From: Parasporobacterium paucivorans DSM 15970
Lineage (GTDB): Bacteria; Bacillota; Clostridia; Lachnospirales; Lachnospiraceae
Reading direction: 5' to 3'
Assembly (NCBI RefSeq): GCF_900141895.1
Contig: NZ_FQYT01000004.1
Span: forward strand, 62,001 to 126,000
DNA: 64,000 nucleotides
The position numbers and the translations under genes were made by a program. Of this stretch, positions 1-64,000 are shown one piece after another. The stretch's first letter is position 1, and each line of letters begins with the position of its first letter. The notes below the pieces were generated by a model, which saw only the letters and a list, made by a program, of their open reading frames with translations, made no database searches and was not told the DNA's origin.

Positions 1-405
1 GGAGATATTCACCTTGCTGCCGTGGCTCAGATGTCCTCCATGGGCAAGGCTCATTCCCAGCACGCTGTCCCCAGGGCTTACTATTGCATAGAAAGCCGCC
101 ATGTTTGCCTGGGCTCCCGAGTGGGGCTGTACATTGGCATATTCACAGCCAAAAAGCTTCTTTACTCTGTCTATTGCAAGATTTTCAGCAATATCAACAT
201 ATTCGCAGCCGCCATAATAACGGCTTCCCGGATATCCTTCTGCATATTTATTTGTTAAAGGAGAACCCATTGCAGCCATCACGGCATTACTTACCAGGTT
301 TTCGCTGGCGATAAGCTCGATGTGGCTTTTCTGCCTCCCGATTTCCAATCTTATTGCTTCCGCTATTTCCGGATCAAACTTTTCTATATCGTTAAAAGAA
401 TACAT
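1..405 (-). CDS. glyA: Serine hydroxymethyltransferase, N-terminal part (gene runs off the left edge)
   Basis: The first 135 codons of a PLP-dependent serine/glycine hydroxymethyltransferase, which swaps a one-carbon unit between serine and tetrahydrofolate in the cytoplasm. The visible protein begins [20 protein letters not shown] and contains the family signatures [25 protein letters not shown] and [11 protein letters not shown]. The ATG at 405 is preceded by GGAGG with 6 bases between. Everything beyond the SHG region lies outside the window. A promoter sits just upstream. Identification is from conserved motifs and is secure; completeness of the gene cannot be judged. Confidence 0.95.
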
Positions 406-435
406 GAAAATACCTCCACTTGGAAAATTTTGCTA

Positions 436-463
436 ATTATAACACAAATCTAAATTAAATCAA
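436..463 (-). promoter_or_regulatory. Probable sigma-A promoter of glyA
   Basis: On the minus strand TTGATT (463-458) and TATAAT (441-436) are separated by 16 bases. They lie about 30 bases upstream of the glyA start. The intergenic region 406-529 also serves the divergent DUF1294 gene. Confidence 0.6.
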
Positions 464-473
464 TATAATTTCA

Positions 474-502
474 TTTATACATATTCATTTCTGTTATATA
501 AT
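474..502 (+). promoter_or_regulatory. Possible promoter of the DUF1294 gene
   Basis: A perfect TATAAT at 497-502 lies 27 bases before the chosen ATG, with a poor -35 match (TTTATA, 474-479) 17 bases upstream. Only the -10 element is convincing. Confidence 0.4.
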
Positions 503-529
503 TCTAGAAAATGAATGAATGGAGCCGTT

Positions 530-805
530 ATGATCTATAAAATGCTTATCCTGTACCTGTTGCTCATCAATATGACCGGAATTATCCTGATTGCCTTGGA
601 CAAAAGGAAGGCCCGTTTTGGACAGTGGCGCATCCCGGAGCGGACCCTGTTCCTGTCAGCCCTCGTTGGAGGAAGTCCGGGTGTCTGGGTTGCCATGAAA
701 ATCTTTCATCACAAAACCAGACACATGAAATTTGTCCTGGGAATCCCCGCCATACTCGCTTTTCAGGTTATTGCTGTCCTTCTTTTTCACTTTTATCAAT
801 TTTGA
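530..805 (+). CDS. DUF1294 small membrane protein
   Basis: A 91-residue protein with the DUF1294 pattern: an N-terminal hydrophobic segment, then DKRKARFGQWRIPE, a second hydrophobic stretch with GGSPGVWVAMKIFHHKTRH, and a last hydrophobic segment LGIPAILAFQVIAVLLF. It is predicted to sit in the cytoplasmic membrane; the molecular function of the family is not known. The ATG at 530 is chosen over an in-frame ATG at 515 because GGAG lies 5 bases before it. The 3' end overlaps the convergent end of aspS by 38 bases, so the two transcripts are complementary at their ends and no separate terminator is visible between them. Confidence 0.8.
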   Translation: MIYKMLILYLLLINMTGIILIALDKRKARFGQWRIPERTLFLSALVGGSPGVWVAMKIFHHKTRHMKFVLGIPAILAFQVIAVLLFHFYQF

Positions 806-2567
806 GGCACAGCTCAGCCAGCTGTTTTTCTTCTACCGCTCCCGGCGCCGCCGTCAGGAGACAGGAAGCATCCTTGACTTTCGGGAATGCTATCACGTCC
901 CGGATGCTGTCTTCCTTCGTCATCAGCATCATCATCCGGTCAAATCCCAATGCCAGGCCGGCATGGGGAGGAACTCCGTATTTGAATGCATTCAGCAGGA
1001 AACCGAATCTATCATAGGCCTCCTCCTGGCTGAATCCCAGTAGATTGAACATTTTCTCCTGGACATCATTCTGGTAGATCCGCACGCTTCCGCCTCCCAG
1101 TTCGGTTCCATTCAATACGATATCGTAGGCTTTTGCCCGGATTGCGCCAGGGTTTGTATCGATCAGCGGGAGATCTTCCTCCATCGGCATGGTGAAAGGA
1201 TGGTGCATTGCCGTAAAGCGATCCTGTTCCGGAGACCATTCAAGCAGCGGGAATTCTGTAACCCAGAGAAAATTATACTGATCCTTATCCAAAAGTTCCA
1301 GGCTTCTTGCAATCTCAAGCCGCAGGTTCCCAAGAACATCAAATACAACTTTATTGCTGTCCGCGGATATAAGAATAAGGTCTCCCGGTTTTCCTTCCAT
1401 AGCGGCTGCTATTGCTTCCATTTCTTCCTGGGTCATGAACTTGGAGAAAGAGGATTTATAGCTTCCATCTTCATTGATGATCAAATACGGAAGGCCCTTT
1501 GCCCCAAAGCCTTTTGCATACTCAACCAGGGCATCGATTTTCTTTCGGCTCGTGCCGCCCTGACCCACGGCATTTATGCCTCTTACGCTTCCGTCCCCGG
1601 GTATGTCCGTAAAAGCCTTGAATTCGCAATCCTTCACCGCATCTGTCAGATCCTTTAATTCCATTCCAAAACGTGTATCCGGCTTATCCGATCCGAAACG
1701 TTCCATGGCTTCTTTGTAGGTCATCCTGGTCATCGGAAGCTGTACTTCCACCCCGATGCTTTCCAAAAACACATTGGCAATCAGACGTTCCGTCAGGTCA
1801 ATTACATCATCCACATCCACAAAGGAAAGCTCCATATCCACCTGTGTAAATTCCGGCTGGCGGTCAGCCCGCAGATCTTCATCCCTGAAGCATTTTACAA
1901 TTTGGAAGTACCTGTCAAATCCGGAGCACATCAGCAATTGCTTGAACAGCTGGGGAGACTGTGGGAGAGCGTAAAACGTGCCCGGATGCACACGGCTCGG
2001 CACCAGATAGTCTCTGGCTCCCTCCGGCGTACTTTTGGTGAGCACAGGGGTTTCAATCTCCAGAAACTCTTCTTCTGTCAGAAATTTTCTGATTCCCGTA
2101 GCAACCTGGCTTCGCAGGATTATATTCCTCTGCAGGTTCGGTCTTCTCAAATCCAGATATCTGTATTTCAGGCGCAGCTCATCCTTCGTATTGACACCCT
2201 CCTCAACAGGAAAAGGCGGAGTCTCCGATTCGGAAAGGATTCGAAGCTCTTTGACTACCACCTCGATGTCTCCTGTTGCCATACCGCTGTTGACGTTGCC
2301 TTCACGCATGCGGACTGTTCCAGCGACAGCGATAACAAACTCGCTTCTCAGGGTCTCCGCTTTGGCAAATCCGTCTTTATCCGTTTCATTTTCATCAAAA
2401 ATCAGCTGGATGATACCGGAACGATCCCGTAGATCTATAAAGATCAGACTCCCCAGATTTCTTCTTTTCTGTACCCAACCCATGAGGGTGACCGTTTCTC
2501 CTGTATTTTCATTTGATACTTCCGTACACCTGTGACTTCTCGTCATCCCGGACATTGTCTCTGCCAT
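768..2567 (-). CDS. aspS: Aspartyl-tRNA synthetase
   Basis: A 599-residue class II tRNA synthetase that charges tRNA-Asp (or Asp/Asn in non-discriminating forms). It has an N-terminal OB-fold anticodon domain (VTLMGWVQKRRNLGSLIFIDL), class II motif 2 (FRDEDLRADRQPEFTQ) and motif 3 (GLALGFDRMMML), with a bacterial GAD-type insert between them. The start at 2567 (MAETMSG) is preferred over the longer frame because it follows a GGAGAG site. It is the last gene of the rel-to-aspS operon, 13 bases after hisS. Length is normal for bacterial AspRS. Confidence 0.97.
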   Translation of the reverse strand: MAETMSGMTRSHRCTEVSNENTGETVTLMGWVQKRRNLGSLIFIDLRDRSGIIQLIFDENETDKDGFAKAETLRSEFVIAVAGTVRMREGNVNSGMATGDIEVVVKELRILSESETPPFPVEEGVNTKDELRLKYRYLDLRRPNLQRNIILRSQVATGIRKFLTEEEFLEIETPVLTKSTPEGARDYLVPSRVHPGTFYALPQSPQLFKQLLMCSGFDRYFQIVKCFRDEDLRADRQPEFTQVDMELSFVDVDDVIDLTERLIANVFLESIGVEVQLPMTRMTYKEAMERFGSDKPDTRFGMELKDLTDAVKDCEFKAFTDIPGDGSVRGINAVGQGGTSRKKIDALVEYAKGFGAKGLPYLIINEDGSYKSSFSKFMTQEEMEAIAAAMEGKPGDLILISADSNKVVFDVLGNLRLEIARSLELLDKDQYNFLWVTEFPLLEWSPEQDRFTAMHHPFTMPMEEDLPLIDTNPGAIRAKAYDIVLNGTELGGGSVRIYQNDVQEKMFNLLGFSQEEAYDRFGFLLNAFKYGVPPHAGLALGFDRMMMLMTKEDSIRDVIAFPKVKDASCLLTAAPGAVEEKQLAELCLKIDKSEKEGQQ

Positions 2568-2580
2568 ATTTCTTCTCTCC

Positions 2581-3822
2581 TTAAAATAGTTCTTGAATTT
2601 TATCAATCTGAAGGCTGAGCGCTTCTCCCGTTTCCATGTTTTTTACGCTGGCGGTGTTGGTCTTTAACTCATCCTCTCCAATAACAACCGTATAAAGTGC
2701 CCCGATTTTATTGGCGTATTTCATCTGAGCCTTGACACTTCTGTCCATGTAATCCGTTTCTACAATAATTCCTTTTTCACGGAGAGCCTGTACCAGTTTG
2801 TAGGATTCGATTTTAGAATCTTTTCCCATGACCCCCACATAAAGCTGTACCGGCGGCTCTGCTTCAAGCTGCACGCCTTCCTGATCCAGGAAAAATAATA
2901 TTCTTTCTATACCCATGCCGAAGCCCGCAGAAGGAATGTCCTGTTTTCCATCGATTTCAAAGGCAAGGTTGTCATATCTTCCGCCCCCGCAAAGGGTGAA
3001 TCCTTCTTTATTTACAAATTCAAAAACCGTTTTCGTGTAATAATCAAGGCCGCGTACGATTCCTGTATCAATTTCAAAAGGAATATTCAGTGCTGTCAGT
3101 ATCTCTTTCAGCTCTTCGAAATGTTCCCTGCACTCGTCATCCAGGTAATCGATGGTTCTCGGAGCGTCCTTGATGATTTTTCTGCAGGATTCAGCCTTGC
3201 AGTCAATTACACGCAGCGGATTTTTCAGCATTCTTTCCTGGCAGGTGGAACACAGCTCATCCTTATGTTCGTTCAGATATGTAAGCAGCGCCTCATTATA
3301 GGTGATTCGGCATTTGCTGCATCCTATGCTGTTAATGTGGAGCTTGGCGTCTTTGAGTCCCAGTCGTTTTATGAGGGTCGATACCAGACTGATCAGCTCG
3401 GCTTCAACCATGGGGCTTTTTGAACCGATGAATTCCACTCCGAACTGGTGGTGCTGACGGAGGCGCCCGCTTTGAGGTTTCTCATACCGGAAGGCCTGGG
3501 TAACATAAAACAGTTTTGTGGGTCCGGGCTGGGAATGCATCCCATGTTCGATATAAGCCCGGATAGCTCCCGCTGTCCCTTCCGGCTTCAGAGTTATGCT
3601 TCTGTCTCCTTTATCCATGAAGGTATACATTTCCTTCTGTACGACATCGGTGGTTTCCCCTACACTCCGTTGAAACAACACCGTGTGTTCAAACATCGGG
3701 GTAATGATTTCCTTTATATTATATGTTCTGGCAAGATCCCTGCATATTTTTTCGACAGCCGTTCTCTTGTGCATTTCCTCGCCAAACCAGTCCTGAGTGC
3801 CTCTGGGTGCCTGTGTAATCAT
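2581..3822 (-). CDS. hisS: Histidyl-tRNA synthetase
   Basis: A 413-residue class II synthetase that charges tRNA-His. Visible signatures are the start [12 protein letters not shown], the motif-2 region [13 protein letters not shown] followed by [20 protein letters not shown], the histidine-specific [12 protein letters not shown] and GGGRYDNL, and a C-terminal anticodon-binding domain. The gene starts one base after the stop of the HD-GYP gene, whose end carries its AGAGG ribosome site, so translation is probably coupled. hisS-aspS pairs are common in Firmicutes. No T-box leader is present because the pair is internal to an operon. Confidence 0.97.
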
Positions 3823-3823
3823 A

Positions 3824-4411
3824 TCACTTAATCCTCTTTTCTATTAGAAATTCTTCCGCATCCTGAACATTTATCATTCTTTGAAATGCCAGAAAAAACT
3901 GCAGATCAAAGTTCTTCACCTCATCAATCATTATATGCAGGGCTTCTTCCTGTCCAAAGGCTTCCCGATAGGAACGTCCGGAATGCAATGCCGTAAAGCT
4001 GTCGCATATCCGTATGATTCGTGCGCCCACAGGGATTTCCTCCCCTTTGAGATTGTCCGGATAACCCGTTCCGTCAAAATTTTCGTGATGGTGAAGGACC
4101 ATTTGCAGTATTTCCTCTGAATAGTCTTTTTCCTTCAATAGCTCATAACCGAATTTCGAATGCATCCTGGTATATTTTGAATTTTCAAACGTCAGTCCTT
4201 CATCTGCACAGGAATAGCCTGACAGTCTTAATTTTCCCACGTCATGAAGCAGGCTGGCCACCGCCACATCGTAACACTGCTTCTCCTCCATTCCAAGCTC
4301 CATAGCAAGCTTATGGGAGTACTGGCTGACCGCAATTCCATGCTGGATCAGCACTTTCATATTTCTTCCCAGTTCCGTTCGCTGATATTCATGTTCGGAT
4401 ATCCCGTTCAA
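3824..4411 (-). CDS. Stand-alone HD-GYP-type phosphohydrolase
   Basis: A 195-residue protein made almost entirely of an HD-GYP domain: HDVGK at residues 56-60, HHHE at 107-110, DGTGYP at 113-118, then [17 protein letters not shown]. Full HD-GYP domains hydrolyse cyclic di-GMP or related cyclic dinucleotides. Here there is no attached sensor, response-regulator or membrane domain, so the input is unknown. The start is TTG at 4411, directly after the hemZ stop, with AGGTGAG 7 bases upstream, which suggests low, coupled translation. It lies between hemZ and hisS in the rel operon. Degradation of another nucleotide signal cannot be excluded. Confidence 0.8.
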
Positions 4412-5851
4412 CTATAACTCACCTGCCTCAAAATAATTTGCTTTTCTTTGTATCATCTCTTCGATTCTCTCGATATACTGTTCCACATTCTTGACATTGC
4501 TGATTCTTTCAATCCGGCCATTTTCATAGACGATTTTTGAGACGGCTCCCGCTCCCAAGGCTGCAATGGATTGCTTCTCTTCCATCATCAGAATATTATA
4601 GACTCCTGCTTTGCCTGGGGCAGCGTATCCCACATTCTCCATGTTACCTGCCATATTTTTCTGCCGATACAGATAATAAGGCTCCAGCCCCATCCTGTCG
4701 GCATATTCTGCGGTCAAATCCATCAGTTCCTCATTATTTGTATTCGTGTAATCCTTATATTCTTCCTTTTCCGTATTCATTCTGGCAGCACGCTTAATTG
4801 CCAGAGAATGGATGGTTATACAGTCTGGAGCAAGTAAAAGTATTTCGTCCATGGTATCTCGGACGTCATCCCTGGTTTCATCGGGAAGCCCGATAATCAG
4901 ATCCATGTTGATGTTGGTGAAGCCGCATTCCCGGGCAAGACGGAAAGCCTCCTTCGTCTGCAAAACCGAGTGGTTCCGTCCTATAATATCCAGGGTGTCC
5001 TGCTTCATGGTCTGGGGATTGATTGAAATTCTGTCAACCCCATGTTTTTTTATGACGTTCAGTTTTTCAGCCGTTATACTGTCCGGCCGCCCGGCCTCAA
5101 CCGTAAATTCCGGGCAGCGGGATAAGTCAAAGGAAGCTGTAATTACAGCCAGCAACGCATCCAGCTGTCCGGCACTCAGGGAAGTGGGGGTTCCCCCACC
5201 TATATATACGGAATTGATTTTTTTATCCTTGTAGGCCTTGGCCACATAATCAATCTCTTTTTTCAGAGCTTCCAGGTATGGCTCCACAAAGGATTCATAT
5301 CTTCCAATCGGATATGAACTGAATGAACAGTAGGAGCAGATGCTCGGACAGAAGGGTATCCCAATATACAGGCTGTATCCGTTTTTGTAATCGGTATTTT
5401 TCAGCACCTCCAGTTCCTTTTTGGCCACTTCCATGCTAAGCTGAATTTTTCCATCACTGACGAGATACGTCTCTTTCATATAGGACCGTATGAATTCCTC
5501 ATCCCGGCCTTCCTCATATAGATTCAGTGGGATCTTCGTTGGACGAATTCCAGAAAGAGTTCCCCAGGGGAGATCTGTCCCCGTTTTTTCACGCAGCATC
5601 CTGTAAAGAAGAGTCTTCAATCTGTTCTTTATCTGTTTTCTGTCGCTGCTGTCAGCCTCTGTCTCCTCCCGGGTTACCCCTTGTGCATCTTCCATTTTCA
5701 CTGCTACAGAATCCGGGAAATATTCCACATTTATGAGAAGACGGGCTCCCTCCTTCAGGACAACACTTACTTCCTCTTCCGGATAGAAGGATTTCACAAG
5801 AGACTGCACGTCATACTCAAAATCTGGTTTGCTAAATCTGATTAATACCAT
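4412..5851 (-). CDS. hemZ: HemZ-type radical SAM protein (oxygen-independent coproporphyrinogen III oxidase-like)
   Basis: A 479-residue radical SAM enzyme of the HemN/HemZ group. The [4Fe-4S]-binding cysteines are C168, C172 and C175 (CPSICSYC), followed by the HemN-type YIGGGTPTSL and INMDLIIGLPDET. The N-terminal 150 residues match the HemZ extension. Authentic HemN oxidises coproporphyrinogen III anaerobically; HemZ proteins are often found in organisms without a full haem pathway and their real substrate is uncertain. The start overlaps the end of the MBL hydrolase by 10 bases. No other haem gene is in the window. Confidence 0.85.
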   Translation of the reverse strand: MVLIRFSKPDFEYDVQSLVKSFYPEEEVSVVLKEGARLLINVEYFPDSVAVKMEDAQGVTREETEADSSDRKQIKNRLKTLLYRMLREKTGTDLPWGTLSGIRPTKIPLNLYEEGRDEEFIRSYMKETYLVSDGKIQLSMEVAKKELEVLKNTDYKNGYSLYIGIPFCPSICSYCSFSSYPIGRYESFVEPYLEALKKEIDYVAKAYKDKKINSVYIGGGTPTSLSAGQLDALLAVITASFDLSRCPEFTVEAGRPDSITAEKLNVIKKHGVDRISINPQTMKQDTLDIIGRNHSVLQTKEAFRLARECGFTNINMDLIIGLPDETRDDVRDTMDEILLLAPDCITIHSLAIKRAARMNTEKEEYKDYTNTNNEELMDLTAEYADRMGLEPYYLYRQKNMAGNMENVGYAAPGKAGVYNILMMEEKQSIAALGAGAVSKIVYENGRIERISNVKNVEQYIERIEEMIQRKANYFEAGEL

Positions 5852-6462
5852 CTTTTTTCGTCGCCTATTTTGGTTATCATTTCATGACCTGGATAAACGG
5901 TAATATCGTCATCAAGGGTCAGCAGCTTTTCTTTGATGGACCTCATCAGAGCACTTTCGCTTCCTCCCGGGAAATCAGTCCGTCCATAGGATGAATAGAA
6001 CAGGGTGTCGCCGCTCAGCAGAATCTTTTCTTCCTGCAGCAGATAACAGCATCCCCCCCTGGTGTGTCCGGGGGTGTGGATTACCTTTATAGACAGACCG
6101 GCAATGTCCAGCATCTGTCCGTCCGTCACCAGGACGTCCGGCTTGACAGTCAGAGTGTATCCCAGCATCGTAGAGAGGTTGTATTCTGGCCTGCTCAGCA
6201 CATCCACCTCGTCCTTATGTGCATATACCTGAACCCCATAAGAACGTCTCACTTCGTCCACTGCCCCGATATGGTCAATATGTCCATGGGTCAGAAGGAT
6301 TGCCTTCAGATTCCAGTCATTGTCCTCGAGCATTTCTGCTATGCGGCCCGGGTCATCCGCCGGGTCTACCAGGAAGGCCTCCTTCGTTTCCGTGTTTGCA
6401 ACGAAGTATGTATTCGTAAAAAGCGGGCCCAATCTTAGTCCCCTTATTTCTGCTTTTTTCAT
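5842..6462 (-). CDS. MBL-fold metallo-hydrolase (glyoxalase II-like)
   Basis: A 206-residue metallo-beta-lactamase-fold hydrolase. The metal motif THGHIDHIG supplies H59, H61, D63 and H64; further ligands are in HTPGHTRGG, SGDTLF and YPGHE. The family includes hydroxyacylglutathione hydrolase and many uncharacterised thioester or lactone hydrolases, and clostridia mostly lack glutathione, so the true substrate is unknown. The gene follows rel, whose stop TAG overlaps an AGGAG site, but the spacing to the ATG is long (13 bases). It overlaps hemZ by 10 bases. Confidence 0.85.
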   Translation of the reverse strand: MKKAEIRGLRLGPLFTNTYFVANTETKEAFLVDPADDPGRIAEMLEDNDWNLKAILLTHGHIDHIGAVDEVRRSYGVQVYAHKDEVDVLSRPEYNLSTMLGYTLTVKPDVLVTDGQMLDIAGLSIKVIHTPGHTRGGCCYLLQEEKILLSGDTLFYSSYGRTDFPGGSESALMRSIKEKLLTLDDDITVYPGHEMITKIGDEKRWY

Positions 6463-6478
6463 TATTGTATATTAACTC

Positions 6479-8764
6479 CTATCCCGCAATTCTCGTAACA
6501 TCAAGAACGCTTTCTATTGTTCTGATTTTTGTGACCAGTCTGCTCAGTTCGTCTTTGCTGGCAATCTGAAAGCTCATAGTGATTGTGGCACGACCCTGTT
6601 TGCTGGTCCTGCTGTTGACACTGATCACGTCAATATTTCTTTCTGTGAATATTTTCGTTATATCCACAAGAATACCTATCCGGTTATTGGCATATATGGT
6701 GATTTCCGTGACATATTTTTCCACTGATTTTTCATCTTGCGATTTCTGCCACTCAGCCTCTATAAGCCTCTCGCGGTCAATCTCCGGAAGATTCATCACA
6801 TTCACGCAATCCGTCCTGTGTACGGATACACCTCTTCCCCTGGTCACGAAACCAACAATTTCATCTCCCGGCACCGGACTGCAGCATTTGGAAAAGCGCA
6901 CTGCAATGTCATCAATACCCTTGACCGTAATTCCGCTCTTGGATTTTGGCCTTGGCCTGTCCTTGGAAGCTGAAATGGTTTCCAGGATTTCCTCGTCTGT
7001 AATCTGTTTTTTGTGTTTCTTATTATATTCTTCCTGCAGTTTATTTACAATCTGCCCTTCTTTAAGCCCCCCATGTCCAACGGCGGCCAGAATGGATTCC
7101 CAGTCCCGGAATCCGAACTTAGCCATGACATTTTCCATATATTCAGGCTTGAAAATTTCCTTTACAGGGACGCTCTTTGCTTTGCAGTATTTGTCAATCA
7201 GTTCCTTTCCCTTGAGGATGTTGTCTTCCTTGGAAATCGTCTTAAACCACTGGTTGATTTTATTTTTGGCCTGGGTACTTTTTACGATATTCAGCCAGTC
7301 CATGCTCGGTCCCCTTGAATTCTGGGAAGTGATGATTTCAACCCGGTCCCCGTTCTGAATGACATAATCGATATTCACCATTTTCCCGTTGACTCTTGCA
7401 CCTACCATTTTGTTTCCCACCGCACTATGTATGCTGTATGCAAAATCGATGGTATTCGAGCCATTTGGAAGATTTTTAACATCTCCCTGCGGGGTGAAAC
7501 AATATACGCTTTCCGAGAAAAGATCCAGATCGTTTTTGAGAAGGCTCAGAAATTCCTTATTATCGGACATGTCTCTCTGCCACTCCAGAATCTGGCGCAG
7601 CCAGGCGAGTTTCTCCTCTTCATTATTAACTGTATTCACACCGTTTGGATCTTCTTTATATTTCCAGTGGGCGGCAATACCAAATTCGGCCGTCTTATGC
7701 ATGTCATAGGTCCGGATCTGGACCTCAAAAGGCTGCCCGTTCGGACCAATCAGGGTCGTATGAAGGGATTGGTACATATTGGGCTTGGGCATGGCAATAT
7801 AATCCTTGAACCTGCCCGGAATCGGCTTATACATTTCATGGATGACACCCAGAGCAGCGTAGCAGTCTTTAAGAGTCTCCACTACAATCCGGATGGCAAA
7901 CAGATCATAAATCTGGTCGACGGTCTTGTTCTGGTTGACCATTTTTCTGTATATGCTGAAAAAATGTTTCACTCTTCCGTCAATATCTGCCTTGATGCCT
8001 GCATTCAGGATGTGGCTACCTACGTCTTCTACGATGTCCTGAACGAATTGTTCCCTCTCATCTCTCCTTTGAGCAATCTTATCCACCAGATCATAATACA
8101 CATCCGGTTTCAAATATTTCAGAGAAAGATCATCCAGCTCAATCTTGATTTTTGATATACCGAGTCTTTGGGCGATGGGAGCATAAATATCCATCGTCTC
8201 CTTGGCTTTTTCCTTCTGCTTTTCCGGATCCATATACTGAAGGGTGCGCATATTATGAAGTCTGTCGGCCAGTTTAATCAGGATTACCCGGATGTCTTTT
8301 GCCATAGCCAAAAACATCTTCCTCAGGTTTTCTGCCTGAACCTCCACTTTATCCATGGAATAGTATAATTTGGTAAGTTTTGTCACTCCATCCACCAGGG
8401 ATGCAACATCCTCACCAAATTCCTGCTTTATCTGGTCGGTGGTCAGAACGGTATCTTCAACAACATCGTGTAGAATGCCCGCCACGATAGTTTCCTTGTC
8501 AAGCTCCAGGTCGGCCAGAATTATAGCCACGGACAAAGGATGAATGATATATGGTTCCCCGGACTTTCTGGCCTGGTCCCCATGTGCATCTGATGCAATC
8601 TTATATGCTTTTTCCACCATTGAGATATCCGTCGAGGGATGGTACCTGCGGATTCTGCTGATTAAGGTATTGTATAATTCCTCGGGACTCGCAAAGTCGA
8701 CGGGACAGCTTTCCCCGCCATCATAACTCACCTTATTTACATTTTCTTCAATGATTTCCTTCAT
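6479..8764 (-). CDS. rel: Bifunctional (p)ppGpp synthetase/hydrolase Rel
   Basis: A 761-residue long RelA/SpoT homologue. Domains in order: HD hydrolase (HDVVEDT, then IKLADRLHNMRT), synthetase (GRFKDYIAMPKPNMYQSLHTT), TGS (NLPNGSNTIDFAYSIHSAVG), a Zn-finger-like region with CCSPVPGDEIVGFVTRG, and a C-terminal ACT domain. The RFKD motif and intact HD site are those of bifunctional Rel rather than synthetase-only RelA. ATG 8764 is chosen because GGAGAGG precedes it; a TTG five codons upstream overlaps that site. It heads the operon rel - MBL - hemZ - HD-GYP - hisS - aspS and has its own promoter. Confidence 0.95.
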   Translation of the reverse strand: MKEIIEENVNKVSYDGGESCPVDFASPEELYNTLISRIRRYHPSTDISMVEKAYKIASDAHGDQARKSGEPYIIHPLSVAIILADLELDKETIVAGILHDVVEDTVLTTDQIKQEFGEDVASLVDGVTKLTKLYYSMDKVEVQAENLRKMFLAMAKDIRVILIKLADRLHNMRTLQYMDPEKQKEKAKETMDIYAPIAQRLGISKIKIELDDLSLKYLKPDVYYDLVDKIAQRRDEREQFVQDIVEDVGSHILNAGIKADIDGRVKHFFSIYRKMVNQNKTVDQIYDLFAIRIVVETLKDCYAALGVIHEMYKPIPGRFKDYIAMPKPNMYQSLHTTLIGPNGQPFEVQIRTYDMHKTAEFGIAAHWKYKEDPNGVNTVNNEEEKLAWLRQILEWQRDMSDNKEFLSLLKNDLDLFSESVYCFTPQGDVKNLPNGSNTIDFAYSIHSAVGNKMVGARVNGKMVNIDYVIQNGDRVEIITSQNSRGPSMDWLNIVKSTQAKNKINQWFKTISKEDNILKGKELIDKYCKAKSVPVKEIFKPEYMENVMAKFGFRDWESILAAVGHGGLKEGQIVNKLQEEYNKKHKKQITDEEILETISASKDRPRPKSKSGITVKGIDDIAVRFSKCCSPVPGDEIVGFVTRGRGVSVHRTDCVNVMNLPEIDRERLIEAEWQKSQDEKSVEKYVTEITIYANNRIGILVDITKIFTERNIDVISVNSRTSKQGRATITMSFQIASKDELSRLVTKIRTIESVLDVTRIAG

Positions 8765-8817
8765 CCTGATCCTCTCCAAAGAGTAATTCGTTTTGTTTTC
8801 TTCGCTGTTATCATAAC

Positions 8818-8846
8818 ATTATAATTATATTTAGGGGAAAATGCAA
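8818..8846 (-). promoter_or_regulatory. Sigma-A promoter of the rel operon
   Basis: TTGCAT (8846-8841) and TATAAT (8823-8818) on the minus strand are 17 bases apart, in the 91-base gap between the DUF815 gene and rel. No terminator is evident in the gap, so some read-through from the purine operon is possible. Confidence 0.75.
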
Positions 8847-8855
8847 CCGCACATG

Positions 8856-10151
8856 TTATTTCTTTGAGTTCCCCTGCATAAAGCTCACAAACTGGGCGGC
8901 ACTTCTTCCTGAGAGTCCTCCATGGCTTACTTCCCACTTATTTGCTTCCCTCAAGAGCTCTTCTCTGTCCGTATCCAGCCCGTGTCTTCCAGCCAGCTCC
9001 AGAACTATTCTTTCAAATTCTTTTTTGTCCGGCGAGCCAAAGTATATGGACACGCCAAATCTTGCGGCCAGGGAAAGTTTTTCCTGTACTGTGTCTGAAG
9101 TATGCAGATCCTGGGTCCGCTCTTCCTTGTCGCTCCATTTTTCCCGTATCAGATGTCTTCTGTTGGAGGTCGCATAAATCAGGACGTTATCCGGTTTTAT
9201 TGCAATTCCGCCTTCTATGATTGCCTTCAGGTATTTATATTCTATTTCATAGTCTTCAAATGATAAATCATCCATATAGATGATGAATCTGTAATTCCGG
9301 TCCTTGATTTTTTCAATCAGTTCCGACAGATATCGGAATTCATGCTTATATACCTCCACCATCCTAAGTCCCTGGGGATAATATTCATTCAGGATGGCTT
9401 TGACCGAAGATGATTTTCCGGTTCCGCTGTCCCCGAAAAGAAGCACATTATTTGCCGGCCTCCCTTCCACAAAAGCTCTGGTATTGTCGGTCAGCTTTTT
9501 CTTCTGCAGCTCATATCCTATGATATCATCCAACTGGATAGTCTGCGTATTGTTGACGGGCATCACCCGAAATCCTGTCGCCTCCTCTTTTAGGCGGAAT
9601 GCTTTGTGCAAGCCCAAAATTCCCACTCCGTGGCTATGATAGAAGTCTGTTATGATCTCATAGTATGCCTTTGCATCTTCCGCATTGAACAGGTCTGTTC
9701 CCAGCTGACAGATACTGTCTCTTATCCCGCAGTTGTAAACCTTGCTCTCTACCTGATTGTTTTCAAAATTTTCCAGCATGGAAAAGCAGTTCACACCGAA
9801 GGCCCGGTCGATTTTCGTTATATCGAAGCAGAAAAGTTCCCTAAAAATCCCAAAATCGTTCAATGCGATTTTCTTCAATCCCTCCAGGGGTTCTCTTGTG
9901 ATCTCGCAGGAGGTGCTGAAAGCATTTTCGTGATTGGCCAGAATATATGCAAGAAAATTCCTCCAGATATTTCCTCTGAAGCCAAAGCGCCCAGCCAGTT
10001 CTATCAGCTGATTCGCATACTTGTACAGCTCCCCGGTATTTTCTTTAAAAGAGAGGTCCTCACCTTCTGAAATTTCCATTAGTTCTGTTATACCATTAAA
10101 TAGTTCCTGCTCCTCAAAATTCCGATAGAGCAAAAGATGTCTGATATTCAT
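8856..10151 (-). CDS. DUF815 AAA+ ATPase at the end of the purine operon
   Basis: A 431-residue protein of the DUF815 family. An N-terminal helical region of about 200 residues is followed by an AAA+ core with Walker A GDSGTGKSS (about residue 240), Walker B IIYMDDLSF and a sensor-like YATSNRRHLI. The C terminus has the family pattern GGLSGRSAAQFVSF. Its cellular role is not established. The ATG at 10151 overlaps the TGA of the FAD-subunit gene by four bases (ATGA), so it is translationally coupled to the molybdenum hydroxylase operon. By analogy with CoxD/MoxR ATPases, which help mature Mo enzymes, a maturation role is possible but only inferred. Confidence 0.85.
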   Translation of the reverse strand: MNIRHLLLYRNFEEQELFNGITELMEISEGEDLSFKENTGELYKYANQLIELAGRFGFRGNIWRNFLAYILANHENAFSTSCEITREPLEGLKKIALNDFGIFRELFCFDITKIDRAFGVNCFSMLENFENNQVESKVYNCGIRDSICQLGTDLFNAEDAKAYYEIITDFYHSHGVGILGLHKAFRLKEEATGFRVMPVNNTQTIQLDDIIGYELQKKKLTDNTRAFVEGRPANNVLLFGDSGTGKSSSVKAILNEYYPQGLRMVEVYKHEFRYLSELIEKIKDRNYRFIIYMDDLSFEDYEIEYKYLKAIIEGGIAIKPDNVLIYATSNRRHLIREKWSDKEERTQDLHTSDTVQEKLSLAARFGVSIYFGSPDKKEFERIVLELAGRHGLDTDREELLREANKWEVSHGGLSGRSAAQFVSFMQGNSKK

Positions 10152-10975
10152 TGCCTGTTTCCTTCCGTAAGTTCGTTTTCCAGATATTCCCTAAGTATGT
10201 TCAGACAGACCGTTTTTCTGTATACAGCTTCAGACCGCTGGTCATCAATGGGACGGATTATTTTCTCATAGTATTGAATTGTCGCTGGAATGTCAATATC
10301 TGAAGCTTTTTTACCGATTAATTCTTTTTCTGCCTTTTGATCCCGCAGCACGGTTGTTCCTACAGCTCCAAAGGCAATCCGGATATCCGATACGATACCC
10401 GCCGTCAGTTCATGAATCCCGACAAAAGAAAGCTTTGCTATAGCCTGCGCCCTTCTGGCGCCTACTTTTTGATAGGAATATTCGTATTCCCCACTGGGTA
10501 TGATGATTTCCGTCAGCAGCCACGAAGTTTCCCTGGCAGTCTTTTTCACCCCGGTAATAAATTCTCTGATTGGTATTTCCCGGAAGCCGTTTTCTGATTC
10601 CAGACGCAGGTACGCATTCAGGGCGTATAGAATGGGCAGCGTATCTCCTGCAGGAGACGCGTTACATATATTCCCGCCTATCGTCCCCAGATTTCTGATG
10701 GAAGGGGAGGCTATCTGGCGTATGGATTCCTTCAGCACCTTCGGGATTCTTTCATCCCTAAGAAGGGCTGCGTAGGTAGAGCAGGCTCCTATCCGGATTT
10801 TCCCTTCCAGATTTTCAACTTTCTTCAGTTCGCTGATCTTGTCCAGGTACAGAAAGGGCTTTTTGAAGCTTTTTCCTACCATTATATCTGTACCGCCCGC
10901 ATAAGGAATGACATCTTCATCCCCCAGTATGCGGAGGGCTTCCGGAAGATTTTCCGGGAAATAAGCTTCTACCAT
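10148..10975 (-). CDS. Molybdenum hydroxylase FAD-binding subunit (XdhB/YgfM-like)
   Basis: A 275-residue FAD subunit of the xanthine dehydrogenase family. FAD-binding motifs are PYAGGTDIMVGK near the N terminus and IRNLGTIGGNICNASPAGD in the middle, with the CO dehydrogenase flavoprotein C-terminal domain after residue 165. It passes electrons from the Fe-S subunit to an acceptor. The ATG at 10975 lies inside the end of the Fe-S subunit gene (7-base overlap) and follows GGAGGG. It is the only FAD subunit here, so it may serve both Mo subunits of the operon. Confidence 0.9.
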   Translation of the reverse strand: MVEAYFPENLPEALRILGDEDVIPYAGGTDIMVGKSFKKPFLYLDKISELKKVENLEGKIRIGACSTYAALLRDERIPKVLKESIRQIASPSIRNLGTIGGNICNASPAGDTLPILYALNAYLRLESENGFREIPIREFITGVKKTARETSWLLTEIIIPSGEYEYSYQKVGARRAQAIAKLSFVGIHELTAGIVSDIRIAFGAVGTTVLRDQKAEKELIGKKASDIDIPATIQYYEKIIRPIDDQRSEAVYRKTVCLNILREYLENELTEGNRQ

Positions 10976-11436
10976 ATTCCTTTTCCCTCCTTCGCCGCAA
11001 GCAGAACTGCATCTACAATCATATTGTATCCCGTACATCTGCACAAATTTCCTGAAAGGGCATCCCGTATTTCTTCCTCCTGCGGATCCGGTACCCGCGA
11101 CAAAAGTGCCTCACTTGCCATGATCATCCCCGGGGTACAGAATCCACACTGCACTGCCCCGGTCTTATCATAGGCATCCTGGAGCACAGCAAACCGCTTT
11201 GTTTCCCGAAACCCTTCTATGGTGATGATGGATTGTCCCCTTATCCGTCCCATGGAAAGAATACAGGAGTTTACCAGCTCCCCGTTCATGAAAACACTGC
11301 AGGCTCCGCATTCCCCTTCTCCGCAGCCGCACTTTACTCCCGTAAGCCTGAACTCTTCCCGCAGCACGTCCAGTAGCCTGTGGGAGGCCGGCCGTTCTGA
11401 TTTTACCTTTTTTCCATTCAGCTCAAATTCTATCAC
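10969..11436 (-). CDS. Molybdenum hydroxylase 2Fe-2S subunit (XdhC-like)
   Basis: A 155-residue two-cluster iron-sulfur subunit. The plant-type cluster uses C38, C43, C46 and C58 (CGEGECGAC...NSC); the second cluster uses CGFCTPGM and CRCTGY. It links the Mo centre to the FAD subunit. The start is GTG at 11436, overlapping the TGA of the Mo-subunit gene (GTGA), with GGGAGG 6 bases upstream. This tight overlap implies fixed stoichiometry with its neighbours. Confidence 0.93.
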   Translation of the reverse strand: MIEFELNGKKVKSERPASHRLLDVLREEFRLTGVKCGCGEGECGACSVFMNGELVNSCILSMGRIRGQSIITIEGFRETKRFAVLQDAYDKTGAVQCGFCTPGMIMASEALLSRVPDPQEEEIRDALSGNLCRCTGYNMIVDAVLLAAKEGKGIW

Positions 11437-13544
11437 TCTGTTCCTCCCTTCCGGAGTGTCTCCATAATGCTTTCCGGCGTTGCCGGCACGCTGCAGAGTT
11501 CCCTGCCTATCGCATTTTCCACGGAAGCCACATAGGCCGGCGCTCCGCCGATCAATGGAAGCTCTCCGGCGCCTTTGGCTCCGGATGGACCGAATCTGTA
11601 TGCATTTTCAATAAATTCACATTTCATATTTACGATGTCCTTTGACGTAGGAATCATGTAATCCGTAAAACGGCTCTGCCATATCCTTCCGTCTTTCAGC
11701 GTCATTTTCTCCATGGAACCATACCCGATTCCCTGAAGAAGCCCACCTTCTGCCTGGCCTCTCATCACGGTCTCATCAATCGGTTTTCCAACATCAAACA
11801 CAGCCCATATTCCTTTTATCTCAGGCTGCAGCGTAGCCATATCCACTTCTGTTTCTATAATATTGACACCCCAGGAATACGCCGGATATGCGTCTCCAAA
11901 AAACCTGTCCATGTCCCAGGGAACGTTTTCGTGATGCACGTAATTTTCCTCAACCAGCTGCCTCTCGCCCTCTTTCCATTCGGCCTTCAGCCGTTTGGCC
12001 GCTTTTTCCAAAAGGTAGCCTGTCACCATGATAGAACGGGATGCCACCGTCGGGCCTGAGTCCGGCACCCTGTCCGTGTCCGGATTTTCAATAAGGATAT
12101 CATCCATCGGAATTTCCAATGCGGAAGACACCACCTTGCTGAAGGTGGTTTTGGTCCCCTGCCCCATGTCCGTATTGGATACCAGGATCTCCACGCGGCC
12201 GTCCGGACTTTTATCCAGCCTGACCCTGGCCTTGATGATATCCCTTTCTCCGGCTCCGGTAAATCCACAGCCATGGAAGAACACGGATATCCCTATTCCT
12301 TTTCTGTATCTTCCGTTCATCTTTCCATACAGGTTCATTTTATCTGTATAGCCTGACATATCTGCTGCCTTCTCTATCATCTCCTCCAGAATGACAGGAT
12401 CGCTGAAAATTCCTCCCGTGGAGGTAGCGCTTCCCTGCCTGACCAGATGTTTCCTTTTAAATGCCAGAACGTCTTCCTTCAGCTTTCCAGCTATATGGTT
12501 CATATGCATTTCAACCGCAAAGAAACTCTGTGGGGCTCCAAATCCCCTGAATGCCCCGCTCGGAACGGAATTGGTCTTTGCCACACGTCCGGACACCTTC
12601 AGATTAGGGATATCGTAGGCTCCTGCTGCAGAAATAAGGGAGCGTTGCAAAACAACGGCGGAAAGGGTCGTATAGGCTCCCCCATCGAGCAGCACGTCCA
12701 CTTCCATGGCGGTAACCCGCCCTCCGCTGACGGCGCTCCTGTATCTGAGGCGGGCTGGATGCCGTTTGGGGGTGGATGCCATATCTTCTGCTCTTTCCAG
12801 GATAATCCGTACCGGCTTTTCCAGCCGTATTGCTGCCACTGCGGCCCGGCAGGCCAGCATGGAAGGATAATCCTCCTTGCCTCCGAAGGCACCGCCTGTG
12901 GTTGTCTGTATAATTCTCACCCGGTCGTCCCCAAGACCTGTCGTATGCTTCACGGCCCTGAATACATAGTAAGGGCACTGCATGGAGCCTTTCACGGTAA
13001 CCTTCCCATCTTCATAAGACGCAATCACACCCTGGGGCTCCATGTACGCCTGTTCCTGATAGCCCGTATGGAATATCTCTTCCAATATTTCATCTGCCTC
13101 CAGAAAAGCTTTGTCCGCATCCCCTTTTGTGTATCCATATTCGAAATGTATTTCGCTGGCTTCCTCCGGGGAGTACACAGGGGGCTCTTCCTCATAAACA
13201 ACCTCTATGGCAGCTATCAGTTCATCTATGACATCCGGGTCAGGACCTGTAACCAGCAGGACTGGTTCCCCTATGTAGCGGACATATTCCGTGGGAAACA
13301 CCGGCATATCCTTCTCTACTATGATAACCTCATTGATAGAAGGTACATCATTCCCCCCAGTGCATGAATATCCGGGCGGAAACTCAGGCAGGGAAATTGC
13401 AGCAATCCTGGCATTTGCTTTGTCCGAATAGAGAAATTTGCCCGTCAGCGCGTCCTTCACATCATAATCGGCTATGTATCTGGCGGTGCCCGAAACCTTC
13501 TCATAATGATCCTTCTTTGTTACCGCATCCGAAATGTCCCGCAT
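11433..13544 (-). CDS. Molybdenum hydroxylase large subunit (xanthine dehydrogenase-like)
   Basis: A 703-residue molybdopterin-binding subunit of the xanthine oxidase family. It carries TTGGAFGGKED (Mo-ligand sphere), PSGAFRGFGAPQSF (substrate-binding arginine region) and GAKGAGELPLIGGAP with the catalytic glutamate. The family hydroxylates purines and related N-heterocycles using water. Purine substrate is inferred from the neighbours guaD, ssnA, ygfK, ygeW and yqeA. It forms a conventional three-gene enzyme with the Fe-S and FAD genes downstream. GGGAGGG precedes the ATG. Whether it is a selenium-dependent type cannot be read from sequence: no in-frame UGA or selenium gene was seen here. 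Confidence 0.88.
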   Translation of the reverse strand: MRDISDAVTKKDHYEKVSGTARYIADYDVKDALTGKFLYSDKANARIAAISLPEFPPGYSCTGGNDVPSINEVIIVEKDMPVFPTEYVRYIGEPVLLVTGPDPDVIDELIAAIEVVYEEEPPVYSPEEASEIHFEYGYTKGDADKAFLEADEILEEIFHTGYQEQAYMEPQGVIASYEDGKVTVKGSMQCPYYVFRAVKHTTGLGDDRVRIIQTTTGGAFGGKEDYPSMLACRAAVAAIRLEKPVRIILERAEDMASTPKRHPARLRYRSAVSGGRVTAMEVDVLLDGGAYTTLSAVVLQRSLISAAGAYDIPNLKVSGRVAKTNSVPSGAFRGFGAPQSFFAVEMHMNHIAGKLKEDVLAFKRKHLVRQGSATSTGGIFSDPVILEEMIEKAADMSGYTDKMNLYGKMNGRYRKGIGISVFFHGCGFTGAGERDIIKARVRLDKSPDGRVEILVSNTDMGQGTKTTFSKVVSSALEIPMDDILIENPDTDRVPDSGPTVASRSIMVTGYLLEKAAKRLKAEWKEGERQLVEENYVHHENVPWDMDRFFGDAYPAYSWGVNIIETEVDMATLQPEIKGIWAVFDVGKPIDETVMRGQAEGGLLQGIGYGSMEKMTLKDGRIWQSRFTDYMIPTSKDIVNMKCEFIENAYRFGPSGAKGAGELPLIGGAPAYVASVENAIGRELCSVPATPESIMETLRKGGTE

Positions 13545-13566
13545 ACTATCCCTCCCAAACCTTTTT

Positions 13567-16122
13567 TTATTTCCTGTAAAATGTTCCTTCTAAAGGAAGG
13601 CTGCTCCTGGCTTTTCCATCCAGCCTCTGATAAGCCAGGGCACAGGCCGGAGCTGTAGGTATCAGACATAATTCTCCTACGCCCTTCGCACCGTAGGCAT
13701 AAGGAATCCTGCCCTTTCCCTGGACAAATACAGTTTTGATTTCGGGAATCTGTGTCGCCCGCATGAGTCCCAGAGAAGAGAATTTCGTCTGCGGATATCC
13801 GTCCTTCATTCTGAATTCTTCCGTCAGGGCGTATCCCATTCCCATGACGATGCCACCTTCAATCTGGCCCAGGGCAGATTTCGGATTTACCACGGTTCCA
13901 ATATCATACGCGGCCAGAACCATCTTTATCTTTCCTGCTTCGTCCGGTATGACTACCTGGGCGGCATAGCTGTAGCTGACGTGGCTGACGGGGTTTTCCT
14001 TTCCGGAATTCATGGGATCTGTTTTGGGAGAAAACTCCCCATAGTACTCCTCCCCTTCCAGCTCAGACAAGGTACTCCCCAAAACCAGTTCTTCCTTCAG
14101 CAGGCCAGCCGCCCGCCGTACAGCCTCTCCGGTAATGACCGTCTGCCTGGACGCTGTACTGGTTCCTGCATCCGGTGTTCTGACCGTATCCGGTCTTTCG
14201 TGAATCGTTTCTTCCGGATCAAGATCTGCTGTCTCACATAAGATCTGGGTACATACGGTTGCAATTCCCTGGCCCATGCAGGCTGCAGAAGTCCGGATGT
14301 GCACCTTTCCATCCTCAATGCTGAGCAGGCACCTTCCGGTATCCTGAAGGCCTATGCCTGTCCCGCTGTTTTTCATTCCAATAGCCAGACCCGCATATGG
14401 ACTGGATTCAAATGTTTCCTTCACCGCCTCCAGACATTCTGCCATAGCCGTGCTCTCATCGGCAATCTGGCCATTGGGGAGCACCTGTCCTGGACGGATT
14501 GCATTTTTATATCGGAATTCCCAGGGAGAGATTCCCGCCATGGCTGCCAATTCATTGATGTTATTTTCCGTTGCAAAACAGCTCTGTGCCACCCCGAACC
14601 CCCGGAAGGCTCCGCATACTACGTTGTTTGTATATACAGCAATACCGGTTATATCGACCGTCTGACAATTGTAGGGACCTGCCGCATGGGTGCAGGCCCT
14701 TTGAAGGACAGGTCCTCCAAGGGATGCATATGCCCCGGTGTCTGCAATTAATTCCGCCTTCATGGCCGTAAGGTTTCCCTCTTCATCGCAGGCCGTCGTA
14801 AACTCCATTTCCATGGCATGGCGTTTCGGGTGGAAGTTCAGGCTTTCCTGTCTGGAAAATTTCACCTTCACGGGGCGCTTCGTGTACCACGCCATCAGAG
14901 CCGCATGGTGCTGGACGCTCATGTCCTCTTTTCCTCCAAAGCCTCCCCCGACCAGCATGGAAACACATCGAACCCTGTCCTCCGGAAGTTTCATCATCCC
15001 GGCTATTTCCCTCTGTTCATCATAAACAGACTGGGACCCCGTATAGACAATGAGTCCGTCAATACCATCCGGAACCGCCACCGCACACTCCGGTTCCAGA
15101 AAAGCGTGTTCCTGCCAGGGGGTGGAGTACTTCCGCGTCACCTTGAATCTGGAAGCTGCAATCACACCGTCTGCATCGCCCCGTTTGAGAAATTCCCTGC
15201 GGAGTATATTCCCATCCTCATGGATCAGCGGAGCACCCGGTTTCAGTGCATCCAGCGGATCTGTAACCGGTTCCATTTCCGTATAGTCCACTTCAATCAG
15301 CCCCAGCACTTCATCCAGACTTTCTTTTCTTCCTGTAGCCACCAGAGCCAGGGCATCCCCTATATATCTGGTTATGCTGCCTTCCCGGATCATGACATCC
15401 CAGTCCTTTTTCAAATGACCGGTTTTGTTGTCCGGAACATCTACCGCTGTAAGTATCCGTATCACATCCGGATGGGCCAGGGCCTTCGACAGGTCTATAC
15501 GGTTTATTCTCGCCCTTGGGTAGCGGGACCGCAGGGCCTTGGCATATATCATTCCCGGCATTTGTATGTCATCGGCATACAATCCATATCCCAGGACTTT
15601 CTCTTTCACATCCACACGTGGAAACGGTTCTGAAAGATGGGCTTTGTGAAAACATTTTTCAATGGAAAGATTTTCTCTGAATATTTGGGCGGCCAGGAGA
15701 ATGGCTTCCTCAATCCTGACGTATCCCGTGCACCGGCAAATGTTGCCCCGTATGGCCTGCTTCACATCTTCCCTGGAGGGATTAAGATTGACATCCAGCA
15801 AAGCCTTTGCACAAAGGACCATACCTGGAATACAGAATCCGCACTGGACAGCTCCTGCCTCCCCGAAAGCATGGACATAGACCTCCTTTTCCCTCTCCTC
15901 CAATCCTTCCACCGTAAGAATTTCCTTATCCGTAAACCGGGATATTTTCTGCACACAGGTTTTGACAGGCTTTCCGCCGGCCAATATCGTGCAGGCACCG
16001 CATACTCCCTCGTCGCAGCCATCCTTTACGGAAAGGATCTGCAGGTCATCCCGCAGATAATCCATCAGCTTTTTATCCTCTGAAACAGAATGTATTTTCC
16101 CGTTAATTTTTATTGTAAACAT
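13567..16122 (-). CDS. xdhD: Fused 2Fe-2S/molybdopterin hydroxylase (XdhD-like)
   Basis: An 851-residue fusion. Residues 1 to about 155 are a complete two-cluster Fe-S domain (DGCDEGVCGAC, CGFCIPGM, CRCTGY); the rest is a Mo-binding domain with VGGGFGGKED, CGAFRGFGVAQSC and GAKGVGELCLIPTAP, including the catalytic glutamate. This architecture matches E. coli XdhD (YgfN), which is encoded beside ssnA, ygfK and an FAD subunit. The exact substrate is not known from sequence; a purine is inferred. It lacks its own FAD protein and probably borrows the one 2.6 kb downstream. Start ATG follows GGAGGG; 21 bases separate it from hydA upstream. Confidence 0.88.
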   Translation of the reverse strand: MFTIKINGKIHSVSEDKKLMDYLRDDLQILSVKDGCDEGVCGACTILAGGKPVKTCVQKISRFTDKEILTVEGLEEREKEVYVHAFGEAGAVQCGFCIPGMVLCAKALLDVNLNPSREDVKQAIRGNICRCTGYVRIEEAILLAAQIFRENLSIEKCFHKAHLSEPFPRVDVKEKVLGYGLYADDIQMPGMIYAKALRSRYPRARINRIDLSKALAHPDVIRILTAVDVPDNKTGHLKKDWDVMIREGSITRYIGDALALVATGRKESLDEVLGLIEVDYTEMEPVTDPLDALKPGAPLIHEDGNILRREFLKRGDADGVIAASRFKVTRKYSTPWQEHAFLEPECAVAVPDGIDGLIVYTGSQSVYDEQREIAGMMKLPEDRVRCVSMLVGGGFGGKEDMSVQHHAALMAWYTKRPVKVKFSRQESLNFHPKRHAMEMEFTTACDEEGNLTAMKAELIADTGAYASLGGPVLQRACTHAAGPYNCQTVDITGIAVYTNNVVCGAFRGFGVAQSCFATENNINELAAMAGISPWEFRYKNAIRPGQVLPNGQIADESTAMAECLEAVKETFESSPYAGLAIGMKNSGTGIGLQDTGRCLLSIEDGKVHIRTSAACMGQGIATVCTQILCETADLDPEETIHERPDTVRTPDAGTSTASRQTVITGEAVRRAAGLLKEELVLGSTLSELEGEEYYGEFSPKTDPMNSGKENPVSHVSYSYAAQVVIPDEAGKIKMVLAAYDIGTVVNPKSALGQIEGGIVMGMGYALTEEFRMKDGYPQTKFSSLGLMRATQIPEIKTVFVQGKGRIPYAYGAKGVGELCLIPTAPACALAYQRLDGKARSSLPLEGTFYRK

Positions 16123-16143
16123 ACAGTGCCCTCCTTCAGATGA

Positions 16144-17520
16144 TCAAAACGGAATGCTTTTCCCTCTATGTATATACTTCCCTTTTTTCTCAGAAATGAT
16201 TTTGTAATCATCAACAATCTTCACTCCCCGCAGGAATACGGTGCGTGCCCTGCCGTCAGCCTTCATGCCTTCGTAAGGAGTATAGTCTACATTCTGGATC
16301 TGGTCTTCAGCCCGGATTTCCCATTCAGATTCCGGATTCCATATCACGATGTCCGCATCCGAGCCTGCCTGCAGGGTTCCCTTCCTGGGGTACAATCCGA
16401 AGAGCTTCGCCGGATTCACGGACAGAAGCTCCACCATCCGGTTCAGGGAGATTTTCCCCTGCATGGCACCATACGTGTAGAGAAGAGCCGGCCTATGCTC
16501 CACTCCCGGGATTCCATTGGGGATTTTGCTGAAGTCCTTTATGCCCAATTCCTTATCTCCGCTGAAATTGAAACTGCAGTGGTCGGTGCCAATTGTATTC
16601 ACCGTATTGTCGGCCAATGCTTTCCATAAGGACTCCCGGTCCTCCGGTTTCCGCAGGGGCGGAGAAAGCACATATTTTGCCCCCTCGAATTCACTCTTCG
16701 TGTCATAGCTCCTGTCGTCCAGAAGGAGGTACTGGGGACATGTTTCCACATAGACCTTCTGCCCTTCCAGCCTGGCCTTTCTGACTTCCTCCAGTCCGGC
16801 CTTTGTGCTCAGGTGCACGATATTCACAGGTGCTCCTGCCCTTTGGGCCGCACGGATACATCTTCTGATTGCGGCGGCCTCTGTTTCCGGAGGCCGTGAG
16901 ACAGGATGGTACCGGGGGGAAGTATGTCCTTCCTTCAGGAGCTTCTGGATATTTTGATCAATCCTGTCGCCTTCCTCACAATGAACCCCCGTGATTCCAC
17001 CGGTAACTTTTACAGCCGCCATAACCTTTGCCAGCGTGTCATCATCCACCATAAGATTTTTATACGCCATGTATAGTTTGAAGGATGTTACTCCCATCCC
17101 GGCCAGAACCGGCAGTTCACAGGCCAGATTCTCATTCCACTCCGTGAAAGACATATGGAAGCCGTAATCGCAGGAAGAGATTCCATCAGCTTTGACATGC
17201 CATTTCTGCAGGGCTTCCAGAGAAGAGACTCCCCTGTCCTGTGTGGCAAAATCCAGTATGGTGGTGGTCCCACCGATTATGGCCGCCCTGGTTCCTGTAT
17301 AAAAGTCATCTGCCGTCCGGCACGCCCCTTCCAGGTCAAAGTGGGTGTGGGCATCTATAAAACCGGGGAAAACATATTGTCCGGACGCGTCCAGAACCTC
17401 TCTGCCCTGTTCGGAAATACTGTCCGAAACAGCTGCAATCTTTTCTCCTGCTATCAGGATGTCTCCCTTAAAGCACTCTTTATCAGTTATAATCATACCG
17501 CCCTTGATTACTGTCTCCAT
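16144..17520 (-). CDS. hyuA: Hydantoinase/dihydropyrimidinase family hydrolase (HyuA/YgeZ-like)
   Basis: A 458-residue metal-dependent cyclic amidase. The binuclear zinc site is visible as HTHFD, the carboxylated lysine in TSFKLYMAYK, VHCEEGDRID, IVHLSTKAG and the aspartate in GTDHCSF. The family opens hydantoin, dihydropyrimidine or allantoin-like rings. In the E. coli purine cluster the matching protein is HyuA (YgeZ). Here it would open a purine-derived ring intermediate and give a ureido compound for YgeY/YgeW; that step is inferred. GGGGG lies 7 bases before the ATG. Confidence 0.88.
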   Translation of the reverse strand: METVIKGGMIITDKECFKGDILIAGEKIAAVSDSISEQGREVLDASGQYVFPGFIDAHTHFDLEGACRTADDFYTGTRAAIIGGTTTILDFATQDRGVSSLEALQKWHVKADGISSCDYGFHMSFTEWNENLACELPVLAGMGVTSFKLYMAYKNLMVDDDTLAKVMAAVKVTGGITGVHCEEGDRIDQNIQKLLKEGHTSPRYHPVSRPPETEAAAIRRCIRAAQRAGAPVNIVHLSTKAGLEEVRKARLEGQKVYVETCPQYLLLDDRSYDTKSEFEGAKYVLSPPLRKPEDRESLWKALADNTVNTIGTDHCSFNFSGDKELGIKDFSKIPNGIPGVEHRPALLYTYGAMQGKISLNRMVELLSVNPAKLFGLYPRKGTLQAGSDADIVIWNPESEWEIRAEDQIQNVDYTPYEGMKADGRARTVFLRGVKIVDDYKIISEKKGKYIHRGKSIPF

Positions 17521-17542
17521 ATATTAAGCCCCCGATGTATGT

Positions 17543-20461
17543 TCACAATAAATACGCGTATCTTTCTTTCACAGCCAGGATTATACTGTCGGTAACTGCA
17601 TTTTCGGACAGCAGCAGCCCCTGATTTTTTATTACGTCTCCTGTTTCCCGGACCACAAAAAACCCAGGATTCCCGCTGTCTTCCATTCTTTCCCTGCTGC
17701 CGAAAAGGGTGAGTTTATCCTTGTATGGACGTCCTGCAAACGGACAGAAATCCGCACAGTTTCCGCATTCATTGCAAAGATCATCCAGATGCAGTATCTG
17801 GGGCATCCCGCCCGTGCCGGTCAGAATTTCCACATTTGCCCGGTTAGGGCATACATCGACGCAATTCTCGCAGATATAAGAACACTGCAGGCATCTTTCC
17901 GATTCCGGACCGGCACCTGAATGTGCCATCCTACCTTTCTTTTTATGGATGCTTTTTTCGGTTTTTTCCGTCAGCTTGCATTTATAAGGTTCTATCTTTG
18001 GAGCATTTAATATCCTGTCCGCAACATCCCTGGCGTCAGATATCGCCTCGACTACGGTTTTGGGTTTCCCGTTGCAGTCACCTGCCAGGAACGCCATCGG
18101 CCCGAAGTTCTGTTTTATATATTCCTCGTCAGGCATTTCTCCCACCGCTATGATGATGTCATCCGCACGCATTTCCACAAATTCTCCTGTTCCTACAGGT
18201 CTCCTGCGCCCGGAATCATCGGGTTCTCCCAGACCCATCTTCTCGCATTTCAGCATCCCGTTATCATAGGCGGCCGGAGCCAGCCTTTCCAGAAATGAAA
18301 TGCCGTCTTCCCGAATCAAAAGATACTCCTCTTCATCTGCCGGCATCAGCCGCTTATCCCTACGGTAAACCATGGATACACTTTCGACTCCCGGAAGCCG
18401 CTTCGCCGCCCGGGCCACATCCATGGCGGTGTTTCCGCCTCCGACTACAATTACGTCTTTCCCAAGTTCCACGGCATTCTTTCTGGCTTTTTTCAGGAAA
18501 TCAATGGCATAATAAGGTTTTGCCCCCGGAATGTCCAGTTTGACGGGATTGTCTGCCCCTATAGCAAGTACGATATGGGTAAACCCCTGACCGGCAAGAT
18601 CCTTCTCACCTCTGATTTCCGTTCCCGTCAGAATCTCCACACCCAGCCGGCGGATAAAAGAAACATCTTTTTCCACGATTTCCCTGGAAACCCTGAACTC
18701 CGGCACCACATGGCTGACAATGCCGCCCAGGCAGTCTTCTTTTTCAAAAATGGTTACCAGAGCTCCTTCCCTGGCTAGAAAATGAGCCGCAGCAATTCCT
18801 GCGGGACCTCCCCCTATAATGGCCGCTTTGATATCATTTCTTTTCCCGGATGGGCGGATTTCATCCATAACTTCCTCATATCCCCGCCAGGCCGCTTCCA
18901 GTTTGACTTTCCGGATCTGAACGGTTTCCTCATAAAAATTTCTTGTGCAGCGGCTCATGCATCTGTGGGTGCAGATAGACCCGGTTATGAAGGGCAGGGG
19001 GTTCCGGTTCACTATAATTTCAAGAGACTCTTTGTATCTGCCCGCTCCGGCAAGGTTTATATAATAGGGAATATCCTGATGAATGGGACAGCTTCCCTCG
19101 CAGGGGGCCACAAAACAGTCGGTGATGGGAAGGGATTGACTGGATTTAAAAGGCTCCCTGGGTTTGATATTCTGTGTGTGATGTATATCGGTAAGTGCAT
19201 TGACGGAAAGTTCATGAAGCTTCCCCTGGTCAATTCCGTTAAATTCTATGTTTTTCCCGGCGTCTATCCTCCGTATCTGGTCAAGACTTTCTGCAATCTG
19301 GACAAGGCGGTCATATCCCCCTGGTTTTAGCAGATTAGTGACCATGGTTACCGGCCAGATTCCGGTCTCTACAATCCGGTCAATATTAAAGAAATCCGCT
19401 CCTCCCGAAAATGATATGCGCAGCTTTCCGCCAAACGAACGGGTCAGTCTGTCTGCCAGGGCAAGCGTCAGGGGATACAGTGCCTTTCCGGACATATACA
19501 TTTCTTCTCCCGGAAGCTCCTTATTTCTGATGTCCACCGGCAAGGTATTCGTCAGCTTTACCCCAAAAGACAGACCTTCTTTCTCCGCCAGATCCATCAG
19601 CCTTTCAAACATGGGTACGGCATCCTGGTATTGCAGATCATCCCGGAAATGGTGGTCATCAAATATCATATTGCCGTATCCCATCCCGTCCAGGGTGCTC
19701 CGTGCAAATTCATAGCCCAGCAGGGTTGGGTTGCACTTTACGAAAGTATTCAGCCCCTTTTCCTTTATCAGATATACAGCAATTCTCTCTATTTCCTCAG
19801 GGGGACATCCATGAAGAGTGGACAGGGTTACAGATATACCGATTCGGTCAGACATTTCATCCAGGTACTTTTCATCGATATGATTAAAACGGGAAATGTT
19901 TTCCCGGGCATAACTGCTGCATTCTTTCCAGATTCCTGAAGTCCCGGCATTTTTCAAGCCTTCGATGAATCGATCGATTTTATCCGATCGGATACCTTCC
20001 AGATCATATCCAACACTCATATTGAAGACAAAGCCATCTGGGTCTCCAAAACCGAATTCCCTGGAGATAAGTTTCAGGGCATACCAGGCTTTGATGTACT
20101 CTTCCATGGCCTCAGGAACACGCAGTTCCGTAGACCATTCCACGTTATAGCCTTCCTCGTCAGCCTTAATGCAGGGTTTGGATACAGGAAGGTCTTTTCC
20201 GTCAAGGGTTTGGACCGTTTTCAGTTCAAAGAAACGGGCTCCGCCACAATAAGCTGCAATGATATTCTGGGCAAGCTGTGTATGTGGTCCGGCGGCCGGT
20301 CCGCAAACACCTTCCAGTTTTTCTCCGAAAATGCTGTAATATACATCTTTAGGGCTTACATATTGCTTCCTGACTGAAAATACTGTTCCCAGCTTTTCAT
20401 ATTCTTCCAGAATCCGGTCCATAAGCCTATCGAATGAAACCGGCACCATCCTGTCGCCCAT
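17543..20461 (-). CDS. ygfK: YgfK-type multidomain Fe-S flavoprotein
   Basis: A 972-residue protein related to glutamate synthase small subunit and dihydropyrimidine dehydrogenase. An N-terminal TIM-barrel-like region of about 430 residues comes first. A GltD-type Fe-S region follows (CEGSCPIHQDIPYYI, then CTHRCMSRC), then an FAD domain (GGGPAGIAAAHFL) and an NAD(P)H domain (VVGGGNTAMDVA). A C-terminal ferredoxin-like pair has CSYICENCVDVCPN and CNECGNCADFCP. YgfK is annotated as a putative selenate reductase subunit in E. coli, but genetic links to anaerobic purine breakdown make electron transfer or ring reduction more likely. The start at 20461 follows AAAGGGGGAG; a longer frame would overlap ssnA. 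Confidence 0.9.
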   Translation of the reverse strand: MGDRMVPVSFDRLMDRILEEYEKLGTVFSVRKQYVSPKDVYYSIFGEKLEGVCGPAAGPHTQLAQNIIAAYCGGARFFELKTVQTLDGKDLPVSKPCIKADEEGYNVEWSTELRVPEAMEEYIKAWYALKLISREFGFGDPDGFVFNMSVGYDLEGIRSDKIDRFIEGLKNAGTSGIWKECSSYARENISRFNHIDEKYLDEMSDRIGISVTLSTLHGCPPEEIERIAVYLIKEKGLNTFVKCNPTLLGYEFARSTLDGMGYGNMIFDDHHFRDDLQYQDAVPMFERLMDLAEKEGLSFGVKLTNTLPVDIRNKELPGEEMYMSGKALYPLTLALADRLTRSFGGKLRISFSGGADFFNIDRIVETGIWPVTMVTNLLKPGGYDRLVQIAESLDQIRRIDAGKNIEFNGIDQGKLHELSVNALTDIHHTQNIKPREPFKSSQSLPITDCFVAPCEGSCPIHQDIPYYINLAGAGRYKESLEIIVNRNPLPFITGSICTHRCMSRCTRNFYEETVQIRKVKLEAAWRGYEEVMDEIRPSGKRNDIKAAIIGGGPAGIAAAHFLAREGALVTIFEKEDCLGGIVSHVVPEFRVSREIVEKDVSFIRRLGVEILTGTEIRGEKDLAGQGFTHIVLAIGADNPVKLDIPGAKPYYAIDFLKKARKNAVELGKDVIVVGGGNTAMDVARAAKRLPGVESVSMVYRRDKRLMPADEEEYLLIREDGISFLERLAPAAYDNGMLKCEKMGLGEPDDSGRRRPVGTGEFVEMRADDIIIAVGEMPDEEYIKQNFGPMAFLAGDCNGKPKTVVEAISDARDVADRILNAPKIEPYKCKLTEKTEKSIHKKKGRMAHSGAGPESERCLQCSYICENCVDVCPNRANVEILTGTGGMPQILHLDDLCNECGNCADFCPFAGRPYKDKLTLFGSRERMEDSGNPGFFVVRETGDVIKNQGLLLSENAVTDSIILAVKERYAYLL

Positions 20462-20474
20462 TGTTTCTCCCCCT

Positions 20475-21815
20475 TTACCTGTCGATCCCGCGTATTGACT
20501 CCCATAAACCGGCTGCCTGGACCCTGGATCTGGCAAGCAGTTCCTCTTCATCGGTCTGTGTGAGTTTCCTGTCTTTCATAAGAATGGTTCCGTCTATCAT
20601 GGTGGTTACGACGCTTCTCCCGCTCATTCCAAAGAGGATATGGGAATTGTAATTCTCCCCAGTCATCGGCGTCAGGGGAATGTAATCCGTGACAATGATG
20701 TCCGCCGCCGCACCTGGTCTCAGAACGCCCAGCGGTGTATCAAAAAACCTTCCGGCAATCCTGGCATTATTGGCAAAAAGCATTTCCGGAACCTCCCCCC
20801 AGGCCGCACCGGGATCCTTCGTATCGTGTTTATGAAGGACATTGGCCGTCTTCATGGTTTCCATCATATCGGATGTATATCCGTCCGTTCCAAGTCCCAG
20901 AAGCACTCCTTTTGCATACATGTCCAATACCTTCGGACAGCCCACGGCATTCCCCATGTTGGATTCCGGGTTATGGATTACCACGGTTTCCGTCTCCCTA
21001 AGTATATCCATCTCCTCCTCGTTAATGTGCACGCAGTGGACTGCAAGGGTTTTGGACCCCAGAATGTTTCTGTCTTCGAGTCTTTTCACCACCGGAATCC
21101 CGTATTTCTTCAGAGAGTCCTCCACATCCGCGATGCCTTCCGCTACATGGATATGATATCCGATGCCCTTTTTATTTTCTGAAACGATATATTCCAGAAT
21201 TTGATCAGACAGGGTAAAGGAAGCATGGAGCCCCATCATGGCCTTCAGCATGTCTCCCCCTTCGCTCTGTGCGTATTCTGCGAAATCAAAATTTTCCTTC
21301 ACGGCCTGTTTTGCTTTTTCCTCTCCATCCCTTTCGGATACTTCGTAGCAGAGGCAGGTACGAACTCCCATCCTTCGGGCCGCCTCTGCAATGGTCTGCA
21401 GGCTCCCGCTTATGGATCCATAACTTGCGTGATGGTCAAAAACCGTGGTCACGCCATTCCTGATGCAGTCCAGATAGGTCGCACAGGCCGAAAGAGAAGT
21501 CTGTTCCAGGGTCAGTTTTCTGTCAAGACGCCACCACAGGCCTTCCAGAATCTGAGAAAAATTCTTTGGGGCATATCCCGGGATGGACATCCCTCTGGCC
21601 ATGGCGCTGTATATATGGTGGTGGGTATTGATCAGTCCCGGCATAATTACGCCGCCAACCGCATCCAAAAATTCCGCTTCCGGATATTTCCCCTTCAGCT
21701 GTATGAAATCTCCTGCTTCCACAATGACATTTCCCTTTACGCACACTGCTCCGTTTTCATAATACGGATTCGCCGGATCCCTGGTTATCATCCGTCCGTT
21801 GCCAATAAGAATCAT
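20475..21815 (-). CDS. ssnA: SsnA-type amidohydrolase
   Basis: A 446-residue amidohydrolase of the chlorohydrolase/aminohydrolase group. Metal motifs are GLINTHHHIYSAM, YHIHVAEG, AVHCVHINEEE and LGTDGYTSDM. E. coli SsnA has the same size and sits beside ygfK. The group removes amino groups from heterocycles such as guanine or cytosine, and urate-pathway genetics place SsnA in ring hydrolysis, so the exact bond cut is open. ATG 21815 overlaps the TGA of the preceding PLP gene (ATGA) and follows GGAGG. Confidence 0.9.
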   Translation of the reverse strand: MILIGNGRMITRDPANPYYENGAVCVKGNVIVEAGDFIQLKGKYPEAEFLDAVGGVIMPGLINTHHHIYSAMARGMSIPGYAPKNFSQILEGLWWRLDRKLTLEQTSLSACATYLDCIRNGVTTVFDHHASYGSISGSLQTIAEAARRMGVRTCLCYEVSERDGEEKAKQAVKENFDFAEYAQSEGGDMLKAMMGLHASFTLSDQILEYIVSENKKGIGYHIHVAEGIADVEDSLKKYGIPVVKRLEDRNILGSKTLAVHCVHINEEEMDILRETETVVIHNPESNMGNAVGCPKVLDMYAKGVLLGLGTDGYTSDMMETMKTANVLHKHDTKDPGAAWGEVPEMLFANNARIAGRFFDTPLGVLRPGAAADIIVTDYIPLTPMTGENYNSHILFGMSGRSVVTTMIDGTILMKDRKLTQTDEEELLARSRVQAAGLWESIRGIDR

Positions 21816-23044
21816 ATTCTTACCTCCTTCAGCGCCCTGTCCAGACATTCCATGTCCGGTGTAATGGCCTTCGGTTTTCCCGCAGCCCGGATGGCGTTTG
21901 CCACATCCTTGAGTCCGTTGCCTGTGACCAGGCTGACCACGGTGGCGCCTGGGAGAATCCTTTTCATTTCCACTGCCTTTTTCAGCCCCGCCGTACCGGC
22001 TGCTCCCGCCGGCTCTGCAAATACCCCGCAGGTTCTCCCTAACAGCCGCATGGCTTGCATGATTTCTTCATCGCTGACATTTATGACAATTCCGCCGGAT
22101 TCCTTAATGGCACGGATTGCCTTGTCCGGGTTTCTGGGAGCGCCTACGGCGATACTGTCTGCGATGGTGTTTTCTTCCATCGGTCTTACAGGGGCGTTTT
22201 CCTCAACCGCCCTGTTGACGGGGCAGCAGCCCTGTGCCTGTACGCTGATCAGCTTCGGAAGCCTGTTTATAAATCCGATTGCATAAAGATCCTTCAATCC
22301 CTTCCATACTCCGGAAATGGTGCAGCCGTCCCCCACGGATACAGCGATGTAATCCGGCATCTCATACCCAAGCTGCTCGGCGATTTCCATGGAAACTGTT
22401 TTCTTTCCCTCCACCAGGTATGGATTAATCGCTGCATTCCGGTTATACCAGCCGTACTTCTCAATGCCTTCTGCAGAAATCCGGAAGGTATCCTCATAAT
22501 TCCCCTCCACCAGGAACACATGGGCACCGAACATCATAAGCTGGGCAAGCTTCCCCTCCGGAGCACGCTGCGGCACAAAGATATAGGATTCAAAATCTGC
22601 CGCCGCACAGCTTCCGGCCAGGGAGGAAGCGGCATTTCCAGTGGAAGAGCAGGCTATGGTACGAAGACCCGCTTCCGCAGCCTTCACAACCGCCATGACG
22701 GAAGCCCGGTCCTTAAGGCTGGCTGTAGGATTGATACCGTCATCTTTGATATGGAGCCGCTTTATACCGATTGACTCCGCCAGAAGAGGGGTTTCATATA
22801 AAGGCGACCAGCCAACCCGCAGCCTGCGCACCCTGTCCTCGCCTTCTGCCGGAAGCAGCTCCCTGTATCTCCACATGGTCTGTTCCCTGGAGGCGATTTT
22901 ATCTTTGGTCAGTACCTGCCTGATGTATCCATAGTCATATTTTATGTCCAGTATCCCCCCACATTTCCTGCATGTGGTTATTGTGGGTGTCGCTTCATAT
23001 TCAGCCCCGCAGGATATGCATACTGCAGATATTACCTGTCTCAT
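21812..23044 (-). CDS. Threonine synthase-like PLP enzyme with N-terminal zinc ribbon
   Basis: A 410-residue fold-type II PLP enzyme. It opens with a zinc ribbon (CISCG and CRKCGG), then the PLP lysine motif NPTASLKDRASV and the phosphate-side motif CSSTGNAASSLAG; near the C terminus VSLVTGNGLKD also matches threonine synthase. True threonine synthase acts on phosphohomoserine, yet no threonine-pathway gene is nearby. The E. coli cluster has the fold-II enzyme YgeX (diaminopropionate ammonia-lyase) at this place, so this protein may be a functional counterpart acting on a 2,3-diaminopropionate-like product. That is inference. ATG 23044 has GGTGGA upstream; a GTG three codons earlier is possible. 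Confidence 0.7.
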   Translation of the reverse strand: MRQVISAVCISCGAEYEATPTITTCRKCGGILDIKYDYGYIRQVLTKDKIASREQTMWRYRELLPAEGEDRVRRLRVGWSPLYETPLLAESIGIKRLHIKDDGINPTASLKDRASVMAVVKAAEAGLRTIACSSTGNAASSLAGSCAAADFESYIFVPQRAPEGKLAQLMMFGAHVFLVEGNYEDTFRISAEGIEKYGWYNRNAAINPYLVEGKKTVSMEIAEQLGYEMPDYIAVSVGDGCTISGVWKGLKDLYAIGFINRLPKLISVQAQGCCPVNRAVEENAPVRPMEENTIADSIAVGAPRNPDKAIRAIKESGGIVINVSDEEIMQAMRLLGRTCGVFAEPAGAAGTAGLKKAVEMKRILPGATVVSLVTGNGLKDVANAIRAAGKPKAITPDMECLDRALKEVRI

Positions 23045-23062
23045 AAGATCCACCGCCTTTGC

Positions 23063-24538
23063 TTACATATTATCCAGAACTCCCGCCCGCTCATTGAATT
23101 CGTTAATCAGCCGGTCAATTTCCCCGGTCTGTGCGTGCACCGCGCCCCAGGTTCCTTCCTGGTCATACCATAATGCCCGGAGTTCCTCTGCCGTCCTGCC
23201 CTGCTGTTCAACCCAGGTGTAATATTTCAGGTTATGAATCCGCTTCCTGGCCGTATAAGTCAGTTCTTCCAGATTGTCCGTTTTCATGCCCAGCATGTGC
23301 ACATTATGGTCTATGGCAGCCATCTGCTGTGAATATGGACCATCCTCTTCCTCCAGCTCCTTTACGCGGGAACCATACATAACAGAAGAATCTGTAAGAA
23401 CTGTCATGATTACATCTTCTGAACCCATTTCATAATATTTTGCCATTTTGATACAGCAAAGGACATTGGCTATGCCGGATATCCCAAATAATTCCAGTGC
23501 GGCAAGAGTTTCCTTAGAAACCTTTGCCTCATTTTCCAGATACTTCCTGCCTTCTTTTTCATTGAAGAGACGGAGCAGCTTCTGGCTGTCCTCGTCATCA
23601 ATTGCCAGCACCATGTCGGTATTTTTCACGTTATGAATCCAGGGAACATGCTTATCCCCGATACCCTCAATTCTATGTTCTCCAAAACCATTGTTCAGGA
23701 GGGTCGGGCACTGCAGGGCCTCCCCAACGCCCACCCTTACCAGGGGGAATTTCTCCTTCAGATAGTCTCCGGCTCCGGTAGTTCCGGCAGAGCCGGATGT
23801 GACGCAGATACCGGAAAATCTTTTTTTATTGCCCTCCAGCTTGTGGAATGTCTCTTCCATAGCGCTTCCTGTGACCTCATAATGCCACAGATGGTTCCCC
23901 ATTTCTTCGAACTGGTTGAAAATCATACAGTCCTTTCTGGTCCTCCGAAGTTCCCATGTTTTATCAAAAATCTCTTTTACATTGCTTTCACTGCCCGGCG
24001 TGGCAATGACCTCTCCGGCAATGGTCCTGAGCCATTCAAAACGTTCTCGGCTCATGCCTTCCGGCAGGATGGCAATGGAGTGGCAGGACAGGAGCCTGGA
24101 GTTAAATGCCCCTCCCCTGCAGTAATTTCCCGTGGAGGGCCATACAGCCTTATGGTAATCTGTATCGAACTGCCCGGTGACGAGCCGGGGAACCAGGCAT
24201 CCGTATGCAGCTCCGACCTTATGGCATCCGGTCGGGAACCATTTCCCCACCAGACACACAATCCTTGCCTCCACACCAGTCAGAGAGGTCGGAAGCTCTA
24301 TATAATTCACGTCCCCGAAAAGCCCTCCTGTCTCCTGGGGTTCATTTTTCCAGGTGATTCTGAAGAGGTTCAAGGGGTTAATGTCCCACAGTCCGGCCGT
24401 CTTGAGCCTCTCTTTGATCCTCTCCGGAATTTTATCCGGATTTTTCATCTGTTCAAAGGTCGGAATAATAATTTTGTTTTCTCTTGCCCGTCTGATGTTG
24501 TTCATCAGATTTGATTCGATTTTCTCAAGATTTATCAT
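23063..24538 (-). CDS. Large fold-type II PLP-dependent enzyme, first gene of the purine operon
   Basis: A 491-residue PLP enzyme of the cysteine synthase/tryptophan synthase-beta fold. The likely PLP lysine is in WFPTGCHKVGAAYG, the phosphate loop in WPSTGNYCRGG, and a glycine-rich SGSAGTTGAGDYLKE follows. It is longer than YgeX or cysteine synthase and is not clearly either. Its position at the head of the operon suggests a lyase or ammonia-releasing step on an amino-acid product of purine ring cleavage. ATG 24538 is preferred: it is about 25 bases from the predicted transcript start and has a GGGTGGG stretch upstream, while ATG 24559 would leave almost no leader. Confidence 0.65.
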   Translation of the reverse strand: MINLEKIESNLMNNIRRARENKIIIPTFEQMKNPDKIPERIKERLKTAGLWDINPLNLFRITWKNEPQETGGLFGDVNYIELPTSLTGVEARIVCLVGKWFPTGCHKVGAAYGCLVPRLVTGQFDTDYHKAVWPSTGNYCRGGAFNSRLLSCHSIAILPEGMSRERFEWLRTIAGEVIATPGSESNVKEIFDKTWELRRTRKDCMIFNQFEEMGNHLWHYEVTGSAMEETFHKLEGNKKRFSGICVTSGSAGTTGAGDYLKEKFPLVRVGVGEALQCPTLLNNGFGEHRIEGIGDKHVPWIHNVKNTDMVLAIDDEDSQKLLRLFNEKEGRKYLENEAKVSKETLAALELFGISGIANVLCCIKMAKYYEMGSEDVIMTVLTDSSVMYGSRVKELEEEDGPYSQQMAAIDHNVHMLGMKTDNLEELTYTARKRIHNLKYYTWVEQQGRTAEELRALWYDQEGTWGAVHAQTGEIDRLINEFNERAGVLDNM

Positions 24539-24569
24539 GCCTTTGCCCACCCTTTCCATTATTGCTTAA

Positions 24570-24598
24570 ATTATAACACCCCTATTTTTCAAACACAA
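24570..24598 (-). promoter_or_regulatory. Probable promoter of the leftward purine operon
   Basis: On the minus strand TTGTGT (24598-24593) and a perfect TATAAT (24575-24570) are 17 bases apart. A start near 24563 gives a 25-base leader before ATG 24538. No purine riboswitch or obvious operator was seen in the leader. Confidence 0.6.
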
Positions 24599-24630
24599 TA
24601 AAAGTATCGCAGACAGGCTTTTTGACGCAC

Positions 24631-24656
24631 AAAAAAAGCGGGTGCTTCACACCCGC
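24631..24656 (-). terminator. Rho-independent terminator of the cold-shock gene
   Basis: GCGGGTG and CACCCGC form a 7-bp perfect stem with a 5-base loop, followed on the minus strand by seven T residues. It lies 28 bases after the csp stop codon and insulates csp from the purine operon promoter. Confidence 0.9.
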
Positions 24657-24683
24657 CTGATACGCGAAACTTTATTTGAGCAA

Positions 24684-24887
24684 TTACACTAACTGAACGT
24701 TAACTGCCTGATTTCCACGTGCACCTTTGGTTACTTCAAATGTAACTTCCTGGCCATCTTCCAGTGTTTTGAATCCGTCACTGGCAATTCCTGAGAAATG
24801 TACAAATACATCCTCACCTGTGTCTGTGTTTGTAATAAATCCGTATCCCTTTTGGCTGTTAAACCATTTTACTGTACCTCTGTTCAT
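24684..24887 (-). CDS. Cold-shock domain protein
   Basis: A 67-residue CspA-family RNA chaperone that binds single-stranded nucleic acid and melts mRNA structure. RNP1 is KGYGFIT and RNP2 is DVFVHFSG; the C terminus is [17 protein letters not shown] 24887 follows GGGAGG. It is a single-gene transcript with its own promoter and terminator, wedged between the two arms of the purine locus. A predicted 125-base leader with a long hairpin suggests control by RNA structure. Confidence 0.95.
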
Positions 24888-24938
24888 GAAAGTACCTCCC
24901 ACTTATTAAAATATTATATTTAATCTGTTAATGCAAAA

Positions 24939-24990
24939 TCACATATTTTCGTAAACCATTAAACATCTAATGATTTACAAAAATATGTGA
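24939..24990 (-). promoter_or_regulatory. 52-base near-perfect hairpin in the csp 5' leader
   Basis: Two 23-base arms (24939-24961 and 24968-24990) enclose a 6-base loop. In the csp RNA one pair is G-U and one position is an A/C-type mismatch. It lies about 50 bases before the csp ATG and inside the predicted leader. AU-rich content suggests a structure whose stability depends on temperature. Confidence 0.7.
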
Positions 24991-25018
24991 ATCAAGATGA
25001 ACATTTAAATATGTGTTT

Positions 25019-25047
25019 AGATTACCATTTTTTCCTGTAAAAGTCAA
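25019..25047 (-). promoter_or_regulatory. Sigma-A promoter of the cold-shock gene
   Basis: TTGACT (25047-25042) and TAATCT (25024-25019) on the minus strand are separated by 17 bases. A start near 25012 would give a leader of about 125 bases. Confidence 0.7.
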
Positions 25048-25074
25048 GTAATTTTTAACATATCGGCAAAAATA

Positions 25075-25102
25075 TTGATTTATTTTTCCCGTATGTTATT
25101 AT
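25075..25102 (+). promoter_or_regulatory. Promoter of the ygeY-ygeW-yqeA-guaD operon
   Basis: TTGATT (25075-25080) and TATTAT (25097-25102) are separated by 16 bases. They stand back to back with the csp promoter. The leader to ygeY is about 25 bases. Confidence 0.65.
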
Positions 25103-25134
25103 AAAAATATACGAAAGAAAACCGGAAGGAAGGT

Positions 25135-26355
25135 ATGGTTCTGATGGATTTTAAACGAGTAAAAGAAAGCGCTGCAGATTATCAGGATAACATGGTTGCC
25201 TTTTTAAGAGACTTGATCCGGATTCCCGGCGAAAGCTGCCATGAAAAGGAAGTGATTGCCCGTGTCCGTCAGGAAATGGAGGCTCTTGGTTTCGACAGAG
25301 TCGAGACCGACCCTATGGGAAACATCCTGGGCTATATGGGAAGCGGCAGTACGCTTATTGCGTTTGACGCCCATGTGGACACCGTGGGTATCGGTGAATT
25401 AACGAACTGGAGTTTCGATCCCTATGAGGGCTTCGAGGACGAAACCAGAGTGGGAGGAAGAGGGGCTTCTGATCAGCTTGGCGGCATTGTGTCTGCCGTC
25501 TACGGCGCCAGAATAATGAAGGACCTGAACCTTTTGAGTGATAAATACACCGTTCTGGTATCCGGAACGGTCCAGGAGGAGGACTGTGACGGACTGTGTT
25601 GGCAGTATATAATCAATGAAGACGGCATACGACCCGCATTCGTGGTTGTTACTGAACCCACGGACGGCAACATTTACCGGGGGCAAAGAGGACGTATGGA
25701 AATCCGTGTAGAGGTCAAGGGCATATCCTGTCATGGGTCCGCTCCCGAGCGGGGAGATAATGCCATTTATAAAATGGCAGATATCATCCAGGAAGTACGC
25801 GACCTGAACGTACGGCTCGGATACGATGAATTCCTGGGGGCAGGCACACTGGCCGTCTCCCAGTCCTTTTACAGTTCGCCTTCCCGATGCGCAGTTGCTG
25901 ATATGAGCGCCATCTCCATCGACCGCAGGCTCACCGCAGGGGAAACGCAGCAGTCCGCCCTGGAAGAAATCAGAGAACTTCCTTCCGTAAAAAAATACGA
26001 TGCACAAGTCACCATGTATACATATGGCAGTCCCAGCTACACAGGTCTTGTATACCCTACTGACTGCTATTTTCCCACCTGGGTAATCCCGGAGGATCAC
26101 CCGGTTACAAAGGCTATGGTGGAAACCTACGAAGAAATGTACGGAACCCCCCAGGTAGGCAAATGGACCTTTTCCACCAATGGTGTCTCCATCATGGGGC
26201 GGTTTGGTATACCGTGCATCGGCTTCGGTCCCGGAAGGGAGGACCAGGCTCACGCCCCCAACGAAGTCACCTGGAAGGCAGATCTTGTCAAGTGTGCAGC
26301 CGTGTATGCCGCGCTTCCGGGCATTTACGGCAAACCGAGAAAGGAGAACATATAA
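25135..26355 (+). CDS. ygeY: YgeY-family M20 metallohydrolase
   Basis: A 406-residue M20/DapE-type dinuclear zinc hydrolase. Metal-binding motifs are [34 protein letters not shown] and a late histidine in EDQAHAPNE. YgeY belongs to the anaerobic purine cluster and is expected to cleave an amide in a ureido or acylated intermediate; the precise substrate is not visible. The ATG at 25135 sits close behind GGAAGGAAGG; an ATG three codons later is an alternative. Its stop overlaps the ygeW start (TAATG). Confidence 0.92.
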
Positions 26356-27545
26356 TGAAACTGCAGGATTACATCGATCACCTGGATAAGCTTGCTTTTG
26401 AGAATATGTACGGCAGTGATTTTTTCCTGACCTGGGAAAAATCAGATGATGAAATAGCAGCCACCTTTTTGGTTGCAGATGCCTTACGGCATTTGCGGCA
26501 GAGCAATACTTCGACCCGGATTTTCGACAGCGGCCTCGCTATTTCGCAGTTCCGGGACAATTCCACACGTACGCGCTTCAGTTTTGCATCCGCCTGCAAT
26601 ATGCTGGGTCTGGAAGTGCAGGATCTGGATGAGGAAAAGTCCCAGATTGCCCACGGGGAGACCATTCGGGAAACATCCAACATGATTTCTTTTATGGCAG
26701 ATGTCATCGGCATCCGGGACGACATGTACATTGGAAAAGGCAATGAATATATGCGTATGGTGGCAGATGCCGTCCAGGAAGGCTGGGAGGACGGTCTTCT
26801 GGAACAGCGTCCTTCCCTGATCAACCTTCAGTGCGATATCGATCATCCCACGCAGTGCATGGCGGATATGCTGCATATTATCCACCACTTCGGCGGGACA
26901 AAAAATCTGAAGGGAAAGAAACTGGCCATGAGCTGGGCATACTCCCCCTCTTACGGAAAGCCCCTGTCCGTTCCACAGGGCGTTATCGGCCTGATGACCA
27001 GAATGGGTATGGATGTTGTGCTGGCTCACCCGGAAGGCTATGAGGTAATGGCAAACGTGGAAGACGTGGCCATCCGGAATTCCAAGGCCTCGGGCGGAAG
27101 CTTCCAAAAAACAAGCAGCATGAAAGAAGCCTTTTCGGGAGCGGACATTGTTTATCCTAAGAGCTGGGCCCCCTATGCGGCAATGGAAGAGCGTACCCTG
27201 TTATATGAAAAGCGCGATTTTGAAGGGATCGGGGAACTGGAAAAATCCCTTCTTGCCAAAAACGCCGTACATAAAGACTGGGAGTGCACCGAGGACATGA
27301 TGGCATTGACCCGGGATAAGAGTGCCCTTTATATGCACTGCCTCCCGGCAGACATTTCCGGGGTCAGCTGTGTCCAGGGCGAAGTTGCCTCCTCTGTTTT
27401 CGACCGTTACAGGATACCACTATATAAGCAGGCAGGTTACAAACCATATATCATTGCAGCCATGATATTCCTCAGTAAGATCAAGGATCCTCAGAAAACG
27501 CTGCTGACCATGAGGGACCGGAAACTGAAACGATTCTTCGATTAA
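26355..27545 (+). CDS. ygeW: YgeW-type carbamoyltransferase
   Basis: A 396-residue member of the aspartate/ornithine carbamoyltransferase superfamily, the same length as E. coli YgeW. The carbamoyl-phosphate motif is STRTRFSF, with HPTQCMADM and MHCLPAD for the rest of the active site. It is thought to act in the phosphorolytic direction, releasing carbamoyl phosphate from a ureido compound for the next gene product. The ATG overlaps the ygeY stop, with AAGGAGAA upstream. The knotted carbamoyltransferase fold is known for the family and is not read from this sequence. Confidence 0.93.
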   Translation: MKLQDYIDHLDKLAFENMYGSDFFLTWEKSDDEIAATFLVADALRHLRQSNTSTRIFDSGLAISQFRDNSTRTRFSFASACNMLGLEVQDLDEEKSQIAHGETIRETSNMISFMADVIGIRDDMYIGKGNEYMRMVADAVQEGWEDGLLEQRPSLINLQCDIDHPTQCMADMLHIIHHFGGTKNLKGKKLAMSWAYSPSYGKPLSVPQGVIGLMTRMGMDVVLAHPEGYEVMANVEDVAIRNSKASGGSFQKTSSMKEAFSGADIVYPKSWAPYAAMEERTLLYEKRDFEGIGELEKSLLAKNAVHKDWECTEDMMALTRDKSALYMHCLPADISGVSCVQGEVASSVFDRYRIPLYKQAGYKPYIIAAMIFLSKIKDPQKTLLTMRDRKLKRFFD

Positions 27546-27559
27546 CCGGAGGGCATTCC

Positions 27560-28495
27560 ATGAAAAAACGCATTGTCATTGCTTTAGGCGGAAACGCATT
27601 AGGCAGCTCCCTCGCGGAGCAGATGATTGCCGTAAAAAAGACTTCCATGGCAATAGCCGGCCTGATTGCCCAAGGACATGACGTTGTCATTACCCATGGC
27701 AATGGTCCCCAGGTCGGCATGATTCAGGAAGCCATGGATATTTTTTCAGATATTTCCCCCAAGCATCCGCGGATACCCCTGACGGTCTGCGTGGCCATGA
27801 GCCAGGCATACATCGGTTACGATCTTCAGAATGCGCTGAGGGAAGAGCTGATCAACCGGGGAATAGACAAATCCGTCTCCACGGTTATCACCCAGGTCCT
27901 GGTGGATAAGGATGATTCGGCCTTTCAGAATCCGGTCAAGCCCATCGGGAATATCCTTTCCCAAGAGGAACTGGCGGCAGCCCTCGGAAATAATAAGCCT
28001 GTACTATTTGAGGCGGGAAAAGGCTACCGCAGAGTGGTGGCTTCTCCGCGCCCGATTGCCGTCATTGAGCAGGGCAGCATCAACGCCCTTCTGAACGCCG
28101 GTGAGGTGGTGATTGCCTGTGGCGGCGGCGGCATTCCCGTAGTGGCAGAGGGCAGACATCTTAGAGGAATTCCTTCCGTTATCGACAAGGATTTCTCCAG
28201 CTGCGTCCTGGCACAAAACATACAGGCGGAAACCCTGATCATACTGACCGCGGTCGAGAAAGTCTCCATATACTTCGGTTCTCCCCATCAAGTGGACCTG
28301 GACAGCATTACGACCACACAGGCACGGAAATACATGGAAGAAGGACATTTTGGGGCGGGCTCCATGCTCCCCAAAATCACAGCGGCCATCGAATTTGCTG
28401 AATCTGGCGAGCACAGGGTATCCCTTATCACGCTTCTGGAGAAGGCATCGGAAGGAATCGCCGGAAAGACAGGCACAAGAATCACGAAAGGATGA
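27560..28495 (+). CDS. yqeA: Carbamate kinase (YqeA/ArcC-like)
   Basis: A 311-residue amino-acid-kinase-fold enzyme that makes ATP from carbamoyl phosphate and ADP. Signatures are ALGGNALG, THGNGPQVG, the ACGGGGIPVV loop and VIDKDFSS. It follows ygeW, so substrate-level phosphorylation from purine-derived carbamoyl phosphate is the likely energy gain of the whole pathway. No arginine deiminase genes are near, which argues against an arc operon. Confidence 0.93.
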   Translation: MKKRIVIALGGNALGSSLAEQMIAVKKTSMAIAGLIAQGHDVVITHGNGPQVGMIQEAMDIFSDISPKHPRIPLTVCVAMSQAYIGYDLQNALREELINRGIDKSVSTVITQVLVDKDDSAFQNPVKPIGNILSQEELAAALGNNKPVLFEAGKGYRRVVASPRPIAVIEQGSINALLNAGEVVIACGGGGIPVVAEGRHLRGIPSVIDKDFSSCVLAQNIQAETLIILTAVEKVSIYFGSPHQVDLDSITTTQARKYMEEGHFGAGSMLPKITAAIEFAESGEHRVSLITLLEKASEGIAGKTGTRITKG

Positions 28496-28499
28496 ACGT

Positions 28500-29792
28500 A
28501 TGTTGAAAATAATCCGCGGGGATATTCTCTTTGCCCCAGACAAAAACAGATACGAGCTTTGGGAAGATTCCTATGTCTTAGTCAAAAAAGGTATCGTTCT
28601 CTCCGTTGTCAAGGAACTCCCCCTTTCCTGCTGGAACCAGCCCGTGGAGGATTTCCGCAACTGCCTGATTATTCCCGGATTCGTGGATCTTCACCTGCAT
28701 GCCTCCCAGTGGCCAAATATGGGAATCGGCTATGATTTTCAGCTCCTTGAGTGGTTGAAAAAATATACTTTTCCTCTGGAAAGCACCTTCAGCGATATGG
28801 AGACAGCCAGAAAGCATTACGAAAGTTTCATCCATGAGCTTTCGGCATCCATGACCACCAGGGCATGTATTCTGGCTACCCGGCACCTGCCCGCTACCCG
28901 CCTGCTGGTTTCCATGCTCAGAGAATCCGGCCTGGGGGCTTTCGTGGGCAAAGTAAACATGGACAGGAATGCGGATCCTCCACTGCTGGAAAATACGGAG
29001 GATTCCATCGAGGAAACCAGGCTGCTGGCACAGGAAATGCAGGAATTTGAGCAGTTCCATCCGGATACCCTGGTCCATCCTATCCTTTCGCCCCGCTTTG
29101 TCCCAAGCACCACGCCTGAATTGATGACTGCCCTGGGAAAGATGGCGCAGGAGTACGATCTCCCCATACAATCTCACCTGGATGAAAACCTGGATGAAAT
29201 CGCCTGGGTCAGACAGCTGCATCCAGGCGATCTTGATTTTGCCCATGTATACGAAAGGTTCCACCTTCTGAAACCGGATAAAACCATCATGGCCCATTGC
29301 ATTCATATGACCGAGGATGAAATACGTCTAATAAAGGACAGACGGATTTTCATCGCTCATTGTCCATCTTCCAATTGCAACCTGGCAAGCGGCATTATGC
29401 CTCTCCGAAAATACCTGGATAATGATATGCTGATAGGAATCGGTTCGGATATTGGAGGAGGGAACACCCTGGATATGCGTGCTCATGTGCAGCTGGCCAT
29501 GCAGATGTCCAGGCTCTATTATTCCGCCAACCGCTCCTTTAAACCTGTATCTGTGCGGGAGGCCTTCTACCTTGCCACCAAAGGCGGAGGACGCTTTTTT
29601 GGCAAGGTGGGAAGCTTTGAAAAAGGATATGAATTTGACGCCCTGGTCATAGACGACGGATACAAAAAAGGATTACCGGATAAGCCTTCCCTGGAAACCA
29701 GGCTGGAAAAGCTTATAAATACCGATAATCCTGTTCTTATAATCAAAAAGTACGTGCGCGGAAAAGAAATTCAGCGGTCTTCCCTGAAGTAG
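28500..29792 (+). CDS. guaD: Guanine deaminase-like amidohydrolase
   Basis: A 430-residue zinc amidohydrolase. GFVDLHLHASQWPNMG followed by LLEWLKKYTFPLE is the guanine deaminase signature; further metal-site motifs are QSHLDEN, AHCIHMTEDE and GIGSDIGGG. The enzyme converts guanine to xanthine plus ammonia and would feed the Mo hydroxylases. It starts four bases after the yqeA stop. Its 3' end overlaps the convergent permease gene by 22 bases. Confidence 0.9.
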   Translation: MLKIIRGDILFAPDKNRYELWEDSYVLVKKGIVLSVVKELPLSCWNQPVEDFRNCLIIPGFVDLHLHASQWPNMGIGYDFQLLEWLKKYTFPLESTFSDMETARKHYESFIHELSASMTTRACILATRHLPATRLLVSMLRESGLGAFVGKVNMDRNADPPLLENTEDSIEETRLLAQEMQEFEQFHPDTLVHPILSPRFVPSTTPELMTALGKMAQEYDLPIQSHLDENLDEIAWVRQLHPGDLDFAHVYERFHLLKPDKTIMAHCIHMTEDEIRLIKDRRIFIAHCPSSNCNLASGIMPLRKYLDNDMLIGIGSDIGGGNTLDMRAHVQLAMQMSRLYYSANRSFKPVSVREAFYLATKGGGRFFGKVGSFEKGYEFDALVIDDGYKKGLPDKPSLETRLEKLINTDNPVLIIKKYVRGKEIQRSSLK

Positions 29793-30721
29793 TTTATTCC
29801 GCAGCCTGCAGGTTGGGAATTTTCCTTCGACTGCCTTATGGAAGTAACTATCAGAACCAGAGCCGTAACAAGGAAAGGCAGCATATCATAAAAGGCTTCC
29901 GGAATTCCCACGGAGGGAACGTAGTAGCGGAGTATATTGAACGCGCCAAAGACAAAGGACCCAAATATTGCCCTGACGGGGCTCCAGGCAGCAAATATTA
30001 CAAGGGCAACGGCAATCCAGCCAAAACCTCCCACGCTGTTGCTTATCCAGACACCGTTATTGATGATCATGGCGCAGTAAACTCCGCCTATCCCACATAT
30101 TCCGCCGCCAAGGATGATATTGATGTATTTCAGCTTTGTAACCCTTATTCCCGCTGCGTCCGCAGCGGAAGGATTCTCTCCAATCGCTCTCAGGCTGAGG
30201 CCTGTCTTTGTTTTCTTCAGATACCACCAAAGTACGATGGCAATGACAATTCCGAGGTATACAAAGGGATTATAGGAGAACAGAAGCTTTCCGACCACAG
30301 GAAGATTACTGAGGCCCTCTATATTGATGCTTCTCATCTGCCCTGTAATCTTTTCGGGAAGTTTAAGAGTTCCCGATTCGGAAAGTCCAAGGTAGTATAA
30401 TCCAAGAAAATTTCCCAGTCCGATTCCGAATATCGTAAGAGTAAGACCGGTGACATTCTGGTCTGCCATAAAGGTTACGGTAAGTACAGCGTATATGGCC
30501 GCACCTACTGCCCCGCCCAGAAAGGCGGCAATCAGGGAAAGCAGAAAGCTGTCCGAGTAATAACCCACCATGAATCCCGAAACGGCTCCCATGGACATCA
30601 TCCCTTCCACTCCCAGGTTCAGGTGTCCGGACTTCTCATTCAATATCTCCCCAACCGTTCCGTATAAAAGAGGTGTGCCGGAAATCACCGCGGCTGCAAT
30701 GAATTTTATAACCATCTCCAT
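29771..30721 (-). CDS. ABC transporter permease, nucleoside/purine type
   Basis: A 316-residue integral membrane protein of the branched-chain/nucleoside permease superfamily (YufQ/NupQ-like), with about eight hydrophobic segments. Conserved stretches are LNEKSGHLNLGVEGMMSMG and a loop LSLRAIGENPSAADAAGI. It pairs with the permease upstream, sharing one base (TGATG), and works with the BMP-type binding protein. The substrate, a nucleoside or free purine, is inferred from family and position. Confidence 0.88.
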   Translation of the reverse strand: MEMVIKFIAAAVISGTPLLYGTVGEILNEKSGHLNLGVEGMMSMGAVSGFMVGYYSDSFLLSLIAAFLGGAVGAAIYAVLTVTFMADQNVTGLTLTIFGIGLGNFLGLYYLGLSESGTLKLPEKITGQMRSINIEGLSNLPVVGKLLFSYNPFVYLGIVIAIVLWWYLKKTKTGLSLRAIGENPSAADAAGIRVTKLKYINIILGGGICGIGGVYCAMIINNGVWISNSVGGFGWIAVALVIFAAWSPVRAIFGSFVFGAFNILRYYVPSVGIPEAFYDMLPFLVTALVLIVTSIRQSKENSQPAGCGINYFREDR

Positions 30722-31815
30722 CAGTCAGTCCCTCCTTTTTTTCTGCGGATAAATCTGTACCTAACGAAAAATTCACATCCCAGGACGAAAAACAGTATGA
30801 TTCCCTGCAGCACCTCGGATGAGTCCGTCGAAAGTCCGAACTCAGACTGTATGACCGTACTTCCTTTTTCCAGAACGCTGAACAGAAATGATACCAGAAG
30901 AATGGTAAACGGATTCAGCCTGGCCAGCCATGCCACGATGATGGCGGTAAATCCCACGCCTCCGGCAACTGCTGTTGCAAGGGTCATATCTGAGCCTGTT
31001 GCAGATACCATGCCAGTAATCCCGCAGATTCCACCGCTTATGAACATGGTCCTGAGGACAATTTTCCTTACATTCATTCCGGCATATCTGGCAGTGGCTT
31101 TACTTTCTCCCACAACGTTGATTTCATACCCGTGCTTTGAATATCTCATATAAATGAAGACCAGGACAACCAGGATGATTCCGATTATCCAGCCTGCCTG
31201 CACCCCAAAAATCTTGTCCAACTGTGCATTTTTTGAAAATCTTGCAATTTTGGGAAATCCCCCGGATTCAGGGTCTGCCCAGGGTCCATCCCGAAGGAAT
31301 ACAATGATATAAAGGGCAATGTAATTCAGCATCAGGGTAAACAGTGTCTCGTTTGTGTTATACCGCACTTTGAAAAACGCAGGAATCAGACCCCATATTC
31401 CACCACCGATGATACCGGCGATAATCATCAGGATTATAAGCAGAACATGCGGAAGGCCGTCAAAAAACAGGGCGAAATAGGAAGCAAATATTGCCCCCAT
31501 GATTACCTGTCCCTCCGCACCGATATTCCAGAACCTCATCCGGAATGCCAGGGTGATTCCCAAAGAGGTAATCAAAAGCGGTATCATGTATTTGATGGTA
31601 GCCTGTATGGCCATTTCGCTTCGGAAGGATCCCCGGATAATCGTCCAGTATACAGAAATAGGGTTATGCCCAACTGCAAGTATGAAAACACCTCCGGCTA
31701 CCAGGGCAAGGCCAAAAGCCGCAAGCCTTAGAAACATGGCGTTTTTAGCCGTCAACTCATTTCTTTTTCCAATTCGGATAAGTGGTTCTTTCGCAGTATT
31801 GTTCATATTAGCCAT
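30721..31815 (-). CDS. ABC transporter permease, nucleoside/purine type
   Basis: A 364-residue membrane protein of the same superfamily (YufP/NupP-like), with about nine to ten hydrophobic segments and the coupling-loop pattern GYEINVVGESKATARYAGM. NIGAEGQVIMGAI is typical of this permease group. The start overlaps the end of the ATPase gene by 8 bases, so the subunits are probably co-translated. Confidence 0.88.
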   Translation of the reverse strand: MANMNNTAKEPLIRIGKRNELTAKNAMFLRLAAFGLALVAGGVFILAVGHNPISVYWTIIRGSFRSEMAIQATIKYMIPLLITSLGITLAFRMRFWNIGAEGQVIMGAIFASYFALFFDGLPHVLLIILMIIAGIIGGGIWGLIPAFFKVRYNTNETLFTLMLNYIALYIIVFLRDGPWADPESGGFPKIARFSKNAQLDKIFGVQAGWIIGIILVVLVFIYMRYSKHGYEINVVGESKATARYAGMNVRKIVLRTMFISGGICGITGMVSATGSDMTLATAVAGGVGFTAIIVAWLARLNPFTILLVSFLFSVLEKGSTVIQSEFGLSTDSSEVLQGIILFFVLGCEFFVRYRFIRRKKGGTD

Positions 31816-33343
31816 GAGCCTCTGCCTCCCCTCTTACGGAATCGGTCATCATAAGCCCAATCTCCTCTTTGGTCGTCTCCGCCGCCGCTACGATTCCGGT
31901 CACCTCTCCATGGCACAGAACCATAATACGGTCAGAAAGCTCCAAAAGGACATCCAGATCTTCACCGATAAATATTATGGCAACATTTTTCTTTTTTTGT
32001 TCGTTAAGCAAATCATATATTACGTAGGAGGAATTTATGTCCAGCCCCCTCACCGGATAGGCCGTAATGAGAAGGTTTGGACTGGATTCTATCTCCCTTC
32101 CAAGCAGTACTTTCTGAACATTTCCGCCCGAAAGATGCCTGACCGGTGTTTCCGTGCCAGGAGTACGGATTTCCAGCTTGCCGATCAGGTCCTGCGCCAG
32201 CTTTTTGGCCGGCTTTTTATCAACGAAAATTCCTTTATTCTTGTTGTAGCTTTTCAGGAGCATATTGTCAGTCATCCCCATGGAAGCGACAAGCCCCATT
32301 CCCAGCCTGTCCTCGGGAACAAAGCTCATATGTATGCCCAGGTCGATGATTTCTTTGGGTGATTTCCCAATGATATTTTCCTTTTCATAGAGGATCGCAC
32401 CTTTTTTTGGTCTCATAAGTCCCGCAATCGTTTCACAGAGTTCCTTCTGACCGCTGCCCGCAATGCCTGCCACCCCCAGTATCTCGCCCCGGAAAATATC
32501 AAAACGAACATCATCGATGGCTTTTGTACCGTCCTCCCGGTAAACCGTCAGGTCAACCACTTCGAGCAGCTTATCCCCCCTGTCGACTTCCAGGCGTTCT
32601 ATTTCCAGGCTGATGGGCCGTCCTACCATAAGCTCCGTCAATTCGGTAACGGACGTTTCACTGGTTTTCACCGTATCGATGTATTCTCCTTTGCGCAGGA
32701 TGACGACCCTGTCGCTGACAGCCATTACTTCATTCAGCTTATGAGTGATGATTATGATGGACCTTCCCTGATCCCGCATTTTTCTGAGTATTTCAAACAG
32801 TTTTTCGGTTTCCTGAGGAGTCAGAACCGCCGTAGGCTCATCCAGGATCAGCACATTCGCCCCCCTATAGAGAGCCTTCATGATTTCCACCGTCTGCTTC
32901 TCGCTTACTGACATGTTATATACTTTCTGTTCCGGATTGATTTCCAAACCGAATTTCCGGCTCAGTTCCACAATCTCCTGTTTCAGGACTTTCGGCTTTC
33001 TTCTCTTTTCTTTTGTTCCCAGCACGATGTTATCCATCGCATTAAAAACCTCTACCAGTTTAAAATGCTGGTGAATCATTCCAATCCCAAAATTCATTGC
33101 ATCCGTGGGAGAGTTTATGACCGCTTCCTCCCCGTTGACCAGGATGGTGCCCTGATCTGGATGGTAGATACCCGAAATCATGTTCATGAGGGTTGTCTTG
33201 CCCGATCCGTTTTCGCCCAAAAGCGCCAGAATTTCACCCTTTTCCAGCGTAAGATTAATATTGTCATTTGCCTTTACACTTCCAAAGGATTTCGTTATTC
33301 CCCTGCATTCAATTGCGTAATTTGTACTCTTCGTCTCCGCCAT
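31808..33343 (-). CDS. ABC transporter ATP-binding protein with two nucleotide-binding domains
   Basis: A 511-residue protein of the RbsA/YufO type. Domain 1 has Walker A GENGSGKTT, a changed signature MSVSEKQ and Walker B VLILDEPTA. Domain 2 has a degenerate Walker A (GIAGSGQKE), signature LSGGNVQK and a changed Walker B (LLITAYPVRGLD). Asymmetric sites of this kind are normal for the family. It energises uptake by the two permeases. AGGTGG lies 5 bases before the ATG. An upstream hairpin separates it from the binding-protein gene. Confidence 0.92.
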   Translation of the reverse strand: MAETKSTNYAIECRGITKSFGSVKANDNINLTLEKGEILALLGENGSGKTTLMNMISGIYHPDQGTILVNGEEAVINSPTDAMNFGIGMIHQHFKLVEVFNAMDNIVLGTKEKRRKPKVLKQEIVELSRKFGLEINPEQKVYNMSVSEKQTVEIMKALYRGANVLILDEPTAVLTPQETEKLFEILRKMRDQGRSIIIITHKLNEVMAVSDRVVILRKGEYIDTVKTSETSVTELTELMVGRPISLEIERLEVDRGDKLLEVVDLTVYREDGTKAIDDVRFDIFRGEILGVAGIAGSGQKELCETIAGLMRPKKGAILYEKENIIGKSPKEIIDLGIHMSFVPEDRLGMGLVASMGMTDNMLLKSYNKNKGIFVDKKPAKKLAQDLIGKLEIRTPGTETPVRHLSGGNVQKVLLGREIESSPNLLITAYPVRGLDINSSYVIYDLLNEQKKKNVAIIFIGEDLDVLLELSDRIMVLCHGEVTGIVAAAETTKEEIGLMMTDSVRGEAEAHG

Positions 33344-33370
33344 TAATCCACCTGCGCCTAAATATTAATT

Positions 33371-33396
33371 AAGGGGCTGTTGACAAACAGCCCCTT
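33371..33396 (-). terminator. Hairpin between binding-protein and ATPase genes (attenuating terminator or RNA-processing stem)
   Basis: AAGGGGCTGTT and AACAGCCCCTT form an 11-bp perfect stem with a 4-base loop. On the minus strand it is followed by AATTAATATTT rather than a clean T run, so partial termination or protection of the upstream binding-protein message is more likely than full termination. Confidence 0.75.
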
Positions 33397-33446
33397 AGCT
33401 TAAATCAATTTTATTGTTTCACACTTTATTTGTCAATTAAATTAGC

Positions 33447-34595
33447 TTATTTAACTACAATATTTTTGAAGTACCAGTTGATGCCTCCGGTGATTTCCGC
33501 ATCGGACAAGGTGGATCCTTCTTTGCCGACCGTCGTTCCTTCATTTGTTTCGATTACTCCATCAAAAACATTGAAAGATCCATCGAGAATAGACGCTTTT
33601 GCCTGATCAACCGCTTCCGCCGTTCCATCTGCACAGAAAGCGGAGAGATCCGTAATACCAACAAGTCCTTCTTTCATTCCACCATAATAGTTGGAACCAT
33701 CCCATGTTCCATCAATTAAACTCTGGACAGCTGCCGTGTAGTATACACCCCAGTCCCACACTACCGAGGTAAGCGTTGCATCCGGAGCATCCTTGCTCAT
33801 ATTGGAGTTGTATCCAACTCCCCAGACGCCGGCTTCTTCCGCCGCAAGCTGTGGATTTGGTGTATCACAGTGCTGGCCGATTACATCACAGCCTTCTGCT
33901 ATTAATGCTTTTGCCGCACTGGTTTCTGCTTCCGGATCATACCAGCTGTTTGTGACTTTTACAAATACCTGTGCCTCCGGATTTACGGAATATACACCCA
34001 TTGCAAATGCATCCAGTCCACCCGTAACTTCAGAATTTTCCTTATCCATTGCAGCAACAAAACCAACCTTGTCCGATTCGGTCTTAAGGCCCGCTACAAT
34101 GCCTGCAAGATATCTTGCCTGATAAATTCTGCCGAAATAGTTGATGAAGTTCTGTCCGTTTGACTTATAGCCGGATCCATGAGCAAAATATACGTCCGGG
34201 AATTCCTCTGCAAGCGCCTCGCAGGTATCCATATAGCCCCAGCTTGTTGCGAAGATAATATTGCATCCGTCTTCGATACATTCTCTCATGGCTGTTTCAA
34301 TAGCTGTCGGATCACTGTCTGAAATATTGTTCTTACGTATAATCTGACTGTCTTCCAGACCCAGGTTTTGCTGCATTGCCACGATTCCCTGGTCGTGGGT
34401 AAATGTGTATCCGGATCCTTCCGCCGGATCGGATATGTGAATCACGCCAACTTTGATGTCCTCTTTGGCAATCCCCCCTGCTTTGGTAGTCTCGGAACCA
34501 CTGGTGGTTGCTTCATCCCCTGAGCCGGAACATCCAGCAAGAACAAGTGACAGCGATAAAACAAGTGACAGAGCAAGGCCGATAATCTTTTTCAT
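33447..34595 (-). CDS. BMP-family substrate-binding lipoprotein
   Basis: A 382-residue lipoprotein. The N terminus has KK, a hydrophobic run and the lipobox LVLAGC at about residues 17-22, followed by a Ser/Thr/Glu-rich linker to residue 45. The rest is a Bmp/Med (PnrA-like) periplasmic-binding domain with GVIHISDPAEGSGYT and HGSGYKSNGQNF. Known members bind purine nucleosides. Here, beside guaD and the Mo hydroxylases, a purine base, nucleoside or urate is a reasonable guess. It is the first gene of the transporter operon. Confidence 0.92.
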   Translation of the reverse strand: MKKIIGLALSLVLSLSLVLAGCSGSGDEATTSGSETTKAGGIAKEDIKVGVIHISDPAEGSGYTFTHDQGIVAMQQNLGLEDSQIIRKNNISDSDPTAIETAMRECIEDGCNIIFATSWGYMDTCEALAEEFPDVYFAHGSGYKSNGQNFINYFGRIYQARYLAGIVAGLKTESDKVGFVAAMDKENSEVTGGLDAFAMGVYSVNPEAQVFVKVTNSWYDPEAETSAAKALIAEGCDVIGQHCDTPNPQLAAEEAGVWGVGYNSNMSKDAPDATLTSVVWDWGVYYTAAVQSLIDGTWDGSNYYGGMKEGLVGITDLSAFCADGTAEAVDQAKASILDGSFNVFDGVIETNEGTTVGKEGSTLSDAEITGGINWYFKNIVVK

Positions 34596-34632
34596 AATTT
34601 TCTCTCCCTTTTCATAAACTTTTTGTACTATT

Positions 34633-34661
34633 ATATTATCCCAGATTAATTATAATTGCAA
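34633..34661 (-). promoter_or_regulatory. Sigma-A promoter of the purine/nucleoside ABC transporter
   Basis: TTGCAA (34661-34656) and TAATAT (34638-34633) are separated by 17 bases, about 40 bases before the lipoprotein ATG. The leader is too short for a purine riboswitch. Confidence 0.65.
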
Positions 34662-34663
34662 CC

Positions 34664-34705
34664 AAAAAAGGGGATGAACCGGCCCTTTTGGACAGCCACA
34701 TCCCC
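34664..34705 (-). terminator. Terminator of the topoisomerase operon
   Basis: GGGGATG (minus 34705-34699) pairs with CATCCCC (34676-34670) around a 22-base loop that can fold further, and is followed by six T residues. It lies 9 bases after the parC stop and directly upstream of the transporter promoter. Confidence 0.75.
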
Positions 34706-34713
34706 TCCATTGA

Positions 34714-36957
34714 TTACAGACGGATTTTCGTTCCTTTTGTATCTCTCTTTGCTATTTTCAGTTTCTTCAGGTCGACCGGTTTTCCTGCGGACTCCCCTTG
34801 CGTTTCCTCTGATTCCTCAAACACATAGACTTCTTCCACAAAGTCATCCTCAGATAATTTAATTCCTCTTACGCCTATGGCTCCCTTTTTCTTTTCAGGC
34901 ACTTCATCCGCTCTGAATTTCAGGAAATACCCTTTAGCAGTCTGCAGGACCACCAGTGTATCCGGCCCGGTTTTCCATATGCTTATCACCCGGTCCCCTT
35001 CTGCCAGCTTGGAAGCTGCAACGGTCTTTTTGACCACTTCAAACTCTTTGGTGTCCACCATCTTCATCATTCCCTGCCTGGTGGTAAATAACAGCTTATT
35101 TGCAGCCAATTCAGCTGCCGAACAGACCAGCACAATATTTTCCTGTTTGCTGTTATAATTGCTTATATTGTCCACGGGCTTCCCTTTATCTCTGAATTTA
35201 AGATATGGAATGTCCAGCACCTTAATCAGATGAAGATTCCCGGTATCCGTAAATATGCATATCTTATCTGTATTCATGCAGGGGATTACCCGTTTATTTT
35301 CTGCATGCACCGCCTCCTTGTTTCTCTCATAGGATGCGGCATCTATGGTCTTGATATATTCAAATCGGTCCATCAGCAAGACGACTTCCTGCTCCGTAAC
35401 GGGGTTTTCCTCATACACCGCAGCCTGTCCGTCTTCAATGGCGGTTTTTCTTTCCACGGCGTATTCTTTTCTGATATCCTCCAGATCCTTGATGATGACC
35501 TTAGTCATGACATCTCTGTTCCCGAGGATTTTTTCATATTCGGCGATTTTTTTCAATATCGCATCATACTCTTTCTTCAGTGAGAGTATTTCCAGACCGA
35601 TTAATTTATAGAGCCTCATTTCCAGGATTGCAGTTGCCTGCCTTTCCGTGAAATTCAGGGTTGCCGCTTCCTTTTCGGAGGCTTCACTTTTGAATCGGAT
35701 TTTCCCGGTATTTCCATTAATCAGACAGTCTCTGGCCTGCTTGATGTTGGAGCTGCCCCTGAGGATCTCGATGATCAGGTCAATGATATTGCAGGCGCGG
35801 ATCAGGCCCTCCTTGATTTCCTTCTGCTCCAGCTCCTTGGTCAGCAGGGTGGTGTATTTCCGTGTCAGTATTTCATACTGGAAATTGGAACTGTGTTCAA
35901 TGATTTTTTTGAGGCTCAGCACTTCCGGACGGTTGTCTACGATGGCCAGCATGTTCACGCCAAAGGTGTCTTCAAGCTTGGTCTTTTTATAGAGCATGTT
36001 CTCCAGCTTTTTGACATCGGCGTTCTTGCGCAGTTCCAGGACGATCCGGATTCCTTCCTTAGACGACTCATTGGATATATCCGTGATATCCGCTGTTTTT
36101 TTGTTTTCCACCAGCATGCAGATATCGGAGATGAATTTACCGATGTTTGCTCCAATCATAGTGTAAGGAATTTCTGATATGACCAGCTTATCCTTGTCTG
36201 TTTTCCTTTTGCCGGGTTCAAATTCGACTTTTCCCCGGAGCTTGATTTTTCCGGAGCCGGTTTCATAGATTTCCCGCAGCTCGCTCTTATTGACTACAAA
36301 TCCACCCGTCGGGAAATCAGGACCCTTTATGTATTCCATCAGTTCCATGGTCGTAATCCCGGTATTTTTCAGGTATGCGATAACGGCATCCACCACCTCC
36401 CCCAGATTGTGAGCGGGGATGCTGGTTGTCATTCCTACGGCAATTCCTTCCGCTCCGTTTACAAGCAGATTGGGAACCCTTACCGGGAGCACTACAGGCT
36501 CTTTTTCCGTTTCATCAAAATTGGCGACAAAATCCACCACATTTTTATCCAGATCCGCCAGGTATACGTCCTGGGTGAATTTCTTGAGTTTGGCCTCTGT
36601 GTAACGCATAGCGGCCGCGCCATCCCCTTCGATAGACCCGAAGTTTCCATGCCCATCCACCAGAGCCATGCCCTTTTTGAAGTCCTGTTCCAGTACCACC
36701 AGGGCGTCGTATATGGAGCTGTCCCCGTGGGGGTGGAACTTACCCATTGTATCGCCTACAATACGGGCCGATTTCCTGTGGGGCTTATCATAATTCAGTC
36801 CCAGTTCGTTCATGGCGTAAAGTACCCGCCGCTGTACAGGCTTCAATCCATCTCTTGCATCCGGCACTGCCCTCGCGCAGATTACGCTCATGGCATAGTC
36901 GATATAGGATTTCTGCATGATTTCGGAATATTCTGTTTTTATTATATTTTCTGCCAT
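34714..36957 (-). CDS. parC: Type IIA topoisomerase subunit A (ParC/GyrA family)
   Basis: A 747-residue DNA cleavage/religation subunit. The active-site tyrosine is in [10 protein letters not shown], and the quinolone region [13 protein letters not shown] keeps the Ser and Asp found in sensitive enzymes. The C-terminal beta-propeller is present but the GyrA box (QRRGGKG-like) is not seen at its expected place, where the sequence reads [14 protein letters not shown]. That favours topoisomerase IV or a second, non-supercoiling paralogue over gyrase. GGAGG precedes the ATG and overlaps the stop of the partner gene. Confidence 0.85.
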
Positions 36958-36967
36958 CCTCAGCCTC

Positions 36968-38890
36968 CTATAAATCTAAATCCGCATAATGCGCATTCTG
37001 ATAGATGAAGGAACGGCGGCGAGGTACATCATTGCCCATCAGCATGGATGTTACTTCCGATGCCATCTTGCCGTCCTCAATCTCTATCTGCCTCAGCACC
37101 CGTGTCTCCGGATTCAGGGTCGTCTCCCAGAGCTGATCCGCATCCATCTCTCCCAGACCTTTAAACCGCTGGAGGGTAAATGTTCCTTTATGGGCCCTGC
37201 GGTATTTTTCCAGTGCCTGGTCGTCATAAAGATATTCTTCCTTCCCTGATTTCGGTATGGCTTTGTATAGGGGCGGCATAGCCTGGTAGATATGTCCTTC
37301 GCTTATCAGTTCCGGCATGAATCTATAGAAAAAGGTCATCAGCAGGGTGGCGATGTGGGCACCGTCCACGTCGGCATCGCTCATGATAATGATTTTATCG
37401 TATCTGAGCCGGCTAATATCAAAGTCATTGCCGTAGCCTTCGGAAAAGCCACAGCCAAAAGCATTGATCATGGTTTTGATTTCACTGTTAGCAAGCACCT
37501 TATCCATGGTTGCCTTCTCCACGTTCAGGATCTTGCCACGGATAGGCAGTATAGCTTGAATCTTCCTGTCCCTGGCTGTTTTAGCCGACCCTCCGGCCGA
37601 ATCACCTTCCACGATGAACACTTCGCAATCCTTTGGGTTCCGGCTTTCACAGGTGGCCAGCTTTCCATTGCTGTCGATGACAAACTTCTGTCTGGTAAGC
37701 AGGTTGGTTCTTGTCTTTTCCTCTTCCTTTCGGATTCTGGCAGATTTTTCCGCGCATCCAATTACCTCTTTCAAGGTTTCCAGGTTCTTGTCGAAGAACC
37801 TCTGCAGTTCCTCGCCGGTCACTTCTGCCATTACTTTTCCGGCATCCGGATTATCCAGTTTTGTTTTTGTCTGGCCTTCAAATCTTGGATCCGGATGCTT
37901 GATGGCTATCACGGCTGTCATCCCGTTCCTGACGTCCTGTCCCGTGAAGTTGGCATCTTTCTCCTTCAGTATGCCAATCTCCCTGGCATACTGGTTGATT
38001 ACCGTGGTGAACTTTGACTTAAATCCGGTCAGATGGGTTCCACCCTCCTGTGTGTAAATATTGTTGCAGAATCCCAGGATATTTTCCTGGAACTCATTCA
38101 CAAACTGAATGGCGGCCTCCACTTCTATACCTTCAGACTTCTTCTTGAAATATATGACCTCATGAACCGGTTCTTTCTCCTGATTCAGTTCCCGCACGTA
38201 TGCGGCAATTCCTTCTTCTTCCTTATAGATCAGCCGTTCCTCTTCACCAGGACGCTTGTTGTCAAATATCACTGTAAGATTCGGATTAAGATAGGCAGTC
38301 TCATGAAGACGGCTCATAATCATATCTGCCTTGAAATATGTTTTCTCAAAGATTTCATTATCTGGAAGAAATTTCACCATCGTGCCAGTGTCGTTTTTTC
38401 TGCAGGTTCCCACCTCTTCCAGGGGATGCATTACCTTCCCTCTCTCGTATCTCTGCCTGAAAATCTTTCCATCCCTCTTTATCGTGACCTCCAGCCATTC
38501 TGAAAGGGCATTCACAACGGAAGCTCCCACGCCATGGAGGCCGCCTGAGATTTTATACCCGCCTCCGCCGAACTTTCCGCCTGCATGGAGCATCGTAAAA
38601 ACGACCTCCACCGCAGGAAGTCCCGTTTTGGTATTGATTCCTACAGGAATCCCCCTCCCGTTGTCCTGAATGGTTGCGGTTCCGTCTTCCTCCAGTGTCA
38701 CAAATATCTCCGAACAGTATCCCGCCAGATGCTCGTCCACAGCGTTGTCTACTATTTCATAAATCAGGTGGTTCAGGCCTCTGGTTGATATGCTGCCAAT
38801 ATACATGCCGGGTCTCTTTCGGACAGCTTCCAGTCCCTCGAGTATGGAAATGCTGTTCTCGTCATAATTGTTCATCTGCACTTTACTCAT
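36968..38890 (-). CDS. parE: Type IIA topoisomerase subunit B (ParE/GyrB family)
   Basis: A 640-residue ATPase subunit. GHKL motifs are EIVDNAVDEHLAG, DNGRGIPVG and GLHGVGASVVNALS; the Toprim domain has VEGDSAGGSAK and DADVDGAHI. The sequence alone does not separate GyrB from ParE, so the ParE name follows from the partner gene lacking a GyrA box. The ATG at 38890 is preceded by GAGAGGG. The absence of dnaN/recF beside it also suggests this is not the replication-origin gyrase locus. Confidence 0.85.
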   Translation of the reverse strand: MSKVQMNNYDENSISILEGLEAVRKRPGMYIGSISTRGLNHLIYEIVDNAVDEHLAGYCSEIFVTLEEDGTATIQDNGRGIPVGINTKTGLPAVEVVFTMLHAGGKFGGGGYKISGGLHGVGASVVNALSEWLEVTIKRDGKIFRQRYERGKVMHPLEEVGTCRKNDTGTMVKFLPDNEIFEKTYFKADMIMSRLHETAYLNPNLTVIFDNKRPGEEERLIYKEEEGIAAYVRELNQEKEPVHEVIYFKKKSEGIEVEAAIQFVNEFQENILGFCNNIYTQEGGTHLTGFKSKFTTVINQYAREIGILKEKDANFTGQDVRNGMTAVIAIKHPDPRFEGQTKTKLDNPDAGKVMAEVTGEELQRFFDKNLETLKEVIGCAEKSARIRKEEEKTRTNLLTRQKFVIDSNGKLATCESRNPKDCEVFIVEGDSAGGSAKTARDRKIQAILPIRGKILNVEKATMDKVLANSEIKTMINAFGCGFSEGYGNDFDISRLRYDKIIIMSDADVDGAHIATLLMTFFYRFMPELISEGHIYQAMPPLYKAIPKSGKEEYLYDDQALEKYRRAHKGTFTLQRFKGLGEMDADQLWETTLNPETRVLRQIEIEDGKMASEVTSMLMGNDVPRRRSFIYQNAHYADLDL

Positions 38891-38931
38891 ACTTACATAA
38901 CCCTCTCTTTTTTACCCGGGATGAAATTCAA

Positions 38932-38955
38932 ATAGTTAGACTGACGTCTAACTAT
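38932..38955 (-). terminator. Stem-loop between trpS and parE
   Basis: ATAGTTAGAC and GTCTAACTAT form a 10-bp perfect stem with a 4-base loop, followed on the minus strand by TTTGAATTTC. It lies 15 bases after the trpS stop. The poor T run makes it a weak terminator at best. Confidence 0.5.
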
Positions 38956-38970
38956 CTGCTTCCCAACCTT

Positions 38971-39975
38971 TTATTTTATTCTGTCCGGGAATCCAACCTT
39001 TCGCTGCACTTTTCTCAGTGTTTTACCTGCTGCATAATTTGCTTTTTCCGCATTGGTTTTTATGATTCCATCAATATAATCTTTGTTCTTGCTCAGATCG
39101 TCAAATCTGTCCTGGAGAGGCTTGAGAACGGATATCACGGATTCTCCCACTGCCACCTTGAAATCTCCATAGCCGGAATTCTCGAATTCTTTTTCCACCT
39201 CGGCTGCGCTGCTGCCGGTAATGGCCATATAAATATCCATCAGATTCCGGATTCCAGGCTTGTCTTCCGAATATATAACCTGATTGTCGCTGTCCGTTAC
39301 AGCTCTTTTGAATTTTTTTATGATTACATCCGGTTTATCGGTCAGGAGAATGCCAGCGTTCGGGTTCTCGTCTGATTTCGACATCTTTTTGGTCGGTTCC
39401 TGCAGGCTCATAACCCTTGCTCCAGCCTTCCCAAAATACGGCTCCGGTATCGTAAATACATCTCCGTATATGCCGTTAAATCTCTGGGCGATATCGCGGG
39501 TTATCTCCAGATGCTGTTTCTGGTCTGCTCCGACCGGCACCACATCTGACTGGAAGAGCAGGATATCTGCCGCCATCAGCACAGGATAGGTAAACAGTCC
39601 TGCATTTATATTATCGGAATGCTTTTCCGACTTGTCCTTAAACTGAGTCATTCTGTTCAGCTCGCCCATATAGGTGAAGCAGTTCAATATCCAGGAAAGC
39701 TCTGCATGCGCTGAAACATGGGACTGGTAATACAAGCAGTTCTTTTCGGGGTTGATTCCAGCCGCAATATAAAGCATGAGAAGGTCTCTGGCTCTTTTCC
39801 TGAGTTGGGCCGGATCCTGTCTGACCGTGATGGAGTGCAGGTCAACGACACAGTAAAAACAGTCATACTCTTCTTCCAGGACCACCCAGTTTTTCAGGGC
39901 TCCCAGGTAATTACCCAATGTTAGAGTTCCAGTTGCCTGCATGCCGCTGAAAAGTGTCTTCTTATCGCCAATCAT
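38971..39975 (-). CDS. trpS: Tryptophanyl-tRNA synthetase
   Basis: A 334-residue class I synthetase that charges tRNA-Trp. The HIGH-type signature is TGTLTLGNYLGAL near residue 20 and the KMSKS signature is PTKKMSKSDENP. Length is normal. It starts 25 bases after the carB stop. No T-box leader is present, unlike many stand-alone Firmicutes trpS genes, so it is probably read from the carA promoter. Confidence 0.97.
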   Translation of the reverse strand: MIGDKKTLFSGMQATGTLTLGNYLGALKNWVVLEEEYDCFYCVVDLHSITVRQDPAQLRKRARDLLMLYIAAGINPEKNCLYYQSHVSAHAELSWILNCFTYMGELNRMTQFKDKSEKHSDNINAGLFTYPVLMAADILLFQSDVVPVGADQKQHLEITRDIAQRFNGIYGDVFTIPEPYFGKAGARVMSLQEPTKKMSKSDENPNAGILLTDKPDVIIKKFKRAVTDSDNQVIYSEDKPGIRNLMDIYMAITGSSAAEVEKEFENSGYGDFKVAVGESVISVLKPLQDRFDDLSKNKDYIDGIIKTNAEKANYAAGKTLRKVQRKVGFPDRIK

Positions 39976-40000
39976 TCATAATTCCTCCATTGTCTAAGTT

Positions 40001-43000
40001 TTAGATGATCGATGCAATGTCAATAGGAGTAAGATTTTCTTTGGCATCGCTTTCCAGGCTCGTAAGCAGGGCATTTGCGGTATCCAGAGAGGTAAGGCAG
40101 GTCACCCCTGTTTCAATCGAAGTCCTCCTTATGATAAAGCCATCCCTGGTTTTATCTCTTCCCTGTGTAGGTGTATCAATCACCAGGTCTATCTGGTGTG
40201 ACAGGAGCAGATCCAGCACCGTTGGGGATTCCTGATTCAATTTATTCACTTTAATGGCATTAACGCCGTTTTCTTTTAATACCTGGGCAGTTCTTCTCGT
40301 AGCGTAAATTTCATAACCGAGAGCTTCAAACCGTCTGCCCACGGAAACGGCATCTTTTTTATCCGCATCATTTACGGTTATGATAACCTTTTTATTCTTG
40401 GGAAGATCGACTCCAGCGCCCAAAAACGCCTTATACAGAGCTTCCTCAAAAGTTTTTGCAATCCCCAGACATTCTCCCGTGGACTTCATTTCCGGTCCAA
40501 GACTTATGTCGGCTCCTCTGAGTTTTTCAAAAGAAAATACCGGCATCTTGATGGCATAATAGTCGTTGGAAGGGTGCAGACCCGGCGTATAGCCCAGTCC
40601 TTTTATGGTGTCTCCCAGAATCACCTTGGCAGCTATCTGCACGATGGGAAGGCCTGTCACCTTGCTGATATATGGCACGGTACGGCTGGAACGTGGATTC
40701 ACCTCGATTACATAAACTTTCTCTCCGGATACGATAAACTGGATGTTTATCAGTCCCTTTACATGAAGAGCCTTTGCAAGCCGCCTGGTATAATCCACGA
40801 TTATTTCCGTCACTGCATCCGAAATGGTCACTGTCGGATACACGGAAATACTGTCTCCGGAATGGATTCCCGCTCTTTCGATATGTTCCATGACTCCCGG
40901 AATCAGAATGTCTTCCCCGTCACATACCGCATCCACTTCCACTTCTTTTCCCATCATATATTTATCCACCAGAATCGGGTGCTCCTGGGTGATCAGGTTT
41001 ACATTATCGATATACTCGATGATTTCCTCGTCCGAGAATGCAATCTGCATTCCCTGGCCGCCAAGAACATAGGACGGTCTTACAAGAACCGGATAACCCA
41101 GTCCTCTGGCCACAGCCACCGCTTCCTGGCTGGTATACACGGTCTTTCCCTCTGGTCTTGGAATCTCGCACTGCTCAAGAATTGCATCAAACAGTTCCCT
41201 GTCTTCTGCGGCATCCACATCTTCTGCTTTTGTTCCCAGGATAGGTACTCCCATTTCCATAAGGCTCTTAGTCAGCTTGATGGCTGTCTGCCCACCGAAC
41301 TGCACCACAGCTCCATCCGGCTTCTCTATATTGACGATATTTTCCACATCCTCCGGTGTAAGCGGCTCAAAATAAAGCTTGTCGGCTATATCAAAATCCG
41401 TGCTTACCGTTTCAGGATTGTTGTTGACGATAATGGTTTCATATCCCTCATTCTTAAATGCCCAGGTGCAGTGTACCGAGCAGTAATCAAACTCGATTCC
41501 CTGTCCTATCCGGATGGGGCCTGAACCAAGAATCAGAACTTTTTTCTTTCCAGCCGAAGGCATAGCTTCATTCTGGCTTCCAAAGCAGGAGTAGTAGTAA
41601 GGCGTCTCCGCCTCGAATTCTGCCGCGCAGGTATCTACAATCTTAAAGACCGCCACAATGTTGTTATCCATCCGCATTTTTTTGACGAATTCTGCCGTCT
41701 TGCCTGTCAGTTTTGCGATGACCGTATCCGGAAATTCTATTCTTTTGGCTTCTGCCAGAAGCTCCGGCGTCAATGGCTTGCTGTTAAGCGCCTGTTCCAT
41801 CTCCACCAGGATAGCTATTTTATCGATAAACCATGGGTCGATCTTTGTTATGTCATTGATCGTCTCGTAGTCCATTTTACGGCGTACGGCCTCCGCGATG
41901 ACAAATATCCGTCGGTCGTCCACAAGGGCCAGTTCCTCAAGCAGTTCATCATAGGATAAATCCTTATAACCATAGGACATAAGGCTGTCCACGTTCTGCT
42001 CCAGGGATCGTAGGGCTTTCATAAGAGCACCTTCAAAATTCGTACAGATGCTCATTACCTCTCCTGTTGCCTTCATCTGCGTGGTCAGAGTCCTTTTGGC
42101 ATGAATGAATTTATCAAAAGGAAGCCTCGGAATTTTCACGACACAGTAGTCCAGGGCAGGCTCAAAGCTGGCAAACGTCTTGCCAGTAATGGCATTTTCA
42201 ATCTCGTCCAGCGTGTAGCCCAGAGCGATCTTTGCGGCAACCTTTGCAATCGGATAGCCGGTCGCCTTGGAAGCCAGGGCGGAGGAGCGGCTAACCCTGG
42301 GGTTAACCTCAATAACGCAGTATTCAAAACTGGTCGGATGGAGGGCATACTGCACATTGCAGCCGCCTTCGATGGCCAGTTCATTTATAATATTTAAGGC
42401 TGAGGTCCTCAGCATCTGATATTCTTTGTCAGAAAGTGTCTGGGAAGGAGCGACTACGATACTGTCCCCCGTATGGACCCCTACCGGATCCAGATTTTCC
42501 ATATTACATACCGTAATGCAGCTTCCCTTGCTGTCACGGATCACTTCATATTCAATCTCTTTCCATCCGGCAATACATCGTTCTACCAGAACCTGTCCCA
42601 CACGGCTCAAACGCAGTCCGTTTGACAGGATGTCCATCAGTTCCTGCTGGGTGTCCGCTATGCCGCCGCCGCTGCCGCCAAGGGTGTAAGCCGGCCTGAG
42701 TACAACCGGGTAGCCAATTTCATTGGCAAAGTCGATTCCGTCCTCTACATTCTCCACTACCATGGAAGATGCACATGGCTCATTGATTTTCTCCATTGTG
42801 TTCTTGAATTCTAGCCTGTCCTCTGCTTTTTTAATTGTCTGGGACGTGGTTCCAATCAGCCTTGCTCCGTTCCTTCCCAGGAATCCGGATTCATCCAGTT
42901 CCATGGCAAGGTTCAGGGCCGCCTGCCCGCCAAGGGTCGGCAGGATGCTGTCCGGTTTTTCCATCTGAATAATTTTTTCCAGAACTTTTACTGTGAGAGG

Positions 43001-43201
43001 CTCAATATATACTTTATCTGCAATGTCTCTATCCGTCATGATTGTGGCCGGATTCGAATTTACCAGCACAACCTCGATTCCTTCCTCTTTCAGGGAACGG
43101 CACGCCTGTGTACCGGCATAGTCAAACTCCGCAGCCTGTCCGATTACAATTGGTCCGGAACCTATAACCATTACTTTCTTAATATCCGGATTTTTAGGCA
43201 T
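40001..43201 (-). CDS. carB: Carbamoyl-phosphate synthase large subunit
   Basis: A 1066-residue protein with two ATP-grasp halves, each opening with a matching motif (MVIGSGPIVIGQAAEFDYAG, then ILGSGPIRIGQGIEFDYCS) and each holding a VEVNPR(V/S)SR metal site. A C-terminal MGS-like allosteric domain ends the protein. It makes carbamoyl phosphate from bicarbonate, ATP and ammonia delivered by CarA, for pyrimidine and arginine synthesis. The start overlaps the end of carA by 8 bases. Confidence 0.97.
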   Translation of the reverse strand: MPKNPDIKKVMVIGSGPIVIGQAAEFDYAGTQACRSLKEEGIEVVLVNSNPATIMTDRDIADKVYIEPLTVKVLEKIIQMEKPDSILPTLGGQAALNLAMELDESGFLGRNGARLIGTTSQTIKKAEDRLEFKNTMEKINEPCASSMVVENVEDGIDFANEIGYPVVLRPAYTLGGSGGGIADTQQELMDILSNGLRLSRVGQVLVERCIAGWKEIEYEVIRDSKGSCITVCNMENLDPVGVHTGDSIVVAPSQTLSDKEYQMLRTSALNIINELAIEGGCNVQYALHPTSFEYCVIEVNPRVSRSSALASKATGYPIAKVAAKIALGYTLDEIENAITGKTFASFEPALDYCVVKIPRLPFDKFIHAKRTLTTQMKATGEVMSICTNFEGALMKALRSLEQNVDSLMSYGYKDLSYDELLEELALVDDRRIFVIAEAVRRKMDYETINDITKIDPWFIDKIAILVEMEQALNSKPLTPELLAEAKRIEFPDTVIAKLTGKTAEFVKKMRMDNNIVAVFKIVDTCAAEFEAETPYYYSCFGSQNEAMPSAGKKKVLILGSGPIRIGQGIEFDYCSVHCTWAFKNEGYETIIVNNNPETVSTDFDIADKLYFEPLTPEDVENIVNIEKPDGAVVQFGGQTAIKLTKSLMEMGVPILGTKAEDVDAAEDRELFDAILEQCEIPRPEGKTVYTSQEAVAVARGLGYPVLVRPSYVLGGQGMQIAFSDEEIIEYIDNVNLITQEHPILVDKYMMGKEVEVDAVCDGEDILIPGVMEHIERAGIHSGDSISVYPTVTISDAVTEIIVDYTRRLAKALHVKGLINIQFIVSGEKVYVIEVNPRSSRTVPYISKVTGLPIVQIAAKVILGDTIKGLGYTPGLHPSNDYYAIKMPVFSFEKLRGADISLGPEMKSTGECLGIAKTFEEALYKAFLGAGVDLPKNKKVIITVNDADKKDAVSVGRRFEALGYEIYATRRTAQVLKENGVNAIKVNKLNQESPTVLDLLLSHQIDLVIDTPTQGRDKTRDGFIIRRTSIETGVTCLTSLDTANALLTSLESDAKENLTPIDIASII

Positions 43202-44273
43202 TCTTCTTATCCTCCATCATCTTAATGAACTCGTCAAACAACAGCTCCGTGTCCTGTGGTCCGGCACAGGCCTCCGGATGAAACTGCACCGTAAAGATAT
43301 TTTTGTCCTTAAACTGAAGACCTTCAACGGTACCGTCATTTACGTTGATGAATTTAACTTGTGCAATATCTTGATCAATTGTTTTTTCATCTACCATATA
43401 ACCGTGGTTCTGCGTAGAAATATAGACCTTTCCGGTGGCGAGATCCTTTACAGGATGATTCGCGCCTCTGTGTCCGTATTTCATCTTAAGGGTATCGGCC
43501 CCTGTGGCCAGAGCCATCAGCTGATGCCCAAGGCAGATTGCAAAAATCGGAATATCCGTATTATACAGTTTTTTTATTTCTTCAATGATGGAAGTACAGT
43601 CCTTAGGATCCCCCGGACCGTTCGAAAGCATGATGCCATCCGGATTGGAGCAGATTATTTCTTCGGCAGAAGTGAAGGCCGGATAAACAGTTACCTCACA
43701 CCCTCTTTTATGTAAAGAATTTGCAATATTTTTCTTTGTTCCAAAATCATATAGGGCTACTTTGTGTTTTCCGCCCTCGAGAACCGTTTTTGATTTGCGT
43801 GAAACTTTTTCGATTACCCCTTTTGAGGAGTATGTTTTTAATTTTTCTTTTACTTCTTCCATGTCGAATTTTTCGTTGGTTGTAATCATTCCGATCATGG
43901 TACCCTTTTCCCTGAGTATTTTTGTAAGGGCTCTCGTATCAATGCCGCTGATGCCAGGTATTTCATATTTTTCCAGGAAGTCCTGAATGCTGATATCGCT
44001 TCTGAAGTTGCTCGGCCTCCGTGACAGTTCTCTGACAATGAACCCGTCCGGCCATGGCCTGTCTGATTCCATATCCTCAAAGCAGACTCCGTAGTTGCCA
44101 ATGAGCGGATATGTCATGACCACTGCCTGACCTGCGTAGGAAGGATCCGTAAGCACCTCAGGATAACCCGTCATGGAGGTGTTAAAGACGATTTCACTTA
44201 TTACTTCTTTCTGTGAGCCGATGGATGTTCCCGTGAATACCGTTCCATCTTCTAATATTAAGAAAGCTTTCAT
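43194..44273 (-). CDS. carA: Carbamoyl-phosphate synthase small subunit
   Basis: A 359-residue glutamine amidotransferase subunit. The N-terminal CPSase domain begins FLILEDGTVFTGTSIG; the class I glutaminase domain has the catalytic cysteine in FAICLGHQLMALA and histidine in VQFHPEACAGP. It delivers ammonia to CarB. It is the first gene of the carA-carB-trpS unit and has a strong promoter bracketed by an inverted repeat. Confidence 0.97.
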   Translation of the reverse strand: MKAFLILEDGTVFTGTSIGSQKEVISEIVFNTSMTGYPEVLTDPSYAGQAVVMTYPLIGNYGVCFEDMESDRPWPDGFIVRELSRRPSNFRSDISIQDFLEKYEIPGISGIDTRALTKILREKGTMIGMITTNEKFDMEEVKEKLKTYSSKGVIEKVSRKSKTVLEGGKHKVALYDFGTKKNIANSLHKRGCEVTVYPAFTSAEEIICSNPDGIMLSNGPGDPKDCTSIIEEIKKLYNTDIPIFAICLGHQLMALATGADTLKMKYGHRGANHPVKDLATGKVYISTQNHGYMVDEKTIDQDIAQVKFINVNDGTVEGLQFKDKNIFTVQFHPEACAGPQDTELLFDEFIKMMEDKKNA

Positions 44274-44322
44274 ATTTTAGGATTCCTTTCTTGTCTGTTG
44301 TTTTTCTATCGAATTCCAAATT

Positions 44323-44387
44323 GTTAAGATTATACCTTATAAGATAAATTATTTCAACCTGGTTTTTACTTATATTATAATCTTAAC
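44323..44387. repeat. 12-bp inverted repeat bracketing the carAB promoter (possible operator)
   Basis: GTTAAGATTATA (44323-44334) is repeated in perfect inverted form as TATAATCTTAAC (44376-44387). One copy covers the -10 element and the other lies about 20 bases upstream of the -35. Such an arrangement fits a regulator binding both sites, or simply two near-identical AT-rich promoters. Confidence 0.6.
44329..44357 (-). promoter_or_regulatory. Strong sigma-A promoter of carAB
   Basis: TTGAAA (44357-44352) and TATAAT (44334-44329) on the minus strand are separated by exactly 17 bases. The leader to the carA ATG is about 50 bases and shows no PyrR-type attenuator hairpin. Confidence 0.8.
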
Positions 44388-44592
44388 CAGTCACATAATT
44401 TGTTAATTATGTCTAATTTTATCAAACATGATATTCCCCCAAAAATCGTGCTTTCTCAAAACAACTCATTATATCACACTTTGTCAAATCATGTCGTATT
44501 CCTGGAAAATTGTATTCGATATTTAATTATACATTAATGTTTCTCTTAATTCCAGAATATTTAACTTCGTAATATCCCTGCATGACAAAAAC
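44388..44592. other. AT-rich intergenic stretch with no recognised element
   Basis: About 200 bases between the carAB control region and the mobile insertion. No ORF with a ribosome site, RNA gene or clear promoter was recognised. The last bases, ACAAAAAC, read as a T run on the minus strand and probably belong to the old terminator that the insertion split. Confidence 0.5.
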
Positions 44593-44616
44593 AGCCTCTG
44601 CATTCCTGCAAAGGCT
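44593..44616. repeat. Left copy of a 24-bp direct repeat flanking the insertion
   Basis: This 24-base block is itself a hairpin (AGCCTCTGCA, TTCC, TGCAAAGGCT; one mismatch). An identical copy lies at 46630-46653. On the minus strand this copy is followed by GTTTTTG, the T run expected of a rho-independent terminator. It is interpreted as one half of a palindromic target-site duplication. Confidence 0.8.
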
Positions 44617-44676
44617 CAGACTGTAGACAAAGCGGTGCTAGGGCATGAGCCCTAGCACCGCTTTGTCTACAGTCTG
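44617..44676. repeat. 60-bp perfect palindrome (copy A)
   Basis: Two 28-base arms starting CAGACTGTAGACAAAGCGG enclose the 4-base loop ATGA. A closely related copy forms the end of the transposase region at 45019-45067. It directly abuts the left 24-bp repeat. As RNA it would form a very stable stem on either strand. Confidence 0.9.
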
Positions 44677-44818
44677 AATATATATTTTACTATTTATGTA
44701 TATATTTGTAAATTATTATTTATAACTATTGTAATACATTATGTTGTGATATATATTAATTTAAGAAGTAAAGATTAGTTATAGACAGTAAAATAAGAAA
44801 AAGGGGGAATATATTAGT

Positions 44819-44932
44819 ATGGCTATATTTATTTATTATACGGGAATATTGCATGGCATATTAGAGTTCGCATTTTTAATCCTTGGAATACTTTATTTTA
44901 TTAAATATCTGAAGATGAAAAATTTAAAATAA
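44819..44932 (+). CDS. 37-residue hydrophobic small protein inside the insertion
   Basis: A short ORF starting MAIFIYYTGILHGILEFAF, with one long hydrophobic stretch (about residues 3-28) and a lysine-rich tail (KYLKMKNLK). It is preceded by a strong AAAGGGGG ribosome site 10 bases before the ATG and followed by two hairpins that could end transcription. It runs opposite to the transposase. A single-pass membrane peptide is predicted; type I toxin-like peptides have this form, but no antisense RNA gene could be defined. The function is unknown. Confidence 0.5.
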   Translation: MAIFIYYTGILHGILEFAFLILGILYFIKYLKMKNLK

Positions 44933-44956
44933 AGTATGGTCCATGCCCTCGGAGAG

Positions 44957-45017
44957 CCCTTTATCTTTTGATGCAAAGTGTCAAAAGTAATAAAGGGTTA
45001 CTCTTGTCAAGAGTAAC
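44957..45017 (+). terminator. Tandem hairpins after the small ORF
   Basis: The first stem (44957-44997) pairs CCCTTTAT with ATAAAGGG and CTTTTGA with TCAAAAG. The second (44997-45017) is a perfect 9-bp stem, GTTACTCTT with AAGAGTAAC, and a 3-base loop. Neither has a T run, so termination is likely but not certain. Confidence 0.5.
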
Positions 45018-45018
45018 A

Positions 45019-45067
45019 CAGACTGTAGACAAAACGGTGCTAGGACATGAGCCCTAGCACCGCTTTT
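45019..45067 (-). repeat. Partial palindrome (copy A') that ends the transposase gene and forms its terminator
   Basis: The left 28 bases match copy A with two changes; the loop ATGA and the first 17 bases of the right arm also match, then similarity stops inside the transposase coding sequence. On the minus strand CGGTGCTAGG and CCTAGCACCG form a stem followed by TTTTGT. The transposase stop codon (45042-45040) lies inside the stem, so the palindrome belongs to the element end. Confidence 0.8.
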
Positions 45068-46497
45068 CTCTGATATCGCATAAAAAATAGCGATTTTAAC
45101 ATTTTATCTGTTAATACCCCGTCCATCAGACCTAACCCTTCTTTCGTTCTTGCCAGTTTCTTCAAGTTCATGCACGCAAAGGTAAGCCCGACCTTCATTT
45201 CCATCCGGGCTTTTCCCACTAGCTGTGTGTAACGGAATCCATGATTCTCTTTCGCGGTTCCGAAAATCCGCTCGATTGTTTCTTTCCTCTGAGAATAGAG
45301 TTCTTTCATCCCTATCGTATGACGTATGTCTTCACAAGCTTCCAGATACGGTTCCCAGATATGACGGGTAACTAGCTTCACATTGTCCTTGCTTCCGGTA
45401 CATTGCTTCCGGCGTTCACACTGTGCGCATATCGTCCCGCAGCTTTTATATTCCCTGTAGCCGTCTCTATTTGTCGTGCTGTATCGGAGCATCTGGTTGC
45501 CCGGACATATATAGACGTCATTATACTCATCGTACACATACTCATGTTTCCTGAAATAACCCTCTTTTGTCATGGGTCTTTTATAAGGGAGAAGAGGGCG
45601 GACCCCATCGTCGATCAGCAACTTTGCAATAGCCGGCGTCTTATATCCCGCATCTGCAACCAGGGTTTTAATCCCGATTCCTTTTATCTTGTCATAGAGT
45701 CCCTTGAATGTGCGACTGTCATGAAGGTTTCCGGGACTTACGGTATACCCCAGGATCCATCCGTTCCTGTCACAGGCTGTCTCTATCCCGTAAGCGAATA
45801 CGTGCTTATGCTCACCCTTGCGAAACCACCCGTTCTCCGGATCGGTGGTGCTTGCTTTGATCTCTCTTCCCGGTACATTTTCTCCGCCGGAAGGTGGCAG
45901 GTCATCATCATTCTTGTCTTTCCAAGGCTTCTTGCCATGGGATTCACGGTCTTTATTTATTTCCTTTTTGAGAAGCTCCTCATAAAAAAGGGCTTCTTCT
46001 CTTGCAATACGTTTCTGCATCTTCTTGCTGTTGGCACAGGCTTTCACGTGGGTCGCATCTACGAATACTTCACACGGATCTACGAACTTGAATTTATAGC
46101 ATTCCTCAAGGATCCGAGAGAAAATCTGCTCGAAAAGGTCCGTGTCCTTGAATCTTCGGGTATAGTTCTTTCCAAACGTGGAGAAGTGGGGCGGTTTATC
46201 CATCATGTCCAGCCCTAAAAACCAACGGTAGGCTACATTAACCTCGATTTCCTTCATGGTCTGACGCATGCTTTTGATTCCATACAGATATTGGATAAAA
46301 GGGATTTTTATGAGCATGACCGGGTCCATGCTCGGGCGTCCATTGTCCTGGCTGTATTTGTCTTCCACCAGTTCATAGATGAAGCTCCAGTTGATTGCTT
46401 TATCTATGATTCGGAGAAGATGATTCTGTGGAACCATGTCATCCATGCAGAACATCTGAACCTGTTCTCTCTTTTTATCGGCATTCTGTGTCATCAT
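45040..46497 (-). CDS. IS1182-family transposase
   Basis: A 485-residue DDE transposase, full length and without frameshift. The N-terminal DUF772 domain (NGRPSMDPVMLIKIPFIQYL and MRQTMKEIEVNVAYRWFLG) is followed by a catalytic core with VDATHVKA and LVADAGYKT, and a C-terminal region with RKETIERIFGTAKENHGFRY holding the last acidic residue. A zinc-like CGTICAQCERRKQC lies before it. ATG 46497 is chosen for the GGTGGTG site upstream; a longer frame lacks one. The intact gene suggests recent activity. Confidence 0.9.
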   Translation of the reverse strand: MMTQNADKKREQVQMFCMDDMVPQNHLLRIIDKAINWSFIYELVEDKYSQDNGRPSMDPVMLIKIPFIQYLYGIKSMRQTMKEIEVNVAYRWFLGLDMMDKPPHFSTFGKNYTRRFKDTDLFEQIFSRILEECYKFKFVDPCEVFVDATHVKACANSKKMQKRIAREEALFYEELLKKEINKDRESHGKKPWKDKNDDDLPPSGGENVPGREIKASTTDPENGWFRKGEHKHVFAYGIETACDRNGWILGYTVSPGNLHDSRTFKGLYDKIKGIGIKTLVADAGYKTPAIAKLLIDDGVRPLLPYKRPMTKEGYFRKHEYVYDEYNDVYICPGNQMLRYSTTNRDGYREYKSCGTICAQCERRKQCTGSKDNVKLVTRHIWEPYLEACEDIRHTIGMKELYSQRKETIERIFGTAKENHGFRYTQLVGKARMEMKVGLTFACMNLKKLARTKEGLGLMDGVLTDKMLKSLFFMRYQRKAVLGLMS

Positions 46498-46575
46498 AAG
46501 CTTATCACCACCTGTATTTGATACTTTTATTATATCAAAAACAAGCCTCAAAGTCTTGTAAATACTGACTTTTTT

Positions 46576-46633
46576 GGCTCATTAACGAGAAAAGTCCGAG
46601 GCTTTTACCTCGGACTTTTCTCGTTAATGAGCC
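46576..46633. repeat. 58-bp perfect palindrome upstream of the transposase (copy B)
   Basis: Two 26-base arms starting GGCTCATTAACGAGAAAAG enclose a 6-base loop. The inner part (AAAAGTCCGAGG / CCTCGGACTTTT) is terminator-like in both directions and would shield the transposase from outside transcription. The last four bases run into the right 24-bp repeat. Its sequence is unrelated to copies A and A'. Confidence 0.9.
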
Positions 46634-46653
46634 TCTGCATTCCTGCAAAGGCT
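46630..46653. repeat. Right copy of the 24-bp direct repeat flanking the insertion
   Basis: Identical to 44593-44616. It lies 19 bases after the stop of the cell-wall hydrolase gene and is preceded on the minus strand by an A-rich run. Joined to the left copy's T run it would make a normal bidirectional terminator for that gene. Confidence 0.8.
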
Positions 46654-46672
46654 ATTTTTTTTAATTTTCGCT

Positions 46673-47806
46673 TTACCAATAATAGAAAAATACATGATCC
46701 CCTATTACATCGCCAACCCTTGTTCCGTCGTTCAACAGGAAGAAAAGCCACTCTCCCGTAACATTTCCGTTTAGGACCTCCTGGGCTGCCCTGGTGCATT
46801 CTTCTGTGACGCCGGCTGCATATCGGAGAGCGAACCTTCCGCTGGCTACCGGTGCAAACTGTCCTGGTGCAAAAATGACATCATATATCGTATTCTGTGA
46901 AAATCTGGCGCTGTTTACCCTGTTGATGATTACACTACCAACAGCCAGCTTGCCCTCATAAGGCTGATTTGCCGCCTCGCAATAAATTATGGTTGCCAGC
47001 AGTTTCAGGTCATCTTCCTGGGGAACATATGTATATTGTATGTTCTCGATTGTCTTTTCGGAAGAAGCAGATGCCGCCGCGATGGCATCCATCCGCTGAA
47101 TCTGAAGCTGCCGGATGCTTTCCTCTTTTCCAAGGGCCGCTGCCTCTGCCTCACTGACCTGGTCTTCATATTTTGCTATCTGCACAGTTGAATTATCCAG
47201 CAGCGCATTTATTTCATTTCTTTTGCCGTCCAGCTCTTTCTGCAGCGCCAGAAGCTCTTCCTTTTGGGATGCAAGCTGGCTTTGGGCCTGCTCAATACCG
47301 ATTCTTGTCTGGTTATATTTTTCAAGCATGTTCCGGTCATAGGCAACCATCTCGGAGATGTAACTTGTTTTATTCAGTACGTCTGCAAGATTCCCTGCGT
47401 TCGCCAGGATGCCCAGCAGGCTGTCTGCCTGCCTTTCATACATGAAACGGATTCGTTTTTTCATGGCTTCGTACTGTTGCTGCTCAATCTCCCTGGTTTC
47501 TCTCAGCATTTCGTCTGTGGCCGCTATCTCTGCTTCCTTGTCTGCAATCTGGTTCTGGTTATCAGCAAGATTTCCGTTCAGCTCAGCCATCTGGCTATCC
47601 AGTTCACTCAAATAAGATTGCAGGTCTGTTATACTGCCTTTCAGCCCTGCAATCCCACTCTCGATTTCTGCTTTATTGGATTCCTCTTCCTGTATCTGCT
47701 GGTCAATTTTCCCCACGCTGGCAGCATGACCGATACTCGCCGGTACGGCTGCCACCAGCAGGATTAAGAGCAGGACTGATATTTTAATAACCGAACGCTT
47801 TGTCAT
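46673..47806 (-). CDS. Secreted coiled-coil cell-wall hydrolase (SleB/CwlJ-type Hydrolase_2 domain)
   Basis: A 377-residue exported protein. Residues about 7-27 are a signal peptide or anchor (VLLLILLVAAVPASIGHA). Residues about 30-230 form a long coiled coil like those of PcsB/CwlO-type proteins. The C-terminal 120 residues are a Hydrolase_2 domain with the glutamate in ATIIYCEAANQPYEGKLAVGSVIINRV and GQFAPVASG. The family cuts peptidoglycan in spore germination or growth. The coiled coil suggests control by a partner such as FtsEX. It follows ilvE by 16 bases. Start 47806 follows AAAGGTGG; its natural terminator is split by the insertion. Confidence 0.87.
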   Translation of the reverse strand: MTKRSVIKISVLLLILLVAAVPASIGHAASVGKIDQQIQEEESNKAEIESGIAGLKGSITDLQSYLSELDSQMAELNGNLADNQNQIADKEAEIAATDEMLRETREIEQQQYEAMKKRIRFMYERQADSLLGILANAGNLADVLNKTSYISEMVAYDRNMLEKYNQTRIGIEQAQSQLASQKEELLALQKELDGKRNEINALLDNSTVQIAKYEDQVSEAEAAALGKEESIRQLQIQRMDAIAAASASSEKTIENIQYTYVPQEDDLKLLATIIYCEAANQPYEGKLAVGSVIINRVNSARFSQNTIYDVIFAPGQFAPVASGRFALRYAAGVTEECTRAAQEVLNGNVTGEWLFFLLNDGTRVGDVIGDHVFFYYW

Positions 47807-47822
47807 CCAGGATCCACCTTTT

Positions 47823-48890
47823 TTATACTTCAACCGTCCATCCAAATTCATCTTTTATGTTGCCCAGCTGAATCCCCGTCACCGTGTCATAAAATTTCCG
47901 GCTGAAATCTCCGATTTTTCCGTCATTTACGATTAGTGTCTTATCTCCCCACTTCAGTTCGCCTACAGGGGATATGACAGCCGCCGTACCCGTTCCAAAG
48001 ACCTCTTCCAGGGTCCCGTTTTCGTAGGCTTCATAAATCTCGTCAATGGAAATTCTTTTTTCCGATGCTGGAACCCCCCAGGCTTTGCAAAGCTCCAGTA
48101 CCGTATCTCTCGTCACGCCCGGCAGGATACTTCCGCTGAGGGCCGGTGTCACAACTTCTCCGTTGATTTTGAAGAAAATATTCATGGCTCCGACTTCTTC
48201 TATATATTTGCGGTGCACGCCATCCAGCCACAACACCTGGGAATACCCGGCATCGTGAGCCTTAACCTGGGATTTCATGCTGGCAACATAATTTCCACCT
48301 GTTTTTGTTTCTCCGATCCCTCCCTTTACGGCTCTCACGTATTCATCCTCAATCCAGATTCTCACGGGGTTGAGCCCTTCGGGATAGTATGCTCCCACAG
48401 GAGAAAGAATGATGATGAACATGTACGTATCGGAAGGTCTAACGCCCAGGAACGGATCCGTGGCTATGATAAAGGGCCTGATGTACAGGGATGTCCCTTC
48501 CTTGGTCGGTACCCATTTCTCATCCGTTTTGACAAGGGTCTTGACTGCCTCCACAAAATCCTCCACGGGAATTTCCGGAATGCACAGTCTTTTATTTGTA
48601 TTATTGGCTCTTTGTGCGTTTTTTTCCGGTCGGAAAAGAAGGATTCTTTCGTCTCCGGTCTTATATGCCTTGAGTCCTTCAAACATTTCCTGTCCATAAT
48701 GAAATACCATGGAGGAAGGTTCCAGGCAAATTTTTTCGTAGGGAACGACTCTTGCGTCATTCCATCCATTCTGAGGGTCGTAATTCATTATGAACATATG
48801 ATCCGTAAATATAGTTCCGAAATTCAGTGGATTATCCTGACTGGGCAGGGTTTTGGGGGTTGCAGTTTTTTCAATTCTTATGTTTATCAT
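47823..48890 (-). CDS. ilvE: Branched-chain amino acid aminotransferase
   Basis: A 355-residue fold-type IV PLP enzyme of the longer BCAT form. The start region FGTIFTDHMF and HYGQEMFEGLKAY are typical, the PLP lysine is in GETKTGGNYVAS, and the phosphate motif is SILPGVTRDTVLEL. It interconverts leucine, isoleucine and valine with their 2-oxo acids. ATG 48890 follows GAGGAG. It has its own promoter next to a long palindrome. Confidence 0.95.
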   Translation of the reverse strand: MINIRIEKTATPKTLPSQDNPLNFGTIFTDHMFIMNYDPQNGWNDARVVPYEKICLEPSSMVFHYGQEMFEGLKAYKTGDERILLFRPEKNAQRANNTNKRLCIPEIPVEDFVEAVKTLVKTDEKWVPTKEGTSLYIRPFIIATDPFLGVRPSDTYMFIIILSPVGAYYPEGLNPVRIWIEDEYVRAVKGGIGETKTGGNYVASMKSQVKAHDAGYSQVLWLDGVHRKYIEEVGAMNIFFKINGEVVTPALSGSILPGVTRDTVLELCKAWGVPASEKRISIDEIYEAYENGTLEEVFGTGTAAVISPVGELKWGDKTLIVNDGKIGDFSRKFYDTVTGIQLGNIKDEFGWTVEV

Positions 48891-48923
48891 GGCACTTCTC
48901 CTCATCACAAAATAATATTATTT

Positions 48924-48954
48924 ATAATAGTAAACTCTTTTGGAAAATTGTCAA
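48924..48954 (-). promoter_or_regulatory. Probable promoter of ilvE
   Basis: A perfect TTGACA (48954-48949) is followed by TACTAT after 16 bases or TATTAT after 19 bases. The -35 directly touches the 45-bp palindrome upstream. Confidence 0.55.
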
Positions 48955-48999
48955 CACTAAGAACAAGAATTGGCCATAGACCAATTCTTGTTCTTAGTG
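48955..48999. terminator. 45-base palindrome between folA and ilvE
   Basis: Two 19-base arms (CACTAAGAACAAGAATTGG and its complement) enclose a 7-base loop. It lies 6 bases after the folA stop and abuts the ilvE -35 element. It can end the nrdD-thyA-folA transcript, but the only T-rich stretch after it (TTGACAATTTT) is the ilvE promoter itself. A second role as operator is possible. Confidence 0.65.
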
Positions 49000-49005
49000 A
49001 CATAT

Positions 49006-49503
49006 TTATTTTCTTCTGACGTATTTTCTGAATACATAGGTCAGGTCGAAATAGGTCTTTTCTTCCCCCTGATGTTCCAGAATCCATTCCGGCATTTTGT
49101 CCAGATTCGGGAAATAGGTGTCTGCATCATATGCATAATCAATATAGGTAACGTACGCAACATTGCAATACTCCAGCATGGCATTAAAAAGACGTCCCCC
49201 GCCTATATTATATATTTTTTTGTCAGGATATTTCTTTACCTCTTCCAGTGCTTCTTCCACGCTATGCACGACGGTTGCGCCTTCCACCTTATAATCCGTA
49301 TTCTTGGTGACAATAATGTTCACACGGTCCGGCAGCGGCTTTCTATTAGGGAGGCTTTCAAAGGTTCTTCTTCCCATGACAACCACATTTCCCGTAGTCA
49401 CAGATTTGAAGTACTGTATATCATCCGGTATCTTTACAAGAAGATCCCCTTTTTTTCCTATGCCCCAGTTTCTGTCTACAGCTACAATTATTTCAATATC
49501 CAT
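49006..49503 (-). CDS. folA: Dihydrofolate reductase
   Basis: A 165-residue NADPH-dependent enzyme that regenerates tetrahydrofolate after the thymidylate synthase reaction. Signatures are IVAVDRNWGIGKKGDLL, VVVMGRRTFESLP and YNIGGGRLFNAML. It is last in the nrdD-thyA-folA operon, 13 bases after thyA. Confidence 0.95.
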   Translation of the reverse strand: MDIEIIVAVDRNWGIGKKGDLLVKIPDDIQYFKSVTTGNVVVMGRRTFESLPNRKPLPDRVNIIVTKNTDYKVEGATVVHSVEEALEEVKKYPDKKIYNIGGGRLFNAMLEYCNVAYVTYIDYAYDADTYFPNLDKMPEWILEHQGEEKTYFDLTYVFRKYVRRK

Positions 49504-49516
49504 TTAATAAATTCTC

Positions 49517-50368
49517 CTATACGGCTATCGGTATTCCCTTAACCTGTTCATGGGTGACATAATTATCCAACCTGAAGTCGTCCGGCGTGAAGTCATAGAA
49601 ATCTTTCTTGTCCGGGTTGATCCAGAGGGTCGGCGCCTCGAGTGGCTCCCGCTGGATAAGCTCTTTTACGACCGGTATATGCCTGTCATAGATATGGGCA
49701 TCCGCAATCACATGTACGAATTCTCCCACCTCCATATCACAGACCTGCGCCAGCATGTGCGTCAGAATAGAGTATTGGCACACATTCCAGTTGTTCGCCG
49801 CCAAAATATCATTGGACCGCTGGTTCAATATAGAATTCAGGATGAGCTTTCCGGTTTCTTTGTTTTTTGTTACATTAAATGTCATGCTGTAGGCACACGG
49901 ATAGAGGTGCATGGCATGCAGGTCCTGGTGGACATATATGTTCGTTAATATCCTTCGGCTGTATGGATTGTTTTTCAAGTCATATATTACCCTGTCAATC
50001 TGGTCGAACCAGCCCTCTTTATAACGGCTTTTCTGTCCGATCTGATATCCGTAGGCCTCACCGATGCTTCCGGTTTCATCCGCCCATTCATCCCAGATAC
50101 GGCTGTTCAGGTCGCTGATATTATTGCTTTTTTTCTGCCAGATCCACAGAAGTTCATCCACTCCCGATTTAATTGCTGTTTTTCTGAGTGTCAGCGCAGG
50201 AAATTCCTTGGACAGGTCATAGCGGTTGACTACACCGAATCTTTTTATGGTATACGCAGACTCTCCTGTATCTTCCCATATCGGCCTTACCTTTTCACCC
50301 GTGGTGTCGATTCCGTTCTCAATGACATCGTTGCACATCGCAATAAAGACCTTATCCGCGTAGCTCAT
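49517..50368 (-). CDS. thyA: Thymidylate synthase (ThyA, phage phi3T-like form)
   Basis: A 283-residue enzyme that makes dTMP from dUMP and methylene-tetrahydrofolate. The catalytic cysteine is C158 in LYPCAYSMTF, and the phosphate arginine motif is NQRSNDILAANNWNVCQY. These variants, with HVIADAHIYDRH, match the B. subtilis ThyA/phage phi3T group rather than the E. coli form, where PCH and DLFLG-type motifs occur. It produces dihydrofolate, used by the next gene. Confidence 0.93.
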   Translation of the reverse strand: MSYADKVFIAMCNDVIENGIDTTGEKVRPIWEDTGESAYTIKRFGVVNRYDLSKEFPALTLRKTAIKSGVDELLWIWQKKSNNISDLNSRIWDEWADETGSIGEAYGYQIGQKSRYKEGWFDQIDRVIYDLKNNPYSRRILTNIYVHQDLHAMHLYPCAYSMTFNVTKNKETGKLILNSILNQRSNDILAANNWNVCQYSILTHMLAQVCDMEVGEFVHVIADAHIYDRHIPVVKELIQREPLEAPTLWINPDKKDFYDFTPDDFRLDNYVTHEQVKGIPIAV

Positions 50369-50380
50369 TTTTGTATCCTC

Positions 50381-52750
50381 CTATTCAACTGCCATTTCCG
50401 TTATGTATTTTTTTATGTTGGATGCATTTACATATTTGTAGGCTTCGTCTCCCTCTAAAACCACCAGAGTTGGAGCCTGCATTATTCCGAATCGGTTTAC
50501 CATCTCCAGGTTCTCCTCTGCATCGACCAGTTCATAGTCTTCATCCTGCAGGATTTCCTTGGCCACGCTACAATTCGGGCACTTTTTTGTTGTAAACAGA
50601 TACTTTCTTCCCGAGGCTATTCTTCTGGAGGCCGGGTCCTCCAGCGGTTCTCTCTCTGTCTTGATTTCATCCAGACTGTCCAGTTCCACCAGATATTCCG
50701 TTCTGTCCTCAAACTCCTGCACCTTGCCCTCGTTCCAGTTCTGGACCGGGCGGTAGTAGCCGGTTATTCTGCTGTAAACCTCTGTTTTTCCGGCACATAC
50801 CGGACATTTATACTCTTCACCGCTGATATAGCCATGTGTTTTACAGATAGAATAGGTCGGTGACATGGTGTAATATGGCAGCTTGTAATTTTCGGCTATG
50901 GTCTTGACAAGCTTTGCCGCTGACTGCCAGTCCGGGAGCTTCTCTCCCAGAAATGCATGGAATACGGTTCCGGACGTATACAATGTCTGAAGCTGATCCT
51001 GGATATCCAGGGCTTCAAAAATATCTTCCGTATATCCCACAGGCAGATTGGAGCTGTTGGTATAATAGGGTGTTTCTCCTGTCGCTCCGGCAGTGTGGAT
51101 GTCCGGCCACCTTTCCCTGTCGTGTTTGGCGAGTCGGTACGTGGTCGATTCCGCGGGGGTTGCTTCCAGGTTATACAAATCACCGTACATTTCCTGATAA
51201 TCCATAAGCCTGGCTCTCATATGGTTGAGTGTATCCACCGTAAATTTCTGGGTCTCTTCATCGGCAAGAGTTTTGCCAATCCAGGAAGCGTTCAGGCCGG
51301 CTTCATTCATTCCAATCAGGCCGATTGTGGAAAAATGATTGTCCAGGCCTTCCAGATACCTGGCGGTATATGGGAACAGCCCTTCTTTCAGAAGTTTGTT
51401 AATGACACCCCTCTTTGTATGCAGGGATCTTGCGGAAATATCCATCATTTTGTCCAGCCTTGCATAAAAATCCGCTTCATCGGAAGCCAGATAGGCAATT
51501 CTAGGCATGTTGATGGTAACTACTCCGATGGATCCGGTGCTTTCACCTGATCCAAAGAACCCTCCGGTCTTCTTTCTCAACTCTCTCAAGTCCAGCCTCA
51601 GCCGGCAGCACATGCTTCTTACATCGCTCGGAGCCATGTCGCTGTTGATGTAGTTGGAAAAATACGGTGTTCCGTATTTGGCTGTCATTTCAAACAACAG
51701 CTTGTTGTTTTCTGTATCGGACCAGTCAAAATCTTTTGTGATGGAATAGGTTGGTATTGGATACTGGAATCCTCTCCCGTTTGCGTCGCCTTCAACCATG
51801 GTTTCGATGTAGGCTTTATTTATCATGTCCATCTCTTTTTTACAATCTTTATATTTGAAATCCACTTCTCCGCCGCCGATGATGCAGTTCAGTTCAGCCA
51901 GATCATCCGGCACGGTCCAGTCCAGAGTGATATTTGAAAATGGTGCCTGTGTTCCCCATCTGCTCGGTGTGTTCACGCCGTAAATGAAAGACTGGATGCA
52001 CTGCTTGACTTCTTTGTAGGGAAGGTTATCAACCTTCACGAATGGCGCCAGATAGGTATCAAAGGACGAAAACGCCTGTGCGCCTGCCCATTCATTCTGC
52101 ATGATGCCCAGGAAATTGACCATCTGGTTACAGAGTGTGGATAAATGCTTTGCCGGTGAAGACGTGATTTTTCCAGGAATGCCCCCCAGCCCCTCCTGAA
52201 TCAGCTGCTTCAGTGACCAGCCTGCACAGTAGCCGGTAAGCATGGACAGATCATGGATATGGATATCCGCGTTCCTATGGGCATTGGCGATTTCTTCGTC
52301 ATATATTTCAGAAAGCCAGTAATTTGCTGTTATGGCTCCCGAGTTGCTTAAGATAAGACCTCCAACTGAATAGGTGACGGTTGAATTTTCTTTTACCCGC
52401 CAGTCCTCTACCTTCACGTAGCTGTTGACCACGTCTTTATAATCAAGGATTGTCGAGCGCATATTACGGATTTTTTCCCGCTGTTTACGATATAGGATGT
52501 ACGCCTTGGCAACGCCTGTATACCCTGCCTGTTCCAGGACATGCTCCACACTGTCCTGCACTTCCTCCACTCCGATACTTTCTTCTTTGATCTTACTTTG
52601 GAAATCCGCGGTAACTCTTAATGCCAGCAGATCCAATATCTCCTCGTTGTACGCATTTCCCGTTGCACTGAAGGCCTTTCCGATCGCCTTCGTGATTTTG
52701 GAAATATTGAACTCTGCTTGCTCCCCATCCCTTTTAATTACTTTAATCAT
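50381..52750 (-). CDS. nrdD: Anaerobic (class III) ribonucleotide reductase with C-terminal redoxin domain
   Basis: A 789-residue glycyl-radical enzyme. Residues 1 to about 95 are an ATP-cone. The catalytic barrel follows, then a zinc site (CKTH and CPVC) and the radical glycine at about G664 (SRITGYYRP). Residues from about 712 form an added glutaredoxin/thioredoxin-like domain with the CPNC motif (C724, C727). It reduces NTPs to dNTPs without oxygen. The attached redoxin suggests a redoxin-driven rather than formate-driven reaction. No nrdG activase gene is adjacent. It heads the nrdD-thyA-folA operon. Confidence 0.93.
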   Translation of the reverse strand: MIKVIKRDGEQAEFNISKITKAIGKAFSATGNAYNEEILDLLALRVTADFQSKIKEESIGVEEVQDSVEHVLEQAGYTGVAKAYILYRKQREKIRNMRSTILDYKDVVNSYVKVEDWRVKENSTVTYSVGGLILSNSGAITANYWLSEIYDEEIANAHRNADIHIHDLSMLTGYCAGWSLKQLIQEGLGGIPGKITSSPAKHLSTLCNQMVNFLGIMQNEWAGAQAFSSFDTYLAPFVKVDNLPYKEVKQCIQSFIYGVNTPSRWGTQAPFSNITLDWTVPDDLAELNCIIGGGEVDFKYKDCKKEMDMINKAYIETMVEGDANGRGFQYPIPTYSITKDFDWSDTENNKLLFEMTAKYGTPYFSNYINSDMAPSDVRSMCCRLRLDLRELRKKTGGFFGSGESTGSIGVVTINMPRIAYLASDEADFYARLDKMMDISARSLHTKRGVINKLLKEGLFPYTARYLEGLDNHFSTIGLIGMNEAGLNASWIGKTLADEETQKFTVDTLNHMRARLMDYQEMYGDLYNLEATPAESTTYRLAKHDRERWPDIHTAGATGETPYYTNSSNLPVGYTEDIFEALDIQDQLQTLYTSGTVFHAFLGEKLPDWQSAAKLVKTIAENYKLPYYTMSPTYSICKTHGYISGEEYKCPVCAGKTEVYSRITGYYRPVQNWNEGKVQEFEDRTEYLVELDSLDEIKTEREPLEDPASRRIASGRKYLFTTKKCPNCSVAKEILQDEDYELVDAEENLEMVNRFGIMQAPTLVVLEGDEAYKYVNASNIKKYITEMAVE

Positions 52751-52803
52751 ATACTCATCCTTTCCTCGGCAAAAAATTTATTCACGTCCTGCCCACTGAT
52801 AAA

Positions 52804-52832
52804 ATTGTATCAGATGAGGATATCATAGTCAA
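52804..52832 (-). promoter_or_regulatory. Sigma-A promoter of nrdD-thyA-folA
   Basis: TTGACT (52832-52827) and TACAAT (52809-52804) on the minus strand are separated by 17 bases. The leader to the nrdD ATG is about 45 bases. Confidence 0.7.
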
Positions 52833-52840
52833 TCAAAAAA

Positions 52841-52856
52841 ACACAATATATTGTAT
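52841..52856. promoter_or_regulatory. Probable NrdR box
   Basis: ACACAATATATTGTAT is close to the palindromic NrdR consensus (ACACWATATATWGTGT). It lies 8 bases upstream of the nrdD -35. NrdR boxes usually occur in pairs about 31 bp apart; no good second copy was found. The same palindrome with the A run beside it could also act as a weak hflX terminator. Confidence 0.6.
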
Positions 52857-52869
52857 TTTAAAAATACTT

Positions 52870-54120
52870 CTACCCATATATATCGTTTTTTAGCTCTTTC
52901 GGCACGAGTGCTTCAATATATATACCTTCTTCAAGATATTCCTCTTTCAGCAGCTCCCCGTATTTCCGTATTCTCCCGATTTTGGCCGCATCCTGATACG
53001 AAAAAGTTCCTGATATGAACACCCTGCTTTCCCGCAGAATCTTTTCGATCAGCGCCAGAAGCTCCTCCAGCCCTTCCCCGTATTTCACCGATGCCGGCAG
53101 TGTAAAGTCTGCCTTCGGGTCACTCAGAGCGCGATCTCCTTCCAGTAGATCCTGCTTGTTGAACAGGGTGATGATCGTCTTCCCCTCCACTCCCAGATCC
53201 TGCAGCGTCTCATACACAACCTCCATCTGCTTATCCATCTGGGGGCTGGAGCAGTCTACCACGTGCACGATCATGTCCGCATACTTCGCCTCTTCCAGGG
53301 TGCTCCGAAAAGCATCAATCAGATGATGGGGAAGCTTCCTGATAAAACCGACTGTATCCGTAAACAATACTTCCTGTCCATTTTCCAGTTTCAGGTTCCT
53401 GGTAATGGGATCCAGCGTAGCAAAAAGCTTATCTTCTTCCAGTACCCCGGCTTTAGTCAGCCTGTTGAGAAGGGTGGATTTTCCGGCATTGGTATAGCCT
53501 ACGATGGCGATCACAGGAACGGAGTTCTCACTGCGGCGGCTCCGGGCGACGCTTCTGTGTTTTTCCATATCGGCTATTTCATCCTTCAGCTGGCCGATAC
53601 GTTCTTTAATAAGACGCCTGTCCATTTCCAGCTTCTTTTCTCCAGGGCCCCTTGTACCGATTCCCCCTCCGAGCCTGGAAAGGGCGTTGCGCATTCCGAT
53701 GAGCCTCGAAGAACGGTATTTGAGCTGGGCCAGCTCTACCTGTATCTTCCCCTCTCTTGTAGATGCTCTCCGGGCAAAGATATCCAGTATGACCTGAGTC
53801 CGGTCCATAACCTTCGTCTGCAGTGCATTCTCCAGATTCCTGAGCTGGGAAGGCGACATTTCATCGTCACATACGATTCCTGTAGCTCCCAATTCTTCCA
53901 TCAGGATGCCCACTTCTTCTATTTTCCCTTTTCCTATATAAGTGGAAGGATGGGCCGCTTCCCGGTTCTGGATTACCGTCCCCACTGCCAGGCCACCGGC
54001 AGTCTTCACAAGTTCCTTCAGCTCCTCCAGGGAATCTTCCGTATCATCTGCATTCTGAGTGTTCACTCCCACCAGTATGACCTTTTCAATATCTTCCTTC
54101 ATTTCGTAAGTTTTTTCCAT
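52870..54120 (-). CDS. hflX: GTPase HflX
   Basis: A 416-residue ribosome-associated GTPase that splits stalled ribosomes. The N-terminal HflX domain (NREAAHPSTYIGKGK) is followed by a coiled linker with GTRGPGEKKLEMDRR. The G domain carries GYTNAGKST (G1), DTVGFIRKLPHHLIDAFRST (G3 and switch II) and FNKQD (G4). It starts 9 bases after the modC stop and may be read from the mod operon. Confidence 0.95.
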   Translation of the reverse strand: MEKTYEMKEDIEKVILVGVNTQNADDTEDSLEELKELVKTAGGLAVGTVIQNREAAHPSTYIGKGKIEEVGILMEELGATGIVCDDEMSPSQLRNLENALQTKVMDRTQVILDIFARRASTREGKIQVELAQLKYRSSRLIGMRNALSRLGGGIGTRGPGEKKLEMDRRLIKERIGQLKDEIADMEKHRSVARSRRSENSVPVIAIVGYTNAGKSTLLNRLTKAGVLEEDKLFATLDPITRNLKLENGQEVLFTDTVGFIRKLPHHLIDAFRSTLEEAKYADMIVHVVDCSSPQMDKQMEVVYETLQDLGVEGKTIITLFNKQDLLEGDRALSDPKADFTLPASVKYGEGLEELLALIEKILRESRVFISGTFSYQDAAKIGRIRKYGELLKEEYLEEGIYIEALVPKELKNDIYG

Positions 54121-54129
54121 TTTTCTTCC

Positions 54130-55185
54130 TTATTCTAAAAACATTATGTTTTCCGCAGGTATCTCCATGTAACGGATTTCGTCCAATTTATTCAGATATT
54201 CCTTGTTCTCTTTCGAAAACCTCCACCAAAGGGTCGCCCTTTCCCGATTCCCCTTGACCTGGAAAAGATACTGCATTTCGAAAGGCTCTTCCACAGTTCT
54301 GGGATTTTCAATTTCTACAATATTTATTCCATCCGGCCGGACCACGGGGCGCATGTCATGAGCCCGAATCCCCACGTACCGGATGCTGTCTTTAACGGGG
54401 CTGGCAGTCTCCAGTTCCATGCCCCAGTCATCTGCATATACTTTGAAATCATTGATCTTGTGTATGGCAGAGATGTTTTTACAGCCAGTAAGTCTTGCAG
54501 CTTCGGCGTTTTCCGGTTCCTTGAATATTTCCTTCGTACTTCCCTTCAAAAGAATCTCACCCCGGGACATGACCGCCAGCTGCGGACAGAGTTTGTACAA
54601 CTCGTCCCGGCTGTGGGAAACCATGATGGTTTCGCCCCGGAAAGCACGGATGGTTTCAAGAAGCTGGTGCTGCAGCTCATCCTTCAGATGGCTGTCAAGA
54701 GCTGAAAAAGGCTCATCCAGAAGGATTACCTCCGGTTTATATGCGAACATCCTGGCGAGAGCAACTCTCTGCTGCTGTCCTCCCGAGAGCTGCCCCGGGT
54801 ATCTTTTCTGCAGATCCTCTATATGGAATCGCTTCAGCTGTTCCTGTACATTCTGCTCCCTCTCTTCCTTCGTATGTTCCCGGATGCCGCACCGTATGTT
54901 CTCCTCCACAGTCATTGTAGGGAACAGGGCATAGTTCTGAAACAGATATCCGATTTTCCTTTTTTGGGGGGAAAGGTTGATTTTCTTTTCTGAATCAAAA
55001 AGCACCCGGCCGTCTACCACTATTCTCCCGGAGTCCGGTTTTTCGATGCCGGCAATACATTTCAAAGTCATGCTCTTGCCACACCCGGATGCTCCAAGAA
55101 TTCCCATGCATTCCCCGTCGTTTTCAAATCTGGCATCCAGGCTGAAGCCTTTCAGCTTCTTTTGAATATTCACCTCAATCGACAT
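54130..55185 (-). CDS. modC: Molybdate ABC transporter ATP-binding protein
   Basis: A 351-residue ATPase. Walker A is GASGCGKS, the Q-loop is LFQNYALFP, the signature is LSGGQQQRVALARM and Walker B is VILLDEPFSALD. A C-terminal extension of about 120 residues replaces or diverges from the usual TOBE regulatory domain. Molybdate or tungstate is inferred from modA/modB. ATG 55185 overlaps the modB stop (TGATG). Confidence 0.9.
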   Translation of the reverse strand: MSIEVNIQKKLKGFSLDARFENDGECMGILGASGCGKSMTLKCIAGIEKPDSGRIVVDGRVLFDSEKKINLSPQKRKIGYLFQNYALFPTMTVEENIRCGIREHTKEEREQNVQEQLKRFHIEDLQKRYPGQLSGGQQQRVALARMFAYKPEVILLDEPFSALDSHLKDELQHQLLETIRAFRGETIMVSHSRDELYKLCPQLAVMSRGEILLKGSTKEIFKEPENAEAARLTGCKNISAIHKINDFKVYADDWGMELETASPVKDSIRYVGIRAHDMRPVVRPDGINIVEIENPRTVEEPFEMQYLFQVKGNRERATLWWRFSKENKEYLNKLDEIRYMEIPAENIMFLE

Positions 55186-55883
55186 CAGTACCACCCCCTG
55201 GTGTTGCGCATCCCTTTTCCGGAAATAATATTTATGGCTGCAATAACGACAAAGGAGAGAAGCACGATGACAATGACCCAGAATCCGGCCACGTCATAAT
55301 TTCCCCCGGCGACCTCGGAAGCGATGGCCACGGCAATCGTCTGAGTCTTTCCCAGTATATTGCCGGCCAGCATGGATGTCGCACCGTACTCGCCCAGAGC
55401 CCTGGCAAAGGTCAGCACGGTTCCCGAGGCAATTCCGGGTCCGGCCGCCGGCACGATGATTTTCCAGAATATCCTTCTTTCGGACATTCCCAATGTCCTG
55501 CCGGCGTACAGCAGATTTACATCTACCTGTTCAAAGGCTCCTCTTGCATTCCTGTACATAAGAGGGAATGCTATGGCAACCGCCGCAATGACACAGCCAG
55601 GCCAGGTCAGAACGAACCTGAGTCCGAATTCCGCATTCAGGAACCCTCCCACCGGACGTCTCAGGCTGAATATAAGCAGCAGAAGAAATCCAGCCACAGT
55701 GGGCGGAAGCACCAGAGGCATGGTAAGTATCCCATCTAATATCCATTTGACTTTTTTATTCACCCGCATAATCAGCCAGGCAAACAAAATCCCCAGAAAG
55801 AAAGAGAAGAAGGTAGCCACGACGCCGGTTTTTAACGATATAAAAAGCGGACTCCAATTTATTTCCTGTATAATTTCCAACAT
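55185..55883 (-). CDS. modB: Molybdate ABC transporter permease
   Basis: A 232-residue membrane protein with five to six hydrophobic segments. The coupling loop is EQVDVNLLYAGRTLGMSERRIFWKIIVPAAGPGI, and LARALGEYGATSML-type residues follow (here FARALGEYGATSML). ATG 55883 has GGAGAG 5 bases upstream. A terminator separates it from modA. Confidence 0.93.
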   Translation of the reverse strand: MLEIIQEINWSPLFISLKTGVVATFFSFFLGILFAWLIMRVNKKVKWILDGILTMPLVLPPTVAGFLLLLIFSLRRPVGGFLNAEFGLRFVLTWPGCVIAAVAIAFPLMYRNARGAFEQVDVNLLYAGRTLGMSERRIFWKIIVPAAGPGIASGTVLTFARALGEYGATSMLAGNILGKTQTIAVAIASEVAGGNYDVAGFWVIVIVLLSFVVIAAINIISGKGMRNTRGWY

Positions 55884-55901
55884 AATCACTCTCCAGATAG
55901 T

Positions 55902-55927
55902 AAAAAAACGAGGACTCTGGGTCCTCG
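55902..55927 (-). terminator. Terminator between modA and modB
   Basis: CGAGGAC and GTCCTCG form a 7-bp stem with a 5-base loop, followed on the minus strand by seven T residues. It should cut most transcripts after modA and leave less modBC message. Confidence 0.9.
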
Positions 55928-55942
55928 CTTTATTATACTTTA

Positions 55943-56776
55943 TTATTCTCCTATTGAAAACCCATATTGTTCGAAAACAGCTTTCGCGGCATCCGTCTGC
56001 AAAAACGCAAGGAACGCTGCTGCGGCGTCCGCCTGTGTTTCATCCGCCAGGGCATTTTCAACAAGAGCTGCCGGATATACGGCCGGATCCATGCTTCCCG
56101 CAGGCGCTTCGGCGATAACTTCCACAGAATCCGGCATGGACTGGGCATCTGTTGCATATACGACTCCCACTTCATTGCTTCCCTCGCTCACAGCGGTCAG
56201 CACAGCCGTAACATCGGAACCAAGATTGATTTCCATCGCATTCACTTTATCCGTCATGCCAAGATTTGCAAATACCGTTCTGGCATAATCGCCCACGGGA
56301 ACACCTTCTCCTCCGAGCGCAATGCTGGCAGCATTTGTAACATTTTCAAAGCCCGTGACGGTGGTCTCTGTACCCTTTCCTTTGATCAGGACAATCTTGT
56401 TCTCCAGTAGATTTACGATTGAATCCGTTTTAATGAATCCGCCGGCATTCAGTTCATTCATCTGTTTCGCTGCTGCCGAGAAGAATATATCACATTCTGC
56501 TCCCTCCTGAATCTGCGTCTGCAGCTTTCCCGAACTGTCCGGGTTATAAACGATCGTTATCTCAGGATGCTCTTCATTATACATGGTCTGCAGCTGCGTC
56601 ATAGCATTCTTCAGGCTAGCCGCAATAAACACATTGATAGTTGCAGGTACGGCTGCCTGCGTTGTCGTCTCGGCTGCAGTCGTTGTTTCCTCCTCATTGC
56701 TTCCACATGCAGCAAGTGATCCGCCTACCATCAAAAGCGCCAGCACAAGCATCAGTGTCTTTTTCAAAAGCTTCAT
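55943..56776 (-). CDS. modA: Molybdate-binding lipoprotein
   Basis: A 277-residue lipoprotein. The signal sequence ends in the lipobox SLAAC (cysteine near residue 24), then an E/T-rich linker to about residue 44. The binding domain has VFIAASLKNAMTQLQ, VYNPDSSGKLQTQI and GAECDIFFSAA, which carry the serines that hold the oxyanion in ModA. GGAGG lies 8 bases before the ATG. The leader contains an iterated repeat. Confidence 0.93.
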   Translation of the reverse strand: MKLLKKTLMLVLALLMVGGSLAACGSNEEETTTAAETTTQAAVPATINVFIAASLKNAMTQLQTMYNEEHPEITIVYNPDSSGKLQTQIQEGAECDIFFSAAAKQMNELNAGGFIKTDSIVNLLENKIVLIKGKGTETTVTGFENVTNAASIALGGEGVPVGDYARTVFANLGMTDKVNAMEINLGSDVTAVLTAVSEGSNEVGVVYATDAQSMPDSVEVIAEAPAGSMDPAVYPAALVENALADETQADAAAAFLAFLQTDAAKAVFEQYGFSIGE

Positions 56777-56794
56777 ACATTCATCCTCCGTTTT

Positions 56795-56865
56795 GTTATG
56801 TTTAGTTATGTTTTGTTATGTTATGTTTCTTTATGTTTTACATGATAATTTATTTGTTATGTTTT
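56795..56865. repeat. Iterated GTTATGTTT motifs in the modA promoter and leader
   Basis: GTTATGTT begins at 56795, 56805, 56815, 56820 and 56856, with a variant TTTATGTTT at 56830. The first three are spaced exactly 10 bp, one DNA turn. The copy at 56856 lies between the -35 and -10 of modA; the others are downstream of the likely transcript start. They read AAACATAAC on the modA strand. Confidence 0.8.
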
Positions 56866-56870
56866 GTCAA
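56842..56870 (-). promoter_or_regulatory. Sigma-A promoter of modA
   Basis: TTGACA (56870-56865) and TATCAT (56847-56842) are separated by 17 bases. The transcript would start near 56835, giving a leader of about 60 bases made largely of the repeats. Confidence 0.7.
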
Positions 56871-56957
56871 TCCTTGTTTTGCTTGTTTTGCGGATATCAC
56901 TTATTCTAATTTTTAAACAATAACCCTTATTTTAGCATAATTATTCAACATAAATGA

Positions 56958-56986
56958 TTGAATTGCGCTAATAAAATGTATATAAT
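56958..56986 (+). promoter_or_regulatory. Sigma-A promoter of the LysR gene
   Basis: TTGAAT (56958-56963) and a perfect TATAAT (56981-56986) are 17 bases apart. Just downstream GGGTCC (56995-57000) can pair with GGACCC (57017-57022) as a 5' stem of the message. Confidence 0.75.
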
Positions 56987-57056
56987 CGAAGTACGGGTCC
57001 TGGACTGCAGCGGACTGGACCCTGGCAGCGAGTAAAGATATACAGGGAGGTACACC

Positions 57057-57932
57057 ATGTTAAATTTACGATATTACCATTATTTTTCTATTGTTGCTGA
57101 CTATCTCGATTATGAAGAAGCAGCCAAACAGCTTTACATGGATAAAAAAATATTAAAGAACCAAATCAAAAAACTGGAAAAAGATGTGGGAATGCCTCTG
57201 TTCAGCGGAAGCAAACACCTTCAGCTGACGGCAGCCGGGGAAACTGAACTGAAACACGCAAAGGCAATAATCTCGGAAGCAGCAGAGGGCTACACAAAAT
57301 TAAGAAACTTTACACAGGGAAGAAAAAGTCTGAAAATCGGATTTTTATTCTGTCAGACCATGAATCTTCTGCCGCCCAAACTGGAGATGTTCACAAAAAA
57401 ATATCATGGCGTTGTTGAAATCGAGATGATGAGCTGGAAAGACATATACAAGAATCTCGAAGACGGAACAATTGATATAGGAATAACCACATCCTATGAT
57501 TTAGATAAGATACCAGGATTAGATTATAAACCCTTATACACGGAGTTCATCTATGCCGTGCTGAGGGAAGACCACCCACTTGCCGACAACAAAACCATCG
57601 TGCTGTCATCTCTGGCTCGAGAGCCCTTTTTGGCACTGCACCCGGACGCATCGCCAGGTGAGTACCAGCAGACAATAGACCTGTGTGCCGAGTGGGGTTT
57701 TGCCCCCAATTTCGTATTCCGTGCTCACATGCTCGAATCCATCCTGCTGATGGTAAGGGCTGACATGGGCGTAGCCCTGCTGCCTCATTCTTCCGAGGGC
57801 CTGGGGTTCAAAGATCTGAAATACATCCCTATTGACAACGAAAGAATCGAAATGGATGTAGTTCTTGCATACCATAAAAGCAATACGAATCCCATGGTAG
57901 AAGAATTTTTAAAAGTATGGGACAAGGATTAA
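57057..57932 (+). CDS. LysR-family transcriptional regulator, divergent from modA
   Basis: A 291-residue regulator. The N-terminal winged HTH (LRYYHYFSIVADYLDYEEAAKQLYMDKKILKNQIKKLEKDVG) is somewhat atypical but keeps the LysR layout. From about residue 90 an effector-binding domain follows, starting KIGFLFCQTMNLL. GGGAGG precedes the ATG. Back-to-back placement with modA makes it the first candidate to bind the modA repeats. The effector (molybdate, tungstate or a metabolite) is unknown. Confidence 0.9.
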   Translation: MLNLRYYHYFSIVADYLDYEEAAKQLYMDKKILKNQIKKLEKDVGMPLFSGSKHLQLTAAGETELKHAKAIISEAAEGYTKLRNFTQGRKSLKIGFLFCQTMNLLPPKLEMFTKKYHGVVEIEMMSWKDIYKNLEDGTIDIGITTSYDLDKIPGLDYKPLYTEFIYAVLREDHPLADNKTIVLSSLAREPFLALHPDASPGEYQQTIDLCAEWGFAPNFVFRAHMLESILLMVRADMGVALLPHSSEGLGFKDLKYIPIDNERIEMDVVLAYHKSNTNPMVEEFLKVWDKD

Positions 57933-57937
57933 TCACT

Positions 57938-57963
57938 CCGCCGGCTGTGCCGGCGGTTTTTTT
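57938..57963 (+). terminator. Terminator of the LysR gene
   Basis: CCGCCGGC and GCCGGCGG form an 8-bp perfect stem with a TGT loop, followed by seven T residues. Confidence 0.95.
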
Positions 57964-57991
57964 GCGGGTCTTCCGATTTTCAATGGAGGGT

Positions 57992-58020
57992 TTTACATTT
58001 TCATTAATCGATGTTACAAT
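57992..58020 (+). promoter_or_regulatory. Promoter of the mop gene
   Basis: TTTACA (57992-57997) and TACAAT (58015-58020) are separated by 17 bases, about 28 bases before the mop ATG. Confidence 0.65.
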
Positions 58021-58048
58021 CAGAAAAACACACACAGGAGGCAGTTTT

Positions 58049-58261
58049 ATGAAACTCAGTGCCAGGAATCAGATAAAAGGCAGGATAGTAAGGATTGACA
58101 AAGGACAGGTCAACTGCACCGTAGCCCTTGATATCGGCGGAGGGAATATTGTGACAGCGACAATCTCCAGGTCTTCGGTGGAGGAGCTCGCACTTCACCC
58201 AGGAATGGATGCATACGCCATCATCAAGGCCACCTCTGTCATGATCGGCGTCGATGAATAG
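58049..58261 (+). CDS. Mop-domain molybdate-binding protein (molbindin)
   Basis: A 70-residue protein formed by a single TOBE/Mop domain: SARNQIKGRIVRIDKGQVN, then EELALHPGMDAYAIIKATSVMIGVD. Molbindins assemble into oligomers that store molybdate or tungstate in the cytoplasm. GGAGG lies 7 bases before the ATG, so the longer upstream frame is rejected. Its end is 13 bases before the next gene's start. Confidence 0.9.
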   Translation: MKLSARNQIKGRIVRIDKGQVNCTVALDIGGGNIVTATISRSSVEELALHPGMDAYAIIKATSVMIGVDE

Positions 58262-58274
58262 TTACGGTGGTGAC

Positions 58275-59231
58275 ATGGATAAACTCTATACGGCTCAGGA
58301 AATAGCCGAAAAATTAAAAATCAAAAAAAACACGGTATATGAATTAATCAAACGTGGCGAACTGCATTCCACAAAAATCGGCAAACAGATACGCATCAGC
58401 CAGCAGGATATTGACACCTACCTGGGGCGTTCTTCAGAATCTGCGGACCGCACTACTTCTGACAACCGCTCGCCGGTTCCTTTTGTCGAAAGTTCCGTAG
58501 TCAAAAGGGATTACCTGAAGTATTCCAACGGATTGATCCTCTCCGGACACGAATCTCTGCTGGATCAGTTATGTTCCCAGATAGGGGCCCATCCACTCGG
58601 CCTCCCGGTTCTGCGTTCCCATGTAGGAAGTTACGATGGCCTGTATTCGCTATATTTCAAAAAAATCCATGTGGCCGCTGTACATCTTTGGGACAAAGAC
58701 GAGAACAGCTATAACCGTTCGTATATCAAAAGGTTTCTTCCCGGAATCGAAACCGTGCTTTTGCATTTCGTCCGCAGAAACCAGGGTTTTTTCGTGCAAA
58801 AGGGAAACCCCCTGAATATAAAGAGTTTTCAGGATCTGGTCAGGGATGACGTGATATTCATAAACCGGGAGCCGGGAAGTGGAACAAGAATTCTTCTGGA
58901 CGGGATGCTGAGCCTGAAGCGGATTCAGGGAGAGGAAATCTCCGGATACCAAAATGAAGTCCTGTCCCATTTTGCTGCTGCATCCGCTGTTTCCTCCAGG
59001 GAAGCCGATGTGGCGCTCGGCTGTGAGAGCCAGCTGAGCCAGTTTCCCTCTCTGGATTTCGTGCCCGTCCAGACAGAATCCTACGACCTGGTATTTCTGA
59101 AAAGAGATATGGATAAGCCTGTTTACCGCGCAATGATCGAGATCTTAAATGACAGCCAGTTCCGGACGGCCATCTCCGGAATCCGCGGATACGACATCAA
59201 GGAAATGGGCAAGTACGAAATCATTTCTTAA
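58275..59231 (+). CDS. HTH regulator with internal periplasmic-binding-like domain (one-component Mo sensor)
   Basis: A 318-residue cytoplasmic protein. Residues 1-50 are an excisionase/MerR-like HTH (LYTAQEIAEKLKIKKNTVYELIKRGELHSTKIGKQIRISQ). Residues about 75-310 are a PBP-like domain with NREPGSGTRILLD, a pattern of molybdate/tungstate-binding regulators. No signal peptide or membrane segment is present, so it senses an internal ligand. ATG 58275 with GGTGG upstream is preferred to an ATG inside mop. Co-transcription with mop and proximity to modABC support control of Mo uptake or Mo enzymes. Confidence 0.87.
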   Translation: MDKLYTAQEIAEKLKIKKNTVYELIKRGELHSTKIGKQIRISQQDIDTYLGRSSESADRTTSDNRSPVPFVESSVVKRDYLKYSNGLILSGHESLLDQLCSQIGAHPLGLPVLRSHVGSYDGLYSLYFKKIHVAAVHLWDKDENSYNRSYIKRFLPGIETVLLHFVRRNQGFFVQKGNPLNIKSFQDLVRDDVIFINREPGSGTRILLDGMLSLKRIQGEEISGYQNEVLSHFAAASAVSSREADVALGCESQLSQFPSLDFVPVQTESYDLVFLKRDMDKPVYRAMIEILNDSQFRTAISGIRGYDIKEMGKYEIIS

Positions 59232-59244
59232 AACCGAACCCCTG

Positions 59245-59297
59245 AAAAAGGGCGTCGCCCGGCAGCTGATGACCAGCTGCCGGGCGACGCCCTTTTT
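59245..59297. terminator. Strong bidirectional terminator with 24-bp arms
   Basis: AAAAAGGGCGTCGCCCGGCA and the following CTG pair perfectly with the complement at 59274-59297 around a 5-base loop. A and T runs on both sides serve both strands. It lies between the convergent regulator and the small Cys-containing gene, seven bases from the latter. Confidence 0.93.
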
Positions 59298-59304
59298 ATT
59301 TTCA

Positions 59305-59625
59305 TTATTCAAACTTTATTTCTGTATCCTTTGGCAACGCCAGATTACATTCCACCTCTGCACACTTGATGATCCCCGCGATGGTCGGACACCCGCAATG
59401 ACCAGGAAATTTCTCGGAAGCATATGCAAAGAACGGACCGGTGCCTGGTTTTTTCAGACAGATGTCATAGGTATCAAAGGTATCTCCAAGCTCCTGCATC
59501 ATATTTCTAACTGACTCACATGCCGACACAACCTTCAGCTGTACCTCCATATCGTCTTCCATCGATGTGGCTTCAATTACAGTTTTCAATCCGCAGATAC
59601 CCGGATCAACTTTTACTTTTGTCAT
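59305..59625 (-). CDS. Conserved small Cys-containing protein, function unknown
   Basis: A 106-residue protein with a ferredoxin-like or Fe-S-assembly flavour but no family I can name with confidence. Cysteines occur in PGICGLK, VSACESV, YDICLKK and in a late cluster HCGCPTIAGIIKCAEVEC. There is no signal peptide. It follows the SufB-like gene by 13 bases, so it is probably made together with the SufC/SufB pair. A role in Fe-S cluster handling, such as carrier or scaffold, is inferred from position only. Confidence 0.65.
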   Translation of the reverse strand: MTKVKVDPGICGLKTVIEATSMEDDMEVQLKVVSACESVRNMMQELGDTFDTYDICLKKPGTGPFFAYASEKFPGHCGCPTIAGIIKCAEVECNLALPKDTEIKFE

Positions 59626-59638
59626 GAATTTTTCCTCC

Positions 59639-60556
59639 CTATTTCAAAAATCCGCTTATAATCTGCGCTTCTGCTTCTTCCTCGGTCAGTCCCAGCGTCA
59701 TGAGCTTTATTATCTGATCTCCTGCAATCTTGCCTATGGCCGCTTCATGTATCAGGCTTGCATCCAGATTGTTTGCGGTAATTTCCGGAATGGCGCTGAT
59801 CCTTGCATTGCCCATGATGATTGCATCACATTCACTGTGACCGCTGCACCTTGCGTTTCCGTTGATTTTTGCCAGGAAAAGCTGAGAGGAATCATCCTTG
59901 GCAACAGACCGGGATACCACATTGGTACTGGATCCATCTCCGTCAAGATCGACTTGGAATGAGGTCTTCGCATATTGCTTTCCGTGAGTCATCAGTTTTT
60001 CATTAATGACCAGGGTTGCCCCTTCTTTCAATACGGCTTCTGTAATCCTGTCTGTAGAATCCACCCCCTTAATCTGGGTGGTCTCCATCTCCATGTGGCT
60101 GTCTTCTTCCATTTTCACTATGGTAGTCGGATTCATGACCCTGGCGCCGCTGCCATCCCCTTCCCCGTAGTGCTTCTCCACATATTTTACTTTTGCACCT
60201 TTCCCAACATAAAAAGTGTGTATCCCGTCATGCCTCGACTCTTCATCCCCACCATTATGGATTCCGCAGCCAGCAATGATGGTCACATCCGCCCCTTCAC
60301 CGATCAGGAAATCATTGTACACCATGTCCTGCAAACCGCTTTCGCTCACTACCACCGGAATATGGACGTTCTCATTTTTTGTGCCTGGTTTGATGATTAT
60401 ATCGATGCCGGGCTTATCTTCCTTTGAAACAATATCGATGTTGTCCGTGACGTTCCTTCCGGCCTTTTCCCCATTTGCCCTTATATTATATGCTCCAGTC
60501 GGCAGTTCATGCAGACCGGCAACCTTTTCCAATAAGTCCATTTGTATTTCATCCAT
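59639..60556 (-). CDS. Minimal SufB/SufD-like Fe-S assembly protein
   Basis: A 305-residue SufBD-core protein, much shorter than E. coli SufB (495). It keeps the beta-helix core and the family C terminus ASLIHEAAIGKIAGDQIIKLM with LGLTEEEAEAQIISGF. A cysteine at CSGHSECDAI may take part in cluster assembly. With the SufC-like ATPase it forms the two-gene SufBC-like minimal system (SMS type) known from archaea and strict anaerobes. SufS, SufU and SufE are not nearby. Confidence 0.85.
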   Translation of the reverse strand: MDEIQMDLLEKVAGLHELPTGAYNIRANGEKAGRNVTDNIDIVSKEDKPGIDIIIKPGTKNENVHIPVVVSESGLQDMVYNDFLIGEGADVTIIAGCGIHNGGDEESRHDGIHTFYVGKGAKVKYVEKHYGEGDGSGARVMNPTTIVKMEEDSHMEMETTQIKGVDSTDRITEAVLKEGATLVINEKLMTHGKQYAKTSFQVDLDGDGSSTNVVSRSVAKDDSSQLFLAKINGNARCSGHSECDAIIMGNARISAIPEITANNLDASLIHEAAIGKIAGDQIIKLMTLGLTEEEAEAQIISGFLK

Positions 60557-60579
60557 AAAAAATCCTCGCTTTATCTGAT

Positions 60580-61305
60580 CTATTGTTCTTCCGTGTAAAA
60601 TCTGCAGGAATCCGTATCTTTAAGCAGTTCGGGAAGTATTTCATCCTTCTTCCCATGGGCTTCAATTTTCCCTTCACGTATGACAATGATTTCATCAGCG
60701 ACGTTCAGGATTCTCTCCTGGTGGGAGATAATAATGACGGAATTATGCTGCTCCTTATGCATCCTTTCGAATATCCGGATCAGATTGCTGAAGCTCCATA
60801 AATCGATGCCGGCTTCTGGTTCATCAAATACGGACAGCTTCGTTCCCCTGGCGATTACGGTGGCTATCTCTATACGTTTGAGCTCCCCGCCTGACAGGCT
60901 TGCATCCACGTCACGGTTGATATAATCTCTGGCACAGAGTCCTACTTCCGATAAATAATCACAGGCTTTCGCTATAGTGATCTCATCCCTGGCTGCAAGC
61001 CGGATCAGATCCCGTACCTTGATGCCCTTAAATCTCACGGGCTGCTGAAATGCAAAGCTTATGCCCAGATTCGCCCGCTCTGTTATACTCTTATCCGTTA
61101 TGTCAATACCGTCAAAAAAAATCTGGCCTGCGGTAGGCTTTTCGATTCCGGCAATCAGCCTGGCAAGGGTTGATTTTCCGCCTCCGTTTGGTCCTGTAAT
61201 CACAAAAAACTTTGAGTCGTCAAAGGTGAAATTGATATTCTTAATAATCTCCTTCTTATCGTTATCATCCTTCACTCCAAATGAAAGATTTCTAAGTTCC
61301 AGCAT
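60580..61305 (-). CDS. SufC-like ATPase
   Basis: A 241-residue soluble ABC-type ATPase that drives conformational change in the SufB-like partner during Fe-S assembly. Walker A is GPNGGGKST, the signature is LSGGELKRIEIA and Walker B is KLSVFDEPEAGIDLWS, the last part being typical of SufC. ATG 61305 follows AGGAGG; a longer frame has no ribosome site. It is 23 bases upstream of the SufB-like gene. Confidence 0.88.
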   Translation of the reverse strand: MLELRNLSFGVKDDNDKKEIIKNINFTFDDSKFFVITGPNGGGKSTLARLIAGIEKPTAGQIFFDGIDITDKSITERANLGISFAFQQPVRFKGIKVRDLIRLAARDEITIAKACDYLSEVGLCARDYINRDVDASLSGGELKRIEIATVIARGTKLSVFDEPEAGIDLWSFSNLIRIFERMHKEQHNSVIIISHQERILNVADEIIVIREGKIEAHGKKDEILPELLKDTDSCRFYTEEQ

Positions 61306-61374
61306 TGTATTTCCTCCTAGCAGGGTTAATATCTTTCTATCATCAGAACATAATATCAAATCGCACAAATAAAA

Positions 61375-62397
61375 TCAATTATTATAATCTCTATATACCA
61401 TGTCCCCCTTGCCTCCGGCAGAGAAGATCCTTGCTATTGCGCCGTTGATCATTACAAACTGCGGTCCCTTATGGCCGATGTCCGCATCCATTATAATGGG
61501 AACATCCAGGCTTCCCAGCATCGTCAGGACGGCCTCATCATAGCTGGTGTCTGTGAAGGTCGAGAACAGGAGAGGCCTTCCAAATACGATTCCACGGCAG
61601 TGTTCAAACCACCCCATCTCCCTGAGTCTCCAGAGCCCCATCATGAGTGCTTCCGAATTTAGATCGAAGCTTTCCAGGTACCATATTATACCATCTTCCC
61701 GGTATTTATGGACATACTCGACCGCACCGTCGTACCTGGTGCCGGCCAGCGTAAGCAGTACATCCAGACACCCTCCAATGAGCCGTCCCTGCATCGTTAT
61801 GGATTCTTCCCCTCTCAAATTTCTCCAGAGCACTGGCATATCCGTCCGGTACCCCTCCAGGCCAGTCTCCTTGTCATGGAATCCGTCCTCATACATTTCG
61901 AAGCTTGTCTGAACCCGGGTCTTCCCCTCCAGGATTTCCAGATTCCTCCGGACAGATACATCCCAGTCCTGCATGCCAAAATCTCCGAAATTGCTGCCAT
62001 AGGCCGTTGCAATATCCAGCTTTGTCGTAATAGGAAACAGTATTGCGGTGTTGTCGGAATATCCCTGTATCCACTTTGGATTGACCCTGACAGAATCAAA
62101 ATCCACAAATTCCAGCATCTCTACCAGAAAGTCCCCTCCTTTGGCTGAGAATATGCAGCTTACATCCTCTCTGCGCAGCAGTGCGTCGAGCTGGGCCGCA
62201 CGGGTTTTTCCATCCGAGCTTCTTCCCTTTGCGTCTGCCGTAAATACATTTTCGGTGAATTCAACCTTATACCCTTTTTCTCCAAGCTTTTTCTTCCCAT
62301 TTTGAAACCTCGCCTTGTCCTCCTCTTTGCTCAGACCGTTGGACAGCGCGGTAACTGCAATGGTATCTCCCGGTTTAATATGTTTTGGAAAAATCAT
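61375..62397 (-). CDS. S66-family peptidase (LD-carboxypeptidase/MccF-like)
   Basis: A 340-residue serine peptidase. The catalytic triad is visible as the serine in GYSDNT, glutamate in WYLESFD and histidine in IGHKGPQ. S66 enzymes either trim L,D-linked tetrapeptides during murein recycling or, in the MccF branch, detoxify aminoacyl-nucleotide antibiotics. The insert length and absence of a signal peptide fit the MccF side, but this is not decisive. It overlaps addA by 4 bases (ATGA). Confidence 0.88.
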   Translation of the reverse strand: MIFPKHIKPGDTIAVTALSNGLSKEEDKARFQNGKKKLGEKGYKVEFTENVFTADAKGRSSDGKTRAAQLDALLRREDVSCIFSAKGGDFLVEMLEFVDFDSVRVNPKWIQGYSDNTAILFPITTKLDIATAYGSNFGDFGMQDWDVSVRRNLEILEGKTRVQTSFEMYEDGFHDKETGLEGYRTDMPVLWRNLRGEESITMQGRLIGGCLDVLLTLAGTRYDGAVEYVHKYREDGIIWYLESFDLNSEALMMGLWRLREMGWFEHCRGIVFGRPLLFSTFTDTSYDEAVLTMLGSLDVPIIMDADIGHKGPQFVMINGAIARIFSAGGKGDMVYRDYNN

Positions 62398-64000
62398 CTG
62401 ATTACTTCTCCCTTCCCTAAGTGAAACGAATATAATATCTTTTCTTTTACTTCTTTGCCGGTAATCTGCTCCAGCGCTTTTTTATAAAAATCCAGCTGCA
62501 CCCCGTATCTTTGCCTCAGTTCATCCATGGAGTCGATCCGGTCTGTCTTATAGTCCACGACCACCAGCCTATCTTCCTCCATGTACGCATCGATGACTCC
62601 CTGTACGACTATGGTTTCTTCTGGATCAAAGGCAGGATTAATCTCCTCCGCCGAAATGCCCATAACATACTGCTTCTCCCGAAACAGCTTCTTGTCGCGG
62701 TATGCCCGTGCCAGCCTGCTGCCCAGGTCAGAGGCCAGGAGACCAGTTATATCATCCGGATTCACCGCATCTGCCTCTTCCCTCGAAATTTTCCCCATCG
62801 CTGCAAGGGCCTGTATCGCTTCCCGGATAACCACCCTTTCAGGCAGCAGAGAGAAATCAAGAAGTTCCAGCACACGATGATACGCACTGCCCCGACCGAC
62901 CGGGCTCAGCTTTTCTTTTTCTGAAATAAAGAGAGGGACATTTTCCTCCTGAATCTCCCATTCCCTGTCATACCTGAAGGTTGTTTCCTCATCCATCTGC
63001 TGGCTCACCTTCTTGATTTCGCTGACGCTCATTTTTGTATGGATGATTCCATTTCCTTTAAACGGGTATGTGTATTCCATTCTGTCCCGGATTTCCCTGC
63101 GAAGCTTCTGATCAAATATATAGGTTGTATCCCAGTAAAGAAGATTCTTCTCCCTGCCTTCCTGCAGTACCGTCTTTTTGACTTTTTCGTATACGATATC
63201 CTCTGCCCTGAACATTTTCACATCAAATCCCGCGTCCGTTTCCAGCAGTTGTCTGGATATCCCCGGATCGTAGGAAAGGCCCGCAAGAATCCCGGAAAAG
63301 GCGGCGTTCCTTGCCATGGAAAACCCTATCCAATCCATAAAACTTGAAGCGTCCGTCAGCGTTCCAAGGGACAGGGCCGTACGGACTGACTGCCTCTCCC
63401 CCATCCATTTCTTAACGGAGGTTTCCAGGCTGTCGGACTGGCCCGCAATAATCAGTTTTTCTCTGGCTCTCGTCATGGCCACATACAGAACCCTGAGCTC
63501 TTCCGAAAGATTTTCCAGTTTTGTCTTAAGGGCGATTCCCCTCTTTATAATAGTTGGCGTTTTTATCCTCTGCTCCAGGTCTATGCTGTCCACGCCTATT
63601 CCCAGTTCCGAATGCATAACAATGGATGCCGACGAATCCCTGACATTGAATTTCTTTCCGGTCCCTCCAAGAATCACAATCGGAAACTCAAGTCCCTTGC
63701 TTTTATGGATGCTCATGATTCGGACGGTATCGTCATTTTCTCCGGCGACCCCTGCCTCCCCCATGTCGTTTTCCTTGTATTTTCTGAGCTTTTCAATGTA
63801 GCGGATGAAATTGAATACTCCTGTATAACTGGTTTTTTCAAATGCAGCGGCTTTTTCCCGGAGCATATCCAGATTCGCCTTCCGCCTCTCCCCGGCCGGC
63901 ATGGCGCGTACATACAGCTCATATCCGGTATCCATCAAAACAAAGGATAAAATTTCGTAAATTGACAGATAAACGGATTTCTGCCTGTATTCTCTGAGCT
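62394..64000 (-). CDS. addA: ATP-dependent helicase/nuclease AddA, C-terminal part (gene runs off the right edge)
   Basis: At least 534 codons of AddA, open to the window edge. Visible are helicase motif V/VI regions (VRIMSIHKSKGLEFPIVIL and ELRVLYVAMTRAREKLII) and the C-terminal RecB-type nuclease domain with the PD-(D/E)XK motif in IDAYMEEDRLVVVDYKTDR. AddAB processes double-strand breaks for RecA-dependent repair. The N-terminal Walker A part and addB lie outside. Its end is translationally coupled to the S66 peptidase gene. Confidence 0.93.
   Translation of the reverse strand, partial: LREYRQKSVYLSIYEILSFVLMDTGYELYVRAMPAGERRKANLDMLREKAAAFEKTSYTGVFNFIRYIEKLRKYKENDMGEAGVAGENDDTVRIMSIHKSKGLEFPIVILGGTGKKFNVRDSSASIVMHSELGIGVDSIDLEQRIKTPTIIKRGIALKTKLENLSEELRVLYVAMTRAREKLIIAGQSDSLETSVKKWMGERQSVRTALSLGTLTDASSFMDWIGFSMARNAAFSGILAGLSYDPGISRQLLETDAGFDVKMFRAEDIVYEKVKKTVLQEGREKNLLYWDTTYIFDQKLRREIRDRMEYTYPFKGNGIIHTKMSVSEIKKVSQQMDEETTFRYDREWEIQEENVPLFISEKEKLSPVGRGSAYHRVLELLDFSLLPERVVIREAIQALAAMGKISREEADAVNPDDITGLLASDLGSRLARAYRDKKLFREKQYVMGISAEEINPAFDPEETIVVQGVIDAYMEEDRLVVVDYKTDRIDSMDELRQRYGVQLDFYKKALEQITGKEVKEKILYSFHLGKGEVIR

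Follow-up and report, generated by a model that had tools for sequence, protein, structure and literature searches.

The reductive urate pathway, elucidated in 2025, runs through an XdhAC-type enzyme, YgfK, SsnA, HyuA, YgeW, carbamate kinase and YgeY, and its published last enzyme is YgeX, a diaminopropionate ammonia-lyase. In the portions of the source reports available, the chemistry is shown for enzymes of E. coli, C. difficile and C. sporogenes, and the shared core genes lie in divergent operons (PMC12507026 for E. coli and C. difficile; via PMC12990295 for C. sporogenes). The window analysed here is a 64-kb stretch (64,000 nucleotides) of Parasporobacterium paucivorans DSM 15970 and carries a locus which, judged by its genes, is an E. 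coli-type anaerobic (reductive) urate cluster; the same genes are found together in many other genomes, so the grouping is not due to chance. It departs from the pathway of the three described species in that YgeX was not detected, while a CysK-like enzyme (P0001) and a ThrC-like enzyme (P0002) are present, and in that a BMP-type ABC importer adjoins the genes in place of the UacT permease. Most of this is probably the known pathway in a variant form, the new part being P0001 and P0002 in place of YgeX, a replacement for which the literature searched held no prior description, though an earlier mention is possible. The reading we consider probable is that guanine deaminase, an XDH-type enzyme and a purine-base ABC importer would feed a reductive urate pathway in which P0001 and P0002 replace the absent YgeX.

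Families were called with NCBIfam models and their curated cut-offs, and likely starts within the longest ORFs were picked by ribosome-binding site and family match (SsnA 21815, YgfK 20461, YgeW 26355, GuaD 28500, the FAD subunit of the second Mo hydroxylase 10975, and the CysK-like enzyme 24538). On the minus strand lie an XdhAC-type, selenium-dependent XDH-like enzyme with fused Fe-S and Mo domains (13567..16122; TIGR03311, 1343 vs 830 bits), presumed from its likeness to the C. sporogenes enzyme in PMC12990295 to be the urate-to-2,8-dioxopurine reductase; the hydantoinase HyuA (16144..17520; D-hydantoinase model TIGR02033, 571 vs 393 bits); YgfK, the dihydro-forming reductase of 2,8-dioxopurine (17543..20461; TIGR03315, 1246 vs 835 bits); the ring-opening aminohydrolase SsnA (20475..21815; NF005540, 660 vs 444 bits); and the proposed YgeX-replacing pair, P0002 (21812..23053) and P0001 (23063..24538). 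The plus strand carries YgeY, a ureido-group hydrolase of the M20 family (25135..26355; TIGR03526, 663 vs 322 bits), YgeW, a carbamoyltransferase that releases carbamoyl phosphate by phosphorolysis (26355..27545; TIGR03316, 737 vs 500 bits), and carbamate kinase (27560..28495), which clears the subfamily model NF009007 (344 vs 266 bits) and falls narrowly below the arcC model (343 vs 358 bits). Every gene named in an earlier note on this DNA was thus found as an open frame, and the match it proposed to the E. coli ygeWXY/yqeA/hyuA/ygfK/ssnA/xdhD cluster was borne out by five families (SsnA, YgfK, HyuA, YgeY and YgeW) and the XdhAC-type enzyme, each above a curated cut-off. The tie that it drew to anaerobic urate breakdown has since gained the enzyme chemistry from the three species, and the energy logic it saw in YgeW and carbamate kinase is consistent with the pathway.

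Besides this core, the locus holds a guanine deaminase (28500..29792, plus strand; TIGR02967, 333 bits, below the cut-off of 375), the BMP-type importer and a second, three-subunit Mo hydroxylase of XDH type on the minus strand. The subunits of the latter bind FAD (10148..10975; best model XdhB, 165 bits, below the cut-off of 310), [2Fe-2S] (10969..11436; below cut-off, best model XDH-type) and Mo (11433..13544, 703 aa; pucD, 355 bits, below 784); all three are under their curated cut-offs and have XDH-type best models. Since the E. coli cluster likewise has a guanine deaminase and an XDH in its vicinity, these two are not extra with respect to E. coli.

The span first proposed, 8856-34595, does contain the cluster genes, but its first gene (8856-10151) encodes a DUF815 ATPase and was set aside as a locus member, there being no similar gene in 80 related loci, which were the best 80 of at least 545 confirmed P0001 relatives and were read by translated searches. 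The back-to-back operons likewise exist as two divergent runs, although these are separated by a cold-shock-domain gene (24684-24902, minus strand) and a terminator-like hairpin (24658-24636). A promoter scan of the intergenic region gave four sites against 3.2 in shuffles, and a search for known RNA elements gave no Rfam match at the gathering threshold anywhere in the window.

A profile search of the genome, a 97.5% complete draft, found no YgeX over the cut-off; the best match, a weak one on contig 30, was discarded as a threonine ammonia-lyase over its own cut-off. With the YgeX model NF006058 (cut-off 276 bits) P0002 scored 51.5 bits and P0001 was unlisted. YgeX (TIGR03528) is also a fold-type-II PLP enzyme, with the same overall reaction as that proposed for the pair, and neither PLP protein matches its family. 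The two PLP enzymes had been regarded as additions to the E. coli form, a description that needs revision: E. coli has one such enzyme there, YgeX, and here, where none was detected, two non-orthologous ones stand instead.

Among 70 SsnA-positive Clostridia, sampled blind to their PLP genes, YgeX alone occurred in 53, P0001 alone in 14, both in two and neither in one, an exclusion with a Fisher p of 9e-12 by genome and 2e-6 by genus, relatedness being uncorrected; 13 of the 14 with P0001 and no YgeX also have P0002. A hand-chosen set of 36 genomes gave the same picture for P0002, which was found in all 18 SsnA-positive genomes lacking YgeX, while the three SsnA-positive genomes that have P0001 without P0002 all carry YgeX. 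Conversely, SsnA was detected in 45 of 51 P0001-positive genomes at E 1e-100 (44 of 51 at the curated cut-off) and was undetected in the other six, vs 22 of the 393 genomes sampled from the class; the curated cut-off was used in the class and order samples and E 1e-100 in the P0001-positive set, where YgeX and SsnA counts cover 46 of the 80 loci plus the genomes with G numbers. The compared genomes are drafts, and their relatedness means that the counts cannot be treated as independent (G153, G230 and G213 belong to one genus, and G539, G585, G590, G598 and G602 to another). Gene order points the same way, with an operon YheO-YgeY-YgeW-Mo trio-CysK-like ... ThrC-like in five genomes and YheO-YgeX-YgeY-YgeW in two YgeX genomes. 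Relatives of P0001 with at least 61% identity, among the best 80 of at least 545, come from Lachnospiraceae, Oscillospiraceae, Halanaerobiales, Desulfosporosinus, Synergistaceae, Treponema and Chloroflexota records. One carrier in which YgeX was not detected, Anaerotignum sp. MSJ-24, is in culture. Substitution of YgeX by the pair is well supported. Because YgeX also occurs in 18 of the 45 genomes positive for SsnA and P0001, and adjoins P0001 in G054 and G599, where P0002 is missing, P0001 may serve some other or additional function.

We infer that P0001 and P0002, fold-type-II PLP enzymes non-orthologous to YgeX, act on diaminopropionate, which they would jointly convert to pyruvate and ammonia. 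In the proposed route, P0001 would replace the 3-amino group of diaminopropionate with water, giving serine and ammonia, and P0002 would deaminate the serine to pyruvate. This particular chemistry, taken alone, is a tentative proposal to which we give somewhat less than even weight. P0001 lies under the cut-off of the cysK model (88.6 vs 351 bits), and an ordinary CysK is separately encoded in the genome. The Asp of its HRIEGISD motif, Asp302, is present in 52 of 52 family members, ordinary cysteine synthases having Ala in 25 of 25, and it aligns with Asp232 of Fn1055, a serine-forming enzyme. In the available part of the report on this Fusobacterium nucleatum protein (PMC9865163), Fn1055 turns cysteine and water into serine; like P0001 it combines a CysK/CBS core with the HRIEGI(S/G)D motif (structure 5b53, with the Asp mutated in 5b55), whereas P0001 is about 160 residues longer and the core identity is about 21-22%. 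P0001 also has STGN(Y/F) where ordinary CysK has its SGNT loop.

Seven of the 80 loci (the best 80 of at least 545) have SerC directly or closely downstream of P0001/P0002, sometimes with SerA, an arrangement that speaks for the proposed pair. It could also be supposed from this that P0001 joins phosphate to diaminopropionate (or aminoacrylate) to form O-phosphoserine, which SerC and SerA running in reverse would take to 3-phosphoglycerate with one ATP saved. Such a route is very improbable: in the other 73 loci SerC is not nearby, in some owing to contig ends, in the present genome it was located by eye elsewhere on the same contig, the step is by reasoning probably uphill, and the likeness of Asp302 to Fn1055 favours water.

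P0002 clears two threonine synthase cut-offs (NF006050, 320 vs 303 bits; TIGR00260, 215 vs 167 bits) and shares the fold of the solved threonine synthases 2zsj, 6cgq, 1uim and 2d1f at 35-39% identity, but the threonine synthase motif NSVNPxR(I/L)EGQKT reads NAAINPYLxEGKKT in P0002, and VGNAGNI reads VGDGCTI. The Ser and Arg of NSVNPxR bind phosphate in threonine synthase; both are common to the four solved enzymes, and each occurs in 0 of 37 members of the P0002 family. P0002 is probably not the housekeeping threonine synthase of this genome, which has another ThrC (PF14821) on C17; a PF14821-type ThrC was found in 21 of 25 P0002 genomes and none in the other four (G459, G463, G464 and G480). 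Those four genomes, the biosynthetic family names of both PLP proteins and the threonine ammonia-lyase encoded here would suit a pair engaged in ordinary cysteine and threonine/serine synthesis, with a housekeeping threonine/serine ammonia-lyase handling diaminopropionate and YgeX being dispensable. We regard this as quite improbable in view of the nearly exclusive distribution with respect to YgeX, the separate ordinary CysK and ThrC, and the motif losses of P0002 and gains of P0001.

Threonine and serine dehydratases are among the fold neighbours of P0002, as is YgeX itself (4d9m, rank 45), which is also what would be expected if P0002 alone were a new diaminopropionate ammonia-lyase and P0001 had an auxiliary part, for instance as a D/L-diaminopropionate racemase, or made another amino acid from the pathway. 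This division of labour fits the genomes in which P0002 lies near ssnA though P0001 is unlinked (G459, G461, G464 and G480), and G054 and G599, in which YgeX occupies the place of P0002 beside P0001. It is nevertheless unlikely, if to be taken seriously, as every YgeX-less P0002 genome has P0001, in a set that was chosen for P0001, three controls aside. For the racemase option, the second base of serine racemase is the Ser before the loop Gly, and in the P0001 family this residue is Thr, not Ser, in 52 of 52. Joint action of P0001 and P0002 is the reading we retain. An OrtB-type thiolase role for the pair was considered as well. The wider claim that there is a second, widespread urate ending, with a new family (P0001) making serine and a former threonine synthase (P0002) deaminating it, is doubtful at present.

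The importer genes, all on the minus strand, encode permease 2 (29771..30721), permease 1 (30721..31815), the ATPase (31808..33343) and a BMP-type substrate-binding lipoprotein (33447..34595) related to the purine-base-binding proteins 3s99 and AtzT. Among solved relatives, the BMP protein most resembles those that bind purine bases. AtzT, whose structure 6pi5 is described as guanine-bound in the available part of PMC6834077, shares the BMP fold, and four of its six guanine-contact side chains (Tyr45, Trp194, Ser97 and Glu165) are kept, including both ring-stacking residues, while, as read from alignments, Asn218 is replaced by His and Asn220 by Asp, as in 3s99. The best models of all four genes are nonetheless the putative B6 set NF047927-NF047930, and the relatives BmpD and BmpA of B. 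burgdorferi are described in the source excerpts available as nucleoside-binding, so that a nucleoside or a B6 vitamer could be the cargo. This we think fairly unlikely: all four subunits fall far short of the B6 cut-offs (the BMP protein, for example, with 76 vs 400 bits), purine bases are what its closest solved relatives bind, its ring-stacking residues are both kept, and among the 33 of 80 loci with at least two core genes the BMP importer occurs in 12 and UacT in five with an overlap of 0, a contrast that is not significant (p 0.13). A purine-base importer is preferred. Its linkage had been noted earlier as going beyond the E. coli form; it is indeed present, but as a recurring variant, since 18 of the 61 related loci that span 12 kb or more have a BMP gene.

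Gout is the motive for current work to count and engineer the urate degraders of the gut, and the rules used to find them bear on clusters of this kind. In the parts of the two reports available, one rule relies on six markers, ygeX among them (PMC12542679), and another calls YgeX whatever PF00291 protein lies near ssnA (PMC12507026). Clusters like this one can be overlooked or given too low a score by the first, and the second is unable to separate them from YgeX clusters. Surveys based on YgeX can accordingly misjudge urate degraders, 14 of the 70 SsnA-positive Clostridia having P0001 and no YgeX. If the serine route is true, urate would supply not just energy but also amino-acid synthesis, since its carbon could enter serine, glycine and one-carbon metabolism directly.

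The purine locus of Parasporobacterium paucivorans encodes a real variant, found in many genomes, of a urate pathway that was proven only recently. On distribution and operon evidence, one step of it has apparently been replaced by non-orthologous enzymes; the chemistry of the replacement is offered as a sharp prediction. The pathway itself is already known, since the chemistry of a gene set of this kind was demonstrated in 2025: urate is reduced to 2,8-dioxopurine and then dearomatised, both rings are opened, two ureido groups are cleaved, and in the published last step YgeX converts 2,3-diaminopropionate to pyruvate and ammonia (PMC12507026; comment in PMC12990295).

The locus (window 10,148–34,595, on contig 19 of the draft genome) consists of two divergent gene runs and an ABC transporter converging on them. 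The minus run is headed by P0001, a CysK-like PLP enzyme (23,063–24,538), and P0002, a ThrC-like one (21,812–23,053), followed by SsnA, YgfK, HyuA, an XdhAC-type Se-dependent XDH, and then a second Mo hydroxylase in three subunits (Mo, Fe-S, FAD). The plus run specifies YgeY, YgeW, carbamate kinase and guanine deaminase, and the transporter a BMP lipoprotein, an ATPase and two permeases. Re-examination of these genes bore out the calls of the earlier note, which had described a purine-fermentation super-locus. Between the divergent runs lie a cold-shock-domain gene (24,684–24,902, minus) and a terminator-like hairpin, a place taken in many relatives by a YheO-like PAS regulator. At the low edge, the start of a DUF815 AAA ATPase gene (8856–10,151, minus) overlaps the stop of the FAD subunit; no DUF815 gene was seen in the 80 related loci (the best 80 of 545 P0001 relatives). 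Elsewhere in the window are an IS1182-family transposase (45,040–46,551, minus) and, about 22 kb from the cluster, a row of LysR regulator, TOBE-domain and HTH/PBP-domain genes (57,057–59,231, plus), possibly a molybdate-sensing set. The genome has a third Mo hydroxylase (L144, 8937–11,774 on contig 29), which barely passes the NCBIfam molybdopterin-dependent aldehyde oxidoreductase model (1102 bits, cut-off 1100).

The importer probably carries a purine base, judging by its binding protein. The nearest solved relatives are 3s99, modelled with adenine, and AtzT, which binds guanine with a KD of about 110 nM (PMC6834077). In alignments read by eye, Tyr45, Trp194, Ser97 and Glu165 of AtzT are kept, whereas Asn218 and Asn220 are replaced by His and Asp, as in 3s99. 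A BMP gene is present in 18 of the 61 loci of at least 12 kb among those best 80.

YgeX was not detected in the draft genome (2.44 Mb, 97.5% complete). The best match to model NF006058 reached 95.6 bits (cut-off 276) and was rejected, as the protein passes the threonine ammonia-lyase model TIGR01127; TIGR03528, on which YgeX proteins from three relatives score 548 to 619 bits, found nothing at E 1e-40. P0001 and P0002 were likewise rejected as YgeX, NF006058 giving P0002 51.5 bits and leaving P0001 unlisted.

In two samples of Clostridia drawn blind to the PLP genes, SsnA, called at its curated cut-off, was present in 22/393 (class) and 49/393 (order) genomes, or 70 distinct genomes, since that of P. 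paucivorans is in both. YgeX without P0001 was found in 53 of these (18 class, 35 order), P0001 without YgeX in 14, both in two (G054, G599) and neither in one (G593, of the same genus as G589 and G614, which carry P0001). Fisher p values were 9e-12 by genome and 2e-6 by genus (YgeX only 30, P0001 only 7, both 2; G593 counted under its own genus), and are only indicative because related genomes are not independent. The P0001-only genomes span seven genera and six families, and both kinds occur within families f1 and f5.

P0002 accompanies P0001 in 13 of these 14 genomes, including operons read; in the other (G832) the contig stops within P0001. Among 36 hand-picked genomes, P0002 orthologues (at least 43% identity) occur in 27/33 P0001-positive genomes and 0/3 P0001-negative controls, and in all 18 that are SsnA-positive and lack YgeX, one of which (G049) has SsnA under the curated cut-off. 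The urate-type cluster of G049 (L041) is different: YgfK gives way to a dihydroorotate-dehydrogenase-like protein, and the cluster also has adenine deaminase, a weak SsnA match and a distant CysK-like (36%) and ThrC-like pair. The three SsnA-positive genomes of this set with P0001 but without P0002 (G054, G473, G481) all carry YgeX. In G459, G461, G464 and G480, no urate gene was found in the stretch examined around P0001; there P0002 and SsnA are divergent neighbours, 0.14 to 1.4 kb apart. Five genomes (G539, G585, G590, G598, G602) have the order YheO, YgeY, YgeW, carbamate kinase (matched in one), Mo trio, CysK-like and, farther on, ThrC-like; in the YgeX genomes G735 and G775 it is YheO, YgeX, YgeY, YgeW.

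P0002 scores over two curated 'threonine synthase' cut-offs, which counts against a simple swap. In this genome a housekeeping role is nevertheless unlikely for either enzyme, as an ordinary CysK (contig C21) and a PF14821-type threonine synthase (C17) are encoded separately; the latter was also found in 21 of 25 P0002 genomes tested, and not in G459, G463, G464 and G480.

A simple swap does not cover every case. SsnA was detected in 45 of 51 P0001-positive genomes, 18 of which also have YgeX, and not in the other six. In G054 and G599, P0001 adjoins YgeX and P0002 is absent, and in several of the best 80 loci (e.g., L050, L082, L085) P0001 stands alone with no urate genes in view. P0001 may therefore do something else as well, and there are hosts in which the pair and YgeX are not interchangeable. 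In L057, L060, L064, L082, L085, L091 and L112, P0001 is alone in a conserved non-purine neighbourhood of rod-shape/FtsW-like, sugar-isomerase-like and glucose-6-phosphate-isomerase-like proteins (named by eye); SsnA was not detected in the genomes of L082, L085 and L112.

AlphaFold models of both proteins are confident (mean pLDDT 88.9 for P0002, 91.4 for P0001). P0002 has a threonine synthase-like fold, but the motifs NSVNPxR(I/L)EGQKT and VGNAGNI of four solved threonine synthases read NAAINPYLxEGKKT and VGDGCTI. The motif Arg is found in 0/37 family members and Asp242 in 37/37; in threonine synthase, the residues lost contact the phosphate of the substrate. P0001 has a cysteine synthase/CBS-like fold with extra ends, and its motif HRIEGIGD includes Asp302, conserved in 52/52 members; at this position the ordinary CysK homologues of P. 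paucivorans and of 24 relatives all have Ala (25/25). Asp302 aligns with the position that differs between 5b53 (wild type) and 5b55 (D232N) of Fn1055, an enzyme that makes serine from cysteine and water, releasing H2S (PMC9865163). The phosphoserine aminotransferase gene SerC occurs near P0001/P0002 in seven of the best 80 loci (L046, L047, L069, L088, L092, L095, L100; confirmed over cut-off in L100), four of which also have a phosphoglycerate-dehydrogenase-like gene; in L088 it lies between the ThrC-like gene and SsnA within a full urate cluster. Serine as the product of P0001 would fit this presence. Because of the Fn1055 match, the P0002 motif changes and the SerC neighbourhood, we tentatively favour a route in which P0001 would convert diaminopropionate to serine and P0002 serine to pyruvate. 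The next best reading is that P0002 alone is the diaminopropionate lyase.

The literature searched contained no account of a CysK-like/ThrC-like pair acting in the urate pathway, and an earlier mention is possible. The Li 2025 survey marks YgeX by PF00291 (PMC12507026), a family that takes in both P0001 and P0002. An mSystems paper counts ygeX as one of six markers and reports ygeY, ssnA and ygfK in a genome of the Christensenellales (PMC12542679). C. difficile grows poorly when glycine and threonine are missing from the medium, a defect that urate relieves (PMC11448449); this would accord with urate carbon passing into amino acids.
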